NCBI RefSeq assembly: GCF_002307355.1
Contig: NZ_CP017481.1
Coordinates: 1,674,001 to 1,738,000, forward strand
Reading direction: 5' to 3'
Source: Pectobacterium polaris
GTDB lineage: Bacteria; Pseudomonadota; Gammaproteobacteria; Enterobacterales; Enterobacteriaceae
Length of the DNA stretch: 64,000 nucleotides
The position numbers and the translations under genes are program-made. How positions within the stretch are numbered: position 1 is the first letter of the stretch; each line of letters opens with the position of its first letter. This document shows, piece after piece, positions 1 to 64,000 of this stretch. A model generated the notes under the pieces. The model saw nothing but the letters and a program-made list of their open reading frames with translations. It was not told the DNA's origin and did no database searches.

Positions 1-224
1 ACTGGTAATGGATTGTTTTAAGTGAAAGCGGGTTGTTAAATATTGTTTTAATAAATGTTTTTATTTTTAATGTGAGAAAACTATATTTCACAAATAGGGA
101 AAATAAAATGTGATAGCCATCAATAATCGATAATTATTTATATGGTTAACAATACTTGTATGTAACAGGATTCATTAATTAAATGACAAGATATTTCTTT
201 TTTATCTCTTCAAAATAATGACGC

Positions 225-245
225 AGCGGTAATGTTATTACCGCT
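225..245 (-). terminator. Hairpin downstream of rhaM, probable rhaBADM terminator
   Basis: A perfect 9-bp stem (AGCGGTAAT / ATTACCGCT) with a 3-base loop lies about 30 bp after the rhaM stop. On the minus strand it is followed by a T-rich stretch (TCATTATTTTG) rather than a clean T run, so termination may be weak. Positions 1-224 are very AT-rich and I see no gene there. Confidence 0.5.
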
Positions 246-274
246 ACGCGATGATGCTTGGCTCAGAGGATGCC

Positions 275-589
275 TTAGTCCAGATAGAACACCGGTTCCA
301 GTGCATCGCTAACCGGGCTGTTATCTGGATTGGCGGGCATGACGTCGCTCATGTGTTTCCACCAGCGCTGACAGACATCCGTTTGTGCAATCGCTTCCCA
401 GCGTGCTTCGGATTCGACCTCGACATAGCCGAACAGCAGATTGCGCTGCTTATCCAGAAAAATGCTGTAGTGGTGCGCCCCGTGGTTCTTGAGTACCTCG
501 GCCAGTTCCGGCCAGATAGGATTGTGGCGACGCTGATATTCATCGTGACTGCCAGGAAAAACTGACATCACAAAAGCCTTACGCAACAT
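275..589 (-). CDS. rhaM: L-rhamnose mutarotase RhaM
   Basis: Interconverts the alpha and beta anomers of L-rhamnose so that the isomerase receives its preferred form; cytoplasmic. The 104-residue product has the E. coli RhaM length and its typical segments: RKAFVM near the start, [17 protein letters not shown] ([11 protein letters not shown]), and [11 protein letters not shown] near the end. An in-frame ATG 23 codons upstream exists, but the start at 589 fits the family and leaves a normal gap after rhaD. It is last in the rhaB-rhaA-rhaD-rhaM operon, 68 bp after the rhaD stop, and is presumably driven from the RhaS-activated promoter in front of rhaB. Identification by recalled family sequence; high confidence. 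Confidence 0.93.
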
Positions 590-657
590 GGATGAAATCC
601 CCCGTAGTCGTTGGCAGAACGCCACGGCGGTGAGGCCGTGGCTATTTGAGGCGTGCA

Positions 658-1482
658 CTACACGCGCAGCGCGGCTTCCATTGGCGTGACGCCGAAACGT
701 TTACCCAATGCGATCAGCTCTTCGGTCGAGATCGTTTGTTTCTTACCGCCCATTGATATCACTTTCACCATCACTTCGGCGGATTTCTCTGCGGTATCGA
801 TCAGGCCGAAGGCTTCATCCAGCGTCGGGCCGGTGCCGAAGATGCCGTGGAATGGCCATAGTACCAGCGAATGGCGCTTCATTTGTTCGGAGGTGGCATC
901 GCCAATGGCATCGGTGCCCGGCACCATCCACGGCACAATCCCCACGCCGTCCGGGAAGACGACCAGACACTCCGTGCTGCCTTCCCACAGTTCACGGGTG
1001 AATTTAGCGGTATCCAGCTCCAGCACATAGCTCAAGGCGATCAGGTTGGTCGCGTGGCAGTGCATGATGACGCGGTCGCGCCCGTGAGTGACGCCCATAC
1101 GGACAATGTGCGACTGGAAATGCGAAGCCAGTTCAGAAGTCGGCAGGCCGCCGTTGGTGAGCCCCCAGAAAATGCGATAGCCTTTACCGTCGCTATCGAC
1201 CTGCAACACCACCAGTGAATCAGCTGGATCCAACTGCACGTTGCGAAAAAATTTGCCGGAGCCGGTGACGATAAACCAGCAGTCTGCCAGCGCAGGCATT
1301 GGTTGTGAAAGTGCTTCATGGCGCGGCTGTGGATAGAAATCGCTTTCATAAGGCGTCACATCCTCAGCCGTCAGGCGCAGGCTGACGTTACCGCCGTTAC
1401 GTTCGTCCCAGCCTTTGAGCCACATGTCGCTGGTGGCTTTAATCATTCCCTGTACAAACCAGGAAGAGAGAATTGCTTGCAT
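658..1482 (-). CDS. rhaD: Rhamnulose-1-phosphate aldolase RhaD
   Basis: Class II zinc aldolase that splits L-rhamnulose 1-phosphate into dihydroxyacetone phosphate and L-lactaldehyde, the last dedicated step of rhamnose breakdown. With the ATG at 1482 the product is 274 residues, the E. coli length, and the known active-site residues fall at the same numbers: Glu117 in PTSEL, and His141 and His143 in IMHCHATN, with a further His in LWPFHG. A longer in-frame start 28 codons upstream would run into rhaA and is rejected. The ATG lies 5 nt after the rhaA stop, so the two are translationally close. Third gene of the rhaBADM operon. Confidence 0.95.
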
Positions 1483-1486
1483 AGTC

Positions 1487-2748
1487 TTACCCTTGACGTT
1501 GAGTGAGGATGGTTTCTTCATACTGACGCACCTGTTGCAGCCATTCGCTGCCCGGGATGACGTCATGACGCTGGCAGTAGTGTTCCCACACGGCCTGCCA
1601 CGGCAGTGATTTTTGCTCTTCCAGCAGAGCCAGACGCGCGGTGTAATCGCCGTTTTGTTCCAGTGTGCGCAGCGTTTCCGTAGGTTCCAGCAGCGCGCGC
1701 AGCAGGGCTTTCTTCATATTGCGGGTGCCGATGACCCAGGCGGCGATACGGTTGATCGAGGCATCAAAGAAATCGAGCCCGATATGCACGCGGTTAAGCA
1801 GCTTATGGCGCACGATTTCGTGTGCGATGGCCTGCGTTTCGTCGTCCAGCAACACCACATGGTCGCTGTCCCAGCGTACCGGGCGGCTAACGTGCAGCAG
1901 CAGGCGCGGGACGTACAGAATCGCGCTGGAAATCTTGTCGGAAATCACTTCGGTTGGGTGGAAGTGTCCGGCATCCAGACAGAGCGCGGTGCCGCGGCTG
2001 GCTGCGTAGCCAAGGCAGAATTCGCTGGAGCCGACGGTAAAACTTTCCGCGCCGATCCCGAACAGCTTACTTTCCACCGCGTCGATATGATGTGCCTGAT
2101 CGAGCGGTTCGGCGATGACTTCATCCAGCGCGCTCAGCAGCCGCTGGCGGAATGCCAGACGATCGATGGTCAAGTCTTTCATGCCGTCCGGCACCCAGAT
2201 ATTCATTACGGACGGCGTGCCGAGTTCGCGCCCGAAGTAGGCGGAAATCCGGCGGCTAGCCTGACAGTGTTCAATCCAGAAACGGCGTACTTTTTCGTCT
2301 GGATGCGACAGGGTAAAGCCGTCCGCGCTCAGCGGATGAGAAAAGCAGGTCGGGTTAAAATCCAGTCCGAGCTGGTGGCGTTTGGCCCATGCAACCCAGG
2401 TGCTGAAATGCTCGGGGCAATCTCGTTACGGGCGACGGGCTGTGCAGATTCCAGATAGATGGCGTGCAGGTTCAGCCGTTTAGGACCTGGGATCAGCGCA
2501 AAGGCCTGTTCCAGATCGGCACGCAGTTCATTCGGCGTGCTCGCCTTACCGGGGTAATTGCCAGTGGCCTGAATACCGCCGGTTAATGGCCCGCCAGTGT
2601 TCTCGAATCCGGCTACATCATCGCCCTGCCAGCAGTGCATTGACACCGGAATCTGGTCGAGCTGTTCCAGCACGGCCTCTACGTCAACATTTAGGCTGGC
2701 ATAACGTGCTTTTGCCAACTGCCAGGCAGCTTCAATTGGTGTGCTCAT
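1487..2748 (-). pseudogene. rhaA: L-rhamnose isomerase RhaA, interrupted by a single-base frameshift
   Basis: L-rhamnose isomerase converts L-rhamnose to L-rhamnulose using Mn2+/Co2+. The first ~113 codons (from 2748) read as normal RhaA ([43 protein letters not shown], then NEIAP), after which the frame goes wrong. The rest reads normally one frame over through [28 protein letters not shown] and [12 protein letters not shown] to the end. The break is at the G run 2414-2417 (C run on the coding strand), where one extra base would restore an uninterrupted gene of 420 residues with no other stop, essentially E. coli length (419). The start overlaps the rhaB stop by 4 nt. It is either a recent inactivating mutation or a consensus error in a homopolymer; the flanking operon is intact, which favours error or very recent loss. 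Confidence 0.9.
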
Positions 2749-4235
2749 TGCGTAGTCTCCTTTTTGCCCTGTGGGGCGGTTTCTGGCTGGCTGAGCGCCT
2801 GAAAACGACGCCAGTGCCCGGCAAAATCACTCTCCGCACGCGGGGTATAGCGATGCAGAGGGAAGTTATGAGTCAGTATGTGCCGGAATGCGGCAAGGTC
2901 GGCGACGGCGTCCAGCGCCATCAGTTGGCAGCCGATATTGCCAAGCGTCGAGGCTTCGACCGGCCCGGCCAGAACCGGAATCTGGCACACATCGGCGCAC
3001 AGTTGGTTCAGGAAGGCGTTCTGGCTGCCGCCGCCGACAATATGCAGTTGGCGGATTGGCGCGTGGCGCAGTTCGCCCAGTTCCAGTACCACCTGTCGGT
3101 AGAGCAGTGCGAGGCTGTCGAAGATGCAGCGTGCCAGTTCGGCATCGCTTTGGGGCACGGGCTGGCCGTGCTCACGGCAATAGTCACGGATCGCCTGATG
3201 CATGGACGGCGGATTGATAAAGCGATCGTCATTCGGGTTAATCAGACTGACGAAAGCGGGCAGGGCGGCGGCGGACTGAATCAGCGCGCCTAAGTCCTTG
3301 ATGTCACGCTCCTGACAAACGCGCTGTAGCAGCCACAGGCCCATGATGTTTTTCAGTACCCGATAGGTGCCATCCACGCCACCTTCGTTGGTGATATTGG
3401 CGGCCAGCGCCTGCGGGCTGTTAAACGGCGTGTCGCTCTCGATGCCCATTAGTGACCAGGTACCGGAGCTAAGGTAGGCGCTTTCGCGGCTCTGCAACGG
3501 CGCGCCGACCACCGCGCTGGCGGTGTCGTGCGTGGCGACGGCGGTGACGGGAATTTGCCGTCCGCTCGGCGCTGTCCAGTTCCCTACCGCGTGCCCCGGC
3601 TGCACCAGATCGCTCAACCAACGGTGCGGGATGCCCAGATAGTCCAGCAGTTCGCTGTCCCAGGTTTTCTTTTCCAGATTAAGCAGTTGGGTCGTGCTGG
3701 CATTGGTGTATTCGCAGACCCGATTCCCCGTAAGGCGATAGTGAAAATAGTCGGGAATCAGCAGCAGGTGTGCCACCTGATTCAGATCGTCAGATGATGT
3801 GTCACACAGCGCTTTAAGCTGGTACAGCGTATTAAATGGCAGGAACTGAATGCCGGTACGCTGATAGATCGCTTCACGCCCCAGTTCGGCAGTAACGGTC
3901 GCCATCACGCCGTCGGTGCGGTGGTCGCGATAGGAATACGGCAGGCCAACACGCTGCCCGTCCTTATCCAGCAGCACATAGTCCACGCCCCAGCTGTCGA
4001 TCCCGATGCTATCGGGGGTGATACCCATGGCATCGATTTGGTGTAATCCGGTGAGGATGTCGCCTTCCAGCGCGGCCAGATCCCACTGGTGATGGTTGTC
4101 CTGAAACACCAGCGTATTGCTGAAACGGTGAATTTCTTTCAGCGTCAGATGCTGCGTTGCGGTGTGCAAGGTTGCCAGCATGACCCGACCACTGGATGCA
4201 CCTAAATCCACCGCCACGATATTCTTCACCGCCAT
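2745..4235 (-). CDS. rhaB: Rhamnulokinase RhaB
   Basis: FGGY-family sugar kinase that phosphorylates L-rhamnulose at O1 with ATP. The 496-residue product (E. coli 489) begins with the actin-fold phosphate-binding segment [11 protein letters not shown], followed by [12 protein letters not shown] and, near residue 260, [11 protein letters not shown]; a second nucleotide-binding segment is [13 protein letters not shown]. The ATG at 4235 has a good ribosome site (AAGGAG) about 8 nt upstream. It is first in the rhaBADM operon and its stop overlaps the rhaA start (ATGA). Divergent from rhaS across a 336-bp regulatory region with a CRP site and RhaS half-sites at E. coli-like distances. High confidence. 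Confidence 0.96.
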
Positions 4236-4266
4236 AGCCGCACTCCTTAATTGTTAGATGTGTTGC

Positions 4267-4342
4267 AGTGTAAGGAGCGGTAACAGAAGCCACCTTCCGA
4301 TGAGTGCCATCTACAACAGGCGGTTGGCAAAATGACAAAGCT
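4267..4342 (-). promoter_or_regulatory. rhaB promoter with paired RhaS half-sites
   Basis: On the minus strand a 17-bp half-site (4293-4309, ending GGAAGG) is followed by exactly 20 bp and then the -10 hexamer TACACT (4272-4267). A second half-site lies at 4326-4342 (minus strand starts AGCTTT and ends TTTTGCC), with 16 bp between them. The same half-site, N20 and hexamer arrangement recurs in front of rhaT and, with TACCCT, in front of rhaS. E. coli rhaBAD has the same geometry. Sites were read by eye; protein assignment is inference from E. coli. Confidence 0.75.
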
Positions 4343-4345
4343 GAC

Positions 4346-4361
4346 CGTGAAAGGGCTCACA
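4346..4361. promoter_or_regulatory. CRP site for rhaBAD
   Basis: CGTGA-N6-TCACA differs from the CRP consensus at one core position. Its centre is about 92 bp upstream of the start point predicted from the rhaB -10 hexamer, matching the known -92.5 CRP position at E. coli rhaBAD. Confidence 0.75.
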
Positions 4362-4412
4362 ATCTGGGAAATTATTTAGGGAATAACCATGAAAAAATCA
4401 GGGAAAAGGCGG

Positions 4413-4428
4413 TGTGATCCTTACCACA
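4413..4428. promoter_or_regulatory. CRP site for rhaSR
   Basis: TGTGA-N6-CCACA has one core mismatch. Its centre lies about 112 bp upstream of the start point predicted from the rhaS -10 hexamer at 4521-4526, close to the -111.5 CRP position described for E. coli rhaSR. Confidence 0.7.
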
Positions 4429-4450
4429 CTTCAATCAATTAGGCGGTGCG

Positions 4451-4526
4451 ATCTTAAAAAAAGAGCAGCCAGATGGCGCGTGGGCGACGGTATTTGAAGG
4501 CCGGTCTTGTGGCTTCTGGCTACCCT
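4451..4526 (+). promoter_or_regulatory. rhaSR promoter with RhaR-type half-sites
   Basis: Half-sites at 4451-4467 (starts ATCTT) and 4484-4500 (ends TTGAAGG) are separated by 16 bp. After GAAGG come exactly 20 bp and the hexamer TACCCT (4521-4526). This repeats the layout at rhaB and rhaT. By analogy with E. coli the activator here should be RhaR. Confidence 0.6.
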
Positions 4527-4571
4527 TTTTCAAAGGCTGCACTTTTGCCAGAGGCTGAATGGAGAACTGAA

Positions 4572-5411
4572 ATGACGTTACTTCGTGGTGATGATTTTTT
4601 TACTTCGCGTGCCGTAACAGTTGCGGTGGAGCCGCGCACCCCACAAGCGGCGTTTCCTGAGCATTATCACGATTTCTGGGAAATTGTGCTGGTGGAGCAG
4701 GGCGCTGGCGTCCATGTATTTAACGATCAGCCCTATGCCCTGTGCAGCGGCTCGGTATTCTTCGTTCGCGATAACGATCGGCATCTGTTTGAAGACGTGG
4801 AAGGGCTGTGCCTGACCAACATGCTGTACCGCTCGCCGCGCGGATTCCGCTTCCTTTCCGATATCGCCGCCTTTTTGCCTTATGGCCCGAACGGCGAGTG
4901 GCAAGGGCAGTGGCAGGTGAATGCGGCGGGGATGCAGCAACTGAAGCAGTCGATGAACAGTCTGGCGGAACTGGCGCAGAGTGATGCACCGGAAGCGATT
5001 GCCGCCAGCGAGAGCCTGTTTCTGCACATTCTGGTGCAGTTGCGCCAGCACTGTTTCCAGACGCAGGCCAACGGCCCCGAGCGTCAGGGGGTACAGGCGC
5101 TGTTGGGCTGGCTGCAAAATAACTACAGCGAAGAGGTGAACTGGGGCAATCTGGCCGATCAGTTCTCGCTGCCGCTGCGTACGCTGCACCGTCAGCTCAA
5201 ACAACACACCGGTATGACGCCACAACGCTATCTGAATCGGTTAAGATTACTGGAGGCTCGTCGGCGGTTGCAGCAGAGTGATGATTCTATCACCACTATT
5301 GCGCACGCCTGTGGATTTAGCGACAGCAATCACTTCTCGACGCAATTCCGCAAGGCATTCTCGCAGGCACCTAAGTCACTGCGCCATCAGGCGTTTTCTC
5401 GTGAAGAGTAG
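4572..5411 (+). CDS. rhaS: Rhamnose-responsive activator RhaS (AraC family)
   Basis: AraC/XylS-family activator that binds L-rhamnose and switches on rhaBAD(M) and rhaT. The N-terminal cupin-like sensor domain contains PEHYHDFWEIVLVEQG and VRDNDRHLFE; the C-terminal double helix-turn-helix contains VNWGNLADQFSLPLRTLHRQ and ACGFSDSNHFSTQFRKAF. I use the ATG at 4572 (279 residues; E. coli RhaS 278) because it lines up with the E. coli start and has GGAG upstream. A start at 4473 would add 33 residues that overlap the putative promoter, and is rejected. Followed 24 bp later by rhaR, with which it forms an operon. Confidence 0.93.
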   Translation: MTLLRGDDFFTSRAVTVAVEPRTPQAAFPEHYHDFWEIVLVEQGAGVHVFNDQPYALCSGSVFFVRDNDRHLFEDVEGLCLTNMLYRSPRGFRFLSDIAAFLPYGPNGEWQGQWQVNAAGMQQLKQSMNSLAELAQSDAPEAIAASESLFLHILVQLRQHCFQTQANGPERQGVQALLGWLQNNYSEEVNWGNLADQFSLPLRTLHRQLKQHTGMTPQRYLNRLRLLEARRRLQQSDDSITTIAHACGFSDSNHFSTQFRKAFSQAPKSLRHQAFSREE

Positions 5412-5435
5412 GTAACGGCAACTGCGGGTGAGGGA

Positions 5436-6290
5436 ATGACGACAGTAATACGGGGTTTGAAATTACAGACTGAAGACTATTTCCTCACCGACAAGAATGC
5501 CGTGATGGTTGCCGAACGGCATCCGCAGCCCGTGTTTCCGCTACATCATCATGATTTCGACGAGCTGGTGATTGTCTGGCGTGGCAATGGCCTGCACCTC
5601 TGGAACGATGTGCCTTACCGCATTACTCGCGGCGATATGTTCTATGTCTCCGCGAACGATCGCCACAGCTATGAATCCGTCCACGGGCTCGAACTGGACA
5701 ACATTCTCTATATCCGCAATCGTCTGACGCTATCTGCCGATTGGCAAGCGTTGCTGCCGGGCGGGGAGCTTCCACAAAGCCAGCGCCACTGGTGTTTAGG
5801 CTCGGAAGGCATGGATACCATCCGCGAGAAGGTGGATGCGCTGACGCAGGAGTGTATGAAGTCAGATGCGCTGTCGCTGCAACTGAGTGAGGCGCTGCTG
5901 TTACAGATTGCTCTGCTGGCGGCGCGCTATCGTCACACGCCGGATAGTCCGCAACTGGCCGATGCGCATCAGTTGGATATGTTGATGAATGCCCTACGTG
6001 CCAGCATCGCGGCCCCGTTCCGCTTTGAAGCCTTCTGCGAACAGCACCACTTTAGCGCCCGCAGTTTACGTTCGCGCTTTAAAGAACAAACTGGCATGAG
6101 CGTGCCGCACTACCTGCGCCAGCTACGGCTATGCAAGGCGATGGAACTGCTGCGTTATGACCTGCAAACCATTGGCGACGTCGCCGCGCTGTGCGGTTTT
6201 GAAGACAGCAACTACTTCTCCGTGGTGTTCCATCAGGCGTTCGGCGTCTCACCCAGCGCCTACCGCCAGCGCTTCCTGAATGTGGAGTGA
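5436..6290 (+). CDS. rhaR: Rhamnose-responsive activator RhaR (AraC family)
   Basis: AraC-family activator of the rhaSR operon. The 284-residue product has an N-terminal sugar-sensing cupin domain (LHHHDFDELVIVWRGNG; VSANDRHSYESV) and a C-terminal AraC helix-turn-helix pair (FCEQHHFSARSLRSRFKEQTG; CGFEDSNYFSVVFHQAFGVSP). It is about the E. coli RhaR length (282) and directly follows rhaS. In E. coli rhaT lies next to rhaR; here a toxin-antitoxin pair and an ABC operon follow instead. High confidence from context and length. Confidence 0.92.
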   Translation: MTTVIRGLKLQTEDYFLTDKNAVMVAERHPQPVFPLHHHDFDELVIVWRGNGLHLWNDVPYRITRGDMFYVSANDRHSYESVHGLELDNILYIRNRLTLSADWQALLPGGELPQSQRHWCLGSEGMDTIREKVDALTQECMKSDALSLQLSEALLLQIALLAARYRHTPDSPQLADAHQLDMLMNALRASIAAPFRFEAFCEQHHFSARSLRSRFKEQTGMSVPHYLRQLRLCKAMELLRYDLQTIGDVAALCGFEDSNYFSVVFHQAFGVSPSAYRQRFLNVE

Positions 6291-6307
6291 CACCCGCATC
6301 GTTCAGA

Positions 6308-6340
6308 GTTAATATCATTGGTGACACCAATGATATTAAC
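6308..6340. promoter_or_regulatory. Perfect 33-bp palindrome, operator of the toxin-antitoxin pair
   Basis: Two 16-bp arms (left arm GTTAATATCATTGGTG) are exact reverse complements around a single central base at 6324. The palindrome ends 11 bp before the antitoxin ATG. Ribbon-helix-helix antitoxins autoregulate through such inverted repeats, so this is the likely operator; the AT-rich arms may also contain the -10 element. Confidence 0.85.
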
Positions 6341-6351
6341 CGGAGCACATC

Positions 6352-6642
6352 ATGGCTGACACGCCACGCCAAACCACGACGCTGCGCATCGATCAGGACA
6401 TTAAAGAACGACTGAAAACGTTGGCCGATGACCTCCATAGCTCAGCCCATGCGCTGATGCTGGAAGCCATTGCCGAATACGTGGAGCGCGAAGAAAAACG
6501 CAGTCAGTACCGTAAAGAGGCGCTGGCCGCGTGGGAGGAATACCAGAACACTGGCGAACACATCACCGCAGATGAGACTGTCACCTGGTTAGAATCCTGG
6601 GGTTCTGGGCATGAACAGGATGCGCCTGCATGCCACAAGTGA
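6352..6642 (+). CDS. CopG/RHH-family antitoxin of a type II toxin-antitoxin pair
   Basis: A 96-residue protein with an N-terminal ribbon-helix-helix: a short beta strand (TTTLRIDQDIKERLKTLAD) then two helices ending in ALMLEAIAEYVEREEKR. The acidic C-terminal half is the expected toxin-neutralising tail. The stop overlaps the toxin start by 13 nt, so translation is coupled with antitoxin first. A perfect palindrome directly upstream fits autorepression by the RHH domain. I do not recognise a named E. coli family; ParD- or RelB-like RHH is the closest description. Confidence 0.85.
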   Translation: MADTPRQTTTLRIDQDIKERLKTLADDLHSSAHALMLEAIAEYVEREEKRSQYRKEALAAWEEYQNTGEHITADETVTWLESWGSGHEQDAPACHK

Positions 6643-6935
6643 TTGTTTCAGAACGCGCGAGGCGTGATTTGCAGCGTCTGCAGGATTTTCTAAAAAACAA
6701 AAATGCGCTGGCTGCGAAAAAGGCCGCTGAAGTTTTGATTCGGGGCATTCGTCAGTTAGAAGCGCTGCCGAATATCGGGCGACCAGTTGAACATCTCCCT
6801 CTTGAATATCAGGAACTGGTGATCGAATTCGGCAGCAGCGGGTACGTGATGCTTTACCGCCATGATGAACTGACAGACAGAGTGGTGATACTAACCGTCA
6901 AGCATCAAAAAGAAGCGGGTTACCAAAACCCTTAA
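6630..6935 (+). CDS. ParE/RelE-superfamily toxin
   Basis: A 101-residue basic protein of the ParE/RelE fold, recognisable from ARRDLQRLQDFL near the start, the segment LEALPNIGRPVEHLP, and the C-terminal strand pair YVMLYRHDELTDRVVILTVKHQKEAGY. The IGRP segment followed by YRxxxxxxxVxIL(T)VxHxxE is typical of ParE-type toxins (gyrase poisons), but RelE-type mRNA interferases share the fold, so the target is not settled. It overlaps the antitoxin gene by 13 nt. The gene sits between rhaR and an unrelated ABC operon, as expected of a mobile module. Confidence 0.82.
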   Translation: MPQVIVSERARRDLQRLQDFLKNKNALAAKKAAEVLIRGIRQLEALPNIGRPVEHLPLEYQELVIEFGSSGYVMLYRHDELTDRVVILTVKHQKEAGYQNP

Positions 6936-6994
6936 TACTGTCCTCTGAGATTACCCATTCGCCAAATTCAGCGGGCCACTACACGTCAATAGCG

Positions 6995-8704
6995 CTATTC
7001 CGCTACGGTCGAGAGCAGCAGGCGCGTGTAAGGGTGCTGCGGCTGATTGAAGATCTGCTCGACCGGCCCTGTTTCTACGATATCCCCGTCTTTCATGACC
7101 GCGATGCGGTGGCTCATATGCTGTACCACGCCTAGATCGTGGGAGATGAACAGCATCGTCAGCCCCAGTTGGCGCTGTAACGCCACCAGCAAATCCAACA
7201 CCTGTGCCTGTGTGGTGACGTCCAGTGCCGATACCGGTTCGTCGCAGATCAGAATCTCGGGTTCTGAAGCCAGCGCCTGTGCGATGGAGACGCGCTGACG
7301 TTGCCCGCCGGACAGCGCCGTTGGGCGGCGGCTCAGTAGGTCGGGCGTCAAGCCGACATACTCGAGCAGCGTCAGAATGCGCCGCTGTTTCTCATCGTCG
7401 CTCAAATCGCGGCGCAAGCGCAGCGGCTGATTCAGAATCTGGGCGACGGTAAATTGCGGATCGAACGAGCTAAGCGGATCCTGTGTGATCGTCTGAATAC
7501 GCGCGCGTAGCGGTCGGCGCTCGCGTTCCGTTAATGTGCTCCAGGCATTGTCCGCGAGTCGGACTTCGCCGCTGTCCGGCTTTTGCAGCGCCAGAATGAC
7601 TTTGCCCAGCGTGGTTTTCCCCGAACCGGATTCCCCGACGATGCCCAGCGTTTCGCCGCGTTTGATCTGGAGAGAAACCTGATTGACGGCCTGCATTCGG
7701 CTGCCGTCCGGGCGCTTGAACGACACGGCAATGCGATCCGCCGTGAGTGCAATGGCGTCGTCGGTGTTGGTGTGATCGGCTGCCAAAGAAGCGGGTGACG
7801 GTGCAATGCCGTTCTGTAACGGGTCGGCACCAGCCAGCCATTTTCCACGTGTAGATGCGGTCGGGATCGCCGCCAGCAGCTTGCGGGTATAGGGATGTGT
7901 TGGCGCTGATAGGATCTGCCGCGCCTCACCGCCTTCTACCAGCGATCCTTGCTGCATCACGATAACGCGATCGGCCACCTCTGCGACGACAGCAAGATCG
8001 TGAGTGATCAGTAAAACGCCGTGCCCTGCCTGCGCCAATGCCGTGAAGACTTTCAACACCTGCTTTTGCACCGTGGCATCCAGCGCGGTGGTGGGTTCAT
8101 CGGCAATCAGCAGCTGTGGGCCCGCAGCCAACGCGGAAGCGATAAGCGCACGCTGACGCAGCCCGCCGGACAGTTCATGCGGATACTGCGCCGCGCGATT
8201 CTCTGGATCGGGAATGCCCGCCTTTGCCAGGAGTTCGGCAACGCGTGCGGGAACCTGTTGGCGAGGCAATAGGCGATGGGTCAGAATCGGCTCGGCGACT
8301 TCCTGCCCGATCTTACGCAGCGGGTCGAGAGACACTAGCGCATCCTGCAAAACAAAGCCGATTTCACGGCCGCGAATCGCCCGCCAGTCCCGGTCGGTCA
8401 GATAGCGTAAATCACACAGGCTGCCGTCATGGCGCGTGAGCTCAATCGCGTTTGCCTGTACGTCAACATTTTCACCAGCCAGACCCACCAGCGTGCGAGC
8501 GGTGACGGATTTCCCTGAACCCGATTCGCCGACCAGCGCCAGAATTTCTCCGGCATTCACCTGAAATGAAAGGTTTTTAACCGAACGAACGGGGCCGAAA
8601 GGGCTGGGAAAAGTCACGCTCAGGCCGTCTACGCGCAGCAGCGGCGTCTTTGCGGACGTTTCTGAAGATGAATGAGAGGGGTGAGAATGTGTGTTCAGGC
8701 TCAT
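6995..8704 (-). CDS. Peptide/nickel-type ABC transporter, fused double ATPase subunit
   Basis: Energises import of an oligopeptide-like substrate. The 569-residue protein contains two complete ABC ATPase halves in one chain, as in GsiA and YejF: each has a Walker A (GESGSGKS), a signature (LSGGLRQR in the first half, LSGGQRQR in the second) and a Walker B (LLIADEPTTALD and ILICDEPVSALD). The ATG at 8704 overlaps the stop of the upstream permease (ATGA); an earlier in-frame start 34 codons upstream would lie inside the permease gene and is rejected. Last gene of a four-gene operon. The substrate cannot be read from the sequence. Confidence 0.9.
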   Translation of the reverse strand: MSLNTHSHPSHSSSETSAKTPLLRVDGLSVTFPSPFGPVRSVKNLSFQVNAGEILALVGESGSGKSVTARTLVGLAGENVDVQANAIELTRHDGSLCDLRYLTDRDWRAIRGREIGFVLQDALVSLDPLRKIGQEVAEPILTHRLLPRQQVPARVAELLAKAGIPDPENRAAQYPHELSGGLRQRALIASALAAGPQLLIADEPTTALDATVQKQVLKVFTALAQAGHGVLLITHDLAVVAEVADRVIVMQQGSLVEGGEARQILSAPTHPYTRKLLAAIPTASTRGKWLAGADPLQNGIAPSPASLAADHTNTDDAIALTADRIAVSFKRPDGSRMQAVNQVSLQIKRGETLGIVGESGSGKTTLGKVILALQKPDSGEVRLADNAWSTLTERERRPLRARIQTITQDPLSSFDPQFTVAQILNQPLRLRRDLSDDEKQRRILTLLEYVGLTPDLLSRRPTALSGGQRQRVSIAQALASEPEILICDEPVSALDVTTQAQVLDLLVALQRQLGLTMLFISHDLGVVQHMSHRIAVMKDGDIVETGPVEQIFNQPQHPYTRLLLSTVAE

Positions 8705-9567
8705 CGTGCCTCTCCTTTTGCCAAAATGGCCTGTAAACGACGTCCCAGCAGCGTGATGGAAATCACCGACAGCGCGACGACGCTGGCGGGCAGCAGGCTG
8801 ACCCACGGTGCGATATCAAGGAAGTTGCGTCCGTCGGCCAGTAGCGCGCCCCATTCGGCGGTCGGTGGGACGACGCCTAGCCCCAGAAAGCTCAGCGCCG
8901 AGGCGGACAGCACCGCGTGGCCGACGCCGATAGTGGCGACAATCAGCAGCGGGCGCAGCGTATTGGGAATGATATGGCGGAAGACGATATACAGCGGGTG
9001 TTCACCCAGCGCAATCGCATGCTCAACGTAGCCGGATAGCCTGACTTGCAGCACCTGAGAGCGAATTAAACGTGCATAGCCAGCAATCCCCGCCAGACCG
9101 ACGGCCAGCATGGTATTTTCCGGGCCGCGCCCCAGGACGGCGATGACCAGTAGCGCCAGCAGCAGATCGGGAAACGCCAGCATGATGTCCAGCAGACGTA
9201 CCAGAACCTGACGGATGCGCAGCGGCGCGAGCACCGACAGCGTGCCAAACAGCACACCGCCGACGCAGGCGATCAGCATCGCGCCGACGCCAATCCCCAG
9301 CGACAGCGAAGTGCCGTGAACGATACGGGAAAAAATGTCGCGTCCCAGTTGATCGGTGCCGAACCAATAGGTGGAATTTGGCGACTGAAATACCGCGCCC
9401 ATATCCATTTCATCGGCGGTACGGCTGGTAAACAGCGAGGGGAAAAAGACCGCCAGCGCCAGCAGGAAAACGATAGCGGCAGGCAGCAACGTCGCCGTGC
9501 TCAGCCACGGGCTACGATAGGTTTTTCTTGAGGGCGTTTGCGCAAAGGGCATAGGTTCACTACTCAT
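8701..9567 (-). CDS. Peptide-type ABC transporter permease (DppC-like)
   Basis: Inner-membrane permease of the binding-protein-dependent DppC/OppC family, 288 residues from the ATG at 9567. An N-terminal membrane segment (residues ~20-42) is followed by the family segment FGTDQLGRDIFSRIVHGT, the EAA-like loop (AIALGEHPLYIVFRHIIPNT) and further membrane helices. It overlaps the upstream permease by 8 nt and the ATPase gene by 4 nt, so all are translationally coupled. A longer reading frame start exists but encodes a Cys/Trp-rich shadow of the upstream gene and is rejected. Confidence 0.9.
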   Translation of the reverse strand: MSSEPMPFAQTPSRKTYRSPWLSTATLLPAAIVFLLALAVFFPSLFTSRTADEMDMGAVFQSPNSTYWFGTDQLGRDIFSRIVHGTSLSLGIGVGAMLIACVGGVLFGTLSVLAPLRIRQVLVRLLDIMLAFPDLLLALLVIAVLGRGPENTMLAVGLAGIAGYARLIRSQVLQVRLSGYVEHAIALGEHPLYIVFRHIIPNTLRPLLIVATIGVGHAVLSASALSFLGLGVVPPTAEWGALLADGRNFLDIAPWVSLLPASVVALSVISITLLGRRLQAILAKGEAR

Positions 9568-10519
9568 GGGCGCTCGCCTTCTTGCGTAAGCGGGGATCGA
9601 TAATGAGGTACAGCGCATCCACCAGCAGGTTGATAACGACGAACAGGAACGCGGACAGCATGACGACGCCCAGCACCAGCGGCATGTCGCGGTTTTCAAT
9701 CGCGCTCAGCGTGACCTGTCCAATCCCCGCGCGGCCAAAGACGGTTTCGGTCAGCACGGAGCCGCCGAGTACGCTTGCCAGCAGTGTGCCGGTCAGCGTT
9801 GAGGCGGCCAGCGCCGCGTGGCGTAAACCGTGGCGGAAACGCAGTCGGATTTCACTGACGCCGCGCGTACGCACGGTGAGCGAGAACGGCTGAGAGAGCG
9901 CATCTTCCAGACCGTCGCGCAGCACCTGACTCAGAATGGCGGCAATCGGCAGGCCTAGCGTGATAACTGGCAGCACTAGCGACATGACGCCGTCGTTGCC
10001 GGTGACCGGAAACCATTGCAGACGAAAACTGAACAGGCTTAACAGGACGATACCAATCCAGTAGACCGGCGTGCTAAGCAGCGTGAGCTCCAGCCAGGAA
10101 ACGGCGGTACGCAGCGCGCCATAGCGGCCTGCGGTCAGCAGTGCGCTGGTGATGGCAAGGAGCAACGCCAGAATCAGGCCGCCGAGCGCCAGCGGTAAGG
10201 TTTCATGCATCGCATCGCTAATCACGCTGCCGACAGGCAGACGGTAGAGATAGCTGACGCCAAAATCGCCCTGTAGCGCCTGCCCGCAGTAACGCAGATA
10301 TTGCACCCACAGCGGCTGGTCGAGCCCAAATTGTTTGATGAGTACGGCGCGATAGGCTTCATCCACCACGTTATCGCCGCCGCTAAGAATGGCGACCGGA
10401 TCGCCGGGGATCAGTTTGACGGCAATAAACGTCAATGTGGCTGCGCCCCAGAGCACAGCCAGAATGGTGAAAAGACGTTTACCTATCGCGTACAGATTAA
10501 CGTTTAATCCAGACATCAT
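9560..10519 (-). CDS. Peptide-type ABC transporter permease (DppB-like)
   Basis: Inner-membrane permease of the DppB/OppB family, 319 residues. It begins with a hydrophobic helix (RLFTILAVLWGAATLTFIAVKL), followed by the family IPGDPV segment, then FGLDQPLWVQYLRY, GDFGVSYLYRLPV, the EAA loop region (VRTRGVSEIRLRFRHGLRHAAL), and a C-terminal VFGRAGIG plus INLLVDALYLIIDPRLR, all typical of the family. Its start overlaps the end of the binding-protein gene by 23 nt. The second ATG (10516) is an equally possible start. Confidence 0.9.
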   Translation of the reverse strand: MMSGLNVNLYAIGKRLFTILAVLWGAATLTFIAVKLIPGDPVAILSGGDNVVDEAYRAVLIKQFGLDQPLWVQYLRYCGQALQGDFGVSYLYRLPVGSVISDAMHETLPLALGGLILALLLAITSALLTAGRYGALRTAVSWLELTLLSTPVYWIGIVLLSLFSFRLQWFPVTGNDGVMSLVLPVITLGLPIAAILSQVLRDGLEDALSQPFSLTVRTRGVSEIRLRFRHGLRHAALAASTLTGTLLASVLGGSVLTETVFGRAGIGQVTLSAIENRDMPLVLGVVMLSAFLFVVINLLVDALYLIIDPRLRKKASAHE

Positions 10520-12110
10520 AGAAGTTCGGTTTTGCGTTGGTGGCCCAGCTTATGCCCTGTACCTGTTTGGACAGGCCGAGTTGATAGGCGGGAATGTACA
10601 GTGGAACAACATACGCCTGATCGATGACCTCACGCTGTATCTCGCTATAGAGCTGTTTACGTTCCGCTTCGCCGGCACCGATGGCTTTTCTCAGTTTACC
10701 GTCCAGCGCGCTGATGCGAGTAAAGCCGTTACCGTTCGGTGGCGCATAGGCCGAATCGAACACGGTACGCAGAATATCTGGCTCTGCGCGCACGAAGAAG
10801 TTAGAGGCGATATCGTACTCGTTGGCATTGGTGCGTGTGGTGAATTCACCCGCATCAACTGGCGTCAGTTTGACTTCGAAGCCTGCCTGCTTCACCTGAT
10901 ATTGCACCGCCTGGAACAGCGCGACATCCGCAGCTTCAACGTTAGTCGAAGCATAGACGAAGCTGACGCTCAGGCGTTGGCCATCTTTGGTTCGGAAGCC
11001 TTCGCCGTCTTTCTGTTTCCAGCCTGCGTTATCCAACAGTTCGTTGGCTTTTTTCGCATCAAAGCCCCAGCGGGACGCGACGCTCGGATCGTAGTACAGC
11101 GTGGCCGGGCCGAGAACGTTATCGGCGGCTTTCAACGTACCGAAGAAGGCGACTTTCACTGCCGCGTTGGTATCTACCGCGCTCTGGAATGCCTTACGCA
11201 CCGCGACATCCTGGAAAGGGCCTTTGGTGGTGTTGAGATAGAGTACGCGGTTAACGCCTGGGTTCTCATAGGTGATCACTTCCAGCTTCGGATTGCGTTT
11301 CACCGTCGGGAAATTGGCAGGCGGCACGGCGTCAATCGCCTGAATCTGGCCGCTGCTCAGTGCGCCAAGGCGAACCGACGCTTCCGGCAGGTATTTGAAC
11401 ACCAGACCGTCCAGATAGGCTGGGCCCGTGTGTTTGGCATAACCCGGTCCCCAGTTGTAATCAGGGCGTTTTGTCAGCTTGCTGCCGCTGCCTTTCACAA
11501 AGGAATCGAGAATAAACGGACCGGAACCCACCACGGTGGTGCTGGTATTTGGTGTTTTCTTCAGGTACGTCGGTGATTGAATGCCCAGATACGGCAGGCT
11601 CAGCCCTTGTAACAGCGCCGCAAATGGTGAGCTGTAATGGAGCACAATCGTATAGTCATCCGGCGTTGAGATCTTGTCGATAGGACCTAACAGCGATTTC
11701 GCGTAGCTGGAGGTGGTTTTCGGATCGAGAATACGCTCGATGTTGTATTTCACCGCTTCCGCATCCAGCTTGGTGCCGTCGCTGAACGTCACGTCCTTGC
11801 GCAGGTGGAAGGTGTACTCGGTGTTGTTGTCGTTAATTTTCCAGCTTTCCGCCAGCCAGGGCGTAAAGCGGTTATCTTCCGCCTGTCCGACCAGTGAATC
11901 CACCACGTTACGCGCAATCAGCGCTGTGACGCCATAGGCCGTAATGTGCGGGTCGATAATCGGCGTATCGCTGCCCAATCCGACATTCAGAATGCCGCCA
12001 GACACCGGTTTTTCACCGGTTTCCGCAGCATACGCACCGGGATTGAATGCGAAAAGTAACGAGAGTAACCCTGCGGCGAGAGTCGTAACTTGCGGATGAT
12101 TTTTTTCCAT
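10497..12110 (-). CDS. Peptide/nickel-type ABC transporter periplasmic binding protein
   Basis: Solute-binding protein of the SBP_bac_5 (DppA/OppA/NikA) family, 537 residues. A Sec signal peptide is visible (residues 1-28, hydrophobic core LAAGLLSLLFAF, cleavage after AYA). The mature part shows family features: DTPIIDPH near the start, ESWKINDNNTEYTFHLRKDV, FSDGTKLDAEAV, and LYYDPSVASRWGFDAKKANELL. First gene of the four-gene importer operon, with 257 bp of upstream region shared with the divergent ThDP enzyme gene. Nothing in the sequence fixes the ligand; peptides, opines and metal chelates are all possible for this family. Confidence 0.9.
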   Translation of the reverse strand: MEKNHPQVTTLAAGLLSLLFAFNPGAYAAETGEKPVSGGILNVGLGSDTPIIDPHITAYGVTALIARNVVDSLVGQAEDNRFTPWLAESWKINDNNTEYTFHLRKDVTFSDGTKLDAEAVKYNIERILDPKTTSSYAKSLLGPIDKISTPDDYTIVLHYSSPFAALLQGLSLPYLGIQSPTYLKKTPNTSTTVVGSGPFILDSFVKGSGSKLTKRPDYNWGPGYAKHTGPAYLDGLVFKYLPEASVRLGALSSGQIQAIDAVPPANFPTVKRNPKLEVITYENPGVNRVLYLNTTKGPFQDVAVRKAFQSAVDTNAAVKVAFFGTLKAADNVLGPATLYYDPSVASRWGFDAKKANELLDNAGWKQKDGEGFRTKDGQRLSVSFVYASTNVEAADVALFQAVQYQVKQAGFEVKLTPVDAGEFTTRTNANEYDIASNFFVRAEPDILRTVFDSAYAPPNGNGFTRISALDGKLRKAIGAGEAERKQLYSEIQREVIDQAYVVPLYIPAYQLGLSKQVQGISWATNAKPNFYDVWIKR

Positions 12111-12367
12111 TCCCTGTGTCCCTTACAAATGACATGAGGCCATACACGGCGGTGTTTTTCGCTACTCTAGAGGGCGTGCTTATGCATGTAAAATAATAAA
12201 AATGGATTTTCAATTCCATAAAAATATATATACGAACGCTGGCTGCCACGATTCAGGTGTCTCAGCAACCTTATGATTCAGGCCTCTTTTTATTCGTTCG
12301 CGATGTATTCCCTCCATAACGGCAACTACGCTTATTTCATGGCCTACGGCTCCAGACGGAGGGCTGC

Positions 12368-14095
12368 ATGGAGACACCAGAGGTTTGTGACGTTAAATCA
12401 AATGGATATGCGCGTTTGTTTGATTTTCTCTCTGAGGTTGGCGTGACGCTCTACACGGGTGTGACAGGTGGCGGGGTGATTCATTTTGTTAAAGACATTC
12501 ATCCCGTTGACTGGTCGATTCAGGATAAAACCGGGTTTTTAACGCTGTGTGAGTACAGCGCGGGCTTTGTTCCGCTGGGCTACTATCTCGCCAGTGGAAA
12601 ATACGCGGCGGCGGTGGCTACCACGGGAGCGGCTACGAAGCTGTTAGGCTGTGGGCTTAGCGATGCCAAGCTGCATGATATTCCTGCGGTTTATCTGGTC
12701 GCGCTATCGGGGAAGCATACGGAAGGCCTCTTACCGTTACAGGATACGTGGGAGCACGGTAGCAATATTGTGCAACAACTGCGGGCCGAGCTGCCTGATT
12801 CGGTTTTTGTGCTCGACAACCCGCAGGCGCTGAATGAAACATTGGCATTGGCAAGGGCGCAGTTGGGAAACGCGAAGCCAGTGGTACTTGTGTTGATGCA
12901 CCATGCGCTGGCTGAAGCCACCAGTGAGAATGCTCTTCCTCCAGATTCACGACCCGCTTCTGCCTGTGACGATCTCGGCGGCGTTGTCGATCGCTTTCGT
13001 CAGGCGGTGCAGGGGAAGCGCGTGGTGATGTTGGTTGGCGAGGAGATGGCGCGGTATCCCAATGCGCCAGCGTTGACGACCCAGCTCGCTATGCAACTGC
13101 ATGCCGCAACGGTGTGGACGATCAACGGTGCGAATGCCGTCAGCCGAGATAATCCGTATGGTTACGGCTATATCGGATTTGGTGGAAACGACTGTGCGAC
13201 GGTGCTTTATGCCTTACTGAATGGCGATGATGTTCTGCTGGTTCTGGGGGCGAGCCCTGATGAATATTCGGTAAATTTACAGCCTTTTACCGCTGGCGAA
13301 ACGTTCTACCTAAGCAATATTACACAGGCCTACGGCCAGATTGAGGGCGGCTTTCAGCACCGGGCTTCGGGGTACTATCACCATCTTCATGGGCCGCTCG
13401 ATCAATCGCTGCTCAGGTTGATTGCGGCTGCGAAAGCGTGCCCCTTTGCTAACACGGGAGCCGAACCTGCACCGCACAACCTAAATCATCATGCCTTCGC
13501 TTCTCCGCGTCAGGGTTACGTCAACATGGCGACGCTATATCAGCGTCTGGATAGCTGGTGGCCTGCGGACTCGATTGGGTTTGATGATATTTGCCTTGCG
13601 TATAAAGATCGCCAGTACGTGACGCAGCGGCCGCATCCCCATATTCGTTTCTATTCGTTTTACCGGGGTTCGGCGATGGGCGGCGCATTTGGCGCAGCTG
13701 TGGGTGCGAAGCTGGCTCGGCCGGAACACGCGGTCTTTTTATTCACCGGTGATGGCTGCTTTCGCCAGTTTTCTGGCGCGTTAGGAGAAGTTCGGGAACT
13801 CGGTATTGTCATCTTCCTGTTAAATAATGAGAGCCTGGCTATCGTGGCGCAAGGGTTGCCCAAGATCCTGCCGGAGGTCGCGCCAGAACACTATCACGCT
13901 GGCGTGTGTGCTCTCGACTATTGCGCCATTGCTAAGGCCTGTGGCTGGGATGTGAAGCAGCTTCAGCCCGACCTCGCCAATTTAGAGGATGTGCTGGTCA
14001 GGGCGGGCGAAATTGGGCGTCCTTCTCTACTGATTGAAGTGCCTGTTGATGCGCATCAACGGCTGGGGAGCAATCCACGTATACGGAATCTTTAA
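12368..14095 (+). CDS. Thiamine-diphosphate-dependent enzyme (decarboxylase/synthase family)
   Basis: A 575-residue protein with the three-domain plan of pyruvate decarboxylase/acetolactate synthase enzymes. The N-terminal pyrimidine-binding domain has the conserved Glu in LCEYSAGF. The C-terminal PP domain has the ThDP motif, GDGCF at about residue 461 followed after ~25 residues by NNE. The active-site surroundings are divergent (GYYLASGKYAAAVATTGAATKLLGCG in place of the usual PG.(N) segment), so this is not a standard AlsS, PDC or IlvB and I cannot name the 2-oxo acid. A GGAGGG ribosome site precedes the ATG. It is followed 9 nt later by a MEKHLA-domain gene whose ribosome site overlaps this gene's stop. 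Confidence 0.75.
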   Translation: METPEVCDVKSNGYARLFDFLSEVGVTLYTGVTGGGVIHFVKDIHPVDWSIQDKTGFLTLCEYSAGFVPLGYYLASGKYAAAVATTGAATKLLGCGLSDAKLHDIPAVYLVALSGKHTEGLLPLQDTWEHGSNIVQQLRAELPDSVFVLDNPQALNETLALARAQLGNAKPVVLVLMHHALAEATSENALPPDSRPASACDDLGGVVDRFRQAVQGKRVVMLVGEEMARYPNAPALTTQLAMQLHAATVWTINGANAVSRDNPYGYGYIGFGGNDCATVLYALLNGDDVLLVLGASPDEYSVNLQPFTAGETFYLSNITQAYGQIEGGFQHRASGYYHHLHGPLDQSLLRLIAAAKACPFANTGAEPAPHNLNHHAFASPRQGYVNMATLYQRLDSWWPADSIGFDDICLAYKDRQYVTQRPHPHIRFYSFYRGSAMGGAFGAAVGAKLARPEHAVFLFTGDGCFRQFSGALGEVRELGIVIFLLNNESLAIVAQGLPKILPEVAPEHYHAGVCALDYCAIAKACGWDVKQLQPDLANLEDVLVRAGEIGRPSLLIEVPVDAHQRLGSNPRIRNL

Positions 14096-14104
14096 GGAGG
14101 CTCC

Positions 14105-14569
14105 ATGTCACTCGTGTTGCTTGAGAAGATTGATGCGTGCTATCTGGCATTGAGCGGTGCTGTATTGCCTTCGCCTGCTGGCGTGGCTGAACGCAACAGA
14201 TGGCTGCATGAACAGGCACCTTATAGCGTGTTGGCGCAAGGAGTGGGGGACGATCCTCACTTTATTTATGCCAATCGCTTTGCACTCGACTGCTTCGGGT
14301 ATAGCGAAGCAGAAATGCTGGCATTGCCTTCTCGACTGTGTGTCGAGACCTCTTTACGGTCAGCACGGCAGCAGTTTCTGGAAAGCGTGTCTCAGCAAGG
14401 GATCGCCAATAACTACGAAGGAATCCGGGTCAAGAAAAACGGGCAGACATTTCCGATTTATGGCGGCGTGGTCTGGCAGTTACGCCATCCGGATGGGACG
14501 TCATGGGGAATGGCCTCGCTATTCTGGCGCGAGGAGCATCAGCGGCCAGATTGGTTCAAACCTGATTAA
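14105..14569 (+). CDS. MEKHLA-domain (PAS-like) protein
   Basis: A 154-residue soluble protein that matches the MEKHLA domain as I recall it: DDPHFIYANRFALDCFGYSEAEM, LPSRLCVE, and the end region GIRVKKNGQTFPIYGGVVWQL. The MEKHLA domain resembles PAS domains and was named from the C-terminus of plant HD-ZIP III proteins; in bacteria it occurs as stand-alone proteins with unknown ligand. It lies 9 nt after the ThDP enzyme, with AAGGAGG overlapping that gene's stop codon, so the two are almost certainly co-translated. A sensory or accessory role for the enzyme is inference only. Confidence 0.7.
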   Translation: MSLVLLEKIDACYLALSGAVLPSPAGVAERNRWLHEQAPYSVLAQGVGDDPHFIYANRFALDCFGYSEAEMLALPSRLCVETSLRSARQQFLESVSQQGIANNYEGIRVKKNGQTFPIYGGVVWQLRHPDGTSWGMASLFWREEHQRPDWFKPD

Positions 14570-15017
14570 GAAATAAGCATGGAATGAGGCTTTATGGAAC
14601 GCCTTATCCCGTCGATCTATTGCAACTGAATATCAGCGCTCAGTGAAGTAAGTGAAAACGCGGGATCGGATTCGTGCGTGATGCAAAGGGAGAATATGAG
14701 TGACTAAACTGTGATCGTTTCACAAAAAAATAACCAGGCTATTTCTTATTGATAATATTATTGGTGAATTATTATTCTTTCTCATCATTTGGGATATACA
14801 TTTCTGACATATTAGAGAATCTGGTTTTTCAATTATTGGATAAAAGTTTCACAAAAAATAAACGAATAATTTCTTCTTTTTATTTTTATAAAATTTAAAA
14901 CTGCGTTCCTAATAACAAAATATACTAGAGAGATTGTTCGATATATCAATTAACCTCTTTATAAGTACATGATGTCTATGTAAGACTATAACCTTTAATG
15001 GTTAGATTGGTAAAAAA
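14570..15017. other. AT-rich intergenic region upstream of yagU
   Basis: This 448-bp stretch holds no convincing gene. It becomes strongly AT-rich from about 14720. A possible -10 hexamer TATACT at 14921-14926 could serve yagU, but no good -35 is paired with it. No repeat or terminator is clear. Confidence 0.5.
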
Positions 15018-15632
15018 ATGAACTTTTTTGAACAAACACCTCCATCTCGGAGACGCTATGGATTGGCTGCTTTTATTGGTTTGATCGCAGGTATTGTTTC
15101 ATCTTTCGTTAAGTGGGGCGCAGAAAATCCGCTTCCTCCACGTAGCCCTACTGATATGTTTACCGGTGCTTGTGCACCTGAATCACTGATCAGAGCTGCC
15201 GAGCAAATTGATTGCTCTCGTAATTTTCTTAACCCTCCCTACATCTTTTTACGCGATTGGCTTGGGGTTGTTGACCCTAATGCGGCGGTTTATACCTTTG
15301 CCGGCCACGTATTCAATTGGGTTGGTGTAACGCATATTATTTTCTCTATTGTTTTTGCTTTAGGTTACTGCGTTGTTGCAGAAGTATTTCCTAAAATAAA
15401 ATTATGGCAGGGTCTGTTTGCTGGTGCTCTGGCTCAGCTGTTTGTTCATATGATTTCCTTCCCATTGATGGGGCTTACGCCATCTCTGTTTGTTCTCCCT
15501 TGGTATGAGCATGTATCAGAAATCGTAGGCCACCTCATTTGGTTCTGGTCTATTGAGATTATTCGTCGTGATTTACGTAATCGAATGACTCATGAACCTG
15601 ATCCAGAGATTCCTTTGAGTGCTTCACGATAG
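15018..15632 (+). CDS. yagU: YagU family inner membrane protein
   Basis: A 204-residue inner membrane protein (DUF1440) with exactly the E. coli YagU length and near-identical segments at both ends ([39 protein letters not shown]). Hydrophobic segments occur near residues 16-32, 100-120, 135-155 and 160-180. In E. coli it contributes to acid resistance; the molecular function is unknown. Isolated gene followed by a long hairpin. High confidence in family, low in function. Confidence 0.92.
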
Positions 15633-15662
15633 GCTGTGATTTTATTTTAGATAATGTGAAAG

Positions 15663-15693
15663 AGTGCGATGCTTATTATTTAAGTATCGCACT
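15663..15693 (+). terminator. Hairpin after yagU
   Basis: A 13-bp stem with one mismatch (AGTGCGATGCTTA / TAAGTATCGCACT) around a 5-base loop, starting 31 bp after the yagU stop. There is no clean T run after it, so it may be a weak or bidirectional terminator. Confidence 0.5.
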
Positions 15694-15824
15694 ATTAATA
15701 AATCAACGCCTCCGCTCTTACCCACGAACAATCGCCTCTCACAGTGTATGACGACGAGAAAGGTATATTCGACGGGGAAACGATGGATTCAGGCAGAGGC
15801 ATAGGTAGAAACATAAAGTGTCAT

Positions 15825-16172
15825 CTATTCTGTTTCGTCCGTCCAAACGTCCTCATATCCTGCTCGATCGATAATGAATTTCGTCCCTTCGGGTAAAAAG
15901 AGATATGGTACGACTTCAGGCAACGTGTCCTCTAAGTGACTGGTGTGAAGGGCCTGATAAAATCCGCTCTCGGATGAATGTTCGCCACAGTGTATAAACC
16001 AGCTTATCGTGCCGTTTTCTGGCAATGCGATCCGGGTTCCGTAAATGGGCGAGCTTTGTAAGGTATCTAAAGCAATTGCGACCATGTCTTCTGGCGGATG
16101 CTGTGGTAATTGGTACTTATCGCAGGTCTGTTTCTGTCGCGCATTGGGTAGGGTTCGAGCTGCGTTTTGCAT
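15825..16172 (-). CDS. Imm33-like immunity protein
   Basis: A 115-residue acidic protein. The stretch from PPEDMVAIALDTL through PIYGTR, WFIHCGE and LHTSHLEDTLPEVVPYLFLPEGTKF to YEDVW resembles the toxin-immunity family annotated Imm33 (pattern PIYGxR...W.I.CG...LH..HL......V..YL.LP.G..F....Y.DVW). This is pattern recall, not a search. No toxin gene is adjacent. It is the first of nine small genes in this array, transcribed in the same direction as the next three. The start has no strong ribosome site, so the N-terminus is uncertain. Confidence 0.6.
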   Translation of the reverse strand: MQNAARTLPNARQKQTCDKYQLPQHPPEDMVAIALDTLQSSPIYGTRIALPENGTISWFIHCGEHSSESGFYQALHTSHLEDTLPEVVPYLFLPEGTKFIIDRAGYEDVWTDETE

Positions 16173-16253
16173 GGTTAAGTCCGCTGTCGCTTTTCGTGCA
16201 TGTCGGGATGCTCGAGATACGTTATTTCAGCTGAGGGGGCTAGCCGTGGGCAC

Positions 16254-16715
16254 CTAGCTATCCAGCCACCAATTTAAAAGCGTTTCGTCTTCATCGTCAT
16301 CGATATTCTTATAAATGTTCGCGAAGTACCATTGAACGCCTGTTTTTTCGCGAAAGGCGTCGAAAACGTCAGCAATTTTATCCATCCCATTCCTGGCTGG
16401 AACGGCCAATGTCAAATTTCCCTTAAATACGCCGTCTAACGTTCCATTCAGCTGCTTGGCTACGTCGTTTTCTAAACTGGCGATGTCTTCAGAGGGAAGC
16501 TCATCGGCATAAATATGAATGCAAAAATTGCCGCCTCTTTTTAAGACTTCCGGGTGTGCATGCTTATCTTTAATTCGGAAGATATCTCCACGCGCCAGGT
16601 TTAATGCAAGGCCGGGAGAAGACAGCAATTCGTAAGTGTCCTTCTCGATTTCTCGGACAGGCAACTCTTCAAACACGGGCTTATTGCCATGTGCGACATA
16701 GACATTAACTAACAT
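16254..16715 (-). CDS. DUF4265-like protein, possible immunity protein
   Basis: From the ATG at 16715 the product is 153 residues. The N-terminal half (KPVFEELPVREIEKDTYELL, then LALNLARGDIFRI and VLKRGGNFCIHIYAD) follows the DUF4265 pattern of a short barrel with a conserved GD, and the rest is acidic, ending EDETLLNWWLDS. An in-frame start at 16898 would add 61 residues overlapping the next gene by 68 nt and lacking family resemblance, so I prefer the shorter form, though its ribosome site is weak. DUF4265 proteins are often found in toxin-immunity neighbourhoods. Function not established. Confidence 0.5.
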   Translation of the reverse strand: MLVNVYVAHGNKPVFEELPVREIEKDTYELLSSPGLALNLARGDIFRIKDKHAHPEVLKRGGNFCIHIYADELPSEDIASLENDVAKQLNGTLDGVFKGNLTLAVPARNGMDKIADVFDAFREKTGVQWYFANIYKNIDDDEDETLLNWWLDS

Positions 16716-16830
16716 AGGCTGGGTAATTACCAATATTTGAGTCAGTGAAGTAAAACGATGTCCCGATGTTAGCCCAAAATACGCTGGCGTATCTTGTTTT
16801 CCGTGGTTTTTTACGTACCGCAGGCTGCTG

Positions 16831-17217
16831 CTATGACCGGGAGAGGTTTGTTGGCGTGCCGGTAAATATTTCTCGAAGTGATGCTTCAATGTCGTCAATG
16901 GCTGCCAACTGAGGCGATATGTCTATCTCAAGCGTTTTTATCTTTTTGCACCAGTTCGTGGTGTCGGAATAGGTAAAGATTATTTTTTCTTCCGTAATCG
17001 AAACATCATCAATCCCACCATATCCGGCCATGCCTGGATCGCCTATCTCAACATAGTAGGTATCCTGACCCAGTTCTTCATCTTGCTCGTCAGGATCTTC
17101 AGCCCGTTGCAGAATAAGAAAGCTCTGCGGGTCATCTTCACTATCGGCAAATCCAACTGTCAAAACGTCCTCTTCAAAGGATGAATGGTAATAGGTTGCT
17201 GGAAATTTAACGCTCAT
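16831..17217 (-). CDS. Imm10-family immunity protein
   Basis: A 128-residue acidic protein that fits the Imm10 family from memory: VGFADSEDDPQSFLILQRAEDPDEQDEELG, followed by DTYYVEIGDPGMAGYGGID, where the LQR...DEQD...G.DTY..E...Q/G..GYGG pattern is characteristic. It has a clear AGGAG ribosome site and starts 4 nt inside the end of the upstream HEAT-like gene. Imm10 proteins protect against polymorphic toxins of neighbouring strains; here no cognate toxin is present. Confidence 0.65.
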   Translation of the reverse strand: MSVKFPATYYHSSFEEDVLTVGFADSEDDPQSFLILQRAEDPDEQDEELGQDTYYVEIGDPGMAGYGGIDDVSITEEKIIFTYSDTTNWCKKIKTLEIDISPQLAAIDDIEASLREIFTGTPTNLSRS

Positions 17218-17468
17218 GATTTTCTCCTACTGTTTTGTCCGTGAAATCTCGCTACTCGTACCGTACGACTTTCATCACGCGAAAGACGTTCGAACAAGGC
17301 TGGCGACAATTTTCTTTTACTCGCAACACATGCCCGTGTTATTTCATCAAACGAGCATAAAGTCTCGAGGATCTCCAACGGCACCGTTTTATTATGTGCC
17401 ACCCACTTTCCATAACCTGGATATTTTTTAAGAACGTCGAACCAGACATCTAAGGGGGCTTCTTCCAT
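17214..17468 (-). CDS. Short HEAT-repeat-like protein, possibly truncated
   Basis: An 84-residue protein. The segments WVAHNKTVPLEILETL and KLSPALFERLSRDESRTVRVA resemble helical HEAT-like repeats (variant 'leucine-rich repeat variant' type) found in orphan enterobacterial proteins of immunity arrays. Family members continue with more repeats; here the reading frame ends shortly after TVRVA in a basic unrelated tail (RFHGQNSRRKS), suggesting a truncated or frameshifted remnant. Its stop overlaps the Imm10-like start by 4 nt. Low confidence in function. Confidence 0.45.
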   Translation of the reverse strand: MEEAPLDVWFDVLKKYPGYGKWVAHNKTVPLEILETLCSFDEITRACVASKRKLSPALFERLSRDESRTVRVARFHGQNSRRKS

Positions 17469-17608
17469 GGCCGACTTATCATACTCACTTTTATGTCACT
17501 ACGATAATGGCGGGCAGCTTGCCGAGATAACGTCAGGTGATTCATCCGTTTGGCGGAAAAAGTAAGCCATTTTAAATGGGCTGTTGCTATCGATAATGAA
17601 GACGAGAA

Positions 17609-18211
17609 ATGCTGATGTACGATGAATTGATTTTTACCCATGAATCCCATGCGCCTCATGATGCCTATGTCGGCGGCGGGGCTTATTTGCCCAGTGATAT
17701 ATCCTGGCCATTCTCTGCTGATGGAGTCTCCCTCACCCATCTGGCATCTTTTCCCGGAGCGTGGTTTTCACCGTCATTCGTCCCGAAGCACTATTGGATA
17801 TCTGTATTTATCCCCTACTTGCCGGGGGAAGTTTTTCATTACCGCAAGCTTCGTGTGATTGATGGTAATTCTGAGGCGATTGTATTGGGCTATATTCGAT
17901 CTGAAGAAGAGCGAAACGAAGCTTCTAATCCAATTATCGATCGCGGAAGCATCCATATATCAAGAGGTGCTGATTCAGATGATGAAGAAAATTTAGCCTC
18001 CAAATTGGACGGCGTTGATGCCTGGTTACAAGGGCCTATCACACCAAATACAGGGCGGAGAAGAATCTCCATTTATGGGGGAGATTTAGATGTAGCGCTA
18101 CCCTGTTATAAAGGAATACTTTCAGATGGCATGGGCTATCTCTTTTTAGATGAGCGTTTCTGGGATAAAACAGCAAATGTGTGTGGCAGATTTTTTCTAC
18201 AACTTGGCTAA
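17609..18211 (+). CDS. YwqG/DUF1963-like protein
   Basis: A 200-residue acidic protein whose start resembles the YwqG/DUF1963 family: GGGAYLPSDISWPFSADGVSLTHLASFPG, i.e. GG.A.LP....WP....G..LTHL. The remainder includes YWISVFIPYL and, near the end, GILSDGMGYLFLDE, also in keeping with that family's GD/GYLFL region. Members occur widely in immunity-type gene clusters, but no biochemical role is known. Start at 17609 or the ATG two codons later are both possible. It faces away from the preceding four genes. Confidence 0.5.
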   Translation: MLMYDELIFTHESHAPHDAYVGGGAYLPSDISWPFSADGVSLTHLASFPGAWFSPSFVPKHYWISVFIPYLPGEVFHYRKLRVIDGNSEAIVLGYIRSEEERNEASNPIIDRGSIHISRGADSDDEENLASKLDGVDAWLQGPITPNTGRRRISIYGGDLDVALPCYKGILSDGMGYLFLDERFWDKTANVCGRFFLQLG

Positions 18212-18253
18212 CGCCCTGACCAAAATACGAGACGTTTTAATAAGCGAGGAACG

Positions 18254-18682
18254 ATGGGCAGAATACGTGTCATTGGCACATCGATAGAGGCGATTCAAGC
18301 CGCAGAACGTGATCTAGGCCGTAAGTTACCTCTCTCTTTTTCGGACTGGCTTCTGGTGAATAATGGAAGAGCGCTTGGAGCATTAACGATATTCCCGGTA
18401 TTTGATTCTCGCGACCCGAGAAAAACATGGGAATCAATCGTTCGTCATTTTAAAGAGGGCTGGCAGGCGTGGCTGAGCAATTTTTCCGATACAACGCAGG
18501 ATTTTTCGACCCTTCTGCCTTTTGCGGAGTGTGGTACGGGAGATTATTACTGTTTTGATTACGCTGTATTAGGGAAAGCACGAGAGCCGATTATTGTTTT
18601 ATGGTCACATGAAACGGGAGAAGCAACCCAGCAGGCAGATAATTTTGGCGCGTTTCTGACGATGTCAGAGCGGATTGGGTAA
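18254..18682 (+). CDS. SMI1/KNR4 (SUKH) family immunity-type protein
   Basis: A 142-residue protein with the SUKH fold signature: an N-terminal helix (SIEAIQAAERDLGRKLPLSFSDWLLVNNG), a central strand region, and near the end LPFAECGTGDYYCFDY followed by EPIIVLWSHETGE, the classic GxGD..C.D.........V..W.HE pattern. SUKH proteins are the most common immunity proteins of bacterial polymorphic toxin systems. It follows the YwqG-like gene by 42 bp on the same strand and ends at a good terminator. Confidence 0.8.
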   Translation: MGRIRVIGTSIEAIQAAERDLGRKLPLSFSDWLLVNNGRALGALTIFPVFDSRDPRKTWESIVRHFKEGWQAWLSNFSDTTQDFSTLLPFAECGTGDYYCFDYAVLGKAREPIIVLWSHETGEATQQADNFGAFLTMSERIG

Positions 18683-18689
18683 TGTGTTG

Positions 18690-18728
18690 AGGCGAAATCC
18701 TTTTATAGTTAGGTTCTCGCCTTTTTTT
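18690..18728 (+). terminator. Rho-independent terminator after the SUKH gene
   Basis: AGGCGA and TCGCCT form a short stem around a 21-base loop, followed directly by seven T residues, 8 bp after the stop codon. Confidence 0.65.
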
Positions 18729-18796
18729 ACATTCAGGGTGTGAATCAAAAGTGATATCTCGGAGTGGGGAGAAAACCGTATAAAATAGTAAACAGG

Positions 18797-19123
18797 TTAA
18801 CTGTGTTTTAAACGAAAAGCCTCGCTCAGTTCTACTTCGTCTTCGGTATCCCCATCTTCAAAGCATTTGAAAGGTTTCCCGCTGAGTGTTTCTCGCATGA
18901 GTGCGTACAAATCGACAGATTTAACGTTAACCTGTAGCCACAGTGAGCCATCGTATTCATCGATCAGACGGATGTCGTACTCAGCGCTATTGGCTAGGGA
19001 TTTGTCTTTCAAATAGACATCACCGTTTTCGGCACGAATGCAGGCCTCACTGAGTTTAATCGTGCTGATGACCTGTTGGGCAATCGAGGCATCATCAAAG
19101 ACTAATTTGTACTCATAGCTCAT
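18797..19123 (-). CDS. Unrecognised small acidic protein in the immunity array
   Basis: A 108-residue acidic protein that I do not recognise. It reads as alternating strands (YEYKLVFDD, YDIRLID, SLWLQVNVKS) and helices (ASIAQQVISTIKLSEAC, LYALMRETL) and has no signal peptide or membrane segment. Size, acidity and location among immunity-type genes suggest an immunity protein, but there is no direct evidence. The ribosome site is weak. Confidence 0.5.
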   Translation of the reverse strand: MSYEYKLVFDDASIAQQVISTIKLSEACIRAENGDVYLKDKSLANSAEYDIRLIDEYDGSLWLQVNVKSVDLYALMRETLSGKPFKCFEDGDTEDEVELSEAFRLKHS

Positions 19124-19241
19124 GTTCTAATTGACCTGTTCACTAATTTTCAACTGCTTCACTCGAACCACATCTCAATATTTTTCGAGTATCGAAAATC
19201 CGCCCGATTAACATCAATGGCCATTCCTCGCTAACGTTCGG

Positions 19242-19628
19242 TCATTCATATTGTTCAAGCTCTTCTTTAATGGCGTGCAGTAAGGCTGTGGGGGGAATGA
19301 AAAAACCGTGTTCACTTGGCGTGAGGAAAATTTGACATATTTTACCGTCGTTCTGCATTCCAAGGAGCCAATGTGATAGAAATGCGTTTAGCTCAATCGC
19401 TTTTGCTGTGAATCCTGCCCATTCACCATGAGCGCACAGTGTGGCGAAGTTTTCCTCAGGCCAGAAGGGAATAGCTACTTTTTGACCGGATGTCGCCGTT
19501 GCCCACCCCTCATTAAATAATCCCCAGACAATTTCAAAATCAGTAATCTTACGGATAAAGTAATCACACCTTTCTTGCGAGTCTAAACGATAAATATTTT
19601 CAATTTTTTTAGGGTGTGCTCTCATCAT
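19242..19628 (-). CDS. DUF2750-domain protein
   Basis: A 128-residue protein matching DUF2750 from memory: YFIRKITDFEIVWGLFNEGWATA, then VAIPFWPEENFATLCAHGEW, IELNAFLSHWLLGMQNDG and an end near LLHAIKEELEQYE. The family is cytoplasmic, common in Proteobacteria, often near immunity-type genes, and of unknown function. The first two codons are both ATG (19628 or 19625). It follows the next gene by 16 bp and is likely co-transcribed with it. Confidence 0.7.
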   Translation of the reverse strand: MMRAHPKKIENIYRLDSQERCDYFIRKITDFEIVWGLFNEGWATATSGQKVAIPFWPEENFATLCAHGEWAGFTAKAIELNAFLSHWLLGMQNDGKICQIFLTPSEHGFFIPPTALLHAIKEELEQYE

Positions 19629-19644
19629 TCTTTAAATAATATCC

Positions 19645-20160
19645 TCATCGGAATGCCACTACGTTGTCCCACAGAACGATGTTTTCAGCGAAAATCCTGT
19701 CTGTTCTCAGAGCGGTCAGTTCGTTCACATAAAGTGGATCATTTTTTATCTTTTCTTCGTCATCATCACTCAACATGACCGCTTTCCCTTCTTTCTCGTT
19801 GAGTAAAAATTGTTGAGCCGCTATGTAGTCATAAGCGTCAATAATTGATGACTCTGCTGCCTCTAAGCTTGCCTTTCCCTCGGAGAAAAACATCAGGAAA
19901 TCAGAAAAGGCGTACAGATACAGATTTTTTAAAATCTCTTCGCTATTCGCACCCTGTTCATCCACCACGGTAGCATCGATAGCCTCAAGCGCTGGGGTGA
20001 TGTTTATGTCTTGCGTCTCTGAGGCAAGGTAGCCCCAGAGATCGTCCGTAAGTACAACAACTTCTTTCGGTAAAGTCATGTCCATCGATTGAAGGACATC
20101 GGCCAATCTGTCAAACGCTTTTAATCGTACGAAGAAAGCGCCTTTTTCTGCATTTCCCAT
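19645..20160 (-). CDS. Unrecognised acidic protein in the immunity array
   Basis: A 171-residue strongly acidic, mostly helical soluble protein that I do not recognise. Visible elements are an N-terminal helical stretch (FVRLKAFDRLADVLQSM), a central helix NLYLYAFSDFLMFFSEG and a KEGKAVMLSDDDEEKIKNDP segment. AAGGA stands 8 nt before the ATG. It is the first gene of a two-gene unit with the DUF2750 gene. Placement and acidity suggest an immunity protein; no family support. Confidence 0.5.
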   Translation of the reverse strand: MGNAEKGAFFVRLKAFDRLADVLQSMDMTLPKEVVVLTDDLWGYLASETQDINITPALEAIDATVVDEQGANSEEILKNLYLYAFSDFLMFFSEGKASLEAAESSIIDAYDYIAAQQFLLNEKEGKAVMLSDDDEEKIKNDPLYVNELTALRTDRIFAENIVLWDNVVAFR

Positions 20161-20314
20161 TACTAATCCTTATTTTTTGGGTGTTTAACCGATGAAATTG
20201 GATTCACACCATGATTAATAATGGCGTCTTTACAAGGGCAGGATATAGGGAGGAATACAGTAATATCAACGACTCAACGTATTTTTTCCGCTAGCTGATT
20301 GACGCTATTGTCAC

Positions 20315-20349
20315 CGCGTTCGGTACTCGCTTTGATGGCACCGAACGCG
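20315..20349 (-). terminator. Hairpin just after rhaT
   Basis: A perfect 10-bp stem (CGCGTTCGGT / ACCGAACGCG) with a 15-base loop begins 12 bp after the rhaT stop. There is no T run on either side, so it may stabilise the transcript end rather than terminate intrinsically. Confidence 0.5.
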
Positions 20350-20361
20350 ATGATAAGACGC

Positions 20362-21396
20362 TTACGCGGCCATTCCTAATCCGACAATGTTCGCCGCCAG
20401 AATAATGACCACGCAGCCGAGAATCAGCATACGCACCGGTTTCTGGCCAACAGCTTTCCACTCCTTAAACAGTAGGCCGACGATGCCGCCACACAGTACG
20501 TAGAAACTCATGTGCAACATCCAACTGATATAGGTGTAATCCGCCGGAATATTGGCGTGTCCCCAGGCATAAAAGAAGAACTGCAAATACCACATGACGC
20601 CGCCCAGAATGGCGAAGAGTGCGTTGGCAATCAGTAACGGTTTGGCCTGTGCCAGATCGGCTTTTAATGAAATCCCCTTGCAGGTCGCCAGACGGATGAA
20701 ACAGAAGCCCAGATTGACGATGGCACCGCCGCCCATAATCACCACGTAGCTGGGAAGTGCTACATACAGTGCATTGATCCCCAGTGTTTGTGCTGCGGTG
20801 TGCATGGGTTTCGCGGCATCCATCGCAAAGGACATGCCTGCGGAGAAGATGCCGCACATCACGGCCAGAATCAGCCCTTTTTTCAGGTTGAATTCCTCGG
20901 CACGAATACCGAGCGCACGCTCTTTCAGTAAACCGGCATAGCTGACAATGGCGACGCCAATGACTGCGACCAGCACGCCCAGTAGCGTCATTTGGCCGCC
21001 CGCCGAGCCAAATAGAATGGAGAACTTGCCTTGCAGGACGGGCGTCATCAGCGTGCCGATAATCAGCGTCACGCCGATGGCGATACCAATGCCCATCGAC
21101 ATGCCAAGATAACGCATCGTCAGGCCGTAGTTGATATTGCCGATCCCCCACATCGCGCCGAAGAGAAAGACGGGGAGTAGGGTCGCCATATCGAACGAAG
21201 CGTAATAACGCCAGAAATCAGGAAGTAGCCACCAACTGATGCTCCAGGGCAGGATAATCCACGAGAAAAATCCGCCCAGTGACCACATGGTTTCCCACGA
21301 CCAGTTTTTGACCTGCTTAAACGGCGCATAGAAGCAGGCCGCGCTGGCCGCACCGATGAAGTGCCAGAAAATACCAAGCAAAATAGGATTGCTCAT
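20362..21396 (-). CDS. rhaT: L-rhamnose/proton symporter RhaT
   Basis: Inner-membrane permease (drug/metabolite transporter superfamily, RhaT family) that brings L-rhamnose in with H+. The 344-residue product has the E. coli length and family segments: [49 protein letters not shown], and [21 protein letters not shown] at the end, with about ten hydrophobic helices. Unlike E. coli it is not beside rhaR but ~15 kb away. Its upstream region nevertheless repeats the RhaS half-site, spacing and -10 seen in front of rhaB, so it should remain in the RhaS regulon. Confidence 0.95.
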
Positions 21397-21490
21397 GCGT
21401 AACCCCTTGTTTTATTTTGTGGTAAGCCTGTATTCGGCTCTGAATGTAGAGTGCAGTGTATGATTGTTGCCAGACCTGCTGGCGCTAGAC

Positions 21491-21585
21491 AGTGTAGGAA
21501 GGTGAAAAAGGGTGAGCCTTCAGATGCGTGCCACGAGCAGCGGGAGGACGGCATCGGTTTGAAGGTGAGGGCCGGTCCGATCACA
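21491..21585 (-). promoter_or_regulatory. rhaT promoter with RhaS half-sites and degenerate CRP site
   Basis: Read on the minus strand: a half CRP site (TGTGA at 21585-21581, poor other arm to 21570), a half-site at 21566-21550 (starts ACCTT, ends ATGCC), 16 bp, a second half-site at 21533-21517 (ends TGAAGG), 20 bp, then the -10 hexamer TACACT at 21496-21491. The proximal half-site differs from the rhaB one at only 2 of 17 bases. Every spacing, including the CRP centre to -10 distance, equals that at rhaB. Confidence 0.72.
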
Positions 21586-21720
21586 AAACACGGAAATCCT
21601 CGCTGAGAGCAAGACAGGGCAGAGCTTCTGTAAATGGTGCGTTCTGCTCAAGAATTGATTAACACCACAGCAGGACTTTTCGCTATTATTTCCCTCTTTT
21701 CCACCTGCATATAGTGAGTT

Positions 21721-22227
21721 ATGGAACGTTTTATTGAGAATCTGATGTACTCATCACGCTGGCTGCTTGCCCCTGTTTACCTTGGGCTATCGCTGGGATT
21801 ACTGGCGCTGGCGATCAAATTTTTCCAGGAAGTGTTCCACGTCCTGCCCAATATCCTGGATATCGCTGAAGCTGATTTGGTGCTGGTGCTGCTGTCACTG
21901 ATCGATATGACGCTGGTCGGTGGATTGCTGGTGATGGTGATGCTGTCCGGTTACGAAAACTTTGTTTCGGCATTGGATATCACCGAAGGCAGAGAAAAAC
22001 TGAGCTGGCTTGGTAAGATGGACTCCGGCTCGCTGAAAAATAAAGTTGCCGCCTCGATTGTCGCTATCTCGTCGATCCACCTGCTGCGCGTGTTCATGGA
22101 TGCCCGTAATATCCCGGATAACAAGCTGATGTGGTACGTGATTATCCATTTGACGTTTGTGCTGTCTGCACTTGTCATGGGGTATCTGGATCGCATGTCG
22201 CGTTACGAAAAAAGCAAAACGGCATAA
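21721..22227 (+). CDS. yqhA: YqhA family (UPF0114) inner membrane protein
   Basis: A 168-residue inner membrane protein of the UPF0114 family (E. coli YqhA 164). It begins [20 protein letters not shown] and has four hydrophobic helices: about residues 14-34, 52-76, 110-126 and 136-155. The middle region [13 protein letters not shown] followed by [31 protein letters not shown] is the family hallmark. Function unknown. The gene stands alone, divergent from rhaT. Confidence 0.9.
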
Positions 22228-22321
22228 CGAACGCCGCACGGTTTGCGTAGCCAGATGAAAGAACAGATCCTATTGTTAACGAAGTGATTTTATCAATACG
22301 CTTTGTTTAACGGAGGATATT

Positions 22322-23359
22322 ATGCTGCAAACCGATCAAATTAACCGCCGTGTGGTTCTGGCTCAGCGCCCGCACGGCGCGCCAACACAAGAGACCTTCC
22401 GTCTGGAACAGCAGCCTGTCCCACAGGTCGATTCAGGACATATCCTGCTACGTACGGTTTTCCTCTCCCTTGACCCTTATATGCGTGGCCGCATGAGCGA
22501 CGCCCCTTCTTATGCTAAAGCCGTCGAACTGAATGACGTGATGGTCGGCGGGACAATCAGCCGCGTGGTGGCGTCAAAACACCCGGATTATCAGACCGGT
22601 GATTGGGTGCTGTCCTTCAGCGGCTGGCAGGATTATGCGATTTCCGACGGGAAAGGCTTAACGAATCTGGGTCAGTCGCCGACGAATCCTTCCTACGCGC
22701 TGGGCGTGCTGGGTATGCCGGGCTTTACCGCGTATATGGGGCTAACGGATATCGGCCAGCCTAAAGCGGGTGAAACGCTGGTGGTGGCTGCCGCGACCGG
22801 CCCGGTCGGCGCGACGGTTGGGCAGCTCGGTAAATTGAAAGGCTGTCGGGTTGTTGGCGTGGCGGGGGGCGCAGAGAAATGTCGCTATGCGGTTGAAGTG
22901 CTGGGATTTGATGCTTGCCTCGACCACCGGGCGGATGATTTTGCAGAACAGCTGAAACAAGCCTGCCCACAGGGAATCGATATCTACTTTGAAAACGTCG
23001 GCGGGAAAGTCTTTGACGCCGTGCTGCCGCTGCTGAATACCTCGGCGCGTATTCCGGTGTGCGGATTAGTCTCCGGCTACAATGCGACAGGGCTGCCGGA
23101 TGGGCCGGATCGTTTACCGCTGCTGATGGGGACGATCCTGAAGAAACGTATTCGGATGCAGGGATTCATTATCTTTGATGATTATGGTCATCGCTTCGAT
23201 GAGTTCTGGAAGGACGTTTCGCCGTGGGTGGCGGAAGGTAAGATCAAATATCGGGAAGAGATCGTCGACGGGCTGGAAAACGCTCCTGAAGCCTTTATCG
23301 GCCTGCTGCACGGTCGCAACTTCGGTAAATTAGTGGTCAGAGTCGGACCCGACGCCTGA
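22322..23359 (+). CDS. curA: NADPH-dependent curcumin reductase CurA-like (MDR oxidoreductase)
   Basis: Medium-chain dehydrogenase/reductase of the zinc-independent leukotriene B4 dehydrogenase group, reducing enones with NADPH. The 345-residue length equals E. coli CurA (YncB), and long stretches agree: SLDPYMRGRMSD, VMVGGTISRVV, LGVLGMPGFTAYMGL, the Rossmann motif AATGPVGATVGQ, and the end LENAPEAFIGLLHGRNFGK. A GGAG ribosome site lies 7 nt before the ATG. The physiological substrate in this organism is unknown. Confidence 0.9.
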   Translation: MLQTDQINRRVVLAQRPHGAPTQETFRLEQQPVPQVDSGHILLRTVFLSLDPYMRGRMSDAPSYAKAVELNDVMVGGTISRVVASKHPDYQTGDWVLSFSGWQDYAISDGKGLTNLGQSPTNPSYALGVLGMPGFTAYMGLTDIGQPKAGETLVVAAATGPVGATVGQLGKLKGCRVVGVAGGAEKCRYAVEVLGFDACLDHRADDFAEQLKQACPQGIDIYFENVGGKVFDAVLPLLNTSARIPVCGLVSGYNATGLPDGPDRLPLLMGTILKKRIRMQGFIIFDDYGHRFDEFWKDVSPWVAEGKIKYREEIVDGLENAPEAFIGLLHGRNFGKLVVRVGPDA

Positions 23360-23409
23360 TACACCAGACTCGCCGCTGCGTCTGCGAGTTTTGCACTCGA
23401 CAGAGTATG

Positions 23410-23712
23410 TTACCAGTACGGGCAGATAGTCACACGTGTATAGAAACTGCCTGAGTAATACATGAGAATAACAAGGTAAGTAATTATTCTTGGCGGTGTT
23501 CGTTTAACCAAAAGAAAAGGGATAGACAAAGGGATGATAATAAAATTTGAAAAACTATCAGCATAGCTTCTCGGGTTTTCACAAAAATTGTTAAGTGAGC
23601 TGTCACCAAATAGTCACTCAGACTCGATTGATGAAAAGATATTAATTAAGAAAAAACACAAGATCGAATAAGCGTAAAAATAGACGTTATAGGTATAGTT
23701 TTTTTTCAGCAT
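23410..23712 (-). pseudogene. Broken tandem copy of the 94-residue membrane protein gene
   Basis: Translated from the ATG at 23712, the sequence starts MLKKNYTYNVYFYAYS and aligns along its length with the neighbouring gene (MLRKNSYIYNIYFYAYS), including a shared segment near the end (PLSIPFLLVKRTPPRIITYL versus PLSIPFLLVRRTPLRIVTYL). Codon 33 (23616-23614) is TGA where the intact copy has a Trp codon, and the last few codons have diverged so that the frame runs on to 23410. This is a nonsense pseudogene from a tandem duplication. The original ORF is too short on either side of the stop to stand out, so it is easily missed. Confidence 0.8.
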
Positions 23713-23749
23713 TTTGTTAGATCTTGTTTAGTCAACTATTGAACAAACA

Positions 23750-24034
23750 CTAATGCGTGTATAGAAACGGTATGAGTGACATCAGGATAGCAAGATAGGT
23801 GACGATTCTAAGCGGAGTTCTTCTAACCAGAAGAAAAGGTATAGATAAAGGAAAGATAATAATACTTAAGAAACCATCTGCATCGGATTTTGGCACTTCA
23901 CAGAAGTTTGCAACTGAGTCGCCATCTATCATCCATTCATATTCGATGGTAGAAAAAGCGTTGATTAGAAAAAAGCATAAGGCGGAATAGGCATAAAAAT
24001 AGATGTTGTAGATATAGCTATTTTTTCTTAACAT
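23750..24034 (-). CDS. Small membrane protein downstream of the hcp module
   Basis: A 94-residue protein with three hydrophobic segments (about residues 10-28, 54-70 and 74-91) and a short hydrophilic loop containing a Cys (residues 29-53). I do not recognise a family. It follows the candidate immunity gene by 53 bp on the same strand, and a decayed copy follows it. Duplication next to an effector-type gene is often seen with immunity genes, but that is inference. Confidence 0.6.
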   Translation of the reverse strand: MLRKNSYIYNIYFYAYSALCFFLINAFSTIEYEWMIDGDSVANFCEVPKSDADGFLSIIIFPLSIPFLLVRRTPLRIVTYLAILMSLIPFLYTH

Positions 24035-24087
24035 TTTTTTAATTGCCTGATTTTATATCTCTTATAATGGCTATTAGGAAAGTATAA

Positions 24088-24516
24088 TTATTTTTTCTCA
24101 AATGAAATGATAATGATTTTCCTTTCATTATCTTGTATTAAATTAACTATCTCATCTCCTTTTTTCCAAATTTCCCCGTCCTTAATCCAAAACATATCTT
24201 CATGTTTTTTAAATCCCAGTTTATTGAGGTAATCGATTAGTTCTGATTTTTTTTCAAGGTTAACATTTGAAAAAAAAACACTGTTAGTTAACCCAGATGT
24301 ACCATCTGGGGAATCATATTCAATCGAGTAGTTTTTTGAAATAAAAGGCATTTCCTTTACTTCTTTAAAAGTGAGTAAATGATACTTTATATAGTCACTT
24401 TTTGTATAAGAATAACTTGCATTAACGAACAAGTACGGCAGCAGTAGAGTAAACCCTATGCAAGTAATGAAAAATACAATGATTTTAATAATATTATTCG
24501 ATTTGAATAGTGACAC
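24088..24516 (-). CDS. Candidate immunity protein with N-terminal membrane anchor
   Basis: A 142-residue protein: residues 10-30 form a hydrophobic segment (IIKIIVFFITCIGFTLLLPY), after which a Lys-rich soluble domain follows. No Cys suits a lipobox, so it is a membrane anchor or signal peptide rather than a lipoprotein. Its start lies 23 nt inside the end of the upstream 228-residue gene, a strong sign of translational coupling. With that arrangement behind an orphan hcp, a periplasm-facing immunity protein is the natural guess. I recognise no family. Confidence 0.6.
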   Translation of the reverse strand: MSLFKSNNIIKIIVFFITCIGFTLLLPYLFVNASYSYTKSDYIKYHLLTFKEVKEMPFISKNYSIEYDSPDGTSGLTNSVFFSNVNLEKKSELIDYLNKLGFKKHEDMFWIKDGEIWKKGDEIVNLIQDNERKIIIISFEKK

Positions 24517-25180
24517 GGCTTTCTACTCCGATATTATACCCGGTCTTATCGTTAAGATGTGTTAACATATCACTCTTTTCAATATTATTTATAGGTGATA
24601 CAGATTTCATAAATTCAGGAAGAACAGAGTAATAAGGTCTGGCATTATTTGGATATTTCTCTGGGTGTGGGAAAAGTAAGGGTCTAAACTCTTTGTTTTT
24701 ATATTGTCCTATAGGGCCATAGTAATCCCATCTTGTAAATGTGTCGGCTTGACTAGCAACCCTGAGTTGAAGTAAATAATTGATGTTATCTACTGCCCGA
24801 TAAAATCCGAGTAGATTAGATACTAAATCTTCACCACTATATCCACTATCACTGTACCAACTGAATAGCGGCGAACCTTGATAGGATTCGAATAGATGGC
24901 TTGTATACATAATAATAGTGAGAGCAACTCTTTTTTTATCATGTGAAGATAGCCCTTTCCTTATTTTCCATCTTGTGGTTTTTGATGTTCCGTATTTGAA
25001 TCCTTTTCCCATGTACTGTGAGTATATGACAACAAAATGGTCTTCTATTCTCTCTTCACCTGAATTTATTGCAGCCATTAATGCCCTAGCATCATTTCCT
25101 TTGGCATGAGCTAAGTCTACCCATCCTAGTACCTCAGTGTACACTAATGTTCCTTTTTCTATATCACTTCTTTTGCTCAT
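24494..25180 (-). CDS. Candidate type VI effector encoded after hcp (DUF4056-like)
   Basis: A 228-residue protein without signal peptide or membrane segment. Two segments recall DUF4056 proteins: GWVDLAHAKGND near the start (residues 19-30) and SGEDLVSNLLGFYRAVDN in the middle, with a His-containing stretch between them (YTSHLFESYQG). Conserved His/Glu/Asp residues in such contexts would suit a hydrolase, but no catalytic function is proven. It lies 51 bp after hcp and overlaps the next gene by 23 nt. The hcp-X-membrane protein order is the standard arrangement for a secreted effector with its immunity protein. Confidence 0.55.
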   Translation of the reverse strand: MSKRSDIEKGTLVYTEVLGWVDLAHAKGNDARALMAAINSGEERIEDHFVVIYSQYMGKGFKYGTSKTTRWKIRKGLSSHDKKRVALTIIMYTSHLFESYQGSPLFSWYSDSGYSGEDLVSNLLGFYRAVDNINYLLQLRVASQADTFTRWDYYGPIGQYKNKEFRPLLFPHPEKYPNNARPYYSVLPEFMKSVSPINNIEKSDMLTHLNDKTGYNIGVESRVTIQIE

Positions 25181-25231
25181 AAAAAACCTATAATTTACTG
25201 TAAAGTTAACTAGGTAGTTTTTTGTGACAAT

Positions 25232-25711
25232 TCAGTACATATTTTCAGTTAATATGCTGTATCCCGATGTACCTGCAATATTGTGTTGGCAGGTAATGCT
25301 TTCATAGCGCAGGCTTAGGATTTCAAATGGCTGCATATCGCTATGTGTCAATGAATTGGGATTCTGATTAGAGAGATTGACAATAGAGGCATCCCTTAAT
25401 GTGATTGTCATGTAGTTCTCTTGCGTCCCGCTGGCGGAGGTACGGTAATACCTCAATTCAACTTCCATTAGCTCATTGTTGGCGATGCTGGTTAGCAAGA
25501 GTGGTGTGGATTTATCAACGACTTTGGTTACGGAAAAGGGATGATGATTGACGTGTCGATCTCTTGATAATTCGTAATTCGTTGCATAAACAAAAATTTC
25601 ATCCTCGTGACCAGAAATATGTTTATTTCCTACAGAATCGATACTTAAACACCCTTCAGAGATCAGTCCCTGAATTTTTCCGGTGATCTTCATGAAAATA
25701 GAATTAGCCAT
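25232..25711 (-). CDS. hcp: Type VI secretion tube protein Hcp (orphan copy)
   Basis: A 159-residue Hcp-family protein, which forms the hexameric inner tube of the type VI secretion system and can carry or chaperone effectors. Family landmarks are MANSIFMKITGKIQG at the start, HHPFSVTKVVDKSTPLLLTSIAN, LRYYRT, NYMTITLRDASIVNL, and LRYESITCQHNI near the end. The tail is short for the family. No other type VI structural genes are in the window, so this is an orphan hcp. The module is visibly AT-rich compared with the flanking core genes, suggesting acquisition. Confidence 0.85.
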   Translation of the reverse strand: MANSIFMKITGKIQGLISEGCLSIDSVGNKHISGHEDEIFVYATNYELSRDRHVNHHPFSVTKVVDKSTPLLLTSIANNELMEVELRYYRTSASGTQENYMTITLRDASIVNLSNQNPNSLTHSDMQPFEILSLRYESITCQHNIAGTSGYSILTENMY

Positions 25712-26016
25712 TCGTGTAACTCCCTGTTAAACAATCCTTGTTGGGAAAGTTATAACGTAAATCTTGATTGAACAAAAGAAGAACTCGACTATTTAATAAG
25801 AAATATGATTCCTATCAGAAAGATGTCCTTTCCAAAATTCTATAATTGATTGTTTTTAATGGTAATTAACTGTGAATGGTAGGTTTTTTATTACTCTGCT
25901 AATTATGTTTTTATGGTGAATTTGTTATATAAATAAAAACAGATTAGTCGCTTAAATAACAAGGGGGATGGCTGAGGAAATTAGTGTTTTAATTAAGAAG
26001 GAAGCGTTATTGATAA
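25712..26016. other. AT-rich intergenic region upstream of hcp
   Basis: About 300 bp without a convincing gene between hcp and the ubiI end. It is AT-rich throughout and should hold the hcp promoter on the minus strand, but I cannot point to a specific -35/-10 pair or a sigma-54 site. Confidence 0.5.
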
Positions 26017-26036
26017 CTCGCCGCTTAAGCGGCGAG
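26017..26036 (-). terminator. Terminator of the ubiH-ubiI operon
   Basis: A perfect 20-bp palindrome (CTCGCCGCTTAAGCGGCGAG) lies 24 bp after the ubiI stop. The flanks (TTATCAATA on the minus strand, CTTTATG on the plus strand) are only modestly T-rich. Confidence 0.6.
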
Positions 26037-26059
26037 CTTTATGATCTATTCTGGTTTTA

Positions 26060-27271
26060 TTATTTCCCGACGCTAAGCCAGTCTGGCAGATCGTGTAATC
26101 CCATTGCCTGACGTACCAGCGTGGGTTTAATGCCGGGCAGTTTATCCGCCAGCACCAGACCGACATCGCGCAGCAGCTTTTTCGCCGGGTTATCGCCGTC
26201 AAACAGTTCTCGGAATCCCTGCATACTGGCGAGCATCACCGCGGCGCTGTGTTTGCGGCGGCGTTCATAGCGTCGCAGATAAAGGTGTTGGCCGATGTCT
26301 TTGCCCTGCGCCTGTAAGCGCTTCACTTCCGCAATCAGTTCGGCGACATCCATGAAGCCCAGGTTGACGCCTTGCCCCGCCAGCGGATGAATGGTGTGCG
26401 CCGCGTCGCCGACCAGCACCAGCCGGTGTGCCGCAAAGCTGCGAGCGTAGCGTCCGGTCAGTGGGAAAGTCTGACGTTCGCTTTCCAGTTCACACAGCCC
26501 CAGGCGCATATCAAAGGCCATAGCGACCTGACGATTGAACTCTTCTGCTGACAGGCTTTGCATCGCCTGAGCCTGTTCCGGCGAAAGCGACCAGACAATT
26601 GAACAAAGGTGAGGCTCGTCCAGCGGCAAGAACGCCAGAATACCGTCGCCGTGAAACGTCTGACGCGCAACGGACTGATGAGGGTGTTCTGTACGAATAT
26701 TGGCGACCAGCGCGTGGTGGCCGTAGTCCCAAAAGGTCAGTGGAATATCCGCATGCTGACGCAGCCACGAATGGGCGCCGTCTGCACCGACTACCAGCCT
26801 GGCAGTCAGCATGCTGTCGTCCTGCAACGTAATGAAGGCTTCGTTCTCGCCCCAGGCGACCTGTTTTAATGATGCGGGGGAGAGCAGGGTGATGTCGCTT
26901 AACTGAGAGGCGCGTTGCCACAGCACCTGCTGAATCACCGGATTTTCAATGATATGTCCAAGGTGGGAAAAGCCGAATTCTTCGCCGCTAAAACTGATTT
27001 TGCCGAAGCTGTCTTTGTCCCAAACCTGCATATCGTTGTAAGGGCTGACGCGTTGCGCCACGAGACTTTCCCAGACGCCGATATGGCGCAGGAGGCATTC
27101 GCTGGCGGCATTGATGGCGGAGACGCGCAGGGCATGGTCTTTCCCGAGCGGCTGAGGTTCGGCTGCCTGTTTCTCCAGCACGGCGATACGCAGGCCGCTG
27201 CCCTGTAAGCCGCAGGCTAGCGCCAGACCGACCATACCGCCACCGGCAATAACCACGTCGAATGATTGCAT
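26060..27271 (-). CDS. ubiI: 2-octaprenylphenol hydroxylase UbiI
   Basis: FAD-dependent monooxygenase that adds the C5 hydroxyl group in aerobic ubiquinone synthesis. The 403-residue product (E. coli 400) has the N-terminal dinucleotide motif IAGGGMVGLALA, the DG motif region LVVGADGAHSWLR, and the C-terminal FAD motif VGDAAHTIHPLAGQGVN. It follows ubiH by 28 bp on the same strand; pepP-ubiH-ubiI is the conserved enterobacterial order. Formerly called visC. Confidence 0.95.
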   Translation of the reverse strand: MQSFDVVIAGGGMVGLALACGLQGSGLRIAVLEKQAAEPQPLGKDHALRVSAINAASECLLRHIGVWESLVAQRVSPYNDMQVWDKDSFGKISFSGEEFGFSHLGHIIENPVIQQVLWQRASQLSDITLLSPASLKQVAWGENEAFITLQDDSMLTARLVVGADGAHSWLRQHADIPLTFWDYGHHALVANIRTEHPHQSVARQTFHGDGILAFLPLDEPHLCSIVWSLSPEQAQAMQSLSAEEFNRQVAMAFDMRLGLCELESERQTFPLTGRYARSFAAHRLVLVGDAAHTIHPLAGQGVNLGFMDVAELIAEVKRLQAQGKDIGQHLYLRRYERRRKHSAAVMLASMQGFRELFDGDNPAKKLLRDVGLVLADKLPGIKPTLVRQAMGLHDLPDWLSVGK

Positions 27272-27299
27272 TTCCGTCTTTTCCTGTTGGCGAGCTTAA

Positions 27300-28478
27300 T
27301 TAACGTTCTACCCAGCCCAGCGTGCGACGAGCAAAGGCGTCGCGCATCAGCGGCAGGTTATTCATGGCGATCAGGCCCAGATTACGGCTGACGGCCAGTG
27401 CGGCATAGCGGTTAGCGAACAGCCTGACCAGTCCATCGGTGATCGCCACCGTGGTGTGTTGATCGGGCGTGCGCCGTTGTTGATAGCGGTTGAGTACCGT
27501 GTACTGGCCGATATCCTGTTGATTTTTTGCTGCGTCGACGAGGGTTTCCGCTAGCGACATCACATCGCGAATCCCCAGATTAAAGCCCTGTCCGGCAATC
27601 GGGTGCAACGTTTGCGCCGCATTACCCACCAGCGCCAGCCGATGGCTAATATGCTGGCTAGCCGTGAGTAAGCGCAGTGGATAGCTGTGGCGTTCGCCGA
27701 TGTGGGTGAATTGGCCCAGACGCCAGCCAAAAGCCTGCTGTAATTGCTGGCGAAATTCGGCTTCGCTCCATCCATCGACCGCATGTTGACGGTGCTTATC
27801 ATGGCACCAGACGAGCGAACAGCGACCGTTGCTCATCGGCAAGAGCGCCAGCGGGCCGTGCGGGGTAAATCGCTCGAACGCGCGGCCGCGATGGGGTTCT
27901 GCGGTTGTTACATTGGCGATGGTCGCGATCTGGTCATAATCATGCTGCTGCCATTGAATCCCGCAGGACTGCGACAGCATGGAGCGCGAGCCATCGGCAG
28001 CGACCAGCAGTTGACCCGTTAGCTCGGTGCCATCGTCCAGCGTTAGCGTCGCATTATCCTGCGTCCGCGTGACGGCAACCACTTTGGCCGGGCAGTGCAG
28101 GCGCACGCCCGGAGCCTGTTGCAGCAGGGAAAACAGGCGTTGTCCGACGTCGTGCAGTTCAACCACATGGCCTAATGCCTGAACGTGATAGTCCGAGGCC
28201 TTCAGATTCACCACGCTGGCGTGCCCGCGTTCGCTGACGTGAATGTCGGTTATCGCCGTTGCATTACCCGACAGCGCTTGCCAGATGCCCAACGCTGCTA
28301 GCTGCTGACGTGTGCCATCAGACAGCGCGAGGGCGCGTGCGTCAAAACCTGGGTGTTCCTTGTCGAGTGGCGAGTGTGCCTCGATCAGGTCAACCGGGAT
28401 TGCGCCCTGCGAAAGCCGCGATATTGCCAGCGCCAGCGTTGCGCCCGCCATCCCGCCACCGACAATCATGACCGCCAT
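27300..28478 (-). CDS. ubiH: 2-octaprenyl-6-methoxyphenol hydroxylase UbiH
   Basis: FAD-dependent monooxygenase for the C1 hydroxylation step of ubiquinone synthesis. The 392-residue product (same as E. coli) starts MAVMIVGGGMAGATLALAI with the FAD-binding glycines. It has LLVAADGSRSMLSQ in the middle and the C-terminal FAD motif VGNAAQTLHPIAGQGFN, whose GNAAQ variant (instead of GDAAH) is the normal form for UbiH. It lies between pepP and ubiI, and the three very likely share transcription. Confidence 0.95.
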   Translation of the reverse strand: MAVMIVGGGMAGATLALAISRLSQGAIPVDLIEAHSPLDKEHPGFDARALALSDGTRQQLAALGIWQALSGNATAITDIHVSERGHASVVNLKASDYHVQALGHVVELHDVGQRLFSLLQQAPGVRLHCPAKVVAVTRTQDNATLTLDDGTELTGQLLVAADGSRSMLSQSCGIQWQQHDYDQIATIANVTTAEPHRGRAFERFTPHGPLALLPMSNGRCSLVWCHDKHRQHAVDGWSEAEFRQQLQQAFGWRLGQFTHIGERHSYPLRLLTASQHISHRLALVGNAAQTLHPIAGQGFNLGIRDVMSLAETLVDAAKNQQDIGQYTVLNRYQQRRTPDQHTTVAITDGLVRLFANRYAALAVSRNLGLIAMNNLPLMRDAFARRTLGWVER

Positions 28479-28523
28479 GCTGTTGTCCTTTGCAATTATG
28501 CCATTGCCCTGTGAAAGGGCTGC

Positions 28524-29849
28524 TTAGTGTTGCTTGTCATGCTGTTGCGCCATGAGCGCTTCGATGGCATCTGCGTCTTTGATCACGCCAGCCGTCAGGT
28601 TTTCGTTGCCGTTTTCGGTGATCACGATGTTATCTTCGATACGGACGCCGATTCCCCGGTACTGCTGCGGCACTTTGGCATCGGGCGCAATGTAAAGACC
28701 CGGCTCGATGGTCAGTACCATACCCGGCTCAAGTGGGCGGCCCCGGTCGGTGGTGCCGTAATTGCCTACATCATGCACGTCCAGACCCAGCCAGTGGCTA
28801 AGTCCGTGCATGAAGAACTGGCGATGTGCCTGCTCGGCAATTAACTCTTCCACTTCACCTTTCAGCACGCCGAGCTTGATAAGCCCGCTGACCATGATGC
28901 GCACTACTTCTTCGTTCACTTCACGGATGCTGCGACCCGGACCAAACAGTTCCAGCGCGCGCAGTTGTGAACGCAGCACGATGTCGTAAATGGCACGCTG
29001 CGGTGCGGTAAATTTACCGTTGACGGGGAAAGTGCGGGTAATGTCGCCAGCATAGCTTTTGTATTCACAACCTGCGTCAATCAGCACCAGATCGCCGTCG
29101 CGCATTTGCGTTTCATTTTCGGTGTAATGCAGGATACAGGCGTTCTCACCGCTGCCGACGATGGTGTTATAAGAAGGATAGCGCGCGCCGTGACGGGTAA
29201 ATTCGTGGTGAATTTCGCCTTCCAACTGATATTCATACATGCCGGGGCGGCATTTCTGCATCGCGCGGGTGTGGGCCAGTGCGGTAATTTCACAGGCACG
29301 GCGCATCATGCTGATTTCAGCAGGCGATTTGAACAGGCGCATTTCATGCACCCAAGGGCGCCAGTCGGTCAGCGTAGCAGGGGCAGCAAAGCCCTGACGC
29401 GTACCGTTGCGCAAGGTGTCCAGCGCGGCGAAGACCAGCTTGTCGGCATAATCGTACTGCCCTTGCGCGTGGTATACCACGTCCAGCCCATTCAATAAGA
29501 GATGCAGCTGTGCGCCGATTTCGCCAAACGGCAGTGCGCGGTCAACGCCGAGTTTGGCTGGTGCCGCTTCCTGACCGAGACGACGACCAAACCAGATTTC
29601 GGCTGTCAGATCGCGTACGCGGTTGAAGATTACGCTGTGATGATGTTTTACATCGCTTTTTACCAGCAGCAGCACGGCTTCCGGTTCGTTGAAGCCGGTG
29701 AAATACCAGAAATCGCTATTTTGACGATAAGGATAGTCACTGTCGGCATTGCGCTGCGCTTCCGGCGCAGAAAAAATAATCGCCGCGCTGCCCGGTGCCA
29801 TTTTTTCTAACAGACCCTGACGACGACGAAGAAATTCTTGTGGATTCAT
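28524..29849 (-). CDS. pepP: Xaa-Pro aminopeptidase PepP
   Basis: Manganese aminopeptidase P that removes the N-terminal residue when proline is second; cytoplasmic. The ATG at 29849 gives 441 residues, the E. coli length, and has AGGAG 6 nt upstream; a GTG one codon earlier is less likely. The pita-bread metal ligands are visible: Asp in LIDAGCEY, Asp in YAGDITRTF, His in FMHGLSHWLGLDVHD, Glu in TIEPGLYI and Glu in VRIEDNI. First gene of the pepP-ubiH-ubiI group, preceded by ygfB. Confidence 0.95.
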   Translation of the reverse strand: MNPQEFLRRRQGLLEKMAPGSAAIIFSAPEAQRNADSDYPYRQNSDFWYFTGFNEPEAVLLLVKSDVKHHHSVIFNRVRDLTAEIWFGRRLGQEAAPAKLGVDRALPFGEIGAQLHLLLNGLDVVYHAQGQYDYADKLVFAALDTLRNGTRQGFAAPATLTDWRPWVHEMRLFKSPAEISMMRRACEITALAHTRAMQKCRPGMYEYQLEGEIHHEFTRHGARYPSYNTIVGSGENACILHYTENETQMRDGDLVLIDAGCEYKSYAGDITRTFPVNGKFTAPQRAIYDIVLRSQLRALELFGPGRSIREVNEEVVRIMVSGLIKLGVLKGEVEELIAEQAHRQFFMHGLSHWLGLDVHDVGNYGTTDRGRPLEPGMVLTIEPGLYIAPDAKVPQQYRGIGVRIEDNIVITENGNENLTAGVIKDADAIEALMAQQHDKQH

Positions 29850-29906
29850 CACCTGCTCCTGAAAATAGTCCGTGCGGTTACCTTTCCCTTCCGCCTTGCA
29901 TAAAAA

Positions 29907-30494
29907 TCAATGCAGCGTCGGCTTTTGCTGCTCGGGCGCAGTCACAACGCGCTGGTTGGTAAATTCGGTATGACACAAAATGGCAGAAACGCGAACATAC
30001 TCAATCACTTCTTCCAGTGATTGCTCCAGCTCTTCCTGATCTTCATCTTCGTCGTAGCCAAGCTGTGCGATGTTGCGTAAATCTTCGATGGCTTCTTTCA
30101 GCTCGCCTTTGGCTTTGTTCAATTGCGGTTGAGCCACGCCCAGCCCGAGCAGGAAGTGATTGACCCAGCCTGCCAACGCGTCGGCGCGATCGAATACGCT
30201 TACGTCATCCAGCGAGTCGTCCGGCAGGAAAAGCTGGAACAGAAAACCATCATCTTCTAGCGCTTCACGCGTGGCCTGATACAGGTCCTGAAGCGGCTGC
30301 GACAGCGTCTGGGTAAACGCCATGCCTTCGTTAGTCAGTTCAAAAACCAGCGTTCTCCAACTGTCATCATGGTTTCCACCACACAGCATCCCGCTGATCA
30401 AACCGTGCATTTCTGCTGCGGTCAGCGCGACTTGCTGTTGGTGAAGCAGTTGGTCAAGGCCTTCATAGGCGGGAAACGTATTCTCTATAGACAT
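29907..30494 (-). CDS. ygfB: YgfB (UPF0149) family protein
   Basis: A 195-residue acidic cytoplasmic protein of the UPF0149/YgfB family (E. coli 192). It begins [17 protein letters not shown], with a helical domain containing [15 protein letters not shown] and [31 protein letters not shown], then an acidic helix [21 protein letters not shown] near the end. In Pseudomonas the homologue acts as a regulator of ampDh3; a role here is unknown. Divergent from zapA, upstream of pepP in the conserved enterobacterial order. Confidence 0.93.
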
Positions 30495-30686
30495 GCGGAT
30501 TCGTCATCGTTGGCTGGATTGGTTCGTGCTATGCTACCACCAAGCTCCCTTTCGATACCAGAAAGCGCTTGTATCTTAGATCTCGGCTATATATAGTTGC
30601 GCCCGCTTTAACGAGCCCGATGTAACGGGTAATGCTCATGCTATGCGGCACGCGGGCGCAAGAACGACAAAAGGCAGGAAGGTGGT

Positions 30687-31016
30687 ATGTCTGCACAACC
30701 AGTAGATATTCAAATTTTTGGCCGTTCGTTAAGAGTGAATTGCCCGCCAGAACAACAAGATGCGTTGAATCAGGCAGCGGAAGATCTTAACCAGCGGTTG
30801 CAAGATCTTAAAGTTCGCACTAGAGTCACAAACACTGAGCAACTGGTGTTTATTGCCGCACTGAACGTGTGCCATGAGCTGGCGCAGGAACGGGGTAAGA
30901 CTCGTGATTATGCGTCGAATATGGAACAGCGTATTCGTATGTTGCAGCAGACCATCGAACAGGCGTTGCTGGAGCAGGGCAAGATCACCGAACGTCAGGG
31001 TGCACAATTTGAATAA
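30687..31016 (+). CDS. zapA: Cell division protein ZapA
   Basis: FtsZ-associated protein that bundles FtsZ protofilaments at midcell. The 109-residue product (same as E. coli) has an N-terminal globular part starting [24 protein letters not shown], then a C-terminal helix expected to form an antiparallel coiled coil ([20 protein letters not shown]). The zapA-6S RNA-ygfA order is conserved in enterobacteria. A GGAAGG sequence lies just upstream of the ATG. Confidence 0.95.
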
Positions 31017-31090
31017 CGTCGTATTTTGACAAAAGTACGGTGTTTTTACGCGATAAGACGTGCTAAGGTTTATCGCAAGTAACGAATAAA

Positions 31091-31274
31091 ATTTCTCTGA
31101 GATGTTTGTCAGCGGGCCAGTCCCCTGAGCCGATATTTCATACCAACAGAATGTAATGCTCTGCGGTTGGTGAGCACGCTCGGTTCGTCCGAGAAGCCTT
31201 AAGACTGCGACGTTATGTTCACCTTGAACCAAGGGTTCAAGGGTTACAGCCTGCGGCGGCATCTCGGAGATTCC
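31091..31274 (+). ncRNA. ssrS: 6S RNA
   Basis: The 184-nt sequence matches E. coli 6S RNA almost base for base at both ends (ATTTCTCTGAGATGTT at the start, GGCATCTCGGAGATTCC at the end), and these ends pair to close the long stem. The length is identical to E. coli. It inhibits sigma-70 RNA polymerase in stationary phase by mimicking an open promoter. The location between zapA and ygfA is the canonical one. Processing and co-transcription with ygfA are known in E. coli. Confidence 0.97.
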
Positions 31275-31313
31275 CTTTCTTTTATTATTCTTGACCCGTG
31301 GCGAATGCAGCCC

Positions 31314-31961
31314 ATGTCATCTTCTGATCCATCTTCCTTGGCACTTCCCGATACGTCACTCTCCTCTACGGCAGCATCGCGTCAGCAGATTCGTCAGGCT
31401 GTGCGGCAAAGTCGGCGTTTACTGACGCCAGATCAGCAGTCGCGTTTTGCGCAACAGGCGTGTGAGCGCGTCATGGCGCACCCGAAAATCATACAGGCAG
31501 AGAGTGTGGCGGTATTTCTGTCATTTGATGGCGAGCTGGATACGACCCCGCTGATTCAACAGCTGTGGCAGCAGGAGAAACGTGTTTACTTGCCGGTTCT
31601 GCATCCGTTTCGCGCCGGGCATCTGTTGTTCCTGCGCTATGCGCCGGACACTGAGCTGGTACGCAATCGTCTGAAGATTATGGAGCCGCGTCTGGATGTG
31701 CGTCAGGTGCTGCCGTTACCGCAGTTGGACGTCCTGCTGACGCCGCTGGTGGCGTTTGATCATCTGGGACAGCGGCTTGGTATGGGAGGCGGGTTTTACG
31801 ACCGTACGTTGCAGTATCGCAACCAGATGTCACGTGGGCCTTACCCGATCGGTCTGGCTCACGATTGTCAGCAGGTTGACGCACTGCCAGTGGAAAGCTG
31901 GGACATTCCGCTGCCGGAAATTATTACCCCCTCCCGCCATTGGCAGTGGAACTCGCGCTAG
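31314..31961 (+). CDS. ygfA: 5-formyltetrahydrofolate cyclo-ligase family protein YgfA
   Basis: Converts 5-formyltetrahydrofolate to 5,10-methenyltetrahydrofolate with ATP. The conserved part starts near IRQAVRQSRRLLTPDQQ and includes VAVFLSFDGELDTTPLI, RVYLPVLHPF, NRLKIMEP and the signature LGMGGGFYDRTLQ. The start is uncertain: ATG at 31314 gives 215 residues, ATG at 31305 gives 218, and an in-frame start at 31215 would lie inside the 6S RNA. The core matches E. coli YgfA (182 residues) from about residue 24 on. It converges with nadR, overlapping its end by 4 nt. Confidence 0.9.
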   Translation: MSSSDPSSLALPDTSLSSTAASRQQIRQAVRQSRRLLTPDQQSRFAQQACERVMAHPKIIQAESVAVFLSFDGELDTTPLIQQLWQQEKRVYLPVLHPFRAGHLLFLRYAPDTELVRNRLKIMEPRLDVRQVLPLPQLDVLLTPLVAFDHLGQRLGMGGGFYDRTLQYRNQMSRGPYPIGLAHDCQQVDALPVESWDIPLPEIITPSRHWQWNSR

Positions 31962-33211
31962 CTTTTAATCTGCTCAGGCGAACGATCGTGGCCCAACATC
32001 TGCTGTACCAATTCCACGCAGTGCAGGAAGCGCGAATCGTAGTCCGACTCTTTGATGTAAACGTACGGGATATTATTGTTAGCCAGCATCGTTTTCAGCA
32101 GATCCTGGAACTCCGAACGAGCGGTGGTGCTGCCTAAGCTACGCAACCCATCGGCGACCCACGGCGTGTTGTTTTCCAGCAAAATCACCAGATCGAAGCG
32201 GTATTCATCGATCAGCGCCTGAACGAACGGGTGCTCACGACCCTCGTATTTCTTGCAGAACGCCTGTGTGGTGACGAAGTCGGTGTCGATGAAAGCCACT
32301 TTATTGGCATATTTCACTGCAAAATCAATGTACTGCGCCTGACCCAGCGCAATTTTGTCGTAGTCGGAATACTGCAACGCCATCTCGTCGCCACCCAGAT
32401 GGGAGAACACGTAATCGCGACCATATTCCCAGGCGCTGGTGGTGTTGAAGATATTCGCCAGCTTATTCACCAGCGTGGATTTACCGCTGGATTCTCCGCC
32501 AAGAATGGCAACGGTACGCACAAAGAATGGCTTCACTTCGGTCGGGATATAGTCCCAGTAACGGAAGGGATCGTGGCGAATCTGCGAACCGCTGATGTTC
32601 ATAAAGGAGCGCTGCGGGTCGATCAGGACAGCCTCAATGCCCAGGTGCTCGCGGTATTGTGCGGCATCCTGCTCTTCGCTGGTGTAGACGAAATTCGGCG
32701 TGATGCTTTTTTCCTGCATAAACGCCTGAATCCCTTTGCTCCACACATCCCAGCCGTGCGGGTAAGGCTCCATTCCTTGCTCATTGAAGGCGTGAATATG
32801 AATATTTTTCTGATACTTAAAGGTCTGTAGCAGCCAGCGCAGTCGGTCGCTGACGGTAGGCTGCTGTGACATCGAGCTGTTCTCAAACAGCAGACGGTCG
32901 CGCGGTTCGTCGTAACCTAAAATGATATGCAGTTCATCGATCTGGCTGCAGGCACGCTGAATCAGATAAATGTGGCCAGTGTGTAGCGGATAGAACTTGC
33001 CGAAGACGACGCCAATGTTCTTTTCGTAGCGTGGGAATTCCAGTTCAAGAAAGCGATGCAGCGCTTCCAGCTTCTGTGCGCTAGGGCTTTTGATTTTGGC
33101 ATTAAGTAATTGACTGAGATAGCCCTTGGTCATATCGGTCGCGTCGGCAACCTGCTGTAGGGTGCAACCCTTCTGCCGGATGGCGGATTTCAGGTAATCA
33201 AATGATGACAT
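31958..33211 (-). CDS. nadR: Trifunctional NAD regulator/NMN adenylyltransferase/ribosylnicotinamide kinase NadR
   Basis: Represses NAD synthesis genes when NAD is plentiful and salvages nicotinamide riboside. The 417-residue product (E. coli 410) has an N-terminal helix-turn-helix (CTLQQVADATDMTKGYLSQLL), an adenylyltransferase domain starting VVFGKFYPLHTGHIYLI with its GxFxPxHxGH site, and a C-terminal kinase domain with a Walker A (ILGGESSGKSTLVNKL). A perfect NadR-type palindrome lies 13 bp before its start, implying autoregulation. Confidence 0.95.
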   Translation of the reverse strand: MSSFDYLKSAIRQKGCTLQQVADATDMTKGYLSQLLNAKIKSPSAQKLEALHRFLELEFPRYEKNIGVVFGKFYPLHTGHIYLIQRACSQIDELHIILGYDEPRDRLLFENSSMSQQPTVSDRLRWLLQTFKYQKNIHIHAFNEQGMEPYPHGWDVWSKGIQAFMQEKSITPNFVYTSEEQDAAQYREHLGIEAVLIDPQRSFMNISGSQIRHDPFRYWDYIPTEVKPFFVRTVAILGGESSGKSTLVNKLANIFNTTSAWEYGRDYVFSHLGGDEMALQYSDYDKIALGQAQYIDFAVKYANKVAFIDTDFVTTQAFCKKYEGREHPFVQALIDEYRFDLVILLENNTPWVADGLRSLGSTTARSEFQDLLKTMLANNNIPYVYIKESDYDSRFLHCVELVQQMLGHDRSPEQIKS

Positions 33212-33224
33212 GGTGCAGCACTCT

Positions 33225-33242
33225 TGTTTAGCTTACTAAACA
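33225..33242. promoter_or_regulatory. NadR box upstream of nadR
   Basis: TGTTTA-GCTTAC-TAAACA is a perfect inverted repeat with a 6-bp spacer, the known NadR operator pattern. It ends 14 bp before the nadR ATG. Partial TGTTTAG copies recur at about 33287 and 33328. Confidence 0.85.
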
Positions 33243-33330
33243 AAGTACCACAGAACAGGACAACATCCGCTACGCTTTCATCCCCTGTTTAGCTCAGGAT
33301 GGAAGGGGCGGATGGCTTTCTGTGGTCTGT

Positions 33331-34712
33331 TTAGAGATCGTCGAGGATCGCCAGCGCGTCGGCTAGCTTTTTCACGCCGAACACCTGCATGCTGGCAGGG
33401 GCTTTCTTCGGCATATTGGCATGGGGAACGATGGCGCGTTTGAAGCCGTGCTTGGCGGCTTCGGTAATCCGCTCTTGTCCGCTTGGAACCGGGCGGATTT
33501 CGCCCGCCAGACCGACTTCACCGAAAATGACAAGATCCTGCGGCAACGGGCGGTCGCGGAAGCTGGAAACCAGCGATAGCAGCAGCGCCAGGTCGGCACT
33601 GGTTTCGGTGACTTTAACGCCGCCGACGACATTCACGAATACATCCTGATCCGACATCTGCAAGCCGCCGTGGCGATGCAGCACTGCCAGCAGGATCGCC
33701 AAGCGGTTTTGCTCCAGCCCGACGGCGACGCGACGCGGGTTGGCCATCATCGACTGATCCACTAGCGCTTGAATCTCGACCAGCAGCGGACGCGTACCTT
33801 CCCACACCACCATGACCGAACTGCCGGACGTGATTTCGTCCCGCGGCTGAGGAAAATTGCTGACGGATTGCTGATCTCGCGTAGACCCTGTTCCGTCATT
33901 GCGAACACGCCCAGTTCGTTAACGGCACCGAAACGGTTTTTATGGCTGCGCAGGGTACGGAAGCGAGAATCGGCATCGCCATCCAGCAGCACGGAGCAGT
34001 CGATGCAGTGTTCCAATACTTTTGGCCCAGCGAGGGAACCGTCTTTGGTGACGTGGCCGACCATCACGATAGCAACGCCGCGCGTTTTGGCGAAGCGGGT
34101 CAGGTAGGCGGCGGTTTCACGCACCTGCGCCACGCTGCCGGGAGATGATTGAATATCGGCGAGATGCATGACCTGAATGGAGTCGATCACCATCAGCTTC
34201 GGCTGTTCCTGTTCGGCGATCAGGCAAATCTGTTCGATGCTGGTTTCCGACAGCATGTTGAGATTCTGGGTCGGCAGGTTGAGACGATGCGCCCGCATTG
34301 CCACCTGCTGTAGTGATTCTTCACCGGTGACGTACAGGGTTTTCATGTTCTCTGACAGCTTGCAGAGCGTTTGCAACAGCAGGGTACTTTTACCCGCGCC
34401 GGGGCTACCGCCGATCAGAATGGCGCTGCCGGGAACGACGCCGCCGCCCAGAACGCGGTCAAACTCCTGAAAGCCGGTAGAAAAGCGCGGCAGGGCTTCA
34501 AGACTGATTTCCGAGAGCTTCTGTACCCGGCTGACGCCAGCGCTTTCGCCCGCATAGCCGGTGAGACGGTCGGAACGTGATACTGACGCCGAGGCCAGGC
34601 GGACTTCGGTAATGGTGTTCCAGGCATGGCAGGCACTGCACTGCCCTTGCCAGCGCGGGTAGTCAGCCCCGCATTCATTACATACAAACGCCCGTTTGAC
34701 AGCTTTTGCCAC
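33331..34712 (-). pseudogene. radA: DNA repair protein RadA, interrupted by a single-base frameshift
   Basis: RadA is a RecA-like helicase that processes recombination intermediates. The 5' part (from a GTG at 34712 with a strong GGAGGTGAT ribosome site) encodes the four-Cys zinc finger CNECGADYPRWQGQCSAC, Walker A GGSPGAGKST, and the KNRFGAVNE motif, then NPSAIFLSRG. The frame then shifts; the 3' part reads MVVWEGTRPLLVEIQALVD to the Lon-like C-terminal domain and FGVKKLADAL. Adding one base at the C run 33840-33842 joins both parts into 460 residues, exactly E. coli RadA length, with the expected GDE(I/V)TSGSS restored. As in rhaA the lost base is in a G/C homopolymer. Confidence 0.9.
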
Positions 34713-34729
34713 GTATCACCTCCAACTGA

Positions 34730-35707
34730 TTAACGCTTTTCGTGTCTCATACTGCCGCTAAGGATGCACAGCACGCCAGTCAGATCGGCATGACGGATGG
34801 TCACCGCAGACTGCTCATTGACCTTTGGCTTGGCGTGATAGGCAATACCTAAGCTGGCTACCTTGATCATCGGCAGATCGTTCGCGCCGTCGCCAATCGC
34901 AACGGTCTGATGCATTGGAATTTCCAGCTTTTCCGCCAGCTGTTGCAGCGTGGTCGCTTTATATTTTGCATCGACAATCGTGCCGATGACGTCGCCGGTC
35001 AGCTTGCCGTCTTGCATGCCTAATTCGTTGGCAACGGCGGCGACCAGACCTAACTCATCACGCAAATAATCGGCAAAGTAGGTAAACCCGCCCGATGCAA
35101 TCGCGACGTGCCAGCCTGCTTCCTGAAGCTGGCTAACCATATTACGCAGGCCCGGCATCAGCGGCAGCGTTTTACGCACCGTCTGTAAAATATTGGCGTC
35201 GGCACCTTTTAATGTCCCTACGCGCTGGCGCAGGCTGTCAGCGAAATCCAGCTCGCCGCGCATCGCGCGTTCGGTAACTTCAGCGACCAGTTCGCCTGTA
35301 CCCGCCAGTTTGGCGATTTCATCAATACATTCGATCTGAATCGCGGTGGAATCCATATCCATCACCAGTAAACCCGGCGAACGCAGCGTTGGCGCGTTAC
35401 GCATAGCCGCGACATCGATGCCCAGTTCGTGGGCCAGCTTGGTTGCGCGTGGCGTCAACGTGCCCGCTAAACGTACGACCTGATAATCGCCCACGTTCCA
35501 GGCGCTCACGATCACCATCGCGCTCCCCAGCTTACGCTGGTAGCGGGAAATCAGGTTCTTATCGAGGACGTCGCTGTAAATCAGCCAGCCAGTGTCGCCA
35601 GCGCGGTAGTCAAGCGGCATCACTTCGTCACCGCTCAGTGATAGTGGCAGTCCCGGCCAACAGTTGATCTCATCAGGGAGATCACGATAGGTCAGACTAT
35701 TCGACAT
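34730..35707 (-). CDS. serB: Phosphoserine phosphatase SerB
   Basis: HAD-family phosphatase for the final step of serine synthesis. The 325-residue product from ATG 35707 matches E. coli SerB (322) in VMDMDSTAIQIECIDEIA (the DxDxT motif), IASGGFTYFADYLRDEL, and AIGDGANDLPMIK. A longer in-frame start 32 codons upstream overlaps the region before ytjB and lacks family similarity. It precedes radA by 17 bp on the same strand and is divergent from ytjB. Confidence 0.95.
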   Translation of the reverse strand: MSNSLTYRDLPDEINCWPGLPLSLSGDEVMPLDYRAGDTGWLIYSDVLDKNLISRYQRKLGSAMVIVSAWNVGDYQVVRLAGTLTPRATKLAHELGIDVAAMRNAPTLRSPGLLVMDMDSTAIQIECIDEIAKLAGTGELVAEVTERAMRGELDFADSLRQRVGTLKGADANILQTVRKTLPLMPGLRNMVSQLQEAGWHVAIASGGFTYFADYLRDELGLVAAVANELGMQDGKLTGDVIGTIVDAKYKATTLQQLAEKLEIPMHQTVAIGDGANDLPMIKVASLGIAYHAKPKVNEQSAVTIRHADLTGVLCILSGSMRHEKR

Positions 35708-35863
35708 GGGGTAAATCCTCTGCTGGCAGTAGTGCGATAAAGTCGTGCGATAAAGAGGGATGCGGCGTCGACCAAACATATCCCTCCAAAAACTGGGCAA
35801 CAAGCTATCCTATCGTCGGCGCTTCTGGCAACATGAAAGTATCCAAATCGTGTAAGGATTATC

Positions 35864-36562
35864 ATGGTTCGCGCCCGGGTGAAATTTCGTCTACACCGCA
35901 CGGCAATTGTGCTGATTTGCCTCGCTCTGCTAGTGGTATTAATGCAAGGTGCGTCCTATTTCAGTTTGAGCCACCAGATGGCACGATCTGAACAGGTTGA
36001 AGATCTGGCACGTACGCTCTCCAGACAGGTGGCTTACAGCCTTTCTCCGTTGATGGGCAGCGTGGATGATAATAGTCAAAAAATTAATACCATCCTCAAA
36101 CAGCTTACCGATCACAGCCGCATTCTGGATGCCGGCGTATATCAGCAGGACGGCTCGCTGGTGGCGCATATCGGTGAGCAAGTGCAACTGAGAGACAGGC
36201 TGGCGCTGGATGGCAATCGGGTCGGTAGCTACTTTAACCATCAACTGGTTCAGCCGATTGAGGGAAAAGAAGGGCCGATTGGCTTCCTGCGGATTACCTT
36301 AGATACCCATGTGCTGGCGACCGAAGCTAGGCAGGTCGATAACACTACCAATATTCTACGTCTGATGATTTTGCTTTCGCTGGCTATCGGCATCATCCTG
36401 ACCCGCACGCTCTTGCAGAATCGCCGTACCCGCTGGCAGCAGTCGCCTTATCTTCTCACTGCGAGTACGCCAGTGAAAGAAGAAGGGGATGAGGCTGAAA
36501 GCGACACGCGGCTGGACGGCGACACGGTAGTGAAAAAAGACGGAGAAGAGAAAAGCCTCTGA
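35864..36562 (+). CDS. ytjB: YtjB/Smp family membrane protein
   Basis: A 232-residue inner-membrane protein of the YtjB (Smp, AhpA) family; E. coli 214. It has an N-terminal membrane helix (TAIVLICLALLVVLMQGASYF, ~residues 13-33), a periplasmic sensor-like domain and a second helix near residues 165-183 (LRLMILLSLAIGIILT), then an acidic cytoplasmic tail. Divergent from serB, the arrangement seen in E. coli. Function unknown beyond a membrane-associated role. Confidence 0.9.
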   Translation: MVRARVKFRLHRTAIVLICLALLVVLMQGASYFSLSHQMARSEQVEDLARTLSRQVAYSLSPLMGSVDDNSQKINTILKQLTDHSRILDAGVYQQDGSLVAHIGEQVQLRDRLALDGNRVGSYFNHQLVQPIEGKEGPIGFLRITLDTHVLATEARQVDNTTNILRLMILLSLAIGIILTRTLLQNRRTRWQQSPYLLTASTPVKEEGDEAESDTRLDGDTVVKKDGEEKSL

Positions 36563-36578
36563 CACGCGGACGGCCACC

Positions 36579-36603
36579 CCGTACAAACGGTCTGTTTGTA
36601 CGG
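36579..36603. terminator. Bidirectional hairpin between ytjB and the convergent gene
   Basis: A perfect 10-bp stem (CCGTACAAAC / GTTTGTACGG) with a 5-base loop sits between two convergent genes, 17 bp after ytjB and 14 bp after the 306-residue gene. No T run follows on either strand. Confidence 0.55.
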
Positions 36604-36616
36604 AGGGTGCAGCGAG

Positions 36617-37537
36617 TTATTTCAACGCGAGTTGAAACTCCAGCCAGTGGCTATGGAATTGATTGAGTATCGAGGTGTATTCGCTTTTGGTGTAGCGATC
36701 GGATGCCGTAGCGGAAATATAGTTACGAAAACTGCTGAACATGGCGTCGTTGTCGCTTGATGCAGCCAGAGAAAAGATTTGCTGGCGTTGAGCCTGCGTG
36801 GCTGATGTGCCTTCCGCGTTTTTCTGTAGTTCCTGGAAAGTCGCGTTCGCCTTATCGGTGTCTCCCGCGTCGACGCTGCGCTGATACTCATCTTGCAGAA
36901 TATGTTTTTCCACATTACTCAGCGCATCAGACTGGTACTGGATGAAGTCCTGAATATCCTTATCGGCTTGCTGGTGCGCGCTGCTATCCACATAGCGGTT
37001 TTTGAGTTCTTCCAGCTTTGCCGCTTTTATGGTGATTTCCATGCTATCGGTGGTGTAGTTCCATAATGTCACGCTGGACGGTCTCGACAGTGCCTGATTA
37101 ACCAAGCCGACAAACTCTTCCTTGCTGATATCGCTGTCTGCTTTGAGGTGATTTGACCAGTCTTCGAGCGCCATTTTATTGGTCTCGACATCATTAACAG
37201 ATAGATTGATGCCCAAGGTGGGTCCCGTGGCGTTTCTTTGTCGCGCGAGATCTTGGGCTTGGGCCTCCGTCCGCTGCGCATTTTCATCTATCTTGGTCAC
37301 ACCTGGATGCAAGGGCTTGTCGACATTTTCTTTCAATCGCGCCATCGCTTCCGCAGAGATTTTTATATTGCTGGGAAAGGTGAGCGCCGTTTTCCCGGTA
37401 ATCGGATCGATGATGCGTGTGATGTCGCTGCTGGCCGTGGTGGGCTCTGTTGTCGTGGATCGTGCGGTGTTCGATGATGTCGCGTTGCTTTGGGCCTGAG
37501 AATTGCCATAACCCGTATTATTTACAGACAAGCTCAT
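36617..37537 (-). CDS. Unrecognised 306-residue protein with Ser/Thr/Asn-rich N-terminus
   Basis: I do not recognise this protein. The first ~45 residues are rich in Ser, Thr, Asn and Gln with no hydrophobic segment (for example NATSSNTARSTTTEPTTAS), the kind of unstructured amphipathic N-terminus seen in type III secreted proteins. The remainder is a mostly helical, hydrophilic domain with no Cys and no membrane segment. AAGGAGAGAG precedes the ATG. It sits between ytjB and prfC, where E. coli has no such gene, so it is an insertion into conserved gene order. A secreted or regulatory protein is possible; no direct evidence. Confidence 0.6.
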   Translation of the reverse strand: MSLSVNNTGYGNSQAQSNATSSNTARSTTTEPTTASSDITRIIDPITGKTALTFPSNIKISAEAMARLKENVDKPLHPGVTKIDENAQRTEAQAQDLARQRNATGPTLGINLSVNDVETNKMALEDWSNHLKADSDISKEEFVGLVNQALSRPSSVTLWNYTTDSMEITIKAAKLEELKNRYVDSSAHQQADKDIQDFIQYQSDALSNVEKHILQDEYQRSVDAGDTDKANATFQELQKNAEGTSATQAQRQQIFSLAASSDNDAMFSSFRNYISATASDRYTKSEYTSILNQFHSHWLEFQLALK

Positions 37538-37828
37538 ACTCTCTCCTTAAGTGCGATCACGTGGTTAAATATTGGCCAAAATGTTATCGGCAAAGATAAA
37601 TGATAACTTTATAAATGATTTATGGCGTAATTGTTGACGGCGGTATCAGAACAGTGACGGCGGGCATGATGTCTCCGCGCTGTTTATGCCATCACCGATT
37701 GTGTCTGCACGTTAAATCAGGGAAAATACTCGGCTACAGTTTATTTCCGCTTTGCCTGACGATCTGACATCGGTGTGTTGTTGACTTGATGCTGACGCCG
37801 GGTGGCTAACAAAAGAAACCTGAAAATC

Positions 37829-39418
37829 ATGTCTCCAAGTGAATACGCCCGCGAAGTCTCCAAAAGAAGAACGTTCGCTATCATTTCTCACCCCGATGCC
37901 GGTAAAACCACAATTACCGAAAAGGTCCTGCTGTTCGGACAGGCGATCCAGACTGCCGGTACGGTAAAAGGGCGTGGTTCGAACCAGCATGCGAAATCCG
38001 ACTGGATGGAGATGGAAAAGCAGCGTGGTATCTCCATCACCACGTCCGTGATGCAGTTTCCCTACCGCGAATGTCTGGTTAACCTGCTGGATACCCCAGG
38101 GCACGAAGACTTCTCCGAAGATACCTATCGTACGCTGACGGCGGTGGACTGCTGCCTGATGGTGATCGACGCCGCAAAAGGGGTCGAAGATCGTACGCGT
38201 AAGCTGATGGAAGTCACTCGTCTGCGTGACACCCCGATTCTGACGTTCATGAACAAACTTGACCGTGACATCCGCGATCCGATGGAAGTGCTGGATGAAG
38301 TCGAGAGCGAGCTTAAGATTGCCTGCGCGCCGATTACCTGGCCGATTGGCTGCGGCAAATTGTTCAAAGGCGTGTACCACCTTTATAAAGACGAAACCTA
38401 CCTGTATCAGACCGGTAAAGGCCATACGATTCAGGAAGTGCGCATCGTTAAAGGGCTGGATAACCCGGAACTGGATACCGCCGTTGGCGAAGAGCTGGCT
38501 GCGCAGCTGCGTGAAGAGCTGGAGCTGGTGCAAGGGGCATCGCACGAATTTGAGCTGGACGCGTTTCTGGCAGGTGAACTGACGCCGGTCTTCTTTGGTA
38601 CGGCGCTGGGGAACTTCGGCGTTGACCATATGTTGGATGGGCTCATCGCCTGGGCTCCTGCGCCGATGCCGCGTAAAACGGATACCCGTGAAGTGACGGC
38701 GGCGGAAGAGAAATTCACCGGCTTTGTGTTCAAGATTCAGGCCAATATGGATCCGAAACACCGTGACCGCGTGGCGTTTATGCGCGTCGTGTCCGGGAGA
38801 TATGAAAAAAGCATGAAGCTGCGTCAGGTGCGTACGGGCAAAGACGTGGTGATTTCAGACGCGCTGACCTTTATGGCGGGCGACCGTTCCCACATTGAAG
38901 AAGCCTACCCCGGCGATATCATCGGGTTACACAACCACGGCACTATCCAGATTGGTGATACGTTTACGCAGGGTGAAGACATGAAATTCACCGGTATCCC
39001 CAACTTTGCGCCGGAACTGTTCCGTCGTATCCGCCTGCGTGACCCGCTCAAGCAGAAACAGCTGCTTAAAGGGCTGGTACAGCTGTCTGAAGAAGGCGCA
39101 GTGCAGGTCTTCCGTCCATTGACCAATAACGACCTTATCGTGGGTGCGGTCGGTGTGCTGCAGTTTGATGTGGTGGTTGCTCGTCTGAAAACGGAATACA
39201 ACGTTGAGGCGATTTACGAGTCGGTGAACGTTTCTACCGCGCGCTGGGTTGAATGCAGCGATGTGAAGAAATTCGAAGAGTTTAAGCGTAAGAACGAACA
39301 GCATCTGGCGCTGGATGGCGGCGATAATCTGGCCTATATCGCACCGACGATGGTGAACCTGAACCTGACGCGGGAACGCTATCCAGAAGTGAAGTTCCAC
39401 CAAACGCGCGAGCATTAA
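37829..39418 (+). CDS. prfC: Peptide chain release factor 3 (RF3)
   Basis: Translational GTPase that recycles RF1 and RF2 after termination. The ATG at 37829 gives 529 residues, exactly E. coli PrfC; a GTG at 37802 would add nine residues and has no better ribosome site. Visible GTPase motifs: G1 [13 protein letters not shown], switch region [12 protein letters not shown]3 [16 protein letters not shown] and G4 FMNKLDRD. The C-terminal domain is intact and ends with VKFHQTREH. Followed by a clear terminator. Confidence 0.96.
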
Positions 39419-39519
39419 TTTTTTATTTTTATAATGACATGGATTGGTTGCGCTACGGTTTCATGAAAATCATCGTGACTGTAGCGTTTAAATCGTGACC
39501 ATGTTGTTAAAATAATCAT

Positions 39520-39570
39520 CACCCGGTTATGCTTGGCTTTAGGCCAAAAATGCCGGGTGTTTTTATTTTA
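39520..39570 (+). terminator. Rho-independent terminator of prfC
   Basis: CACCCGG and CCGGGTG pair around a 26-base loop that contains a small second hairpin (TTGGC / GCCAA), and are followed by TTTTTATTTTA. Confidence 0.75.
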
Positions 39571-39696
39571 AAATGTATTAAAAAACAATGCATTAGTCTG
39601 ATTTTTCCCCTGCTGTAATTTCTCGTCTCGGTGCAACAGACAAATCTGAATTGCTGTGCATATTCCTTTGTTCCCCTGTGATTTTCCATTCTGTGG

Positions 39697-39707
39697 GCTA
39701 TAGTTAA
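39697..39707 (+). promoter_or_regulatory. Putative sigma-S -10 element of osmY
   Basis: GCTATAGTTAA resembles the extended sigma-S -10 consensus (CTATACTTAA). It would give a leader of about 230 nt before the osmY ATG, similar to the unusually long osmY leader in E. coli. The rest of 39571-39942 holds no gene. Confidence 0.45.
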
Positions 39708-39942
39708 CAGCGTGTTAACTGATTTAGCTTGTTCAACTGTTAGTGCAATTTAAGTTGGTTCATTATTTTGATTTGTTTCGCCTTTGCAATTCAATACTCT
39801 GATTTTTTTATGCAAGTAGAGGAAATCATCTGAGTGTTGATAACGTCATTATCACCTTGATTTGCTGATGACGGTGCAGGCGTTAACGTGACCCAAATCG
39901 GTTATTTCGGGTTTATAGAAGAGCATAAGAAGGAAGACATCG

Positions 39943-40551
39943 ATGAAAAAGACCAAATTGACACAATCGCTGATCGTAGTTGCTCTGGGTTCGATTCTGG
40001 CCGGCGGTGCCATGGCTGAGGAAACGTTAGGGCAGAAAGTAGAACGTATCGCGGACACAACTGGTGCAAAAATCGATAGCTCCGCTAATAAAGCATCTGG
40101 CTACGTCAGTGACAGCGCTATCACAGCAAAAGTGAAGAGTGCGTTGTTGGAAGACAAATCGATTACCAGCAGCGACATTTCCGTTGAAACATCAAATGGC
40201 GTCGTTACGCTGAGCGGCTTTGTCGGTAGTCAGGAATTGAGCACCCGTGCGGTGCAAATCGCTACGCAGGTTGAGGATGTGCAGTCTGTCAGCGACAAAT
40301 TGCAGGTGAAAGATTCCCAATCACAATCGGTTGGTGCTTATGCCGATGATGCAGTGATTACCAGCACGATTAAAGCCAAACTGTTGGCAGATGACATTGT
40401 TCCGTCTCGTAAAGTGAAAGTCGAAACGCAGGCTGGCGTCGTGCAGCTGAGCGGCGAGGTGGACAGCAAAGCGCAGTCCGACCGGGCTGAAAGTATTGCG
40501 AAGGCCGTTGACGGCGTGAAAAGCGTTAAGAACGACCTGGCAGTGAAATAA
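39943..40551 (+). CDS. osmY: Periplasmic stress protein OsmY
   Basis: Osmotically and stationary-phase induced periplasmic protein with chaperone-like behaviour. The 202-residue precursor (E. coli 201) has a Sec signal peptide (residues 1-25, core SLIVVALGSILAGG, cleavage after AMA) followed by two BON domains: DSAITAKVKSALLED...VTLSGFV and DAVITSTIKAKLLAD...VQLSGEV. It is followed by two other small stress-type genes (ytjA and a CsbD-like gene). Confidence 0.95.
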   Translation: MKKTKLTQSLIVVALGSILAGGAMAEETLGQKVERIADTTGAKIDSSANKASGYVSDSAITAKVKSALLEDKSITSSDISVETSNGVVTLSGFVGSQELSTRAVQIATQVEDVQSVSDKLQVKDSQSQSVGAYADDAVITSTIKAKLLADDIVPSRKVKVETQAGVVQLSGEVDSKAQSDRAESIAKAVDGVKSVKNDLAVK

Positions 40552-40706
40552 CCATCGCCATACCGTACAGGGTTATCCGTAGTCGCGGATAACCCTACCT
40601 AATCCGCACAATAAAACACCACTTGTGGATACGCAGTCAGGACGCAAGAAGCGCGTCAGGATGACCACCATGATTATTTTTCATTTTTGTCTGGTAAGGA
40701 GAGCGT

Positions 40707-40868
40707 ATGTTTCGTTGGGGCATTATATTTTTAGTCATCGCACTGATCGCGGCAGCACTGGGTTTCGGCGGATTGGCCGGTACAGCAGCTGGCGCGGCGA
40801 AAATCGTCTTTGTGGTCGGTATTATTCTGTTTCTGGTTAGCTTGTTTACGGGTCGAAAACGGCCGTAG
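40707..40868 (+). CDS. ytjA: Small membrane protein YtjA (UPF0391/DUF1328)
   Basis: A 53-residue inner-membrane protein: [20 protein letters not shown], then [19 protein letters not shown], and a basic end GRKRP. This is the E. coli YtjA length and sequence pattern with two membrane helices around the GGLAG segment. AAGGAGAG stands about 7 nt before the ATG. The function is unknown. It lies in the osmY neighbourhood, as in E. coli. Confidence 0.9.
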
Positions 40869-41022
40869 CACAGCACATTCCTTCATTCTTTCTCCATAGA
40901 AAGAAATGTCATACAGAGCACACAGCCGCGCCACGCGGCTGTCACATTTTACCGGCACACTATCTTCTACTGACACTACCCGCGTATTTGCTGCATTTCG
41001 ACAGTTTATCAGGAGGGTTATG

Positions 41023-41211
41023 ATGAATAGCGATATCGTTGTTGGCAAATGGAAACAGTGGAAAGGGAATTTCCTGGCGCTGTGGGCCGACTGGTTTGAC
41101 AGCGACTGCGCCTGGCTGGAAGGGAGTAACGATTACCTGTCCGGCGTCTTGCAAGAGGGTTACGGAAAAGCGCACGAAGAGGTATCCTCAGAAAAAACCA
41201 CGTTACACTGA
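41023..41211 (+). CDS. CsbD-like small protein
   Basis: A 62-residue hydrophilic protein. The core (VGKWKQWKGNFLALWADWFD, then LEGSNDYLSGVLQEGYGKAHEEV) follows the CsbD/YjbJ pattern of W-xQ-KG...W...D....EG..D.L.G..QE.YG. CsbD-like proteins are general-stress induced and of unknown function. The second of two adjacent ATG codons is preferred because it gives a 6-nt spacing from AGGAGG at 41011-41016. Third of three small stress-type genes after osmY. Confidence 0.75.
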   Translation: MNSDIVVGKWKQWKGNFLALWADWFDSDCAWLEGSNDYLSGVLQEGYGKAHEEVSSEKTTLH

Positions 41212-41325
41212 GGCCTCACCGTAACGACAAGTCCGATTCTGCCATGAGGCTTTGGCAGGATAGTTCTTGGGCGTAGATTAGGTCGCCTCGTCTTGACGGG
41301 CCTAATTTTGACGGAGAGAAGCAAC

Positions 41326-42123
41326 GTGCTTTCTGAACAACACCGCTTTATCGATACCCACTGTCATTTTGATTTCCCCCTATTCTATGATGATGCACCG
41401 GAAAGCTTGCGGCTGGCGCAAGACGCTGGCGTTGAGCGCATCATTATTCCGGCTGTGGCTTCTCAGCATTTTGAGCGCGTGTTGACGCTCTCTCGCACCT
41501 ACTCTCCGCTTTATGCCGCATTGGGCCTTCACCCGCTTTATATCGCTGAACATCAGGAAAGCGACCTGCTCCGTCTGGAAGAGGAACTGCGCCAGCTACC
41601 TGTAAAGCTGGTGGCGGTGGGGGAGATTGGGTTGGATCTCTATATGCCGGAACCGCAGTTTGAGCGGCAGCTTACCTTCCTTGAGGCTCAGCTTCGGCTG
41701 GCGAAAAAATACGATCTCCCGACGATCCTGCACTCACGCCGCAGTCACGACAGGCTGGCGCAATTACTCCGCCGTATCGACGTGCCACGTACTGGCGTGG
41801 TTCACGGGTTTGCAGGCAGCCTAGCGCAGGCGCAGGCCTTTATCCGGCTGGGCTATTACATCGGCGTAGGGGGAACCATTACCTATGACAGAGCGAATAA
41901 AACGCGTCAGGCGATCGCACAGCTGCCGTTAGATCGGCTGCTGTTGGAAACTGATGCACCTGATATGCCGATGAGTGGTTATCAGGGGCAGCCAAACCGA
42001 CCCGAGCGTATTTCGTGCGCGTTTCAAACGCTGTGTGAGTTACGTACAGAATCGCCTGAAGAAATTGCCGAGGCGCTGTTGCAGAATTCGTTCAGGCTGT
42101 TTGGACGGCTTACCCCGTCATAA
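41326..42123 (+). CDS. yjjV: TatD-family metal-dependent hydrolase YjjV
   Basis: TatD-related DNase family protein, 265 residues from a GTG start at 41326 with GGAG nine nt upstream (E. coli YjjV 259); a TTG at 41293 would add 11 residues. Metal ligands are visible: FIDTHCHFDF near the start, VGEIGLDL, TILHSRRSHD, GVVHGFAGS and the final LLETDAPDMP. The substrate of YjjV in vivo is not established. Confidence 0.92.
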   Translation: MLSEQHRFIDTHCHFDFPLFYDDAPESLRLAQDAGVERIIIPAVASQHFERVLTLSRTYSPLYAALGLHPLYIAEHQESDLLRLEEELRQLPVKLVAVGEIGLDLYMPEPQFERQLTFLEAQLRLAKKYDLPTILHSRRSHDRLAQLLRRIDVPRTGVVHGFAGSLAQAQAFIRLGYYIGVGGTITYDRANKTRQAIAQLPLDRLLLETDAPDMPMSGYQGQPNRPERISCAFQTLCELRTESPEEIAEALLQNSFRLFGRLTPS

Positions 42124-42261
42124 CGCTGAGAGTGTTACGACGCTACCCGTTACACCACAGCCAGTCCCCCAAGTGGAAGAATCTTTGCTTCCGCTTTTCT
42201 CTTATTTCTGTGCAATAACGAACAGAACAGCCATTTCGATTTCATATACCAACCATAAAAT

Positions 42262-42355
42262 TGTGATGAATATCACTTTTCAGTGTTTTGGACTGTTCGA
42301 TGTTGTGTGTATTTGTGACATAAATTAGCGACCTTTACGGGCCTGTCTTTATAAT
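42262..42355 (+). promoter_or_regulatory. nupC-type promoter with two CRP sites
   Basis: A CRP site TGTGA-TGAATA-TCACT at 42262-42277 and a weaker one TGTGA-CATAAA-TTAGC at 42314-42329 have centres 52 bp apart. The -10 hexamer TATAAT at 42350-42355 puts them at about -92.5 and -40.5. This is the layout of CytR/CRP promoters such as deoP2 and nupC, where CytR binds between two CRP dimers; CytR involvement is inferred. Confidence 0.65.
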
Positions 42356-42439
42356 CGGCTCGCCAGCGCGTGCTTACCGTTCTGGCGAAACGATTTTTAT
42401 TATGCTCTCACTTTTTTCACGCGTTATAGGGAACTGCAC

Positions 42440-43717
42440 ATGCAACTCGTTATGAGTCTCGTCGGCATGATTGTTCTGATACTGTGCGCGGTTATGCTGT
42501 CCAATAACCGTAAAGCTATCAGATTGCGCACCGTAGCCGGTGCTTTCATTCTTCAGATCGGTATTGGTGCGCTGGTGCTGTATGTACCAGTAGGCCGCAA
42601 GATTCTGGAAGGTTTGACGGGCGGTGTAGCAAACGTTATCGCCTACGGAAATCAAGGCGTTTCGTTCATGTTTGGCGGTCTGGTATCCGACAAAATGTTC
42701 GAAGTATTTGGCGGTGGCGGATTTGTTTTCGCACTCCGCGTATTGCCGATTATTGTCTTTTTCTCTTCCCTTATCGCCGTGTTGTACTACATGGGCATTA
42801 TGCAGATAGTCATCAAGATACTCGGTGGCGGATTGCAGAAACTGTTGGGAACCTCCCGTACCGAATCCCTTTCTGCGACGGCCAATATCTTTGTCGGCCA
42901 AACGGAAGCACCGCTGGTGGTCCGTCCGTATATTGCCAACATGACGCAGTCAGAGCTGTTTGCGGTGATGTGTGGCGGGTTGGCCTCGATTGCAGGTGCG
43001 GTGATGGCGGGCTATGCCCAGATGGGCGTGCCGTTGGAATATCTGATTGCGGCCTCCTTCATGGCTGCACCGGGCGGGTTACTGTTCGCGAAACTGATGG
43101 TGCCGGAAACGGAAAAAACGCACGACCACGATGAGATGGTTGGCTTTGTCGATGAAGACGATCGCCCAGCTAACGTCATTGATGCCGCGGCAAGCGGTGC
43201 GGCTTCCGGTATGCAGTTGGCGCTGAATGTGGGCGCGATGCTGCTGGCGTTTATCGCGTTGATCGCCGTGTTGAACGGCATTCTGGGCGGCATCGGTGGC
43301 TGGTTTGACTATCCGCAGCTGTCACTGGAACTGATTCTGGGCTGGTGCTTTGCGCCTGTTGCGTTCCTGATTGGTATTCCGTGGAGTGAAGCAAGCGTTG
43401 CGGGCTCGTTCATTGGGCAGAAACTGATCGTCAATGAGTTCGTCGCTTACATGAATTTCAGTGAATATCTGAAAGCGGATGACGTGGTACAGGCCGCAGG
43501 TTTGCAGGTTCTGTCGGATCATACCAAAGCTGTGATTTCGTTCGCGCTGTGCGGCTTTGCTAACCTTTCGTCTATTGCTATCCTTATTGGAGGTTTGGGC
43601 AGTATGGCACCGACTCGGCGCCAGGATATTGCCCGCTTTGGTTTGAAAGCGGTTGCGGCAGGTACGCTTTCTAACCTGATGAGCGCCTGCATCGCAGGGT
43701 TCTTCCTGGCCCTGTAA
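42440..43717 (+). CDS. NupC-family nucleoside transporter
   Basis: Concentrative nucleoside transporter, inner membrane, proton symport. The 425-residue product fits E. coli NupC/NupX (400-416): N-terminal helices ([19 protein letters not shown]), [20 protein letters not shown], the motif [28 protein letters not shown], and NFSEYL...[20 protein letters not shown] near the end. Which of NupC, YeiJ or YeiM is closest cannot be decided by eye. A CytR/CRP-type promoter precedes it. Confidence 0.88.
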
Positions 43718-43749
43718 ATGTAACCAGGCATTCTTGCAGTAGCGAGATG

Positions 43750-43771
43750 ATGGGCGGCGAAAGTCGCCCAT
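43750..43771 (+). terminator. Hairpin after the nucleoside transporter
   Basis: ATGGGCG and CGCCCAT pair around an 8-base loop, 32 bp after the stop. The 3' flank TTGTTCGTTT is only partly T-rich. Confidence 0.5.
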
Positions 43772-43867
43772 TGTTCGTTTAATCCCCCTATTTTTTTCAG
43801 GGTTTAAACGTGGCCTATGCAGCATTTACCGAATGCGGGTGCGATATGCTTGCCTGAGTGGAGCAAC

Positions 43868-44584
43868 ATGCTTTCTGCTTTTATTGATGATGTTGAATGG
43901 ATTACTTTTCCACGGGCAACGGACGGTGCCGCCTACCCAGGTATTACTGCTCGCTGCCATTTCCATTTGTCCGCCTACGACGACGCGCTTTTTGCCGAGG
44001 CGAACATTCCTTTCTCCGACGCGCTAGAGCGCGCCGTACCGAAACGACGTGCCGAATTTCTGGCTGGACGCTGTGTGGCCAAACACGTGTTGAACAAGCT
44101 TGAACACCCTGGTTTTGTTCTGCATAGCGGGGAAGACCGCTCGCCGCAGTGGCCGGGCAATATTGCCGGTTCGCTGAGCCATAACAAAGACAGCGTACTC
44201 TGCGCCGCCCATTTACGGAGCGATGCGCTATCGTGCGTGGGCGTTGATATCGAAGGGTTTATGTCCGACGAGCGTGCGCAGTCGCTGTGGCCCGGCATCA
44301 TTGGCGACGAGGAATTCCAATGGTTTCATGAGCGGGATGAGGCATTTAGCTGTTTGCTAACGATCAGCTTCTCGGCGAAGGAGAGCCTGTTCAAGGCGCT
44401 TTACCCACAGGTGCGGCACTATTTTGATTTTCTGGATGCTCGGCTGGTGGCGCTGGATATCACCAAACGCGAGTTCGAGCTAGAACTGCTGACGGATCTG
44501 ACACCGACGTTTTACGCCGGACGCCGTTTTAAAGGCGCGTATCTGTTAAGAGAGTACGACGTCACCACGTTTCTCTGCTGCTAA
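43868..44584 (+). CDS. entD: 4'-phosphopantetheinyl transferase, EntD family
   Basis: Transfers the phosphopantetheine arm from CoA to the carrier domains of the siderophore synthetases. Motifs: RR.EFLAGR region (PKRRAEFLAGRCVAKHVL), GSLSHNKDSVLCA, GVDIEGF (the Mg-binding GxDxE) and FSAKESLFKALYP. From ATG 43868 the protein has 238 residues; this start has GGAG upstream. A start at 43817 is possible and would add 17 residues. It faces the receptor gene tail to tail, as entD does near fepA in E. coli, and ends next to a terminator shared by the region. Confidence 0.9.
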   Translation: MLSAFIDDVEWITFPRATDGAAYPGITARCHFHLSAYDDALFAEANIPFSDALERAVPKRRAEFLAGRCVAKHVLNKLEHPGFVLHSGEDRSPQWPGNIAGSLSHNKDSVLCAAHLRSDALSCVGVDIEGFMSDERAQSLWPGIIGDEEFQWFHERDEAFSCLLTISFSAKESLFKALYPQVRHYFDFLDARLVALDITKREFELELLTDLTPTFYAGRRFKGAYLLREYDVTTFLCC

Positions 44585-44605
44585 AAAAGCCCGCGTTAGC
44601 GGGCT
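44583..44605 (-). terminator. Rho-independent terminator of the TonB-dependent receptor
   Basis: AGCCCGC and GCGGGCT pair around a 4-base loop and, on the minus strand, are followed by six T residues, 12 bp after the receptor stop. It lies 4 bp from the entD stop on the other strand, where no T run follows. Confidence 0.8.
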
Positions 44606-44616
44606 AGAGTCATTCA

Positions 44617-46578
44617 TCAGAACTTATAGCTCACGCCGCCGTACACCGTACGTCCAGACAGGAAGTAGTCGTTGTTGGTAGCGACGTAATCCCGTTTTTC
44701 GTTGGTCAGGTTTGTGAGGCCCAGTTTCAGGTCCACATTTTTAACCGGCGTATAGGTAGCACCGATATCCACGGTATTGAAGCCGCGTGTCTTGCTGCCT
44801 TCTTTATCAAACAGATACTGGTTACCCGTGTACTGGTAAGAAATATAGGTTGATAAGTTATCCAGTGCTTGCCAGTTCAACTGCGTGTTAACCGTATTTT
44901 TCGGTGTTTGCTTCAAGCGCATTTTGGTTGTGCGGTCTTCGGCATCGACGATGGTCCAGTTGGTGGTCCAATTTAAATCATCTGTCACATCGACCCAGAA
45001 CGAAGTTTCAATCCCCTGAATTCTCGCCTTATTCACATTGATGTAGCTTATTCTTGTCATTCCAGGCAGTCGTGTTTCTGTCTGGATCATATCTTTTATG
45101 TCGTTGTTAAACAGAGTAACGCCTGCCCCGAAGCGCTCTGCTTCATAGGCGGTACCAAGTTCATAACTTACCGCAGTCTCTGGTTTAAGATCGGGATTTC
45201 CGACTTTCTGGCAACCACCACGGCAGTCAACTATTGAGTAACCTTTTGTTGATTGGGCCAGCGTTGGTGCTTTGTAGGCTTTGCTGACCCCCCCTTTTAT
45301 TACCCAGTTGTCCGTCAGGCTGTAGGTTGCGTAAGCGCGTGGACTTAACTCAGTTCCATAGACCTCATGTTGGTCGACGCGGCCTGCAAAAGTTAATGCC
45401 AAATCGCCAAGTTTAAATTCGTCTTGTAGGAAAATAGCCCCTTGGCTGACATCAACGCCTCCGCCGGGTAGGTTCATCGTGTGTTTTAGCGACGTGAGAC
45501 GATACTCGCCACCCCCAGTCAGCAGGTGATCGCCCAGATAGCCAGAAATTTGGCCATCGATAGTATGGTTATCCTGTGTCGTATCTGCTCTGCCGCCTTT
45601 GAGCTCTGAGTTATCCATTAGCTTGACGTTTTCATAGTAGTAGCGCAGTCGCGTGTCGATATTCTCCCAACTACCGTTGTGTGTTAACCCTAGGCCAAGA
45701 CGATCCATTTTTTGGATATTACGTTTTGCTACACCGTAGTTGTTCCAGTCTACATCTCGGTCATCTTTGGTATAGGTGACATCAAAGTCCAGGCTTTGTC
45801 GATCATCAATCAACCAACTTAGATTCCCTAACAGGTTGAGGTTGTCACGCTCTTCAAGTGCGTCAGTATTCGGATTTTTCGATAGTTCGGTACGCCAGGC
45901 ATCACGCTTTCCGCCATCAATAATCAAGCTACCCAACAGCGTATTCTCTATCAATGGGCCGCTGACGTAGCCGCTTAGGCGGTTGTGGTCGCCACCGGAA
46001 CCTTCGGTCGGTGCTTCAAAGTTATAGCCGATCTCACCCGTTGCTTTCTCTCCCGGCTGACGCAGAATCACGTTTACCACACCACCCAGCGCATCGGCTC
46101 CGTACAAAGAAGACATGGGGCCACGGATGACTTCAACGCGATCGATGGCGGAAACGGGGAGGGAAGCAAGATCAAAATCGTTAGCGTAGTCGCTGATCAA
46201 TGCTTCGCGTGAGTTAACCCGACGACCGTTGATCAGCAGTAAGGTGTAGTCCGCTTTCATGCCACGGATCTTGATTTCGTTACGGCCATAGGTAGATGAC
46301 GGATTGATGTTAATGCCCGGCAGCTTTTTCACCGCGTCGGTAACGTTGTTCACCGACATCTTTTCCAGCTCGGCGCGGGTGATGACAGAAACGCTAGCGG
46401 GGGCGCTTAGCGTGGTATGTTTCGTCTGTGTTGCTGTCACGACGATTTTTTCATCTGCCGCGTTTTCTGCCTGTGCGAGTGCAGGCAGTGCCAGTAACCC
46501 AGTCACCAGCAGGGCGCGATACACCTTGCTGTGTGGAAAATGATGATATGAAAAACGACTTTCCGGTTTTAGCTGCAT
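44617..46578 (-). CDS. TonB-dependent outer-membrane siderophore receptor (CirA/FepA type)
   Basis: Outer membrane receptor for a ferric catecholate. From ATG 46578 the precursor has 653 residues: signal peptide (residues 1-37, core YRALLVTGLLALPALAQA), a TonB box-like EKIVVTA, a plug domain with INGRRVNSREA, VEVIRGPMSSLYGADALGGVVNVILR, then a 22-strand-type barrel ending in GRTVYGGVSYKF with the C-terminal Phe. A longer in-frame start 25 codons upstream lacks signal-peptide character. The match is closest to CirA-like catecholate receptors. The gene follows the MFS exporter with 223 bp between and probably takes up the product of the adjacent cluster. Confidence 0.88.
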   Translation of the reverse strand: MQLKPESRFSYHHFPHSKVYRALLVTGLLALPALAQAENAADEKIVVTATQTKHTTLSAPASVSVITRAELEKMSVNNVTDAVKKLPGININPSSTYGRNEIKIRGMKADYTLLLINGRRVNSREALISDYANDFDLASLPVSAIDRVEVIRGPMSSLYGADALGGVVNVILRQPGEKATGEIGYNFEAPTEGSGGDHNRLSGYVSGPLIENTLLGSLIIDGGKRDAWRTELSKNPNTDALEERDNLNLLGNLSWLIDDRQSLDFDVTYTKDDRDVDWNNYGVAKRNIQKMDRLGLGLTHNGSWENIDTRLRYYYENVKLMDNSELKGGRADTTQDNHTIDGQISGYLGDHLLTGGGEYRLTSLKHTMNLPGGGVDVSQGAIFLQDEFKLGDLALTFAGRVDQHEVYGTELSPRAYATYSLTDNWVIKGGVSKAYKAPTLAQSTKGYSIVDCRGGCQKVGNPDLKPETAVSYELGTAYEAERFGAGVTLFNNDIKDMIQTETRLPGMTRISYINVNKARIQGIETSFWVDVTDDLNWTTNWTIVDAEDRTTKMRLKQTPKNTVNTQLNWQALDNLSTYISYQYTGNQYLFDKEGSKTRGFNTVDIGATYTPVKNVDLKLGLTNLTNEKRDYVATNNDYFLSGRTVYGGVSYKF

Positions 46579-46684
46579 GTCAAAGACCCCATCAAAGAGT
46601 GGAAAAAATATCCCCGTAAATAGCGTGTTGTATTGCGTATATTGCCGACCCACTCGTACGTGAATCGATCGGTTTATTGCCCTG

Positions 46685-48061
<1,377 letters not shown>

Positions 48062-48136
48062 GACAGGCTCACATTTAGACACAGTTAGTAAAATATTTGC
48101 GCAGTCTAGCGCAGCTTAATTTTCCTGACAATGAAT

Positions 48137-48155
48137 GATAAGTATTTTCATTATC
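48137..48155. promoter_or_regulatory. Fur box on the MFS side of the divergent promoter
   Basis: GATAAGTATTTTCATTATC matches 15 of 19 positions of the Fur consensus. It lies 76 bp upstream of the MFS ATG. Confidence 0.7.
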
Positions 48156-48338
48156 ATCTGTGATGTGGGTTTTATAATCAATACATTCCATTTGCTAATC
48201 ATTATCCATTCTGAAACATACACAAAAAAATTGATTAACATCAATTTAACCCCTAATTACTGGGCGTGAATTACCATTCTGTGGAAGGATTGACCGAACA
48301 CGTTACTTCAGTGTAATTTAACTGCGCTTAATATAAAT

Positions 48339-48357
48339 GATAATGATTTTAATAATC
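48339..48357. promoter_or_regulatory. Fur box on the entC side of the divergent promoter
   Basis: GATAATGATTTTAATAATC matches 15 of 19 positions of the Fur consensus, 36 bp before the entC start. Overlapping registers extend it through AATCATT. Confidence 0.75.
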
Positions 48358-48392
48358 ATTGGTATTTAATTTGCGAGCGCAGGAGCTGTCTT

Positions 48393-49589
48393 GTGGATAC
48401 ACTGATTACAGAAACTGAAGCATCTAGCGGGCTAACCTATTCGGAACAAACCGCTTTTTTATATGCATCGGAACACCGAAGCCTTTCTACTTCTGGCTTA
48501 TTTGAACGTATTTCTTCCCCTGTTTGTGTTCCGGGCTCGCACGATGACAGGCTTAGCCCTGCAATCGCGCAGGCATTCCAGCGAGCGCGTCAGGCAGGGC
48601 AGTCGCTGCCTATTGTTGTGGGGGCGATTCCCTTTGATACCACGCAACCGTCTTGTCTCTATATCCCTGATAGTTATACCGTTACGACGAAGTCTGAACT
48701 CGTCAGCCGTGCCCGTAAGCACACGGCTGCGGGTCCTACCGCGTTAACGTTAAACAGCGTCCCGGACGAATGTCAGTTCAAGTCCATCGTGGCAGAGGCC
48801 GTTGAGCGCTTCCGCCGTGGTGAACTTAGCAAAGCGGTGCTGTCACGTATTCTGGACATTGAGCTGGCGAGCCCCGTTAAGGCGCAAACGATCCTCAATA
48901 ACCTGATGGTGCAGAACGCGGGTGGCTATCACTTCTCACTGCCGCTGCCGGATGGTTCGGTCTTGCTGGGGGCGAGCCCGGAACTGCTGCTGCGTAAGCA
49001 GGGGAACGTCATTGTTTCTAATCCGCTGGCGGGATCGGCGCGACGAATGAACGATGAACATCTGGATTACCTCAACAGTCAGCGCCTGCTGAAATCGGGC
49101 AAAGACAAGCACGAACATAAGCTGGTGGTGGACGACATTCGCCAACGCTTGATGCCGCTGTGCGCGTCGTTAACGATTCCATCGGTCCCTTCGCTGATGC
49201 ACACCGCCTCCATGTGGCACCTGTCTACCGCTATTCGCGGTGAACTGGCGAACCCAGAGATGACGGCGCTTCAGGTCGCCTGCCAGCTCCATCCGACCCC
49301 CGCACTGTGCGGCTTCCCAACGCAGGAAGCACGTCAACTGATCGCCGAGCTGGAACCGCACGATCGTGGCGTATTCAGCGGCATCGTCGGCTGGTGTGAT
49401 GCCAACGGCGATGGTGAATGGGCGATAGCGATTCGCTGCGGCACCATTAAACACAACAAAGTCCGTCTGTTTGCTGGCGCGGGCATTGTTGAGGCATCCG
49501 TCCCCGAGGATGAATGGGCTGAAACCGCCGCCAAATTAAACACGATGCTGAATGCGTTTGGGCTTAACTCAGGTGTGGATGGACTATGA
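48393..49589 (+). CDS. entC: Isochorismate synthase (EntC/DhbC/AmoC type)
   Basis: Converts chorismate to isochorismate, the first step toward 2,3-dihydroxybenzoate. The 398-residue protein uses a GTG start with AGGAG 7 nt upstream. Motifs of the chorismate-utilising fold: [48 protein letters not shown] and the C-terminal [21 protein letters not shown]. Its stop overlaps the entE ATG (ATGA). First gene of the entC-entE-entB-NRPS1-entA-NRPS2-NRPS3 operon behind a Fur box. Confidence 0.93.
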
Positions 49590-51229
49590 GCATTGAATTT
49601 ACGCCCTGGCCAGAGGAACTGGCACAGCGTTATCGCGACAAGGGATACTGGACCGGCCTGCCGTTGACGGATGCCTGGGAGCGCCATCTGGCGACGCAGC
49701 CCGACGCCATTGCGGTGGTGTGCGGCGAGCGGCAGTGGAGCTATCGGGAACTGGATCGACAGTCTTCCGCACTGGCATCGCGCCTGACGGAAAGCGGCCT
49801 GCGCTGTGGCGACACCGCGCTGGTACAGTTGCCGAACGTGGCCGAGTTCTACCTGACCTTTTTTGCGTTGCTGAAAATGGGCGTCGCGCCAGTTAACGCA
49901 CTGTTCAGCCATAACAAGCTGGAGCTGCTGTCGTACGCCACGCAGATCGAACCGCGCTTGTTGATCGCCTCGGCTGAACATTCACTGTTTGGCAACGGTG
50001 AATTTCTGGATCGGCTACAGACGCAGGTTCCCCGTCTGCAAACGGTGGTGATGCTCGGCGACAGCCCGCTGGGGCACAGTCTGTCAGACTGGTTGCAGCC
50101 GCGCGCGTCAACCAGCCAGTATCAGCCTTCTGCGCCGGGGCAGGTGGCTTTCTTCCAGCTTTCTGGCGGCAGTACCGGCACGCCGAAGCTGATTCCCCGC
50201 ACCCATGACGACTATTACTACAGCGTGCGCCGCAGCGTGGAAATTTGCGAGCTTACGCCGCAAACCCGCTACCTGTGTGCCTTGCCCGCGCCGCATAACT
50301 TCCCGTTAAGTTCGCCCGGTTCGCTCGGCGTGTTTTACGCCGGTGGACGCGTCGTACTGGCGCCAGATCCGGGGGCGATGACCTGCTTCCCGCTGATCGA
50401 ACGCCATCAGATCGATATTACCTCGCTGGTGCCGCCCGCTGCTGCGCTGTGGATCCAAGCGGCCGAACAGTTTGGTGGCGCGCTGCGTAGCCTGAAAATC
50501 TTGCAGGTGGGCGGTGCGAAGCTGAGTGAAACCGTCGCACGCCGTATTCCAGCGGTGTTGGGCTGCCAGCTACAGCAGGTGCTCGGTATGGCGGAAGGGC
50601 TGGTGAACTACACCCGACTGGACGACAGCGATGAGCACACCTTCACGACGCAAGGCTATCCGATGAGCCCGGACGATGAAGTGAAAGTGTTGGACATCGA
50701 CGGTAATCCGGTGCCGAGAGGCGAAGCGGGTCTGCTGGCGACGCGCGGCCCGTATACTTTCCGCGGCTATTACCGCAGCCCGGAACACAATGCCCGCGCC
50801 TTCGACAGTGAAGGTTTCTACCATTCGGGCGATGTGGTGCAGATGACCGAAGATGGCTATTTATGCGTGGTCGGACGGGAGAAAGATCAGATTAACCGAG
50901 GCGGTGAAAAGATTGCCGCGGAAGAGATCGAAAATCTGCTGCTCAAGCATGACGGCATTCTCCATGCCGCGCTGGTGTCCATGCCCGATCCGATTATGGG
51001 CGAAAAGAGCTGCGCTTTTCTGGTGGTCAGCGATTCCTCGCTGAAAGCCATCACGTTAAGAAAATATCTTCGCAATCAGGGTATTGCTGAATTCAAACTG
51101 CCGGACCGCTTCGAGATGATCGACACCTTACCCGTTACGCCGGTCGGCAAGATTGATAAGAAATCACTCCGTCAGCGCATCCAGACCCAACTTAGCACTC
51201 AAGCCGAACGTAGTATTCAAAACCAATAA
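49586..51229 (+). CDS. entE: 2,3-Dihydroxybenzoate-AMP ligase (EntE/DhbE/AmoE type)
   Basis: Activates 2,3-dihydroxybenzoate with ATP and loads it onto the aryl carrier domain of EntB. 547 residues. It starts with the family [22 protein letters not shown] region and has the adenylate motif [25 protein letters not shown] (around residues 190-212), ACHFNFP-type region [11 protein letters not shown], the [17 protein letters not shown] motif and the C-terminal Lys in [12 protein letters not shown]. Overlaps entC by 4 nt and is followed by entB 10 nt later. Confidence 0.94.
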
Positions 51230-51239
51230 GGATTTTGTG

Positions 51240-52115
51240 ATGGCAATCCCTTCTATTGCTTCTTATCCCCTGCCGCGCGCACAGGATTTCCCTGAGAATA
51301 AAGTTTCCTGGGCGTTTGAACCCGAGCGCGCGGTGCTGCTGATTCACGACATGCAGGACTATTTCGTGAATTTCTATGGTGCGGACAGCCCGCTGGCGCA
51401 GCAGTTGATTGAGAACATTGTGGCGTTGCGAACCTACTGCAAAGCACAGGGGATTCCGGTGGTGTATACCGCGCAGCCGAACGAGCAAAGTGCGGCCGAC
51501 CGTGCGCTGCTGAACGACATGTGGGGCGCAGGGCTGAACAATCATCCTGAAAAACAGCGCGTCGTGAACGCGCTGACACCGGATGAGCACGACACGGTGC
51601 TGGTGAAGTGGCGCTACAGCGCATTCCACCGTTCACCGCTGGAACCGATGATGAAAGAGATGGGCAAAGATCAGCTGATTATCTGCGGCGTTTACGGGCA
51701 TATCGGCTGCATGATTACCGCGACGGATGCCTTTATGCGCGACATCAAGCCGTTCATGGTCGGCGATGCAGTGGCGGATTTCTCACTTCAGGAACACCAG
51801 ATGGCGCTGAAATATGTGGCGACGCGCGTCGGACGGGTGGTTAGCACGGCAGAACTCACAGGAGCAAAAATGGCACAGGCACTGACGAAACAAGGACTGA
51901 GAGCGCACCTGCTGACCTTGATCGACGAAGAAGAGGATCAGTTCGATGAAGATGAAAATCTGATCGACTACGGTTTGGATTCGGTGCGCATGATGTCACT
52001 GCTGACTGAATGGCGTAATCAGGGCGTCACGCTGAGCTTTGTCGATCTGGCGCGTAACCCTAGCCTGAATGCCTGGTGGGCGCTGATCGAAAAACAGCAG
52101 GGAGCCGCATCATGA
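51240..52115 (+). CDS. entB: Isochorismatase with C-terminal aryl carrier domain (EntB/DhbB/AmoB type)
   Basis: The N-terminal domain (residues ~1-210) hydrolyses isochorismate to 2,3-dihydro-2,3-dihydroxybenzoate; catalytic-region segments include AVLLIHDMQDYFV and GVYGHIGCMITATDAFMRDI. The C-terminal aryl carrier domain (residues ~215-291) carries the phosphopantetheine Ser in IDYGLDSVRMMSL, about residue 247. ATG 51240 is preferred over an upstream start that would lie inside entE. The stop overlaps the NRPS1 ATG. Confidence 0.94.
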   Translation: MAIPSIASYPLPRAQDFPENKVSWAFEPERAVLLIHDMQDYFVNFYGADSPLAQQLIENIVALRTYCKAQGIPVVYTAQPNEQSAADRALLNDMWGAGLNNHPEKQRVVNALTPDEHDTVLVKWRYSAFHRSPLEPMMKEMGKDQLIICGVYGHIGCMITATDAFMRDIKPFMVGDAVADFSLQEHQMALKYVATRVGRVVSTAELTGAKMAQALTKQGLRAHLLTLIDEEEDQFDEDENLIDYGLDSVRMMSLLTEWRNQGVTLSFVDLARNPSLNAWWALIEKQQGAAS

Positions 52116-55100
52116 AGCCTTTGAGCGTTGCGCAGCGCGGACTGTGGTTAGGTCATGCCCTGAACGATGATAAGGCGACGTTCAACACGGCAGAGTGCAT
52201 CGCGTTTGATGGCAAGGTCGATATTGAAGCCATGCTGAGCGCGATCCGTCAGGCGGTCATGGAGTGTGAGTGCCTGTACTGCCAGTTTGTTGAGGTTGCC
52301 GGTGAACATGCCGACCAGCCGGAAATCGGCTTTGTAGCTTCACAACTGCCAGTGCCGATTGGCGTGCTGCCGATTATTGAACTGTTGCCTGCGCCGATGA
52401 AGGATGAAGAGCAGACGATACGCCAGTGGGCGCGTGAGGAAATTGCTCGGCCGCTGGATTTGCTGAACGGCTTACCCTGCCGCTTTGCGCTGCTGTGTGG
52501 TGAAAAACGTGATTTTCTCTACAGTTGCGTTCACCACATTGCGCTGGACGGCTTTGGCACGACGATGCTGTTTCAACGTATCGCCCAGATCTATACCGCG
52601 CTGACGGCGGGGCAACCCGTGGCGGTGGCGGAGTTCGGCCCGTTCAGCGAGGTGCTGGAAGAAGAACAGCAGCGTGATGCCAGCGGGCAGACGGCGCAGG
52701 CGCGTGATTTCTGGCTGGAAACGCTGAATGCGATGCCGGAACCGGCCAGTTTCAGCGAGAAGAAAGCACCGATTGCGGCGCGTTTTTTGCGCCAGAGCAG
52801 CGTGTTGCCGACGGATATTTGGCAGCCGCTGACGGCGCTGTGTGAAGGTAACAAAATCAGCTGGCCGGATCTGTTTCTGGCGATGCTGGCGACGCACCTC
52901 AAGCTGGTGTCCGGCAGCGACAGATTGACGTTCGGCATGATGGTGATGAACCGTATCGGCTCCGCCTCGCTGACGGTGCCGAGCATGCAGATGAATATCG
53001 TGCCGCTGTGCATTCAGGTGGATGAACAGGCGGACTTTGTCACATTGGCGCAGCAGGTTGCCCGCACCAAACGCACGCTGCGTCGTCATCAGCATTATCG
53101 CTATGAGCATTTACGGCGCGATCTGAACCGTGTCGGCGGCGAGCAGCGACTTTTCGGCCCGCTGATCAATATCATGCCGTTCGATCATCCGCTCAACTAC
53201 GGATCGCTGTCGTCCAGCACGCTGAATCTCAGCGCCGGACCGGTAGAAGATCTGACGATCGAGATCCATTTCAAACCCGATGGCACACCGGTATTGGATT
53301 TTGATGCCAACCCGGCTTGTTACAGCGCGGAAGCGCTCGCCAGCCTGCAAGAAACACTGTTTACGCTGCTTCAACGCTGGCTGGCACAGCCGCAGCAAAC
53401 CAGCGGCGAGCTGCTGGGACGCTGGCTGCGTGAAGAACGTGAACTGGCGCTGATCACCAGCCGCGAGCCTGAACCGTTTGTCGAACCGGTTCTGACGGCG
53501 ATTGCCAAGCAGGCGCGTAAAAACCCGCATCATCCAGCGCTGACGCAGCGTGACCGGCAGTACAGCTACCAGCAGTTGCTGGATCTGAGCGGTCAGGCCG
53601 CTGCGGCGCTGCATGAGCGCGGCGTTCAGCCCGGTGAGCGCATCGGCATTATGCTGAACCGCAGCCCGGAAACCATTATTTGCCTGCTGTCCGTGATGCA
53701 GTGCGGCGCGGTATATGTGCCGCTCGATCCTGAACAGCCGCACGAACGTCAGCAGCACATCATCCAGATTGCCGGGCTACGCACGATTGTGACGCAGGCG
53801 GATTACCAGCATCGGCTGGCGTCGGTCTTTTCCGGCGAGATCGTTCTGGCGGGGCATCTTCTGTCATCCAGCGCACAGGCTGCCGCGCTGCCGCCTGTGG
53901 AAGCGAGAGACGGGCAGATTGCCTATGTCATGTTCACCTCGGGATCGACTGGATTGCCGAAGGGTGTGGAGATCGGCGCCAGCGCGCTGGATCACTTCAC
54001 GGCAGCGGCACGCCAGCGCTACGGCCTGCGTGCAACGGATCGCGTGCTGCAATTTGCCCCGTTCAATTTCGATGCCAGCATTGAAGAAATTTTCGCCACG
54101 CTGACCAGCGGTGCAACGCTGGTGCTGCGTACCGACGAGATGCTGGAATCGATTCCGACCTTTGTCGAACAGGTAGAAGAACAGGCGATTACGCTGCTCG
54201 ATCTGCCGACCGCATTTTGGAACGAATGGGTGGTAGGGCTGAAAACCGGCACGTTGACCATGCCTTCCGCACTGCGCGCCATCATCATCGGCGGTGAGGC
54301 GGTGTACCCCGAACAGCTGGCGCAGTGGCAACGCCATGCGCCGAACACGCTGCGCTTAATCAACACCTATGGCCCAACCGAAACCACGGTGGTAGCGACC
54401 AGCTGCGATCTGCAAACACAGTCTGCCGAAGTGGCACAGCTTCCTATCGGTCTGCCGCTGGCGGGTGTCAACGCGCTGATTCTGGCGGCAGGTGACCGCC
54501 CTGCGGCGGAAGGCGAGCTGGTGCTGCTGGGGCCAACGCTGGCAGCGGGTTATATCGGTACAGAACACACGGCGTTTACGCAAATAGCGGTGGGCGATCA
54601 GGCGCTTCCTGCTTACCGCACCGGTGACAGAGTACGGCTGGAGAAAGGACAGTTGCTGTACCTCGGGCGCATGGACAACGAGTTTAAAATCAGCGGCTAC
54701 CGGATCCAGCCAGGCGAAGTTGAAGCCCATCTGCTGGCGCAGCCGGACGTCGATGAAGCCTGCGTACAGGGCATTGTTTACCCCAACGGCGTGCGGCGTC
54801 TGGTGGCGTTTGTTGCCACGAAAGCAGGCGAGATTGATGCGCGTGCGCTGAAGCAGCGTCTGGGCAGCGTTCTGCCGCCAGCAATGATCCCGACCGATTA
54901 TCGCGCCTTCCGCCAGTTGCCGAAAACCGGTTCCAACAAGGTCGATCGCAAGCGTCTATTAGCGGAATACCGCGACGAAGCACCGGCGCAGGCATTAGCC
55001 AACGAAACCGAGAACCGGGTCAGTGCCATCTGGCAGCAGATCCTCGGCGTGTCGGGGATCCAATCGCGGGATAACTTCTTCGAACTGGGTGGACAGTCGT

Positions 55101-55255
55101 TGCAGACCATCCAGATCGTCAACCGTCTGGCTGCCGAATTTTCCGTCAGCATCAAGGTGTCTGATGTGTTCGATCATCCTCAGCTCAGCGACTTCTGCCG
55201 CTATCTGGACGACAGGCTGTCACAGGATGAAAACAGCGTGGAAATGGTGTGGTAG
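52112..55255 (+). CDS. Nonribosomal peptide synthetase 1, C-A-T (AmoF-like, Lys-type A domain)
   Basis: A 1047-residue single module. Condensation domain residues ~1-430 with HHIALDG at 141; adenylation domain ~450-940 with FTSGSTGLPKGV (~609), FDASIEE (~654), YGPTE (~752); carrier domain with Ser ~995 in LGGQSLQ. There is no thioesterase, so unlike EntF it passes its product on. Reading pocket residues by eye against GrsA gives D-A-E-D-I-G-T-V-V-K; the two acidic positions (239, 278) suit a basic residue and the string resembles lysine codes. The tail (SQDENSVEMVW) is acidic, fitting a docking partner for NRPS2. ATG overlaps the entB stop (ATGA). Confidence 0.88.
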   Translation: MKPLSVAQRGLWLGHALNDDKATFNTAECIAFDGKVDIEAMLSAIRQAVMECECLYCQFVEVAGEHADQPEIGFVASQLPVPIGVLPIIELLPAPMKDEEQTIRQWAREEIARPLDLLNGLPCRFALLCGEKRDFLYSCVHHIALDGFGTTMLFQRIAQIYTALTAGQPVAVAEFGPFSEVLEEEQQRDASGQTAQARDFWLETLNAMPEPASFSEKKAPIAARFLRQSSVLPTDIWQPLTALCEGNKISWPDLFLAMLATHLKLVSGSDRLTFGMMVMNRIGSASLTVPSMQMNIVPLCIQVDEQADFVTLAQQVARTKRTLRRHQHYRYEHLRRDLNRVGGEQRLFGPLINIMPFDHPLNYGSLSSSTLNLSAGPVEDLTIEIHFKPDGTPVLDFDANPACYSAEALASLQETLFTLLQRWLAQPQQTSGELLGRWLREERELALITSREPEPFVEPVLTAIAKQARKNPHHPALTQRDRQYSYQQLLDLSGQAAAALHERGVQPGERIGIMLNRSPETIICLLSVMQCGAVYVPLDPEQPHERQQHIIQIAGLRTIVTQADYQHRLASVFSGEIVLAGHLLSSSAQAAALPPVEARDGQIAYVMFTSGSTGLPKGVEIGASALDHFTAAARQRYGLRATDRVLQFAPFNFDASIEEIFATLTSGATLVLRTDEMLESIPTFVEQVEEQAITLLDLPTAFWNEWVVGLKTGTLTMPSALRAIIIGGEAVYPEQLAQWQRHAPNTLRLINTYGPTETTVVATSCDLQTQSAEVAQLPIGLPLAGVNALILAAGDRPAAEGELVLLGPTLAAGYIGTEHTAFTQIAVGDQALPAYRTGDRVRLEKGQLLYLGRMDNEFKISGYRIQPGEVEAHLLAQPDVDEACVQGIVYPNGVRRLVAFVATKAGEIDARALKQRLGSVLPPAMIPTDYRAFRQLPKTGSNKVDRKRLLAEYRDEAPAQALANETENRVSAIWQQILGVSGIQSRDNFFELGGQSLQTIQIVNRLAAEFSVSIKVSDVFDHPQLSDFCRYLDDRLSQDENSVEMVW

Positions 55256-55260
55256 GGAAA

Positions 55261-56031
55261 ATGATGAACAAGGCACAACCTCTTCAGTTTGATTTCAGCG
55301 GCCAGACCGTCTGGGTTACGGGTGCGGCGAGCGGCATTGGCGAAAGCATTGCCCGCCAGTTTGTCGCGCTGGGCGCGAACGTGATCGGCTTCGACCGCGC
55401 ATTCCGACATCAGGATCATCCGTTTACCTGTGTGACGCTGGATATCAGCGAGCCGGACAGCGTGACGGCGGTCTGTCGCCAGCAGCTGGCGGAAACGGGA
55501 CTCGACGTTCTGGTCAACGCGGCCGGGATTCTGCGTCTGGGTGATATCGACGCGTTGAGCGTCGATGACTGGCATCAGTGTATTAACGTCAATGCCTCCG
55601 GTGCGTTTTACCTGCTAAACGCACTGGTTCCGCATTTCAAGCAGCAGCGCCGTGGCACGATTGTCTGCGTCGGCTCCAATGCCGCGCATGTGCCACGTCT
55701 ACAGATGGCGGCGTACTGCGCTTCGAAAGCGGCGCTTACCAGCCTGTCTCACTGCGCGGGTCTTGAGTTAGCGCCTTACGGCGTGCGCTGCAATCTGGTG
55801 TCGCCGGGATCGACGGATACGCCGATGCAGCGCGGCATGTGGCACAGCGCCGATGCCGAACAGCGCACTATCGCGGGCTTTCCTGACCAGTACAAACTGG
55901 GAATCCCGCTGGGCAAGATTGCTCAGCCGGAAGAGATTGCCAATACCGTGGTTTTTCTGGCTTCCGATCTGGCCAGCCACATCACCATGCAGGACGTGGT
56001 GGTGGATGGCGGGGCAACGCTGACGGCCTGA
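55261..56031 (+). CDS. entA: 2,3-Dihydro-2,3-dihydroxybenzoate dehydrogenase (EntA/DhbA/AmoA type)
   Basis: Short-chain dehydrogenase that oxidises the EntB product to 2,3-dihydroxybenzoate with NAD+. 256 residues from ATG 55261. It has the NAD-binding TGAASGIG, NAAG, and the catalytic Ser (SNAAHVP) with YCASK. A GTG 12 nt earlier would overlap the NRPS1 stop and is less likely. Its position between two synthetase genes is the same as amoA between amoF and amoG. Confidence 0.93.
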   Translation: MMNKAQPLQFDFSGQTVWVTGAASGIGESIARQFVALGANVIGFDRAFRHQDHPFTCVTLDISEPDSVTAVCRQQLAETGLDVLVNAAGILRLGDIDALSVDDWHQCINVNASGAFYLLNALVPHFKQQRRGTIVCVGSNAAHVPRLQMAAYCASKAALTSLSHCAGLELAPYGVRCNLVSPGSTDTPMQRGMWHSADAEQRTIAGFPDQYKLGIPLGKIAQPEEIANTVVFLASDLASHITMQDVVVDGGATLTA

Positions 56032-56053
56032 TTTGCTGAGAGAGTGACAAGTC

Positions 56054-59000
56054 ATGAAGGATATCGTAACGCTGTTAAAGCAGCTGGAACGGCAGGGCGT
56101 TCGTCTGGCGTTGAATGCACAGGGACAGCTGATTTCGCAGTCCAACAAAGACGCGATCACGGCAGACATTGGGCGCACGATTAAGGAAAACAAAGACGCC
56201 ATTGTGCGCTGCCTGACGGCGCAGCAGGCGTTTGAGCGCCCCATCACGCCGCAGAATGCGACGTCTGGCCCGCTGTCATCATCGCAAAGCGGACTGTGGT
56301 TTATTGAACAGTACGAAGAGCAGTCACACCTCTACAATATGCCGGTCTATTTTCGCCTGACCGGCACGCTGGATGTGGGCGCGCTGGAGTTTGCCTTTGA
56401 CGCGCTGGCGCAGCGCCATGCCAGCCTGCGTACCCGCTTTGTGGTCAATGAACAGGGCAAGGGTGAACAGCGTATCGATGCCTATCAACCGTTTGTGATA
56501 CAGCATGATGACTTCTCGCTGCTGCCGGAAGCTGAACGGGAAGTGCGCTTGCAACAGCAGGTAAAAGCGGAAATCAGCCGCCCGTTCGAGCTCACGGCAG
56601 GCGATCTCACCCGCGTGCGGCTGGTGAAGATGAGTGAACGGGTGCATGTGTTGATGATCACCCAGCACCATATTATTTCCGATGGCTGGTCGGTGAAGAA
56701 TATGTTTGCGGACTTCAAACCGGCTTTTCTGGCCTGTCAAAACCGTCAACCTCATCCCGTCGAACCGACTCAGCTTAACTATATCGACTACGCACACTGG
56801 TTCAATTCCGCCTCGTTTCTGGATTATCACAACGAGTTCAAGCCGTTCTGGGTTGAGCGACTGACGGGGATCCCCGAGGTGCACAGCCTGCCGCTGGATA
56901 AACCGCGTCCGGCGCACCAGAACAGCGGCGGTGAGGTGATCTTCTCCGCGATCAACAACGATCTGTGGGATAAATTCAAACGCCTGTGTCAGCGCTACAA
57001 TACGTCTAACTTCATTGGCCTGCATGCGGTGTTCTCCCTGATGCTGGCGCGCATCAGCGGCGAGAAAGATATCGTCATTGGTTCGCCGCTGGCCTACCGC
57101 GAGCGGCCGGATATCGAAGACGTCGTCGGCTTTTTCGTTAACACTATCGTGCTGCGCACCCAGTTGCAGGACAGCCAGAGCTTCGTCGATTACCTGCAAT
57201 ATTGTCGCGAGCAGGATTTGTCGGCTTTCGATCATCAACTTTACCGTTTTGAAGCGCTGAGCGAGGCGATCGGCTCCGATCGCACCACCGCGATCAACCC
57301 GATCTTCCAGGTGATGCTGGTGTATCAGGCCAAAGTGGATTTCAACGATCTGATCCCCGGCTGTGATGCGGCGGAAGAAACGTCGCCCGTGTTGCCTGCC
57401 AAGACCGATATTTCGGTCAAGGTGACGGAGCTGATGGGCGAGGTGCGATTGGACTGGCTATTTGCCACCGCGCTGTTTGAGCGCCAGACGATTCAGTATT
57501 ACGCTGACCGCTTTATCCGGCTGATTGAGGCCGTGGTTGAGGCACCGGAAACCGATGTCTGGCATCTGCCGCTGATGGAAGCGGAGCGATTTGCTGCCGT
57601 GCTGGGGGAAAGTCAGCAACTGCCGCGTAGCTATCCGCAGCCGCAGCTGACGGTAACCGACGTGATTGAAGCCATCGCCCAGCGCGATCCCCAGCAGCTG
57701 GCGATAGCCTTTGATGGCGAACAGCGCACCGACACGCTGACGTACGCTGAGCTGAACAGGCAGGCGAATCAACTGGCGCACTGGCTGCACCGTCAGGGGC
57801 TGGGTGAACAGTCGCTGGTTGGCGTGCTGGCGAAACGCGATCGCTACTTTGTCATTGCGCTGCTGGCCGTCTGGAAAGCGGGTGCCGCCTATGTTCCGCT
57901 GGATCCCGACTATCCGCCTGAGCGGCTGCGCCACATCATTACCGATGCCAATCTTGCCGTCATTCTCGGCGGTGATGGGCAACAGCTGGCGCAGTGGTCT
58001 GCCGAACAGTGCATCGATCTGACCGATCCTAATGTTGTCGCACAGTGGCACGATCTGCCGGGCGATGAACCGCCTGCCATTCCGCGCCATGCACAACAGC
58101 TGGCGCAGGTGATCTACACCTCGGGATCGACCGGTCTGCCGAAAGGCGTCATGATCGAACACGGTTCGCTGATCAATCTGCTGGACGATCATCGCGATCG
58201 TATCGATTTCACGCCGCAAAGCACCATGTTCAACTGCATGTCGCTCTCGTTTGACGCCGGTAACATGACGACGCTGCTGCCGCTGAGCAGCGGTGGCACG
58301 CTGGCGTTTGGCGAGCCTAACGATCGGGCGATTGTGCAGGCCGAACAGGCGGGCGCGACGCATCTGATCCTGCCGACGGCGCTAATGTCGATTCTCGATC
58401 CACAGCACGTTAATGGCATTCAGGCAATTGGCATGGGCGGTGAAGCCTGCCCGAACGCCGTGGTGGAAAGCTGGGCCGATAAGGTCGCGCTGTACAACAT
58501 GTACGGGCCGACGGAGTGTACCGTCACCGCGTTGAGCACCCGCCTGCGTAAAGGTCAGCCTGTCACCATCGGTAAACCCATCACGCATATTCAGGCGCTG
58601 ATTCTGGATACGGCTGGGCAACTGTGTCCGGCGGGCGTACCGGGCGAACTGTGTCTTGCCGGGCTTGGGCTGGCGCGTGGCTACCTCAATCAGCCACAGA
58701 TGACGGCCAGCCGCTTTGAACACATCACGCTGCATGATGTGAATAATGTCGAACACGGCACGGCGACGTTGCGCATTTATCGCACGGGTGATAAGGCCAG
58801 GCTGCTAAACAACGGCGACTATGAATACTGTGGCCGAATCGATGAGCAGATCAAGCTGCGCGGCTACCGCATCGAACCAGGTGAAATCGAGGCACAGCTG
58901 GCGGCGGTCTGTCCGTCGCTGAAGCAGGTTAAAGTCATTGTGGCACAGATCGGGAACCGTCCGGCGCTGGTCGCCTATGGCACAGTGAAAGCCGGTAGCA

Positions 59001-62000
59001 ACAGCCCAGAGCCTGCCGCTGTGCTGATTGATGTCGCGAAGCACCTGCCGGAATACATGGTGCCTTTCCGACTGATTCTGCTGGAAGACATGCCGCTGAC
59101 GCCGAACGGCAAACTCGATACGAAACAGCTGCCGCCGGTGCTGGAAGCCAGCGAGGGCGACGGTGAAGCCGATAATCCGCTGGAAGCGGACGTACTGGCG
59201 ATTTGGCGCAGCGTGCTGAATACGCCGCTGGGCGTTGAGGATGATTTCTTCCGCTTAGGCGGCGATTCCATCCTTAGTATTCAACTGACCACCCGTCTGC
59301 GCAGCGCGGGCTATGTCTGCACGGTGAAAGACGTTTTCGAAGCAAAAAGCGTGCGGCGTCTGTGCCGCGTGCTGGCGCAGAATAACCGTGACACAGGGAT
59401 TGTGGCGGAGCAGGGCACGCTGGAAGGCGAATTCGCGCTGCTGCCGATTCAGCGCTGGTTTATGGAACAGCCGCTGGCACGTCCTGAACACTGGAATCAG
59501 GCGGCGATGATCCAATTGCCGGACGTGGATACGGAACGGCTGACGACGATGTTGCAGGCGCTGATGGCGCAGCATGACGCGCTGCGTCTGGCTTGTGATG
59601 CCGACGGACAACGCTATCTGACGGATGTGCCTTGCCCTACTGTATCGACGCTGGATTATCGCCAGCTCGGTGACGACGGCCTGCAACAGGCGTTTACCGC
59701 ATTGCAGAGTGAATTCGATCCCGCTCAGGGAAGAACGATGGCTGCCGCACTGGTACGCCACCATCCGCAGGCGGACACGGCGGTGTTCCTCGCTTTCCAC
59801 CATCTGGTGATCGATGCCGTGTCCTGGCGCATTCTGGTCGACGATCTGGAACGGCTGTACCTCGGTGAACCGCTGTTGCCGAAAACATCGAGCTATCGCC
59901 AGTGGGGCACGGCGCTGAGTAACTATGCTACACAGCATGCGGAACAGTTGGCGTACTGGCAGGCGCAGGAAGACGGCGTGGATCAGACAGCGCTGCTGGC
60001 GGCGAAAGATCCGCAGGGCCAGGCCAGTGCGGCGATTCTGACGCTGGATGCGGAAACCACAGGCCAGCTGGTGAGCGAGGCCAACCGTGCCTTTAATACC
60101 GAAGTCAGCGATCTGTTGCTGGCAGCGCTGACCCGTACGCTAAACGATCTCGGCTGGGGCGACAAAGCACGCATCATGCTGGAAGGGCACGGCCGAGAAG
60201 CGATTGATCCGATGCTGGATGTCAGCCGCACGGTGGGGTGGTTTACCAGCACCTATCCGGTGTGTCTGCAAGATCGGCCCGACTGGGCTTCCCTGATTCA
60301 ATCCAGCAAGGAACAGCTGCGTCAGGTGCCGGATAAAGGCGTCGGGTTTAATCCGCTGCGCTACCATCACCCGCAGGGTAGCTCGCTAACGCTGTCACCG
60401 ATTGTGTTCAACTATCTCGGGCTGTCGGTTCAGGCGGCTGGCGTGTGGCGTCCGGTGGATGTCGCACCGGGAGGCTGCGTCGCGCCGGAGAATAAACCGG
60501 CAGAGGTTATCAGCCTTCACGGCGGTATTGCGGGCGGACAGCTGACGCTGCGTCAGGTCGGTTGCCTCAACCCGCGTGACAGCGAACGCCTGATGGCGCG
60601 ACTGACGGAAAATCTGCGTGCGCTGACGGCAGCCTGTCTGGCACAGATGAATCACGGAACCGCCTTTACCCCTAGCGACTTCCCAGCGGTGACGCTGAGC
60701 CAGACGCAGCTCGACAGCCTGTCGCAGCGTTATGACATCGACACGCTGCTGCCGCTGTCATCGCTCCAGCAGTCGATGTTGTATCACCGCCTGCGCTGTC
60801 CGCAGGACGATGCTTACCATCTGCAAACGCCGGTTCGCTATGCGCAGGCGCTGGATGTGGAAGGTTATCGTCAGGCATGGCAGCGTCAAATTCAGCGTTT
60901 CCCGGCGCTGCGTGCCGCGCTGGAAAGCGAGTGTGCCAGCGTGCAGGTGATTGTGACGCAGACAGACCTGCCTTTCTACTATCAGGATGTGGCGCAGGAG
61001 GCCGAGCCGCACGTGGTCATCGAGCGCTATCGCCAGCAGGATTTACGCACCGGATTTAACTTGTCGCAGCCGCCGCTGTTGCGCATTGCCTGTTTCCGTT
61101 TGGGTGAGCAGGATTATCGGGTGCTCCTGAGCTGTCACCACAGCGTGATTGATGGCTGGAGTGGCCCACAGCTGCTGGGCGCGGTACATCGTGATTATCT
61201 TCTGTTGATGAACAGCCAAATGCTGATGAATGGTGAAACACCCGCAATTCAGGTGGATCGTGCCTATGTGGATCATGCACAGCACGCGGTGGCGCAGCAG
61301 CCCGCTGTCGATGCTTTCTGGCAGCAGCGGCAGCCGCTGCTGGCGCAGACGAACGATGTGGCGATGCTGTTTGCGGCGGCGGGGAAACGCGCCGATCTCA
61401 GCCAGCATCTGACGCAGGTTGAACCGCAGGTCACCGGCGTGAGCCTGAATGAGCAGGATCAGGCGGCACTCATTGCCTTTGCCCGCGAGGTGGGCGTCAC
61501 GCACAGCATTATCGCGCAATACGCCTGGCACCGGCTGCTGGCGCGGTCGACTGGCGATGCGGTCAGCATTGTCGGGAACGTGCTGTCGGGCAGGGAAAGT
61601 CCGGTGGAGGGCGTGGCGAGCAGCGTGGGTCTGTACATCAACAGCCTGCCGCTGGCGCTGAGCTGGCAGCAGCCGGTATCGCTGCAACAGCATCTGGTGC
61701 AGTTGCAGAATGAGCTGATGGCGATGAATCAGCATGCTACGCAGTCGCTGATTGCGCTGACGGCCGGACGCTCGCGTCTGTTCAACAGCCTGTTTATTTA
61801 TGAAAATTATCCAGGAGCGAAAGCAGAACAGAGCCAACGCGCTGATGAGCCGCATCGGTTATCTCCCGAATTTTCAGCTGCTTATGAAAAAGTCGAGATG
61901 CCGCTAAATCTGGTGGTGCGTGAGCAAGCGGGCTGCATGCTGTTGCGCTTCGAGTTTGATGCCGATGTGCTGGACAGTGCGCAGGCGCGTCGGGTGCTGA

Positions 62001-62416
62001 TGCGCTGGCATGACGAAGTGGTGGCGCTGGTGAATAGTTCACCGCAGCAGCCAGCCGAGATTATTGGACATCATAAGACGGCCACCGCCGTGGCGGCATG
62101 CGACACAACGCAGGAAACTGCGCTGGCGAATCACGCTGGCTTGCCTGATTCGCCGTCTGCCCAGTCGCTGTTGCGCGTGTGGGCGCAGGCGCTACATCTC
62201 AGTGAATCTATCGTCAGTGAATCCGGCCTCTGGTCGCAGACGCTGTGTGAAAGCGGTGTCGATTCGCTCCAGCGTATTGCACTGGCACAGGCATTGAGCC
62301 GGGCGTTAGCGCAGCCGGTGAGCGTGGCGTTATTACAACGCTACCCTTCACCGCAGGCGCTGAGCGGGTATCTGGCACAATCGAGGGTTACCGCCAATGA
62401 GGAAACGCTGTCATGA
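56054..62416 (+). CDS. Nonribosomal peptide synthetase 2, docking-C-A-T-E-C-T (AmoG-like)
   Basis: A 2120-residue protein. Residues ~1-55 are a TubC-type docking domain (DIVTLLKQLERQGVRLAL...). Then C with HHIISDGWS (~204); A with YTSGSTGLPKG (~688), FDAGNM (~733), YGPTE (~817); T with Ser in LGGDSIL (~1071); E with HHLVIDAVSW (~1249), EGHGRE and TVGWFTSTYPV; a second C with HHSVIDGWS (~1695); and a terminal T with Ser in CESGVDSLQR (~2070). The E domain predicts a D-residue. The last C-T pair has no A domain, so its carrier must be loaded in trans. The A-domain pocket reads D-A-M-I-G-G-M-V-T-K by eye, a roomy, uncharged pocket I cannot assign, compatible with Phe/Trp. Confidence 0.88.
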   Translation: MKDIVTLLKQLERQGVRLALNAQGQLISQSNKDAITADIGRTIKENKDAIVRCLTAQQAFERPITPQNATSGPLSSSQSGLWFIEQYEEQSHLYNMPVYFRLTGTLDVGALEFAFDALAQRHASLRTRFVVNEQGKGEQRIDAYQPFVIQHDDFSLLPEAEREVRLQQQVKAEISRPFELTAGDLTRVRLVKMSERVHVLMITQHHIISDGWSVKNMFADFKPAFLACQNRQPHPVEPTQLNYIDYAHWFNSASFLDYHNEFKPFWVERLTGIPEVHSLPLDKPRPAHQNSGGEVIFSAINNDLWDKFKRLCQRYNTSNFIGLHAVFSLMLARISGEKDIVIGSPLAYRERPDIEDVVGFFVNTIVLRTQLQDSQSFVDYLQYCREQDLSAFDHQLYRFEALSEAIGSDRTTAINPIFQVMLVYQAKVDFNDLIPGCDAAEETSPVLPAKTDISVKVTELMGEVRLDWLFATALFERQTIQYYADRFIRLIEAVVEAPETDVWHLPLMEAERFAAVLGESQQLPRSYPQPQLTVTDVIEAIAQRDPQQLAIAFDGEQRTDTLTYAELNRQANQLAHWLHRQGLGEQSLVGVLAKRDRYFVIALLAVWKAGAAYVPLDPDYPPERLRHIITDANLAVILGGDGQQLAQWSAEQCIDLTDPNVVAQWHDLPGDEPPAIPRHAQQLAQVIYTSGSTGLPKGVMIEHGSLINLLDDHRDRIDFTPQSTMFNCMSLSFDAGNMTTLLPLSSGGTLAFGEPNDRAIVQAEQAGATHLILPTALMSILDPQHVNGIQAIGMGGEACPNAVVESWADKVALYNMYGPTECTVTALSTRLRKGQPVTIGKPITHIQALILDTAGQLCPAGVPGELCLAGLGLARGYLNQPQMTASRFEHITLHDVNNVEHGTATLRIYRTGDKARLLNNGDYEYCGRIDEQIKLRGYRIEPGEIEAQLAAVCPSLKQVKVIVAQIGNRPALVAYGTVKAGSNSPEPAAVLIDVAKHLPEYMVPFRLILLEDMPLTPNGKLDTKQLPPVLEASEGDGEADNPLEADVLAIWRSVLNTPLGVEDDFFRLGGDSILSIQLTTRLRSAGYVCTVKDVFEAKSVRRLCRVLAQNNRDTGIVAEQGTLEGEFALLPIQRWFMEQPLARPEHWNQAAMIQLPDVDTERLTTMLQALMAQHDALRLACDADGQRYLTDVPCPTVSTLDYRQLGDDGLQQAFTALQSEFDPAQGRTMAAALVRHHPQADTAVFLAFHHLVIDAVSWRILVDDLERLYLGEPLLPKTSSYRQWGTALSNYATQHAEQLAYWQAQEDGVDQTALLAAKDPQGQASAAILTLDAETTGQLVSEANRAFNTEVSDLLLAALTRTLNDLGWGDKARIMLEGHGREAIDPMLDVSRTVGWFTSTYPVCLQDRPDWASLIQSSKEQLRQVPDKGVGFNPLRYHHPQGSSLTLSPIVFNYLGLSVQAAGVWRPVDVAPGGCVAPENKPAEVISLHGGIAGGQLTLRQVGCLNPRDSERLMARLTENLRALTAACLAQMNHGTAFTPSDFPAVTLSQTQLDSLSQRYDIDTLLPLSSLQQSMLYHRLRCPQDDAYHLQTPVRYAQALDVEGYRQAWQRQIQRFPALRAALESECASVQVIVTQTDLPFYYQDVAQEAEPHVVIERYRQQDLRTGFNLSQPPLLRIACFRLGEQDYRVLLSCHHSVIDGWSGPQLLGAVHRDYLLLMNSQMLMNGETPAIQVDRAYVDHAQHAVAQQPAVDAFWQQRQPLLAQTNDVAMLFAAAGKRADLSQHLTQVEPQVTGVSLNEQDQAALIAFAREVGVTHSIIAQYAWHRLLARSTGDAVSIVGNVLSGRESPVEGVASSVGLYINSLPLALSWQQPVSLQQHLVQLQNELMAMNQHATQSLIALTAGRSRLFNSLFIYENYPGAKAEQSQRADEPHRLSPEFSAAYEKVEMPLNLVVREQAGCMLLRFEFDADVLDSAQARRVLMRWHDEVVALVNSSPQQPAEIIGHHKTATAVAACDTTQETALANHAGLPDSPSAQSLLRVWAQALHLSESIVSESGLWSQTLCESGVDSLQRIALAQALSRALAQPVSVALLQRYPSPQALSGYLAQSRVTANEETLS

Positions 62417-64000
62417 CAGGGAACGATGAAGCCGTAGGGAACCCGCTGGCGGATATCCAACAGCCCACGGCCTTCGGGCAGCGGGTGGGTGCCGCGCACG
62501 GTGAACAGCGGCACAGCAGTGAGCTGATTCAGCACTATCCTGCTTCGCTGGTGAGCGCAGCATGGAGCTGGCTGCTGTACAAATATAGCGGTGAAGAGCA
62601 GGTGTGCGCCGCGTTCGTCACGGCCGATCTTCCTGACAACGTAAGGCCGCTGATCGTGCATTTTCACCAGCGCGATCGTCTCGTCAGCGAGTGGATCGCC
62701 GCTGTGGGATCGTCGTGCGATCCGCAGTCTGCACCAGAGATGCTGGCCGCAGATACCCAGCATGCGCTGTTTAGCAGCCTGCTGATCGTGGGGGAGAGTG
62801 CATCGTTACCTGTGGTAGTACAAAAAGCGGCGCAAAACGTGGCGCTGATCGTACAGGTTCAGAACGATCGGTTAATTCTGACGGCACCTGACGGGCAGTT
62901 CGACAATCGGCAGCTACAGCGTATTGCCCGCGATCTGACGCAGCTACTTGATGGCCTGCTGGCACCGCGCTGGGAACGGCTGGAACAGATTCGCCTCAGC
63001 CCACAGGTGGTGCCGCTACCAGACGGGACGACGACGCACGCGCTACATGATGAATTGCTGGCACGCCTTGCTCAGGAAGCGCGTCAGGATCGCGTGGCGA
63101 TCGTCTTTCAGGAGCGCGAAATACCCTATCGGGAGCTGTTGCAACGCGTGGCGCTGATTCAACAGGCGCTGGTTGCACAGGGCGTGACGGCTGGTCAGCG
63201 CGTGGGGCTGCACCTTAGCCGCCAGCCTGACACCGTTGCGGCGCTGTTGGCCTGTCTGTTTTCTCAGGTGACGTTTGTGCCGCTGGAGCCGGATTTTCCG
63301 GGGGAGCGTCTACAGGCGATTCAGCAGGAAGCGGCGTTGGCAGCGGTCTTGCAGGACGGTTATACCGGCGGCTCGCTGGCGTTTGACTGTCCGATACTGA
63401 ACCTCTGCGATTTACCGTACGCCGCCAGTGATTCCACGGCGAGCGTACAGCTGGCGCGGACTGGTGGGCCGGAAACCGCGGCCTACATGATGTTTACCTC
63501 CGGCTCGACGGGGAAACCAAAAGGCGTGGTGATTGGTCAGCGGGCGCTGCAAACCTTTATTCATGCCAGCGTCGATCGGCTGGCTTTAACGGATAAAGCC
63601 AACTGGCTGCTGATTACCACGCTGGCGTTTGATATCTCCATGCTGGAAGTGTTTGCGCCGCTGTGGGTCGGCGGTGTGCAGCACCTGACCACGCATGAGG
63701 AGTACAAAGATCCGCAGGCGGTCGCAGCGTATTTGCAGACTCGGCCGGAGATCAACATCTTGCAGGCCACGCCTGCGTTTTGGCGCATGATGTTCAAGGC
63801 GGGCTGGCAGGGTAAACCCGACTTGGTGGCGCTATGCGGTGGTGAAGCACTGGATCTGCGCTTGGCACAGCGTCTGGTCAGCCGTTGCAGGACGCTGTGG
63901 AATTGCTATGGGCCAACCGAAGCGACAATTTGGTCGCAGATGGCGCAGATTGATGGCGCGGCGTTGGAGAACCAGCACACGGTCGCGCTGGGCAACACGC
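62413..64000 (+). CDS. Nonribosomal peptide synthetase 3, partial (Gly-type A domain)
   Basis: Starts at an ATG overlapping the NRPS2 stop (ATGA) and runs off the end of the window. Residues ~1-205 resemble only part of a condensation-type domain (YPASLVSAAWSWLLYKYSG, then NVALIVQVQNDRLILTAPDG) and lack an HHxxxDG motif, so this region is probably not catalytic. An adenylation domain follows with FTSGSTGKPKGVV (~360), FDISMLEVF (~406) and YGPTEATIW (~498). The pocket residues read D-I-L-Q-L-G-C-I-W-K by eye, nine of ten matching the glycine code DILQLGLIWK. The gene continues beyond 64000. Confidence 0.85.
   Translation, partial: MTGNDEAVGNPLADIQQPTAFGQRVGAAHGEQRHSSELIQHYPASLVSAAWSWLLYKYSGEEQVCAAFVTADLPDNVRPLIVHFHQRDRLVSEWIAAVGSSCDPQSAPEMLAADTQHALFSSLLIVGESASLPVVVQKAAQNVALIVQVQNDRLILTAPDGQFDNRQLQRIARDLTQLLDGLLAPRWERLEQIRLSPQVVPLPDGTTTHALHDELLARLAQEARQDRVAIVFQEREIPYRELLQRVALIQQALVAQGVTAGQRVGLHLSRQPDTVAALLACLFSQVTFVPLEPDFPGERLQAIQQEAALAAVLQDGYTGGSLAFDCPILNLCDLPYAASDSTASVQLARTGGPETAAYMMFTSGSTGKPKGVVIGQRALQTFIHASVDRLALTDKANWLLITTLAFDISMLEVFAPLWVGGVQHLTTHEEYKDPQAVAAYLQTRPEINILQATPAFWRMMFKAGWQGKPDLVALCGGEALDLRLAQRLVSRCRTLWNCYGPTEATIWSQMAQIDGAALENQHTVALGNT

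What the first reader, a model, noticed from the sequence alone, without database searches (positions are those of the whole stretch)
43868..64000. Amonabactin-like catecholate siderophore cluster in a soft-rot enterobacterium
The order isochorismate synthase, DHB ligase, isochorismatase-ArCP, C-A-T synthetase, EntA, large synthetase is the amoC-E-B-F-A-G order I recall for Aeromonas amonabactin, not the ent order. Pocket residues read Lys-like in NRPS1 and Gly-like (9/10) in NRPS3; NRPS2 has an E domain and an unassigned roomy pocket. Amonabactins contain DHB, Lys, optional Gly and D-Phe or D-Trp, which fits piece by piece. Neighbouring EntD, MFS exporter, receptor and two Fur boxes complete a self-contained system. 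The product may be amonabactin or a new relative.
Basis: partly seen in the sequence, partly recalled or inferred. Interest (0 to 1): 0.85.

Follow-up and report, generated by a model that had tools for sequence, protein, structure and literature searches.

The report
Amonabactin-type siderophore genes in Pectobacterium
This soft-rot plant bacterium carries the gene set that Aeromonas bacteria use to build the iron-scavenging molecule amonabactin; papers on its genus call such a cluster 'enterobactin', a name that the genes read here do not support.

Summary
The cluster is real and intact: a complete amoCEBFAGH-type operon, not an enterobactin operon. Seven co-directional genes (48393 to window-equivalent 64527, past the window end) sit beside entD, a TonB receptor and an MFS exporter in a Pectobacterium genome. 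AmoF, AmoG and AmoH are 59, 56 and 55% identical to A. piscicola homologues (AmoH over 463 of 704 residues); AmoF and AmoG are 29 and 26% identical to E. coli EntF. Order C-E-B-F-A-G holds in 42 of 44 related loci; the other two are cut by contig ends. Adenylation codes equal the Aeromonas ones in AmoF (Lys) and AmoG (Phe/Trp) and differ by one residue in AmoH (Gly-like). The third synthetase, AmoH, is adenylation-only; no thioesterase follows it, and no EntF was found in the genome.

Full-length AmoG occurs in 23 of 25 genus genomes. Three papers call the genus's cluster enterobactin, one after an entA knockout; another of them lists 'amonabactin P 750' in passing. In the two genomes without AmoG the locus keeps entC, entE and entA but lacks entB, amoF, amoG and amoH, while a two-module thioesterase synthetase and an entB sit elsewhere: possibly an exchanged assembly line. 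The product is untested.

The parts
43817..44584 (+). entD-like phosphopantetheinyl transferase (255 aa), expected to activate the carrier domains
   Evidence: Pfam 4PPT_N and ACPS; 42% to the homologue at the A. piscicola locus, 33% to E. coli EntD
44617..46653 (-). TonB-dependent catecholate receptor, candidate ferric-amonabactin receptor
   Evidence: Pfam; 57-59% to receptors at two Aeromonas and one Photobacterium amo loci, 29% to E. coli FepA
46802..48082 (-). MFS exporter, candidate siderophore exporter
   Evidence: Pfam MFS_1; 55-56% to MFS genes at two Aeromonas loci and one Pseudomonas-type locus; best NCBIfam model MxcK, 185.4 bits against a cut-off of 525
48137..48155 (.). Fur-box-like site, 16 of 19, in the divergent promoter region
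   Evidence: none at 16 or more in 20 Markov shuffles of the window
48339..48357 (.). Fur-box-like site, 16 of 19, upstream of entC
48393..49589 (+). amoC/entC isochorismate synthase
   Evidence: Pfam; 46-50% to four amo-locus homologues and 46% to E. coli EntC
49586..51229 (+). amoE/entE DHB-AMP ligase
   Evidence: over the cut-off of two NCBIfam DHB-AMP ligase models
51240..52115 (+). amoB/entB isochorismatase with aryl carrier domain (motif GLDSVR)
   Evidence: Pfam; start and motif
52112..55255 (+). amoF: C-A-T module, code DAEDIGTVVK (Lys)
   Evidence: Pfam; same code in 43 of 43 related AmoF by alignment; 59% to A. piscicola AmoF, 29% to EntF
55249..56031 (+). amoA/entA 2,3-dihydro-DHB dehydrogenase
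   Evidence: over two NCBIfam equivalog cut-offs
56054..62416 (+). amoG: TubC docking-C-A-T-E-C-T, code DAMIGGMVTK
   Evidence: Pfam, motifs, 55-57% over 98-99% to proteins named Aeromonas AmoG, code
59405..60721 (+). epimerization domain within amoG (about residues 1118-1556), motif HHLVIDA
   Evidence: sequence matches to solved structures, motif
60776..62368 (+). terminal condensation and carrier domains within amoG with no adenylation domain between them (boundaries approximate, my estimate); motifs HHSVIDG and GVDSL
62413..64000 (+). amoH: stand-alone adenylation protein, code DILQLGCIWK; the gene runs on to window-equivalent 64527 (L006:7413-9527, 704 aa); about 210-residue N-terminal extension; no carrier, no thioesterase

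Best explanation
It is an iron-regulated amonabactin-type operon (amoCEBFAGH) of Pectobacterium. AmoC, AmoB and AmoA turn chorismate into 2,3-dihydroxybenzoate (DHB); AmoE loads DHB on the carrier of AmoB; AmoF loads Lys and joins DHB to it, and is used twice; AmoG loads Phe or Trp, epimerises it and receives the DHB-Lys pieces; AmoH activates Gly for optional insertion. EntD primes the carriers, the MFS protein exports the product, and the divergent TonB receptor takes the ferric complex back up. Shown here by sequence: gene content and order, domains, codes, Fur-like sites. Inferred from homology to Aeromonas: substrates, iterative and optional use, product, export and uptake. The most likely products are the four known amonabactins or very close relatives.
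For: AmoG 55-57% over 98-99% to proteins named AmoG in Aeromonas. Order C-E-B-F-A-G in 42 of 44 loci, C-E-B-F-A-G-H in 39 of 44; the five exceptions are four loci at contig ends and L042, which keeps a 113-aa amoH remnant. Codes equal to Aeromonas for AmoF and AmoG and 9 of 10 for AmoH. AmoF 59% to A. piscicola against 29% to EntF; receptor 57% against 29% to FepA. No thioesterase in the cluster; the genome's only PF00975 match over cut-off is in a PKS-NRPS that scores 423.6 bits against the EntF cut-off of 2400 and whose pocket differs from that of E. coli EntF. Fur-like sites. The Aeromonas pathway logic is described in PMC8949500 (four passages).
Against: No chemistry. Pectobacterium AmoH has a roughly 210-residue N-terminal extension that the two aligned Aeromonas AmoH lack, so it may behave differently. 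EntC, EntE and EntB are about as close to E. coli as to Aeromonas proteins, so the DHB genes do not discriminate. How the chain is released without a thioesterase and where Gly is loaded are not explained by the sequence; my idea for the latter was weakened. No NCBIfam model shown names AmoF, AmoG or AmoH (best 25 listed for each), so there was no curated cut-off to pass.
Confidence: 0.88

Rival explanations
1. It is the enterobactin cluster, as the Pectobacterium literature calls it: three DHB-Ser units cyclised by EntF.
For: Named so in PMC8431002, PMC10991766 and PMC6963963; the DHB genes match E. coli entC, E, B, A at 46-64%.
Against: AmoF and AmoG reach 433.6 and 307.8 bits against the EntF model's cut-off of 2400; their codes are unlike that of E. 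coli EntF. No thioesterase in the cluster. The only PF00975 thioesterase over cut-off in the genome lies about 112 kb away in a C-A-T-TE protein beside PKS genes: 423.6 bits against the EntF cut-off, 27% to EntF, different pocket. EntF as query has its best match in this genome in AmoF; three of its six matches there were not listed, being weaker.
Confidence: 0.04
2. A new siderophore relative: the same scaffold with a different residue or linkage, because of the extended AmoH or other changes.
For: AmoH has an N-terminal extension in Pectobacterium, two Photobacterium species and Motilimonas but not in the two Aeromonas, one Pseudomonas-type and one Photobacterium halotolerans proteins aligned; the synthetases are only 55-59% identical to Aeromonas.
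Against: AmoF and AmoG codes identical to Aeromonas, AmoH code differing by I/V only.
Confidence: 0.2
3. A chrysobactin- or vanchrobactin-type cluster (DHB-basic amino acid-Ser with thioesterase).
For: The soft-rot relative Dickeya makes chrysobactin (PMC8431002 passages), and AmoF is Lys-like.
Against: No second C-A-T-TE module in the cluster; AmoG and AmoH have the codes of Aeromonas AmoG and, but for one residue, AmoH. No chrysobactin cluster was fetched for comparison.
Confidence: 0.02
4. A myxochelin-type pathway (DHB-Lys-DHB released by a reductase).
For: AmoF's best NCBIfam model is MxcG (984.5 bits) and the MFS protein's is MxcK (185.4 bits).
Against: Both are below cut-off (2300 and 525), the MxcG match stops at profile position 1050 of 1442, and Pfam gives AmoF no domain after its carrier. 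That the missing part of MxcG is a reductase is recalled. Myxochelin would not need AmoG.
Confidence: 0.02

Closest known systems
Amonabactin cluster amoCEBFAGH of Aeromonas
   Same: Seven-gene order, domain architecture, AmoF and AmoG codes, stand-alone AmoH
   Different: 55-59% identity of the synthetases; AmoH has an N-terminal extension; exporter and receptor lie upstream rather than downstream; no siderophore ABC importer found beside it
Pectobacterium 'enterobactin' operon (ECA0481 entA, ECA0482 NRPS of P. atrosepticum)
   Same: By its published description a seven-gene operon, entCEBFA plus two NRPS genes (PMC8431002 passages)
   Different: The name; I fetched no record labelled P. atrosepticum. 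For P. betavasculorum NCPPB 2795, named in PMC10991766, locus L022 carries the amo-type cluster
Enterobactin cluster of E. coli
   Same: EntC, EntE, EntB, EntA and EntD functions
   Different: No EntF and no thioesterase; none of the annotated cluster genes is a Fes-type esterase; receptor 29% to FepA
Myxochelin synthetase MxcG
   Same: AmoF aligns with positions 4-1050 of the 1442-position model
   Different: AmoF lacks the rest of the model and is below its cut-off

Membership tests
Amonabactin (amo) cluster | Operon order amoC-E-B-F-A-G-H | tested here: met
Amonabactin (amo) cluster | AmoF is C-A-T with the Aeromonas Lys code | tested here: met
   DAEDIGTVVK in the window and in 43 of 43 related AmoF by alignment; the anchor method read 3 of 43 otherwise
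Amonabactin (amo) cluster | AmoG with the Aeromonas code (Phe/Trp) and an E domain | tested here: met
   DAMIGGMVTK shared with the Aeromonas rows. That AmoG takes Phe/Trp is from PMC8949500
Amonabactin (amo) cluster | AmoH, a stand-alone adenylation protein for Gly | tested here: met
   adenylation-only and same code but one residue. The Gly role rests on the recalled Gly code and recalled Esmaeel 2016
Amonabactin (amo) cluster | Iron regulation | tested here: inconclusive
   two Fur-like sites; no expression data for this strain
Amonabactin (amo) cluster | Receptor orthologous to FstC of A. salmonicida | tested here: inconclusive
   57% to receptors at Aeromonas amo loci; I did not match any of them to the name FstC
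Amonabactin (amo) cluster | Product is an amonabactin | not testable with these tools
   needs LC-MS
Enterobactin cluster | EntF synthetase (C-A-T-TE, Ser) | tested here: not met
Enterobactin cluster | Thioesterase for trilactone release, in the cluster | tested here: not met
Myxochelin | Full-length MxcG over its cut-off | tested here: not met

The most novel reading that the evidence does not exclude
Pectobacterium's catecholate siderophore is amonabactin rather than enterobactin across nearly all the genus, and one branch (probably P. wasabiae and P. parmentieri) has exchanged its assembly line: it lost entB, amoF, amoG and amoH, kept entC, entE and entA at the old locus, and now feeds their DHB to a two-module thioesterase-type synthetase encoded elsewhere with its own entB.
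Probability: 0.55. Interest if true: 0.6.

Novelty: new member of a known kind. Interest (0 to 1): 0.48.

Why it matters
Published work on a Pectobacterium entA mutant (reduced stress resistance, and reduced virulence on salicylic-acid-primed plants; PMC8431002, abstract and passages) is framed around enterobactin, which a cluster of this type would not be expected to make. A bis-catecholate amonabactin would have other iron-binding and receptor properties, so those phenotypes and competition with neighbours would need to be re-read. The cluster also gives a further lineage, in crop pathogens, in which to study the unusual iterative, alternative and optional assembly line.

Tried and rejected
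Idea weakened: that AmoH loads Gly onto the terminal carrier of AmoG. If so, clusters whose AmoG lacks the terminal C-T should lack AmoH. They mostly do not: 11 of 44 loci have the short AmoG (1517-1525 aa) and 10 of these 11 keep AmoH; the eleventh (L042) has a 113-aa remnant. The quick tree places A. diversa (short AmoG) with the other Aeromonas (long) and apart from the Pseudomonas/Stutzerimonas group, so the C-T part may have been lost twice (A. diversa is one of its long branches). The Gly loading site stays open.

Codes: the alignment misplaced two AmoH columns, so AmoH was re-read by sequence anchors: 38 of 40 loci read DILQLGC[IV]WK; two (L015, L038) were not read by the script, and I read the same residues by eye. 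The anchor script read 3 of 43 AmoF and 19 of 44 AmoG rows otherwise or not at all; for those two I rely on the alignment and, for AmoG, on the eight rows. The four-row alignment misplaces position 278 (AmoF reads L there instead of D), so I use it only for the gross difference between the PKS-NRPS and EntF. The code positions follow GrsA numbering as I recall it. 8 of 44 loci have DAMIAGMVTK in AmoG.

Structure of AmoH: the N-terminal extension is mostly at pLDDT 30-69, so I do not use it. Weak Pfam Condensation matches in the extensions of two Photobacterium AmoH (5.5e-5 and 2e-4, below cut-off) hint at a condensation-domain remnant; the window's AmoH gave none. AmoH lengths run from the first possible start codon and may overstate some Aeromonas proteins. 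Inverted repeats at 46600-46830: none. Plasmid search with entC: 25 records, none covering 80% of the query. The second PDB search (E 1e-300) was set too strict and gave nothing.

Full report
What is there. The window is G000:C1:1674001-1738000 of a 4.83-Mb single-contig genome. The large synthetase is 95% identical to a P. brasiliense protein and falls inside Pectobacterium in a quick tree, so the genome is taken as a Pectobacterium. From 43817 the genes are entD, then on the other strand receptor and MFS genes, then, after a divergent promoter region, entC, entE, entB, a C-A-T synthetase, entA, a 2120-aa synthetase and a 704-aa adenylation protein. The last gene leaves the window and ends at L006:9527, equal to window position 64527. 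After it come a DUF4034 gene and phosphonate genes.

Architecture. The 2120-aa protein is TubC docking-C-A-T-E-C-T: Pfam finds three condensation-type stretches, one adenylation and two carrier domains, solved-structure matches place an epimerase-type domain at about 1117-1556, and the motifs HHIISDG, LGGDS, HHLVIDA, HHSVIDG and GVDSL are intact. The 704-aa protein has an adenylation domain only. The first synthetase is C-A-T. No thioesterase domain was found in the cluster. In the whole genome the Pfam thioesterase model PF00975 has five matches and passes its cut-off at one place, a C-A-T-TE protein beside PKS genes about 112 kb after the cluster. That protein scores 423.6 bits against the EntF cut-off of 2400 and its pocket residues differ from EntF's. 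Other thioesterase families were not searched.

Comparison with Aeromonas. A protein search (7990 candidates scored, best 120 listed) gave AmoG-named Aeromonas proteins at 55-57% over 98-99% of the length. A scan of named genomes kept the best 80 of 121 relatives, 77 loci; 44 of these have a relative at 52% or more and were used in the counts, and the other 33 (28-33%) were dropped as generic synthetases. Among the 44, the order C-E-B-F-A-G is kept in 42 and C-E-B-F-A-G-H in 39. L018 and L028 start inside the cluster, L013 and L035 end at a contig end after AmoG, and L042 has an amoH remnant. The 44 come from Pectobacterium, Aeromonas, Photobacterium, Salinivibrio, Motilimonas, Pseudomonas, Stutzerimonas and one unclassified gammaproteobacterial MAG. 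Against E. coli, AmoF is 29% to EntF and 59% to A. piscicola AmoF; AmoG 26% against 56%; the receptor 29% to FepA against 57%; AmoH is 55% to A. piscicola AmoH over 463 residues. EntC, EntE and EntB do not discriminate.

Substrates. By alignment, AmoF has DAEDIGTVVK in the window and in 43 of 43 related loci that hold the gene; AmoG has DAMIGGMVTK in the window and 36 of 44 loci and DAMIAGMVTK in 8. By anchors, AmoH has DILQLGCIWK in the window and DILQLGC[IV]WK in 38 of 40 loci, two not read by the script. Where the two methods disagree is told under Tried and rejected. PMC8949500 (four passages seen) says that AmoG of A. hydrophila takes Phe or Trp, that the AmoE-AmoF part acts twice to link DHB-Lys onto Phe/Trp, and that Gly is optional. 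PMC5382913 (two passages) describes amonabactins as tetradentate bis-catecholates with Lys-Lys or Lys-Lys-Gly linkers. That amoH deletion removes the Gly forms is my recollection of the Esmaeel 2016 abstract and comes from no call.

Regulation and transport. Two Fur-like sites with 16 of 19 matches lie between the divergent mfs and entC genes; 20 Markov shuffles of the window gave none at 16 or more. Importer-like genes stand near the amo cluster in the four related loci whose flanks I read by eye (L014, L026, L042, L052, no family search). None was found among the annotated neighbours here. The genome has 16 FecCD matches elsewhere, so import could use one of those; which one is not known.

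Distribution. 23 of 25 genomes of the genus hold a full-length AmoG at 91-100%. In 295 genomes drawn from the wider family four hold one at 92-100%, in two genera; four further genomes have hits at 33-38% only. With E. coli EntF as query, three genus genomes (G003, G015, G023) have an EntF-like match at 45-48% that reaches the EntF C-terminus; a fourth, G007, has a 32% match over residues 6-1274 that I did not examine. The window's genome has six matches, the best being AmoF; the three that I found listed are AmoF, AmoG and the PKS-NRPS, and the other three are among weaker matches not listed.

Possible siderophore switch. G015 and G023 lack AmoG at the limit used. Their locus between nupC and the PEP mutase gene keeps entD, the receptor, entC, entE and entA at 82-96%, has a 148-152-aa piece matching the MFS protein, and no entB, amoF, amoG or amoH. 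Their only EntE match at E 1e-100 or better is at this locus. Elsewhere they carry an EntF-like protein, in G023 2862 aa with two adenylation, three condensation-type and two carrier domains and a thioesterase, 1874 bits against the EntF cut-off of 2400; in G015 it is split by the contig ends. Near it lie an EntB at 58-59% to the window's and a FepA-like receptor at 64% in both, and in G023 an EntS-like exporter and an enterochelin-esterase-type protein. G003 has AmoG and also an EntF-like protein of 2827 aa with the same domains, but its only EntB and EntE matches are beside its AmoG. EntC and EntA were not searched genome-wide. The simplest reading is that DHB made at the amo locus can serve a second synthetase, and that one branch then lost the amo peptide genes. 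PMC6963963 (seven passages) reports entF, entB and ECA0476 missing in P. wasabiae and P. parmentieri, which agrees.

Literature. PMC8431002 (abstract and 12 of 19 places shown) describes an entA (ECA0481) knockout in P. [quoted passage not shown] PMC10991766 (ten passages) lists 'amonabactin P 750' among predicted clusters of P. betavasculorum and, separately, an enterobactin synthesis cluster; the type strain's genome (L022, NCPPB 2795) holds the amo-type cluster. Paper searches for amonabactin with Pectobacterium (three papers listed, one relevant by title) and with Brenneria (the same paper) found no other that makes the link; they cover only the open-licence library.

Verdict. A new member of a known kind: a complete amonabactin-type cluster, flagged once by automated prediction in a sister species but generally called enterobactin in the papers seen. 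The product is a strong prediction, not a fact.

Noticed in passing
L093-L096, L098-L101 (G023 and G015): Amo locus reduced to entD, receptor, an exporter piece, entC, entE and entA, with a two-module thioesterase synthetase and an entB elsewhere: a possible exchange of siderophore assembly line.
   Followed up: partly
L097, L102 (G003): An AmoG-bearing genome that also has an EntF-like two-module synthetase with a Fes-type esterase beside it, while its only EntB and EntE matches are at the amo locus.
   Followed up: partly
L026, L027, L029, L030, L031, L032, L034, L041, L042, L052, L078: Short AmoG without the terminal C-T module, in Pseudomonas, Stutzerimonas, one MAG and Aeromonas diversa; AmoH is kept in 10 of 11.
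   Followed up: partly
L006:12794-19833 (beyond the window): PEP mutase, a TPP enzyme and a dehydrogenase directly followed by phnG, phnH, phnI, phnJ and an ABC gene: phosphonate-making and phosphonate-breaking genes side by side.
   Followed up: no
L008:9122-19998 (own genome, about 111-121 kb after the cluster): PKS-NRPS locus with KS-AT-KR, DH-carrier and C-A-T-TE proteins; possibly coronafacic-acid-like (recalled).
   Followed up: partly
L015, L019, L038 and the window's amoH: AmoH N-terminal extension of roughly 210-290 residues, a possible condensation-domain remnant, absent in the two Aeromonas AmoH aligned.
   Followed up: partly
G007:C23:8506-12267: A 1308-aa frame matching E. coli EntF at 32% over nearly its whole length in a genus genome that also has AmoG.
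   Followed up: no
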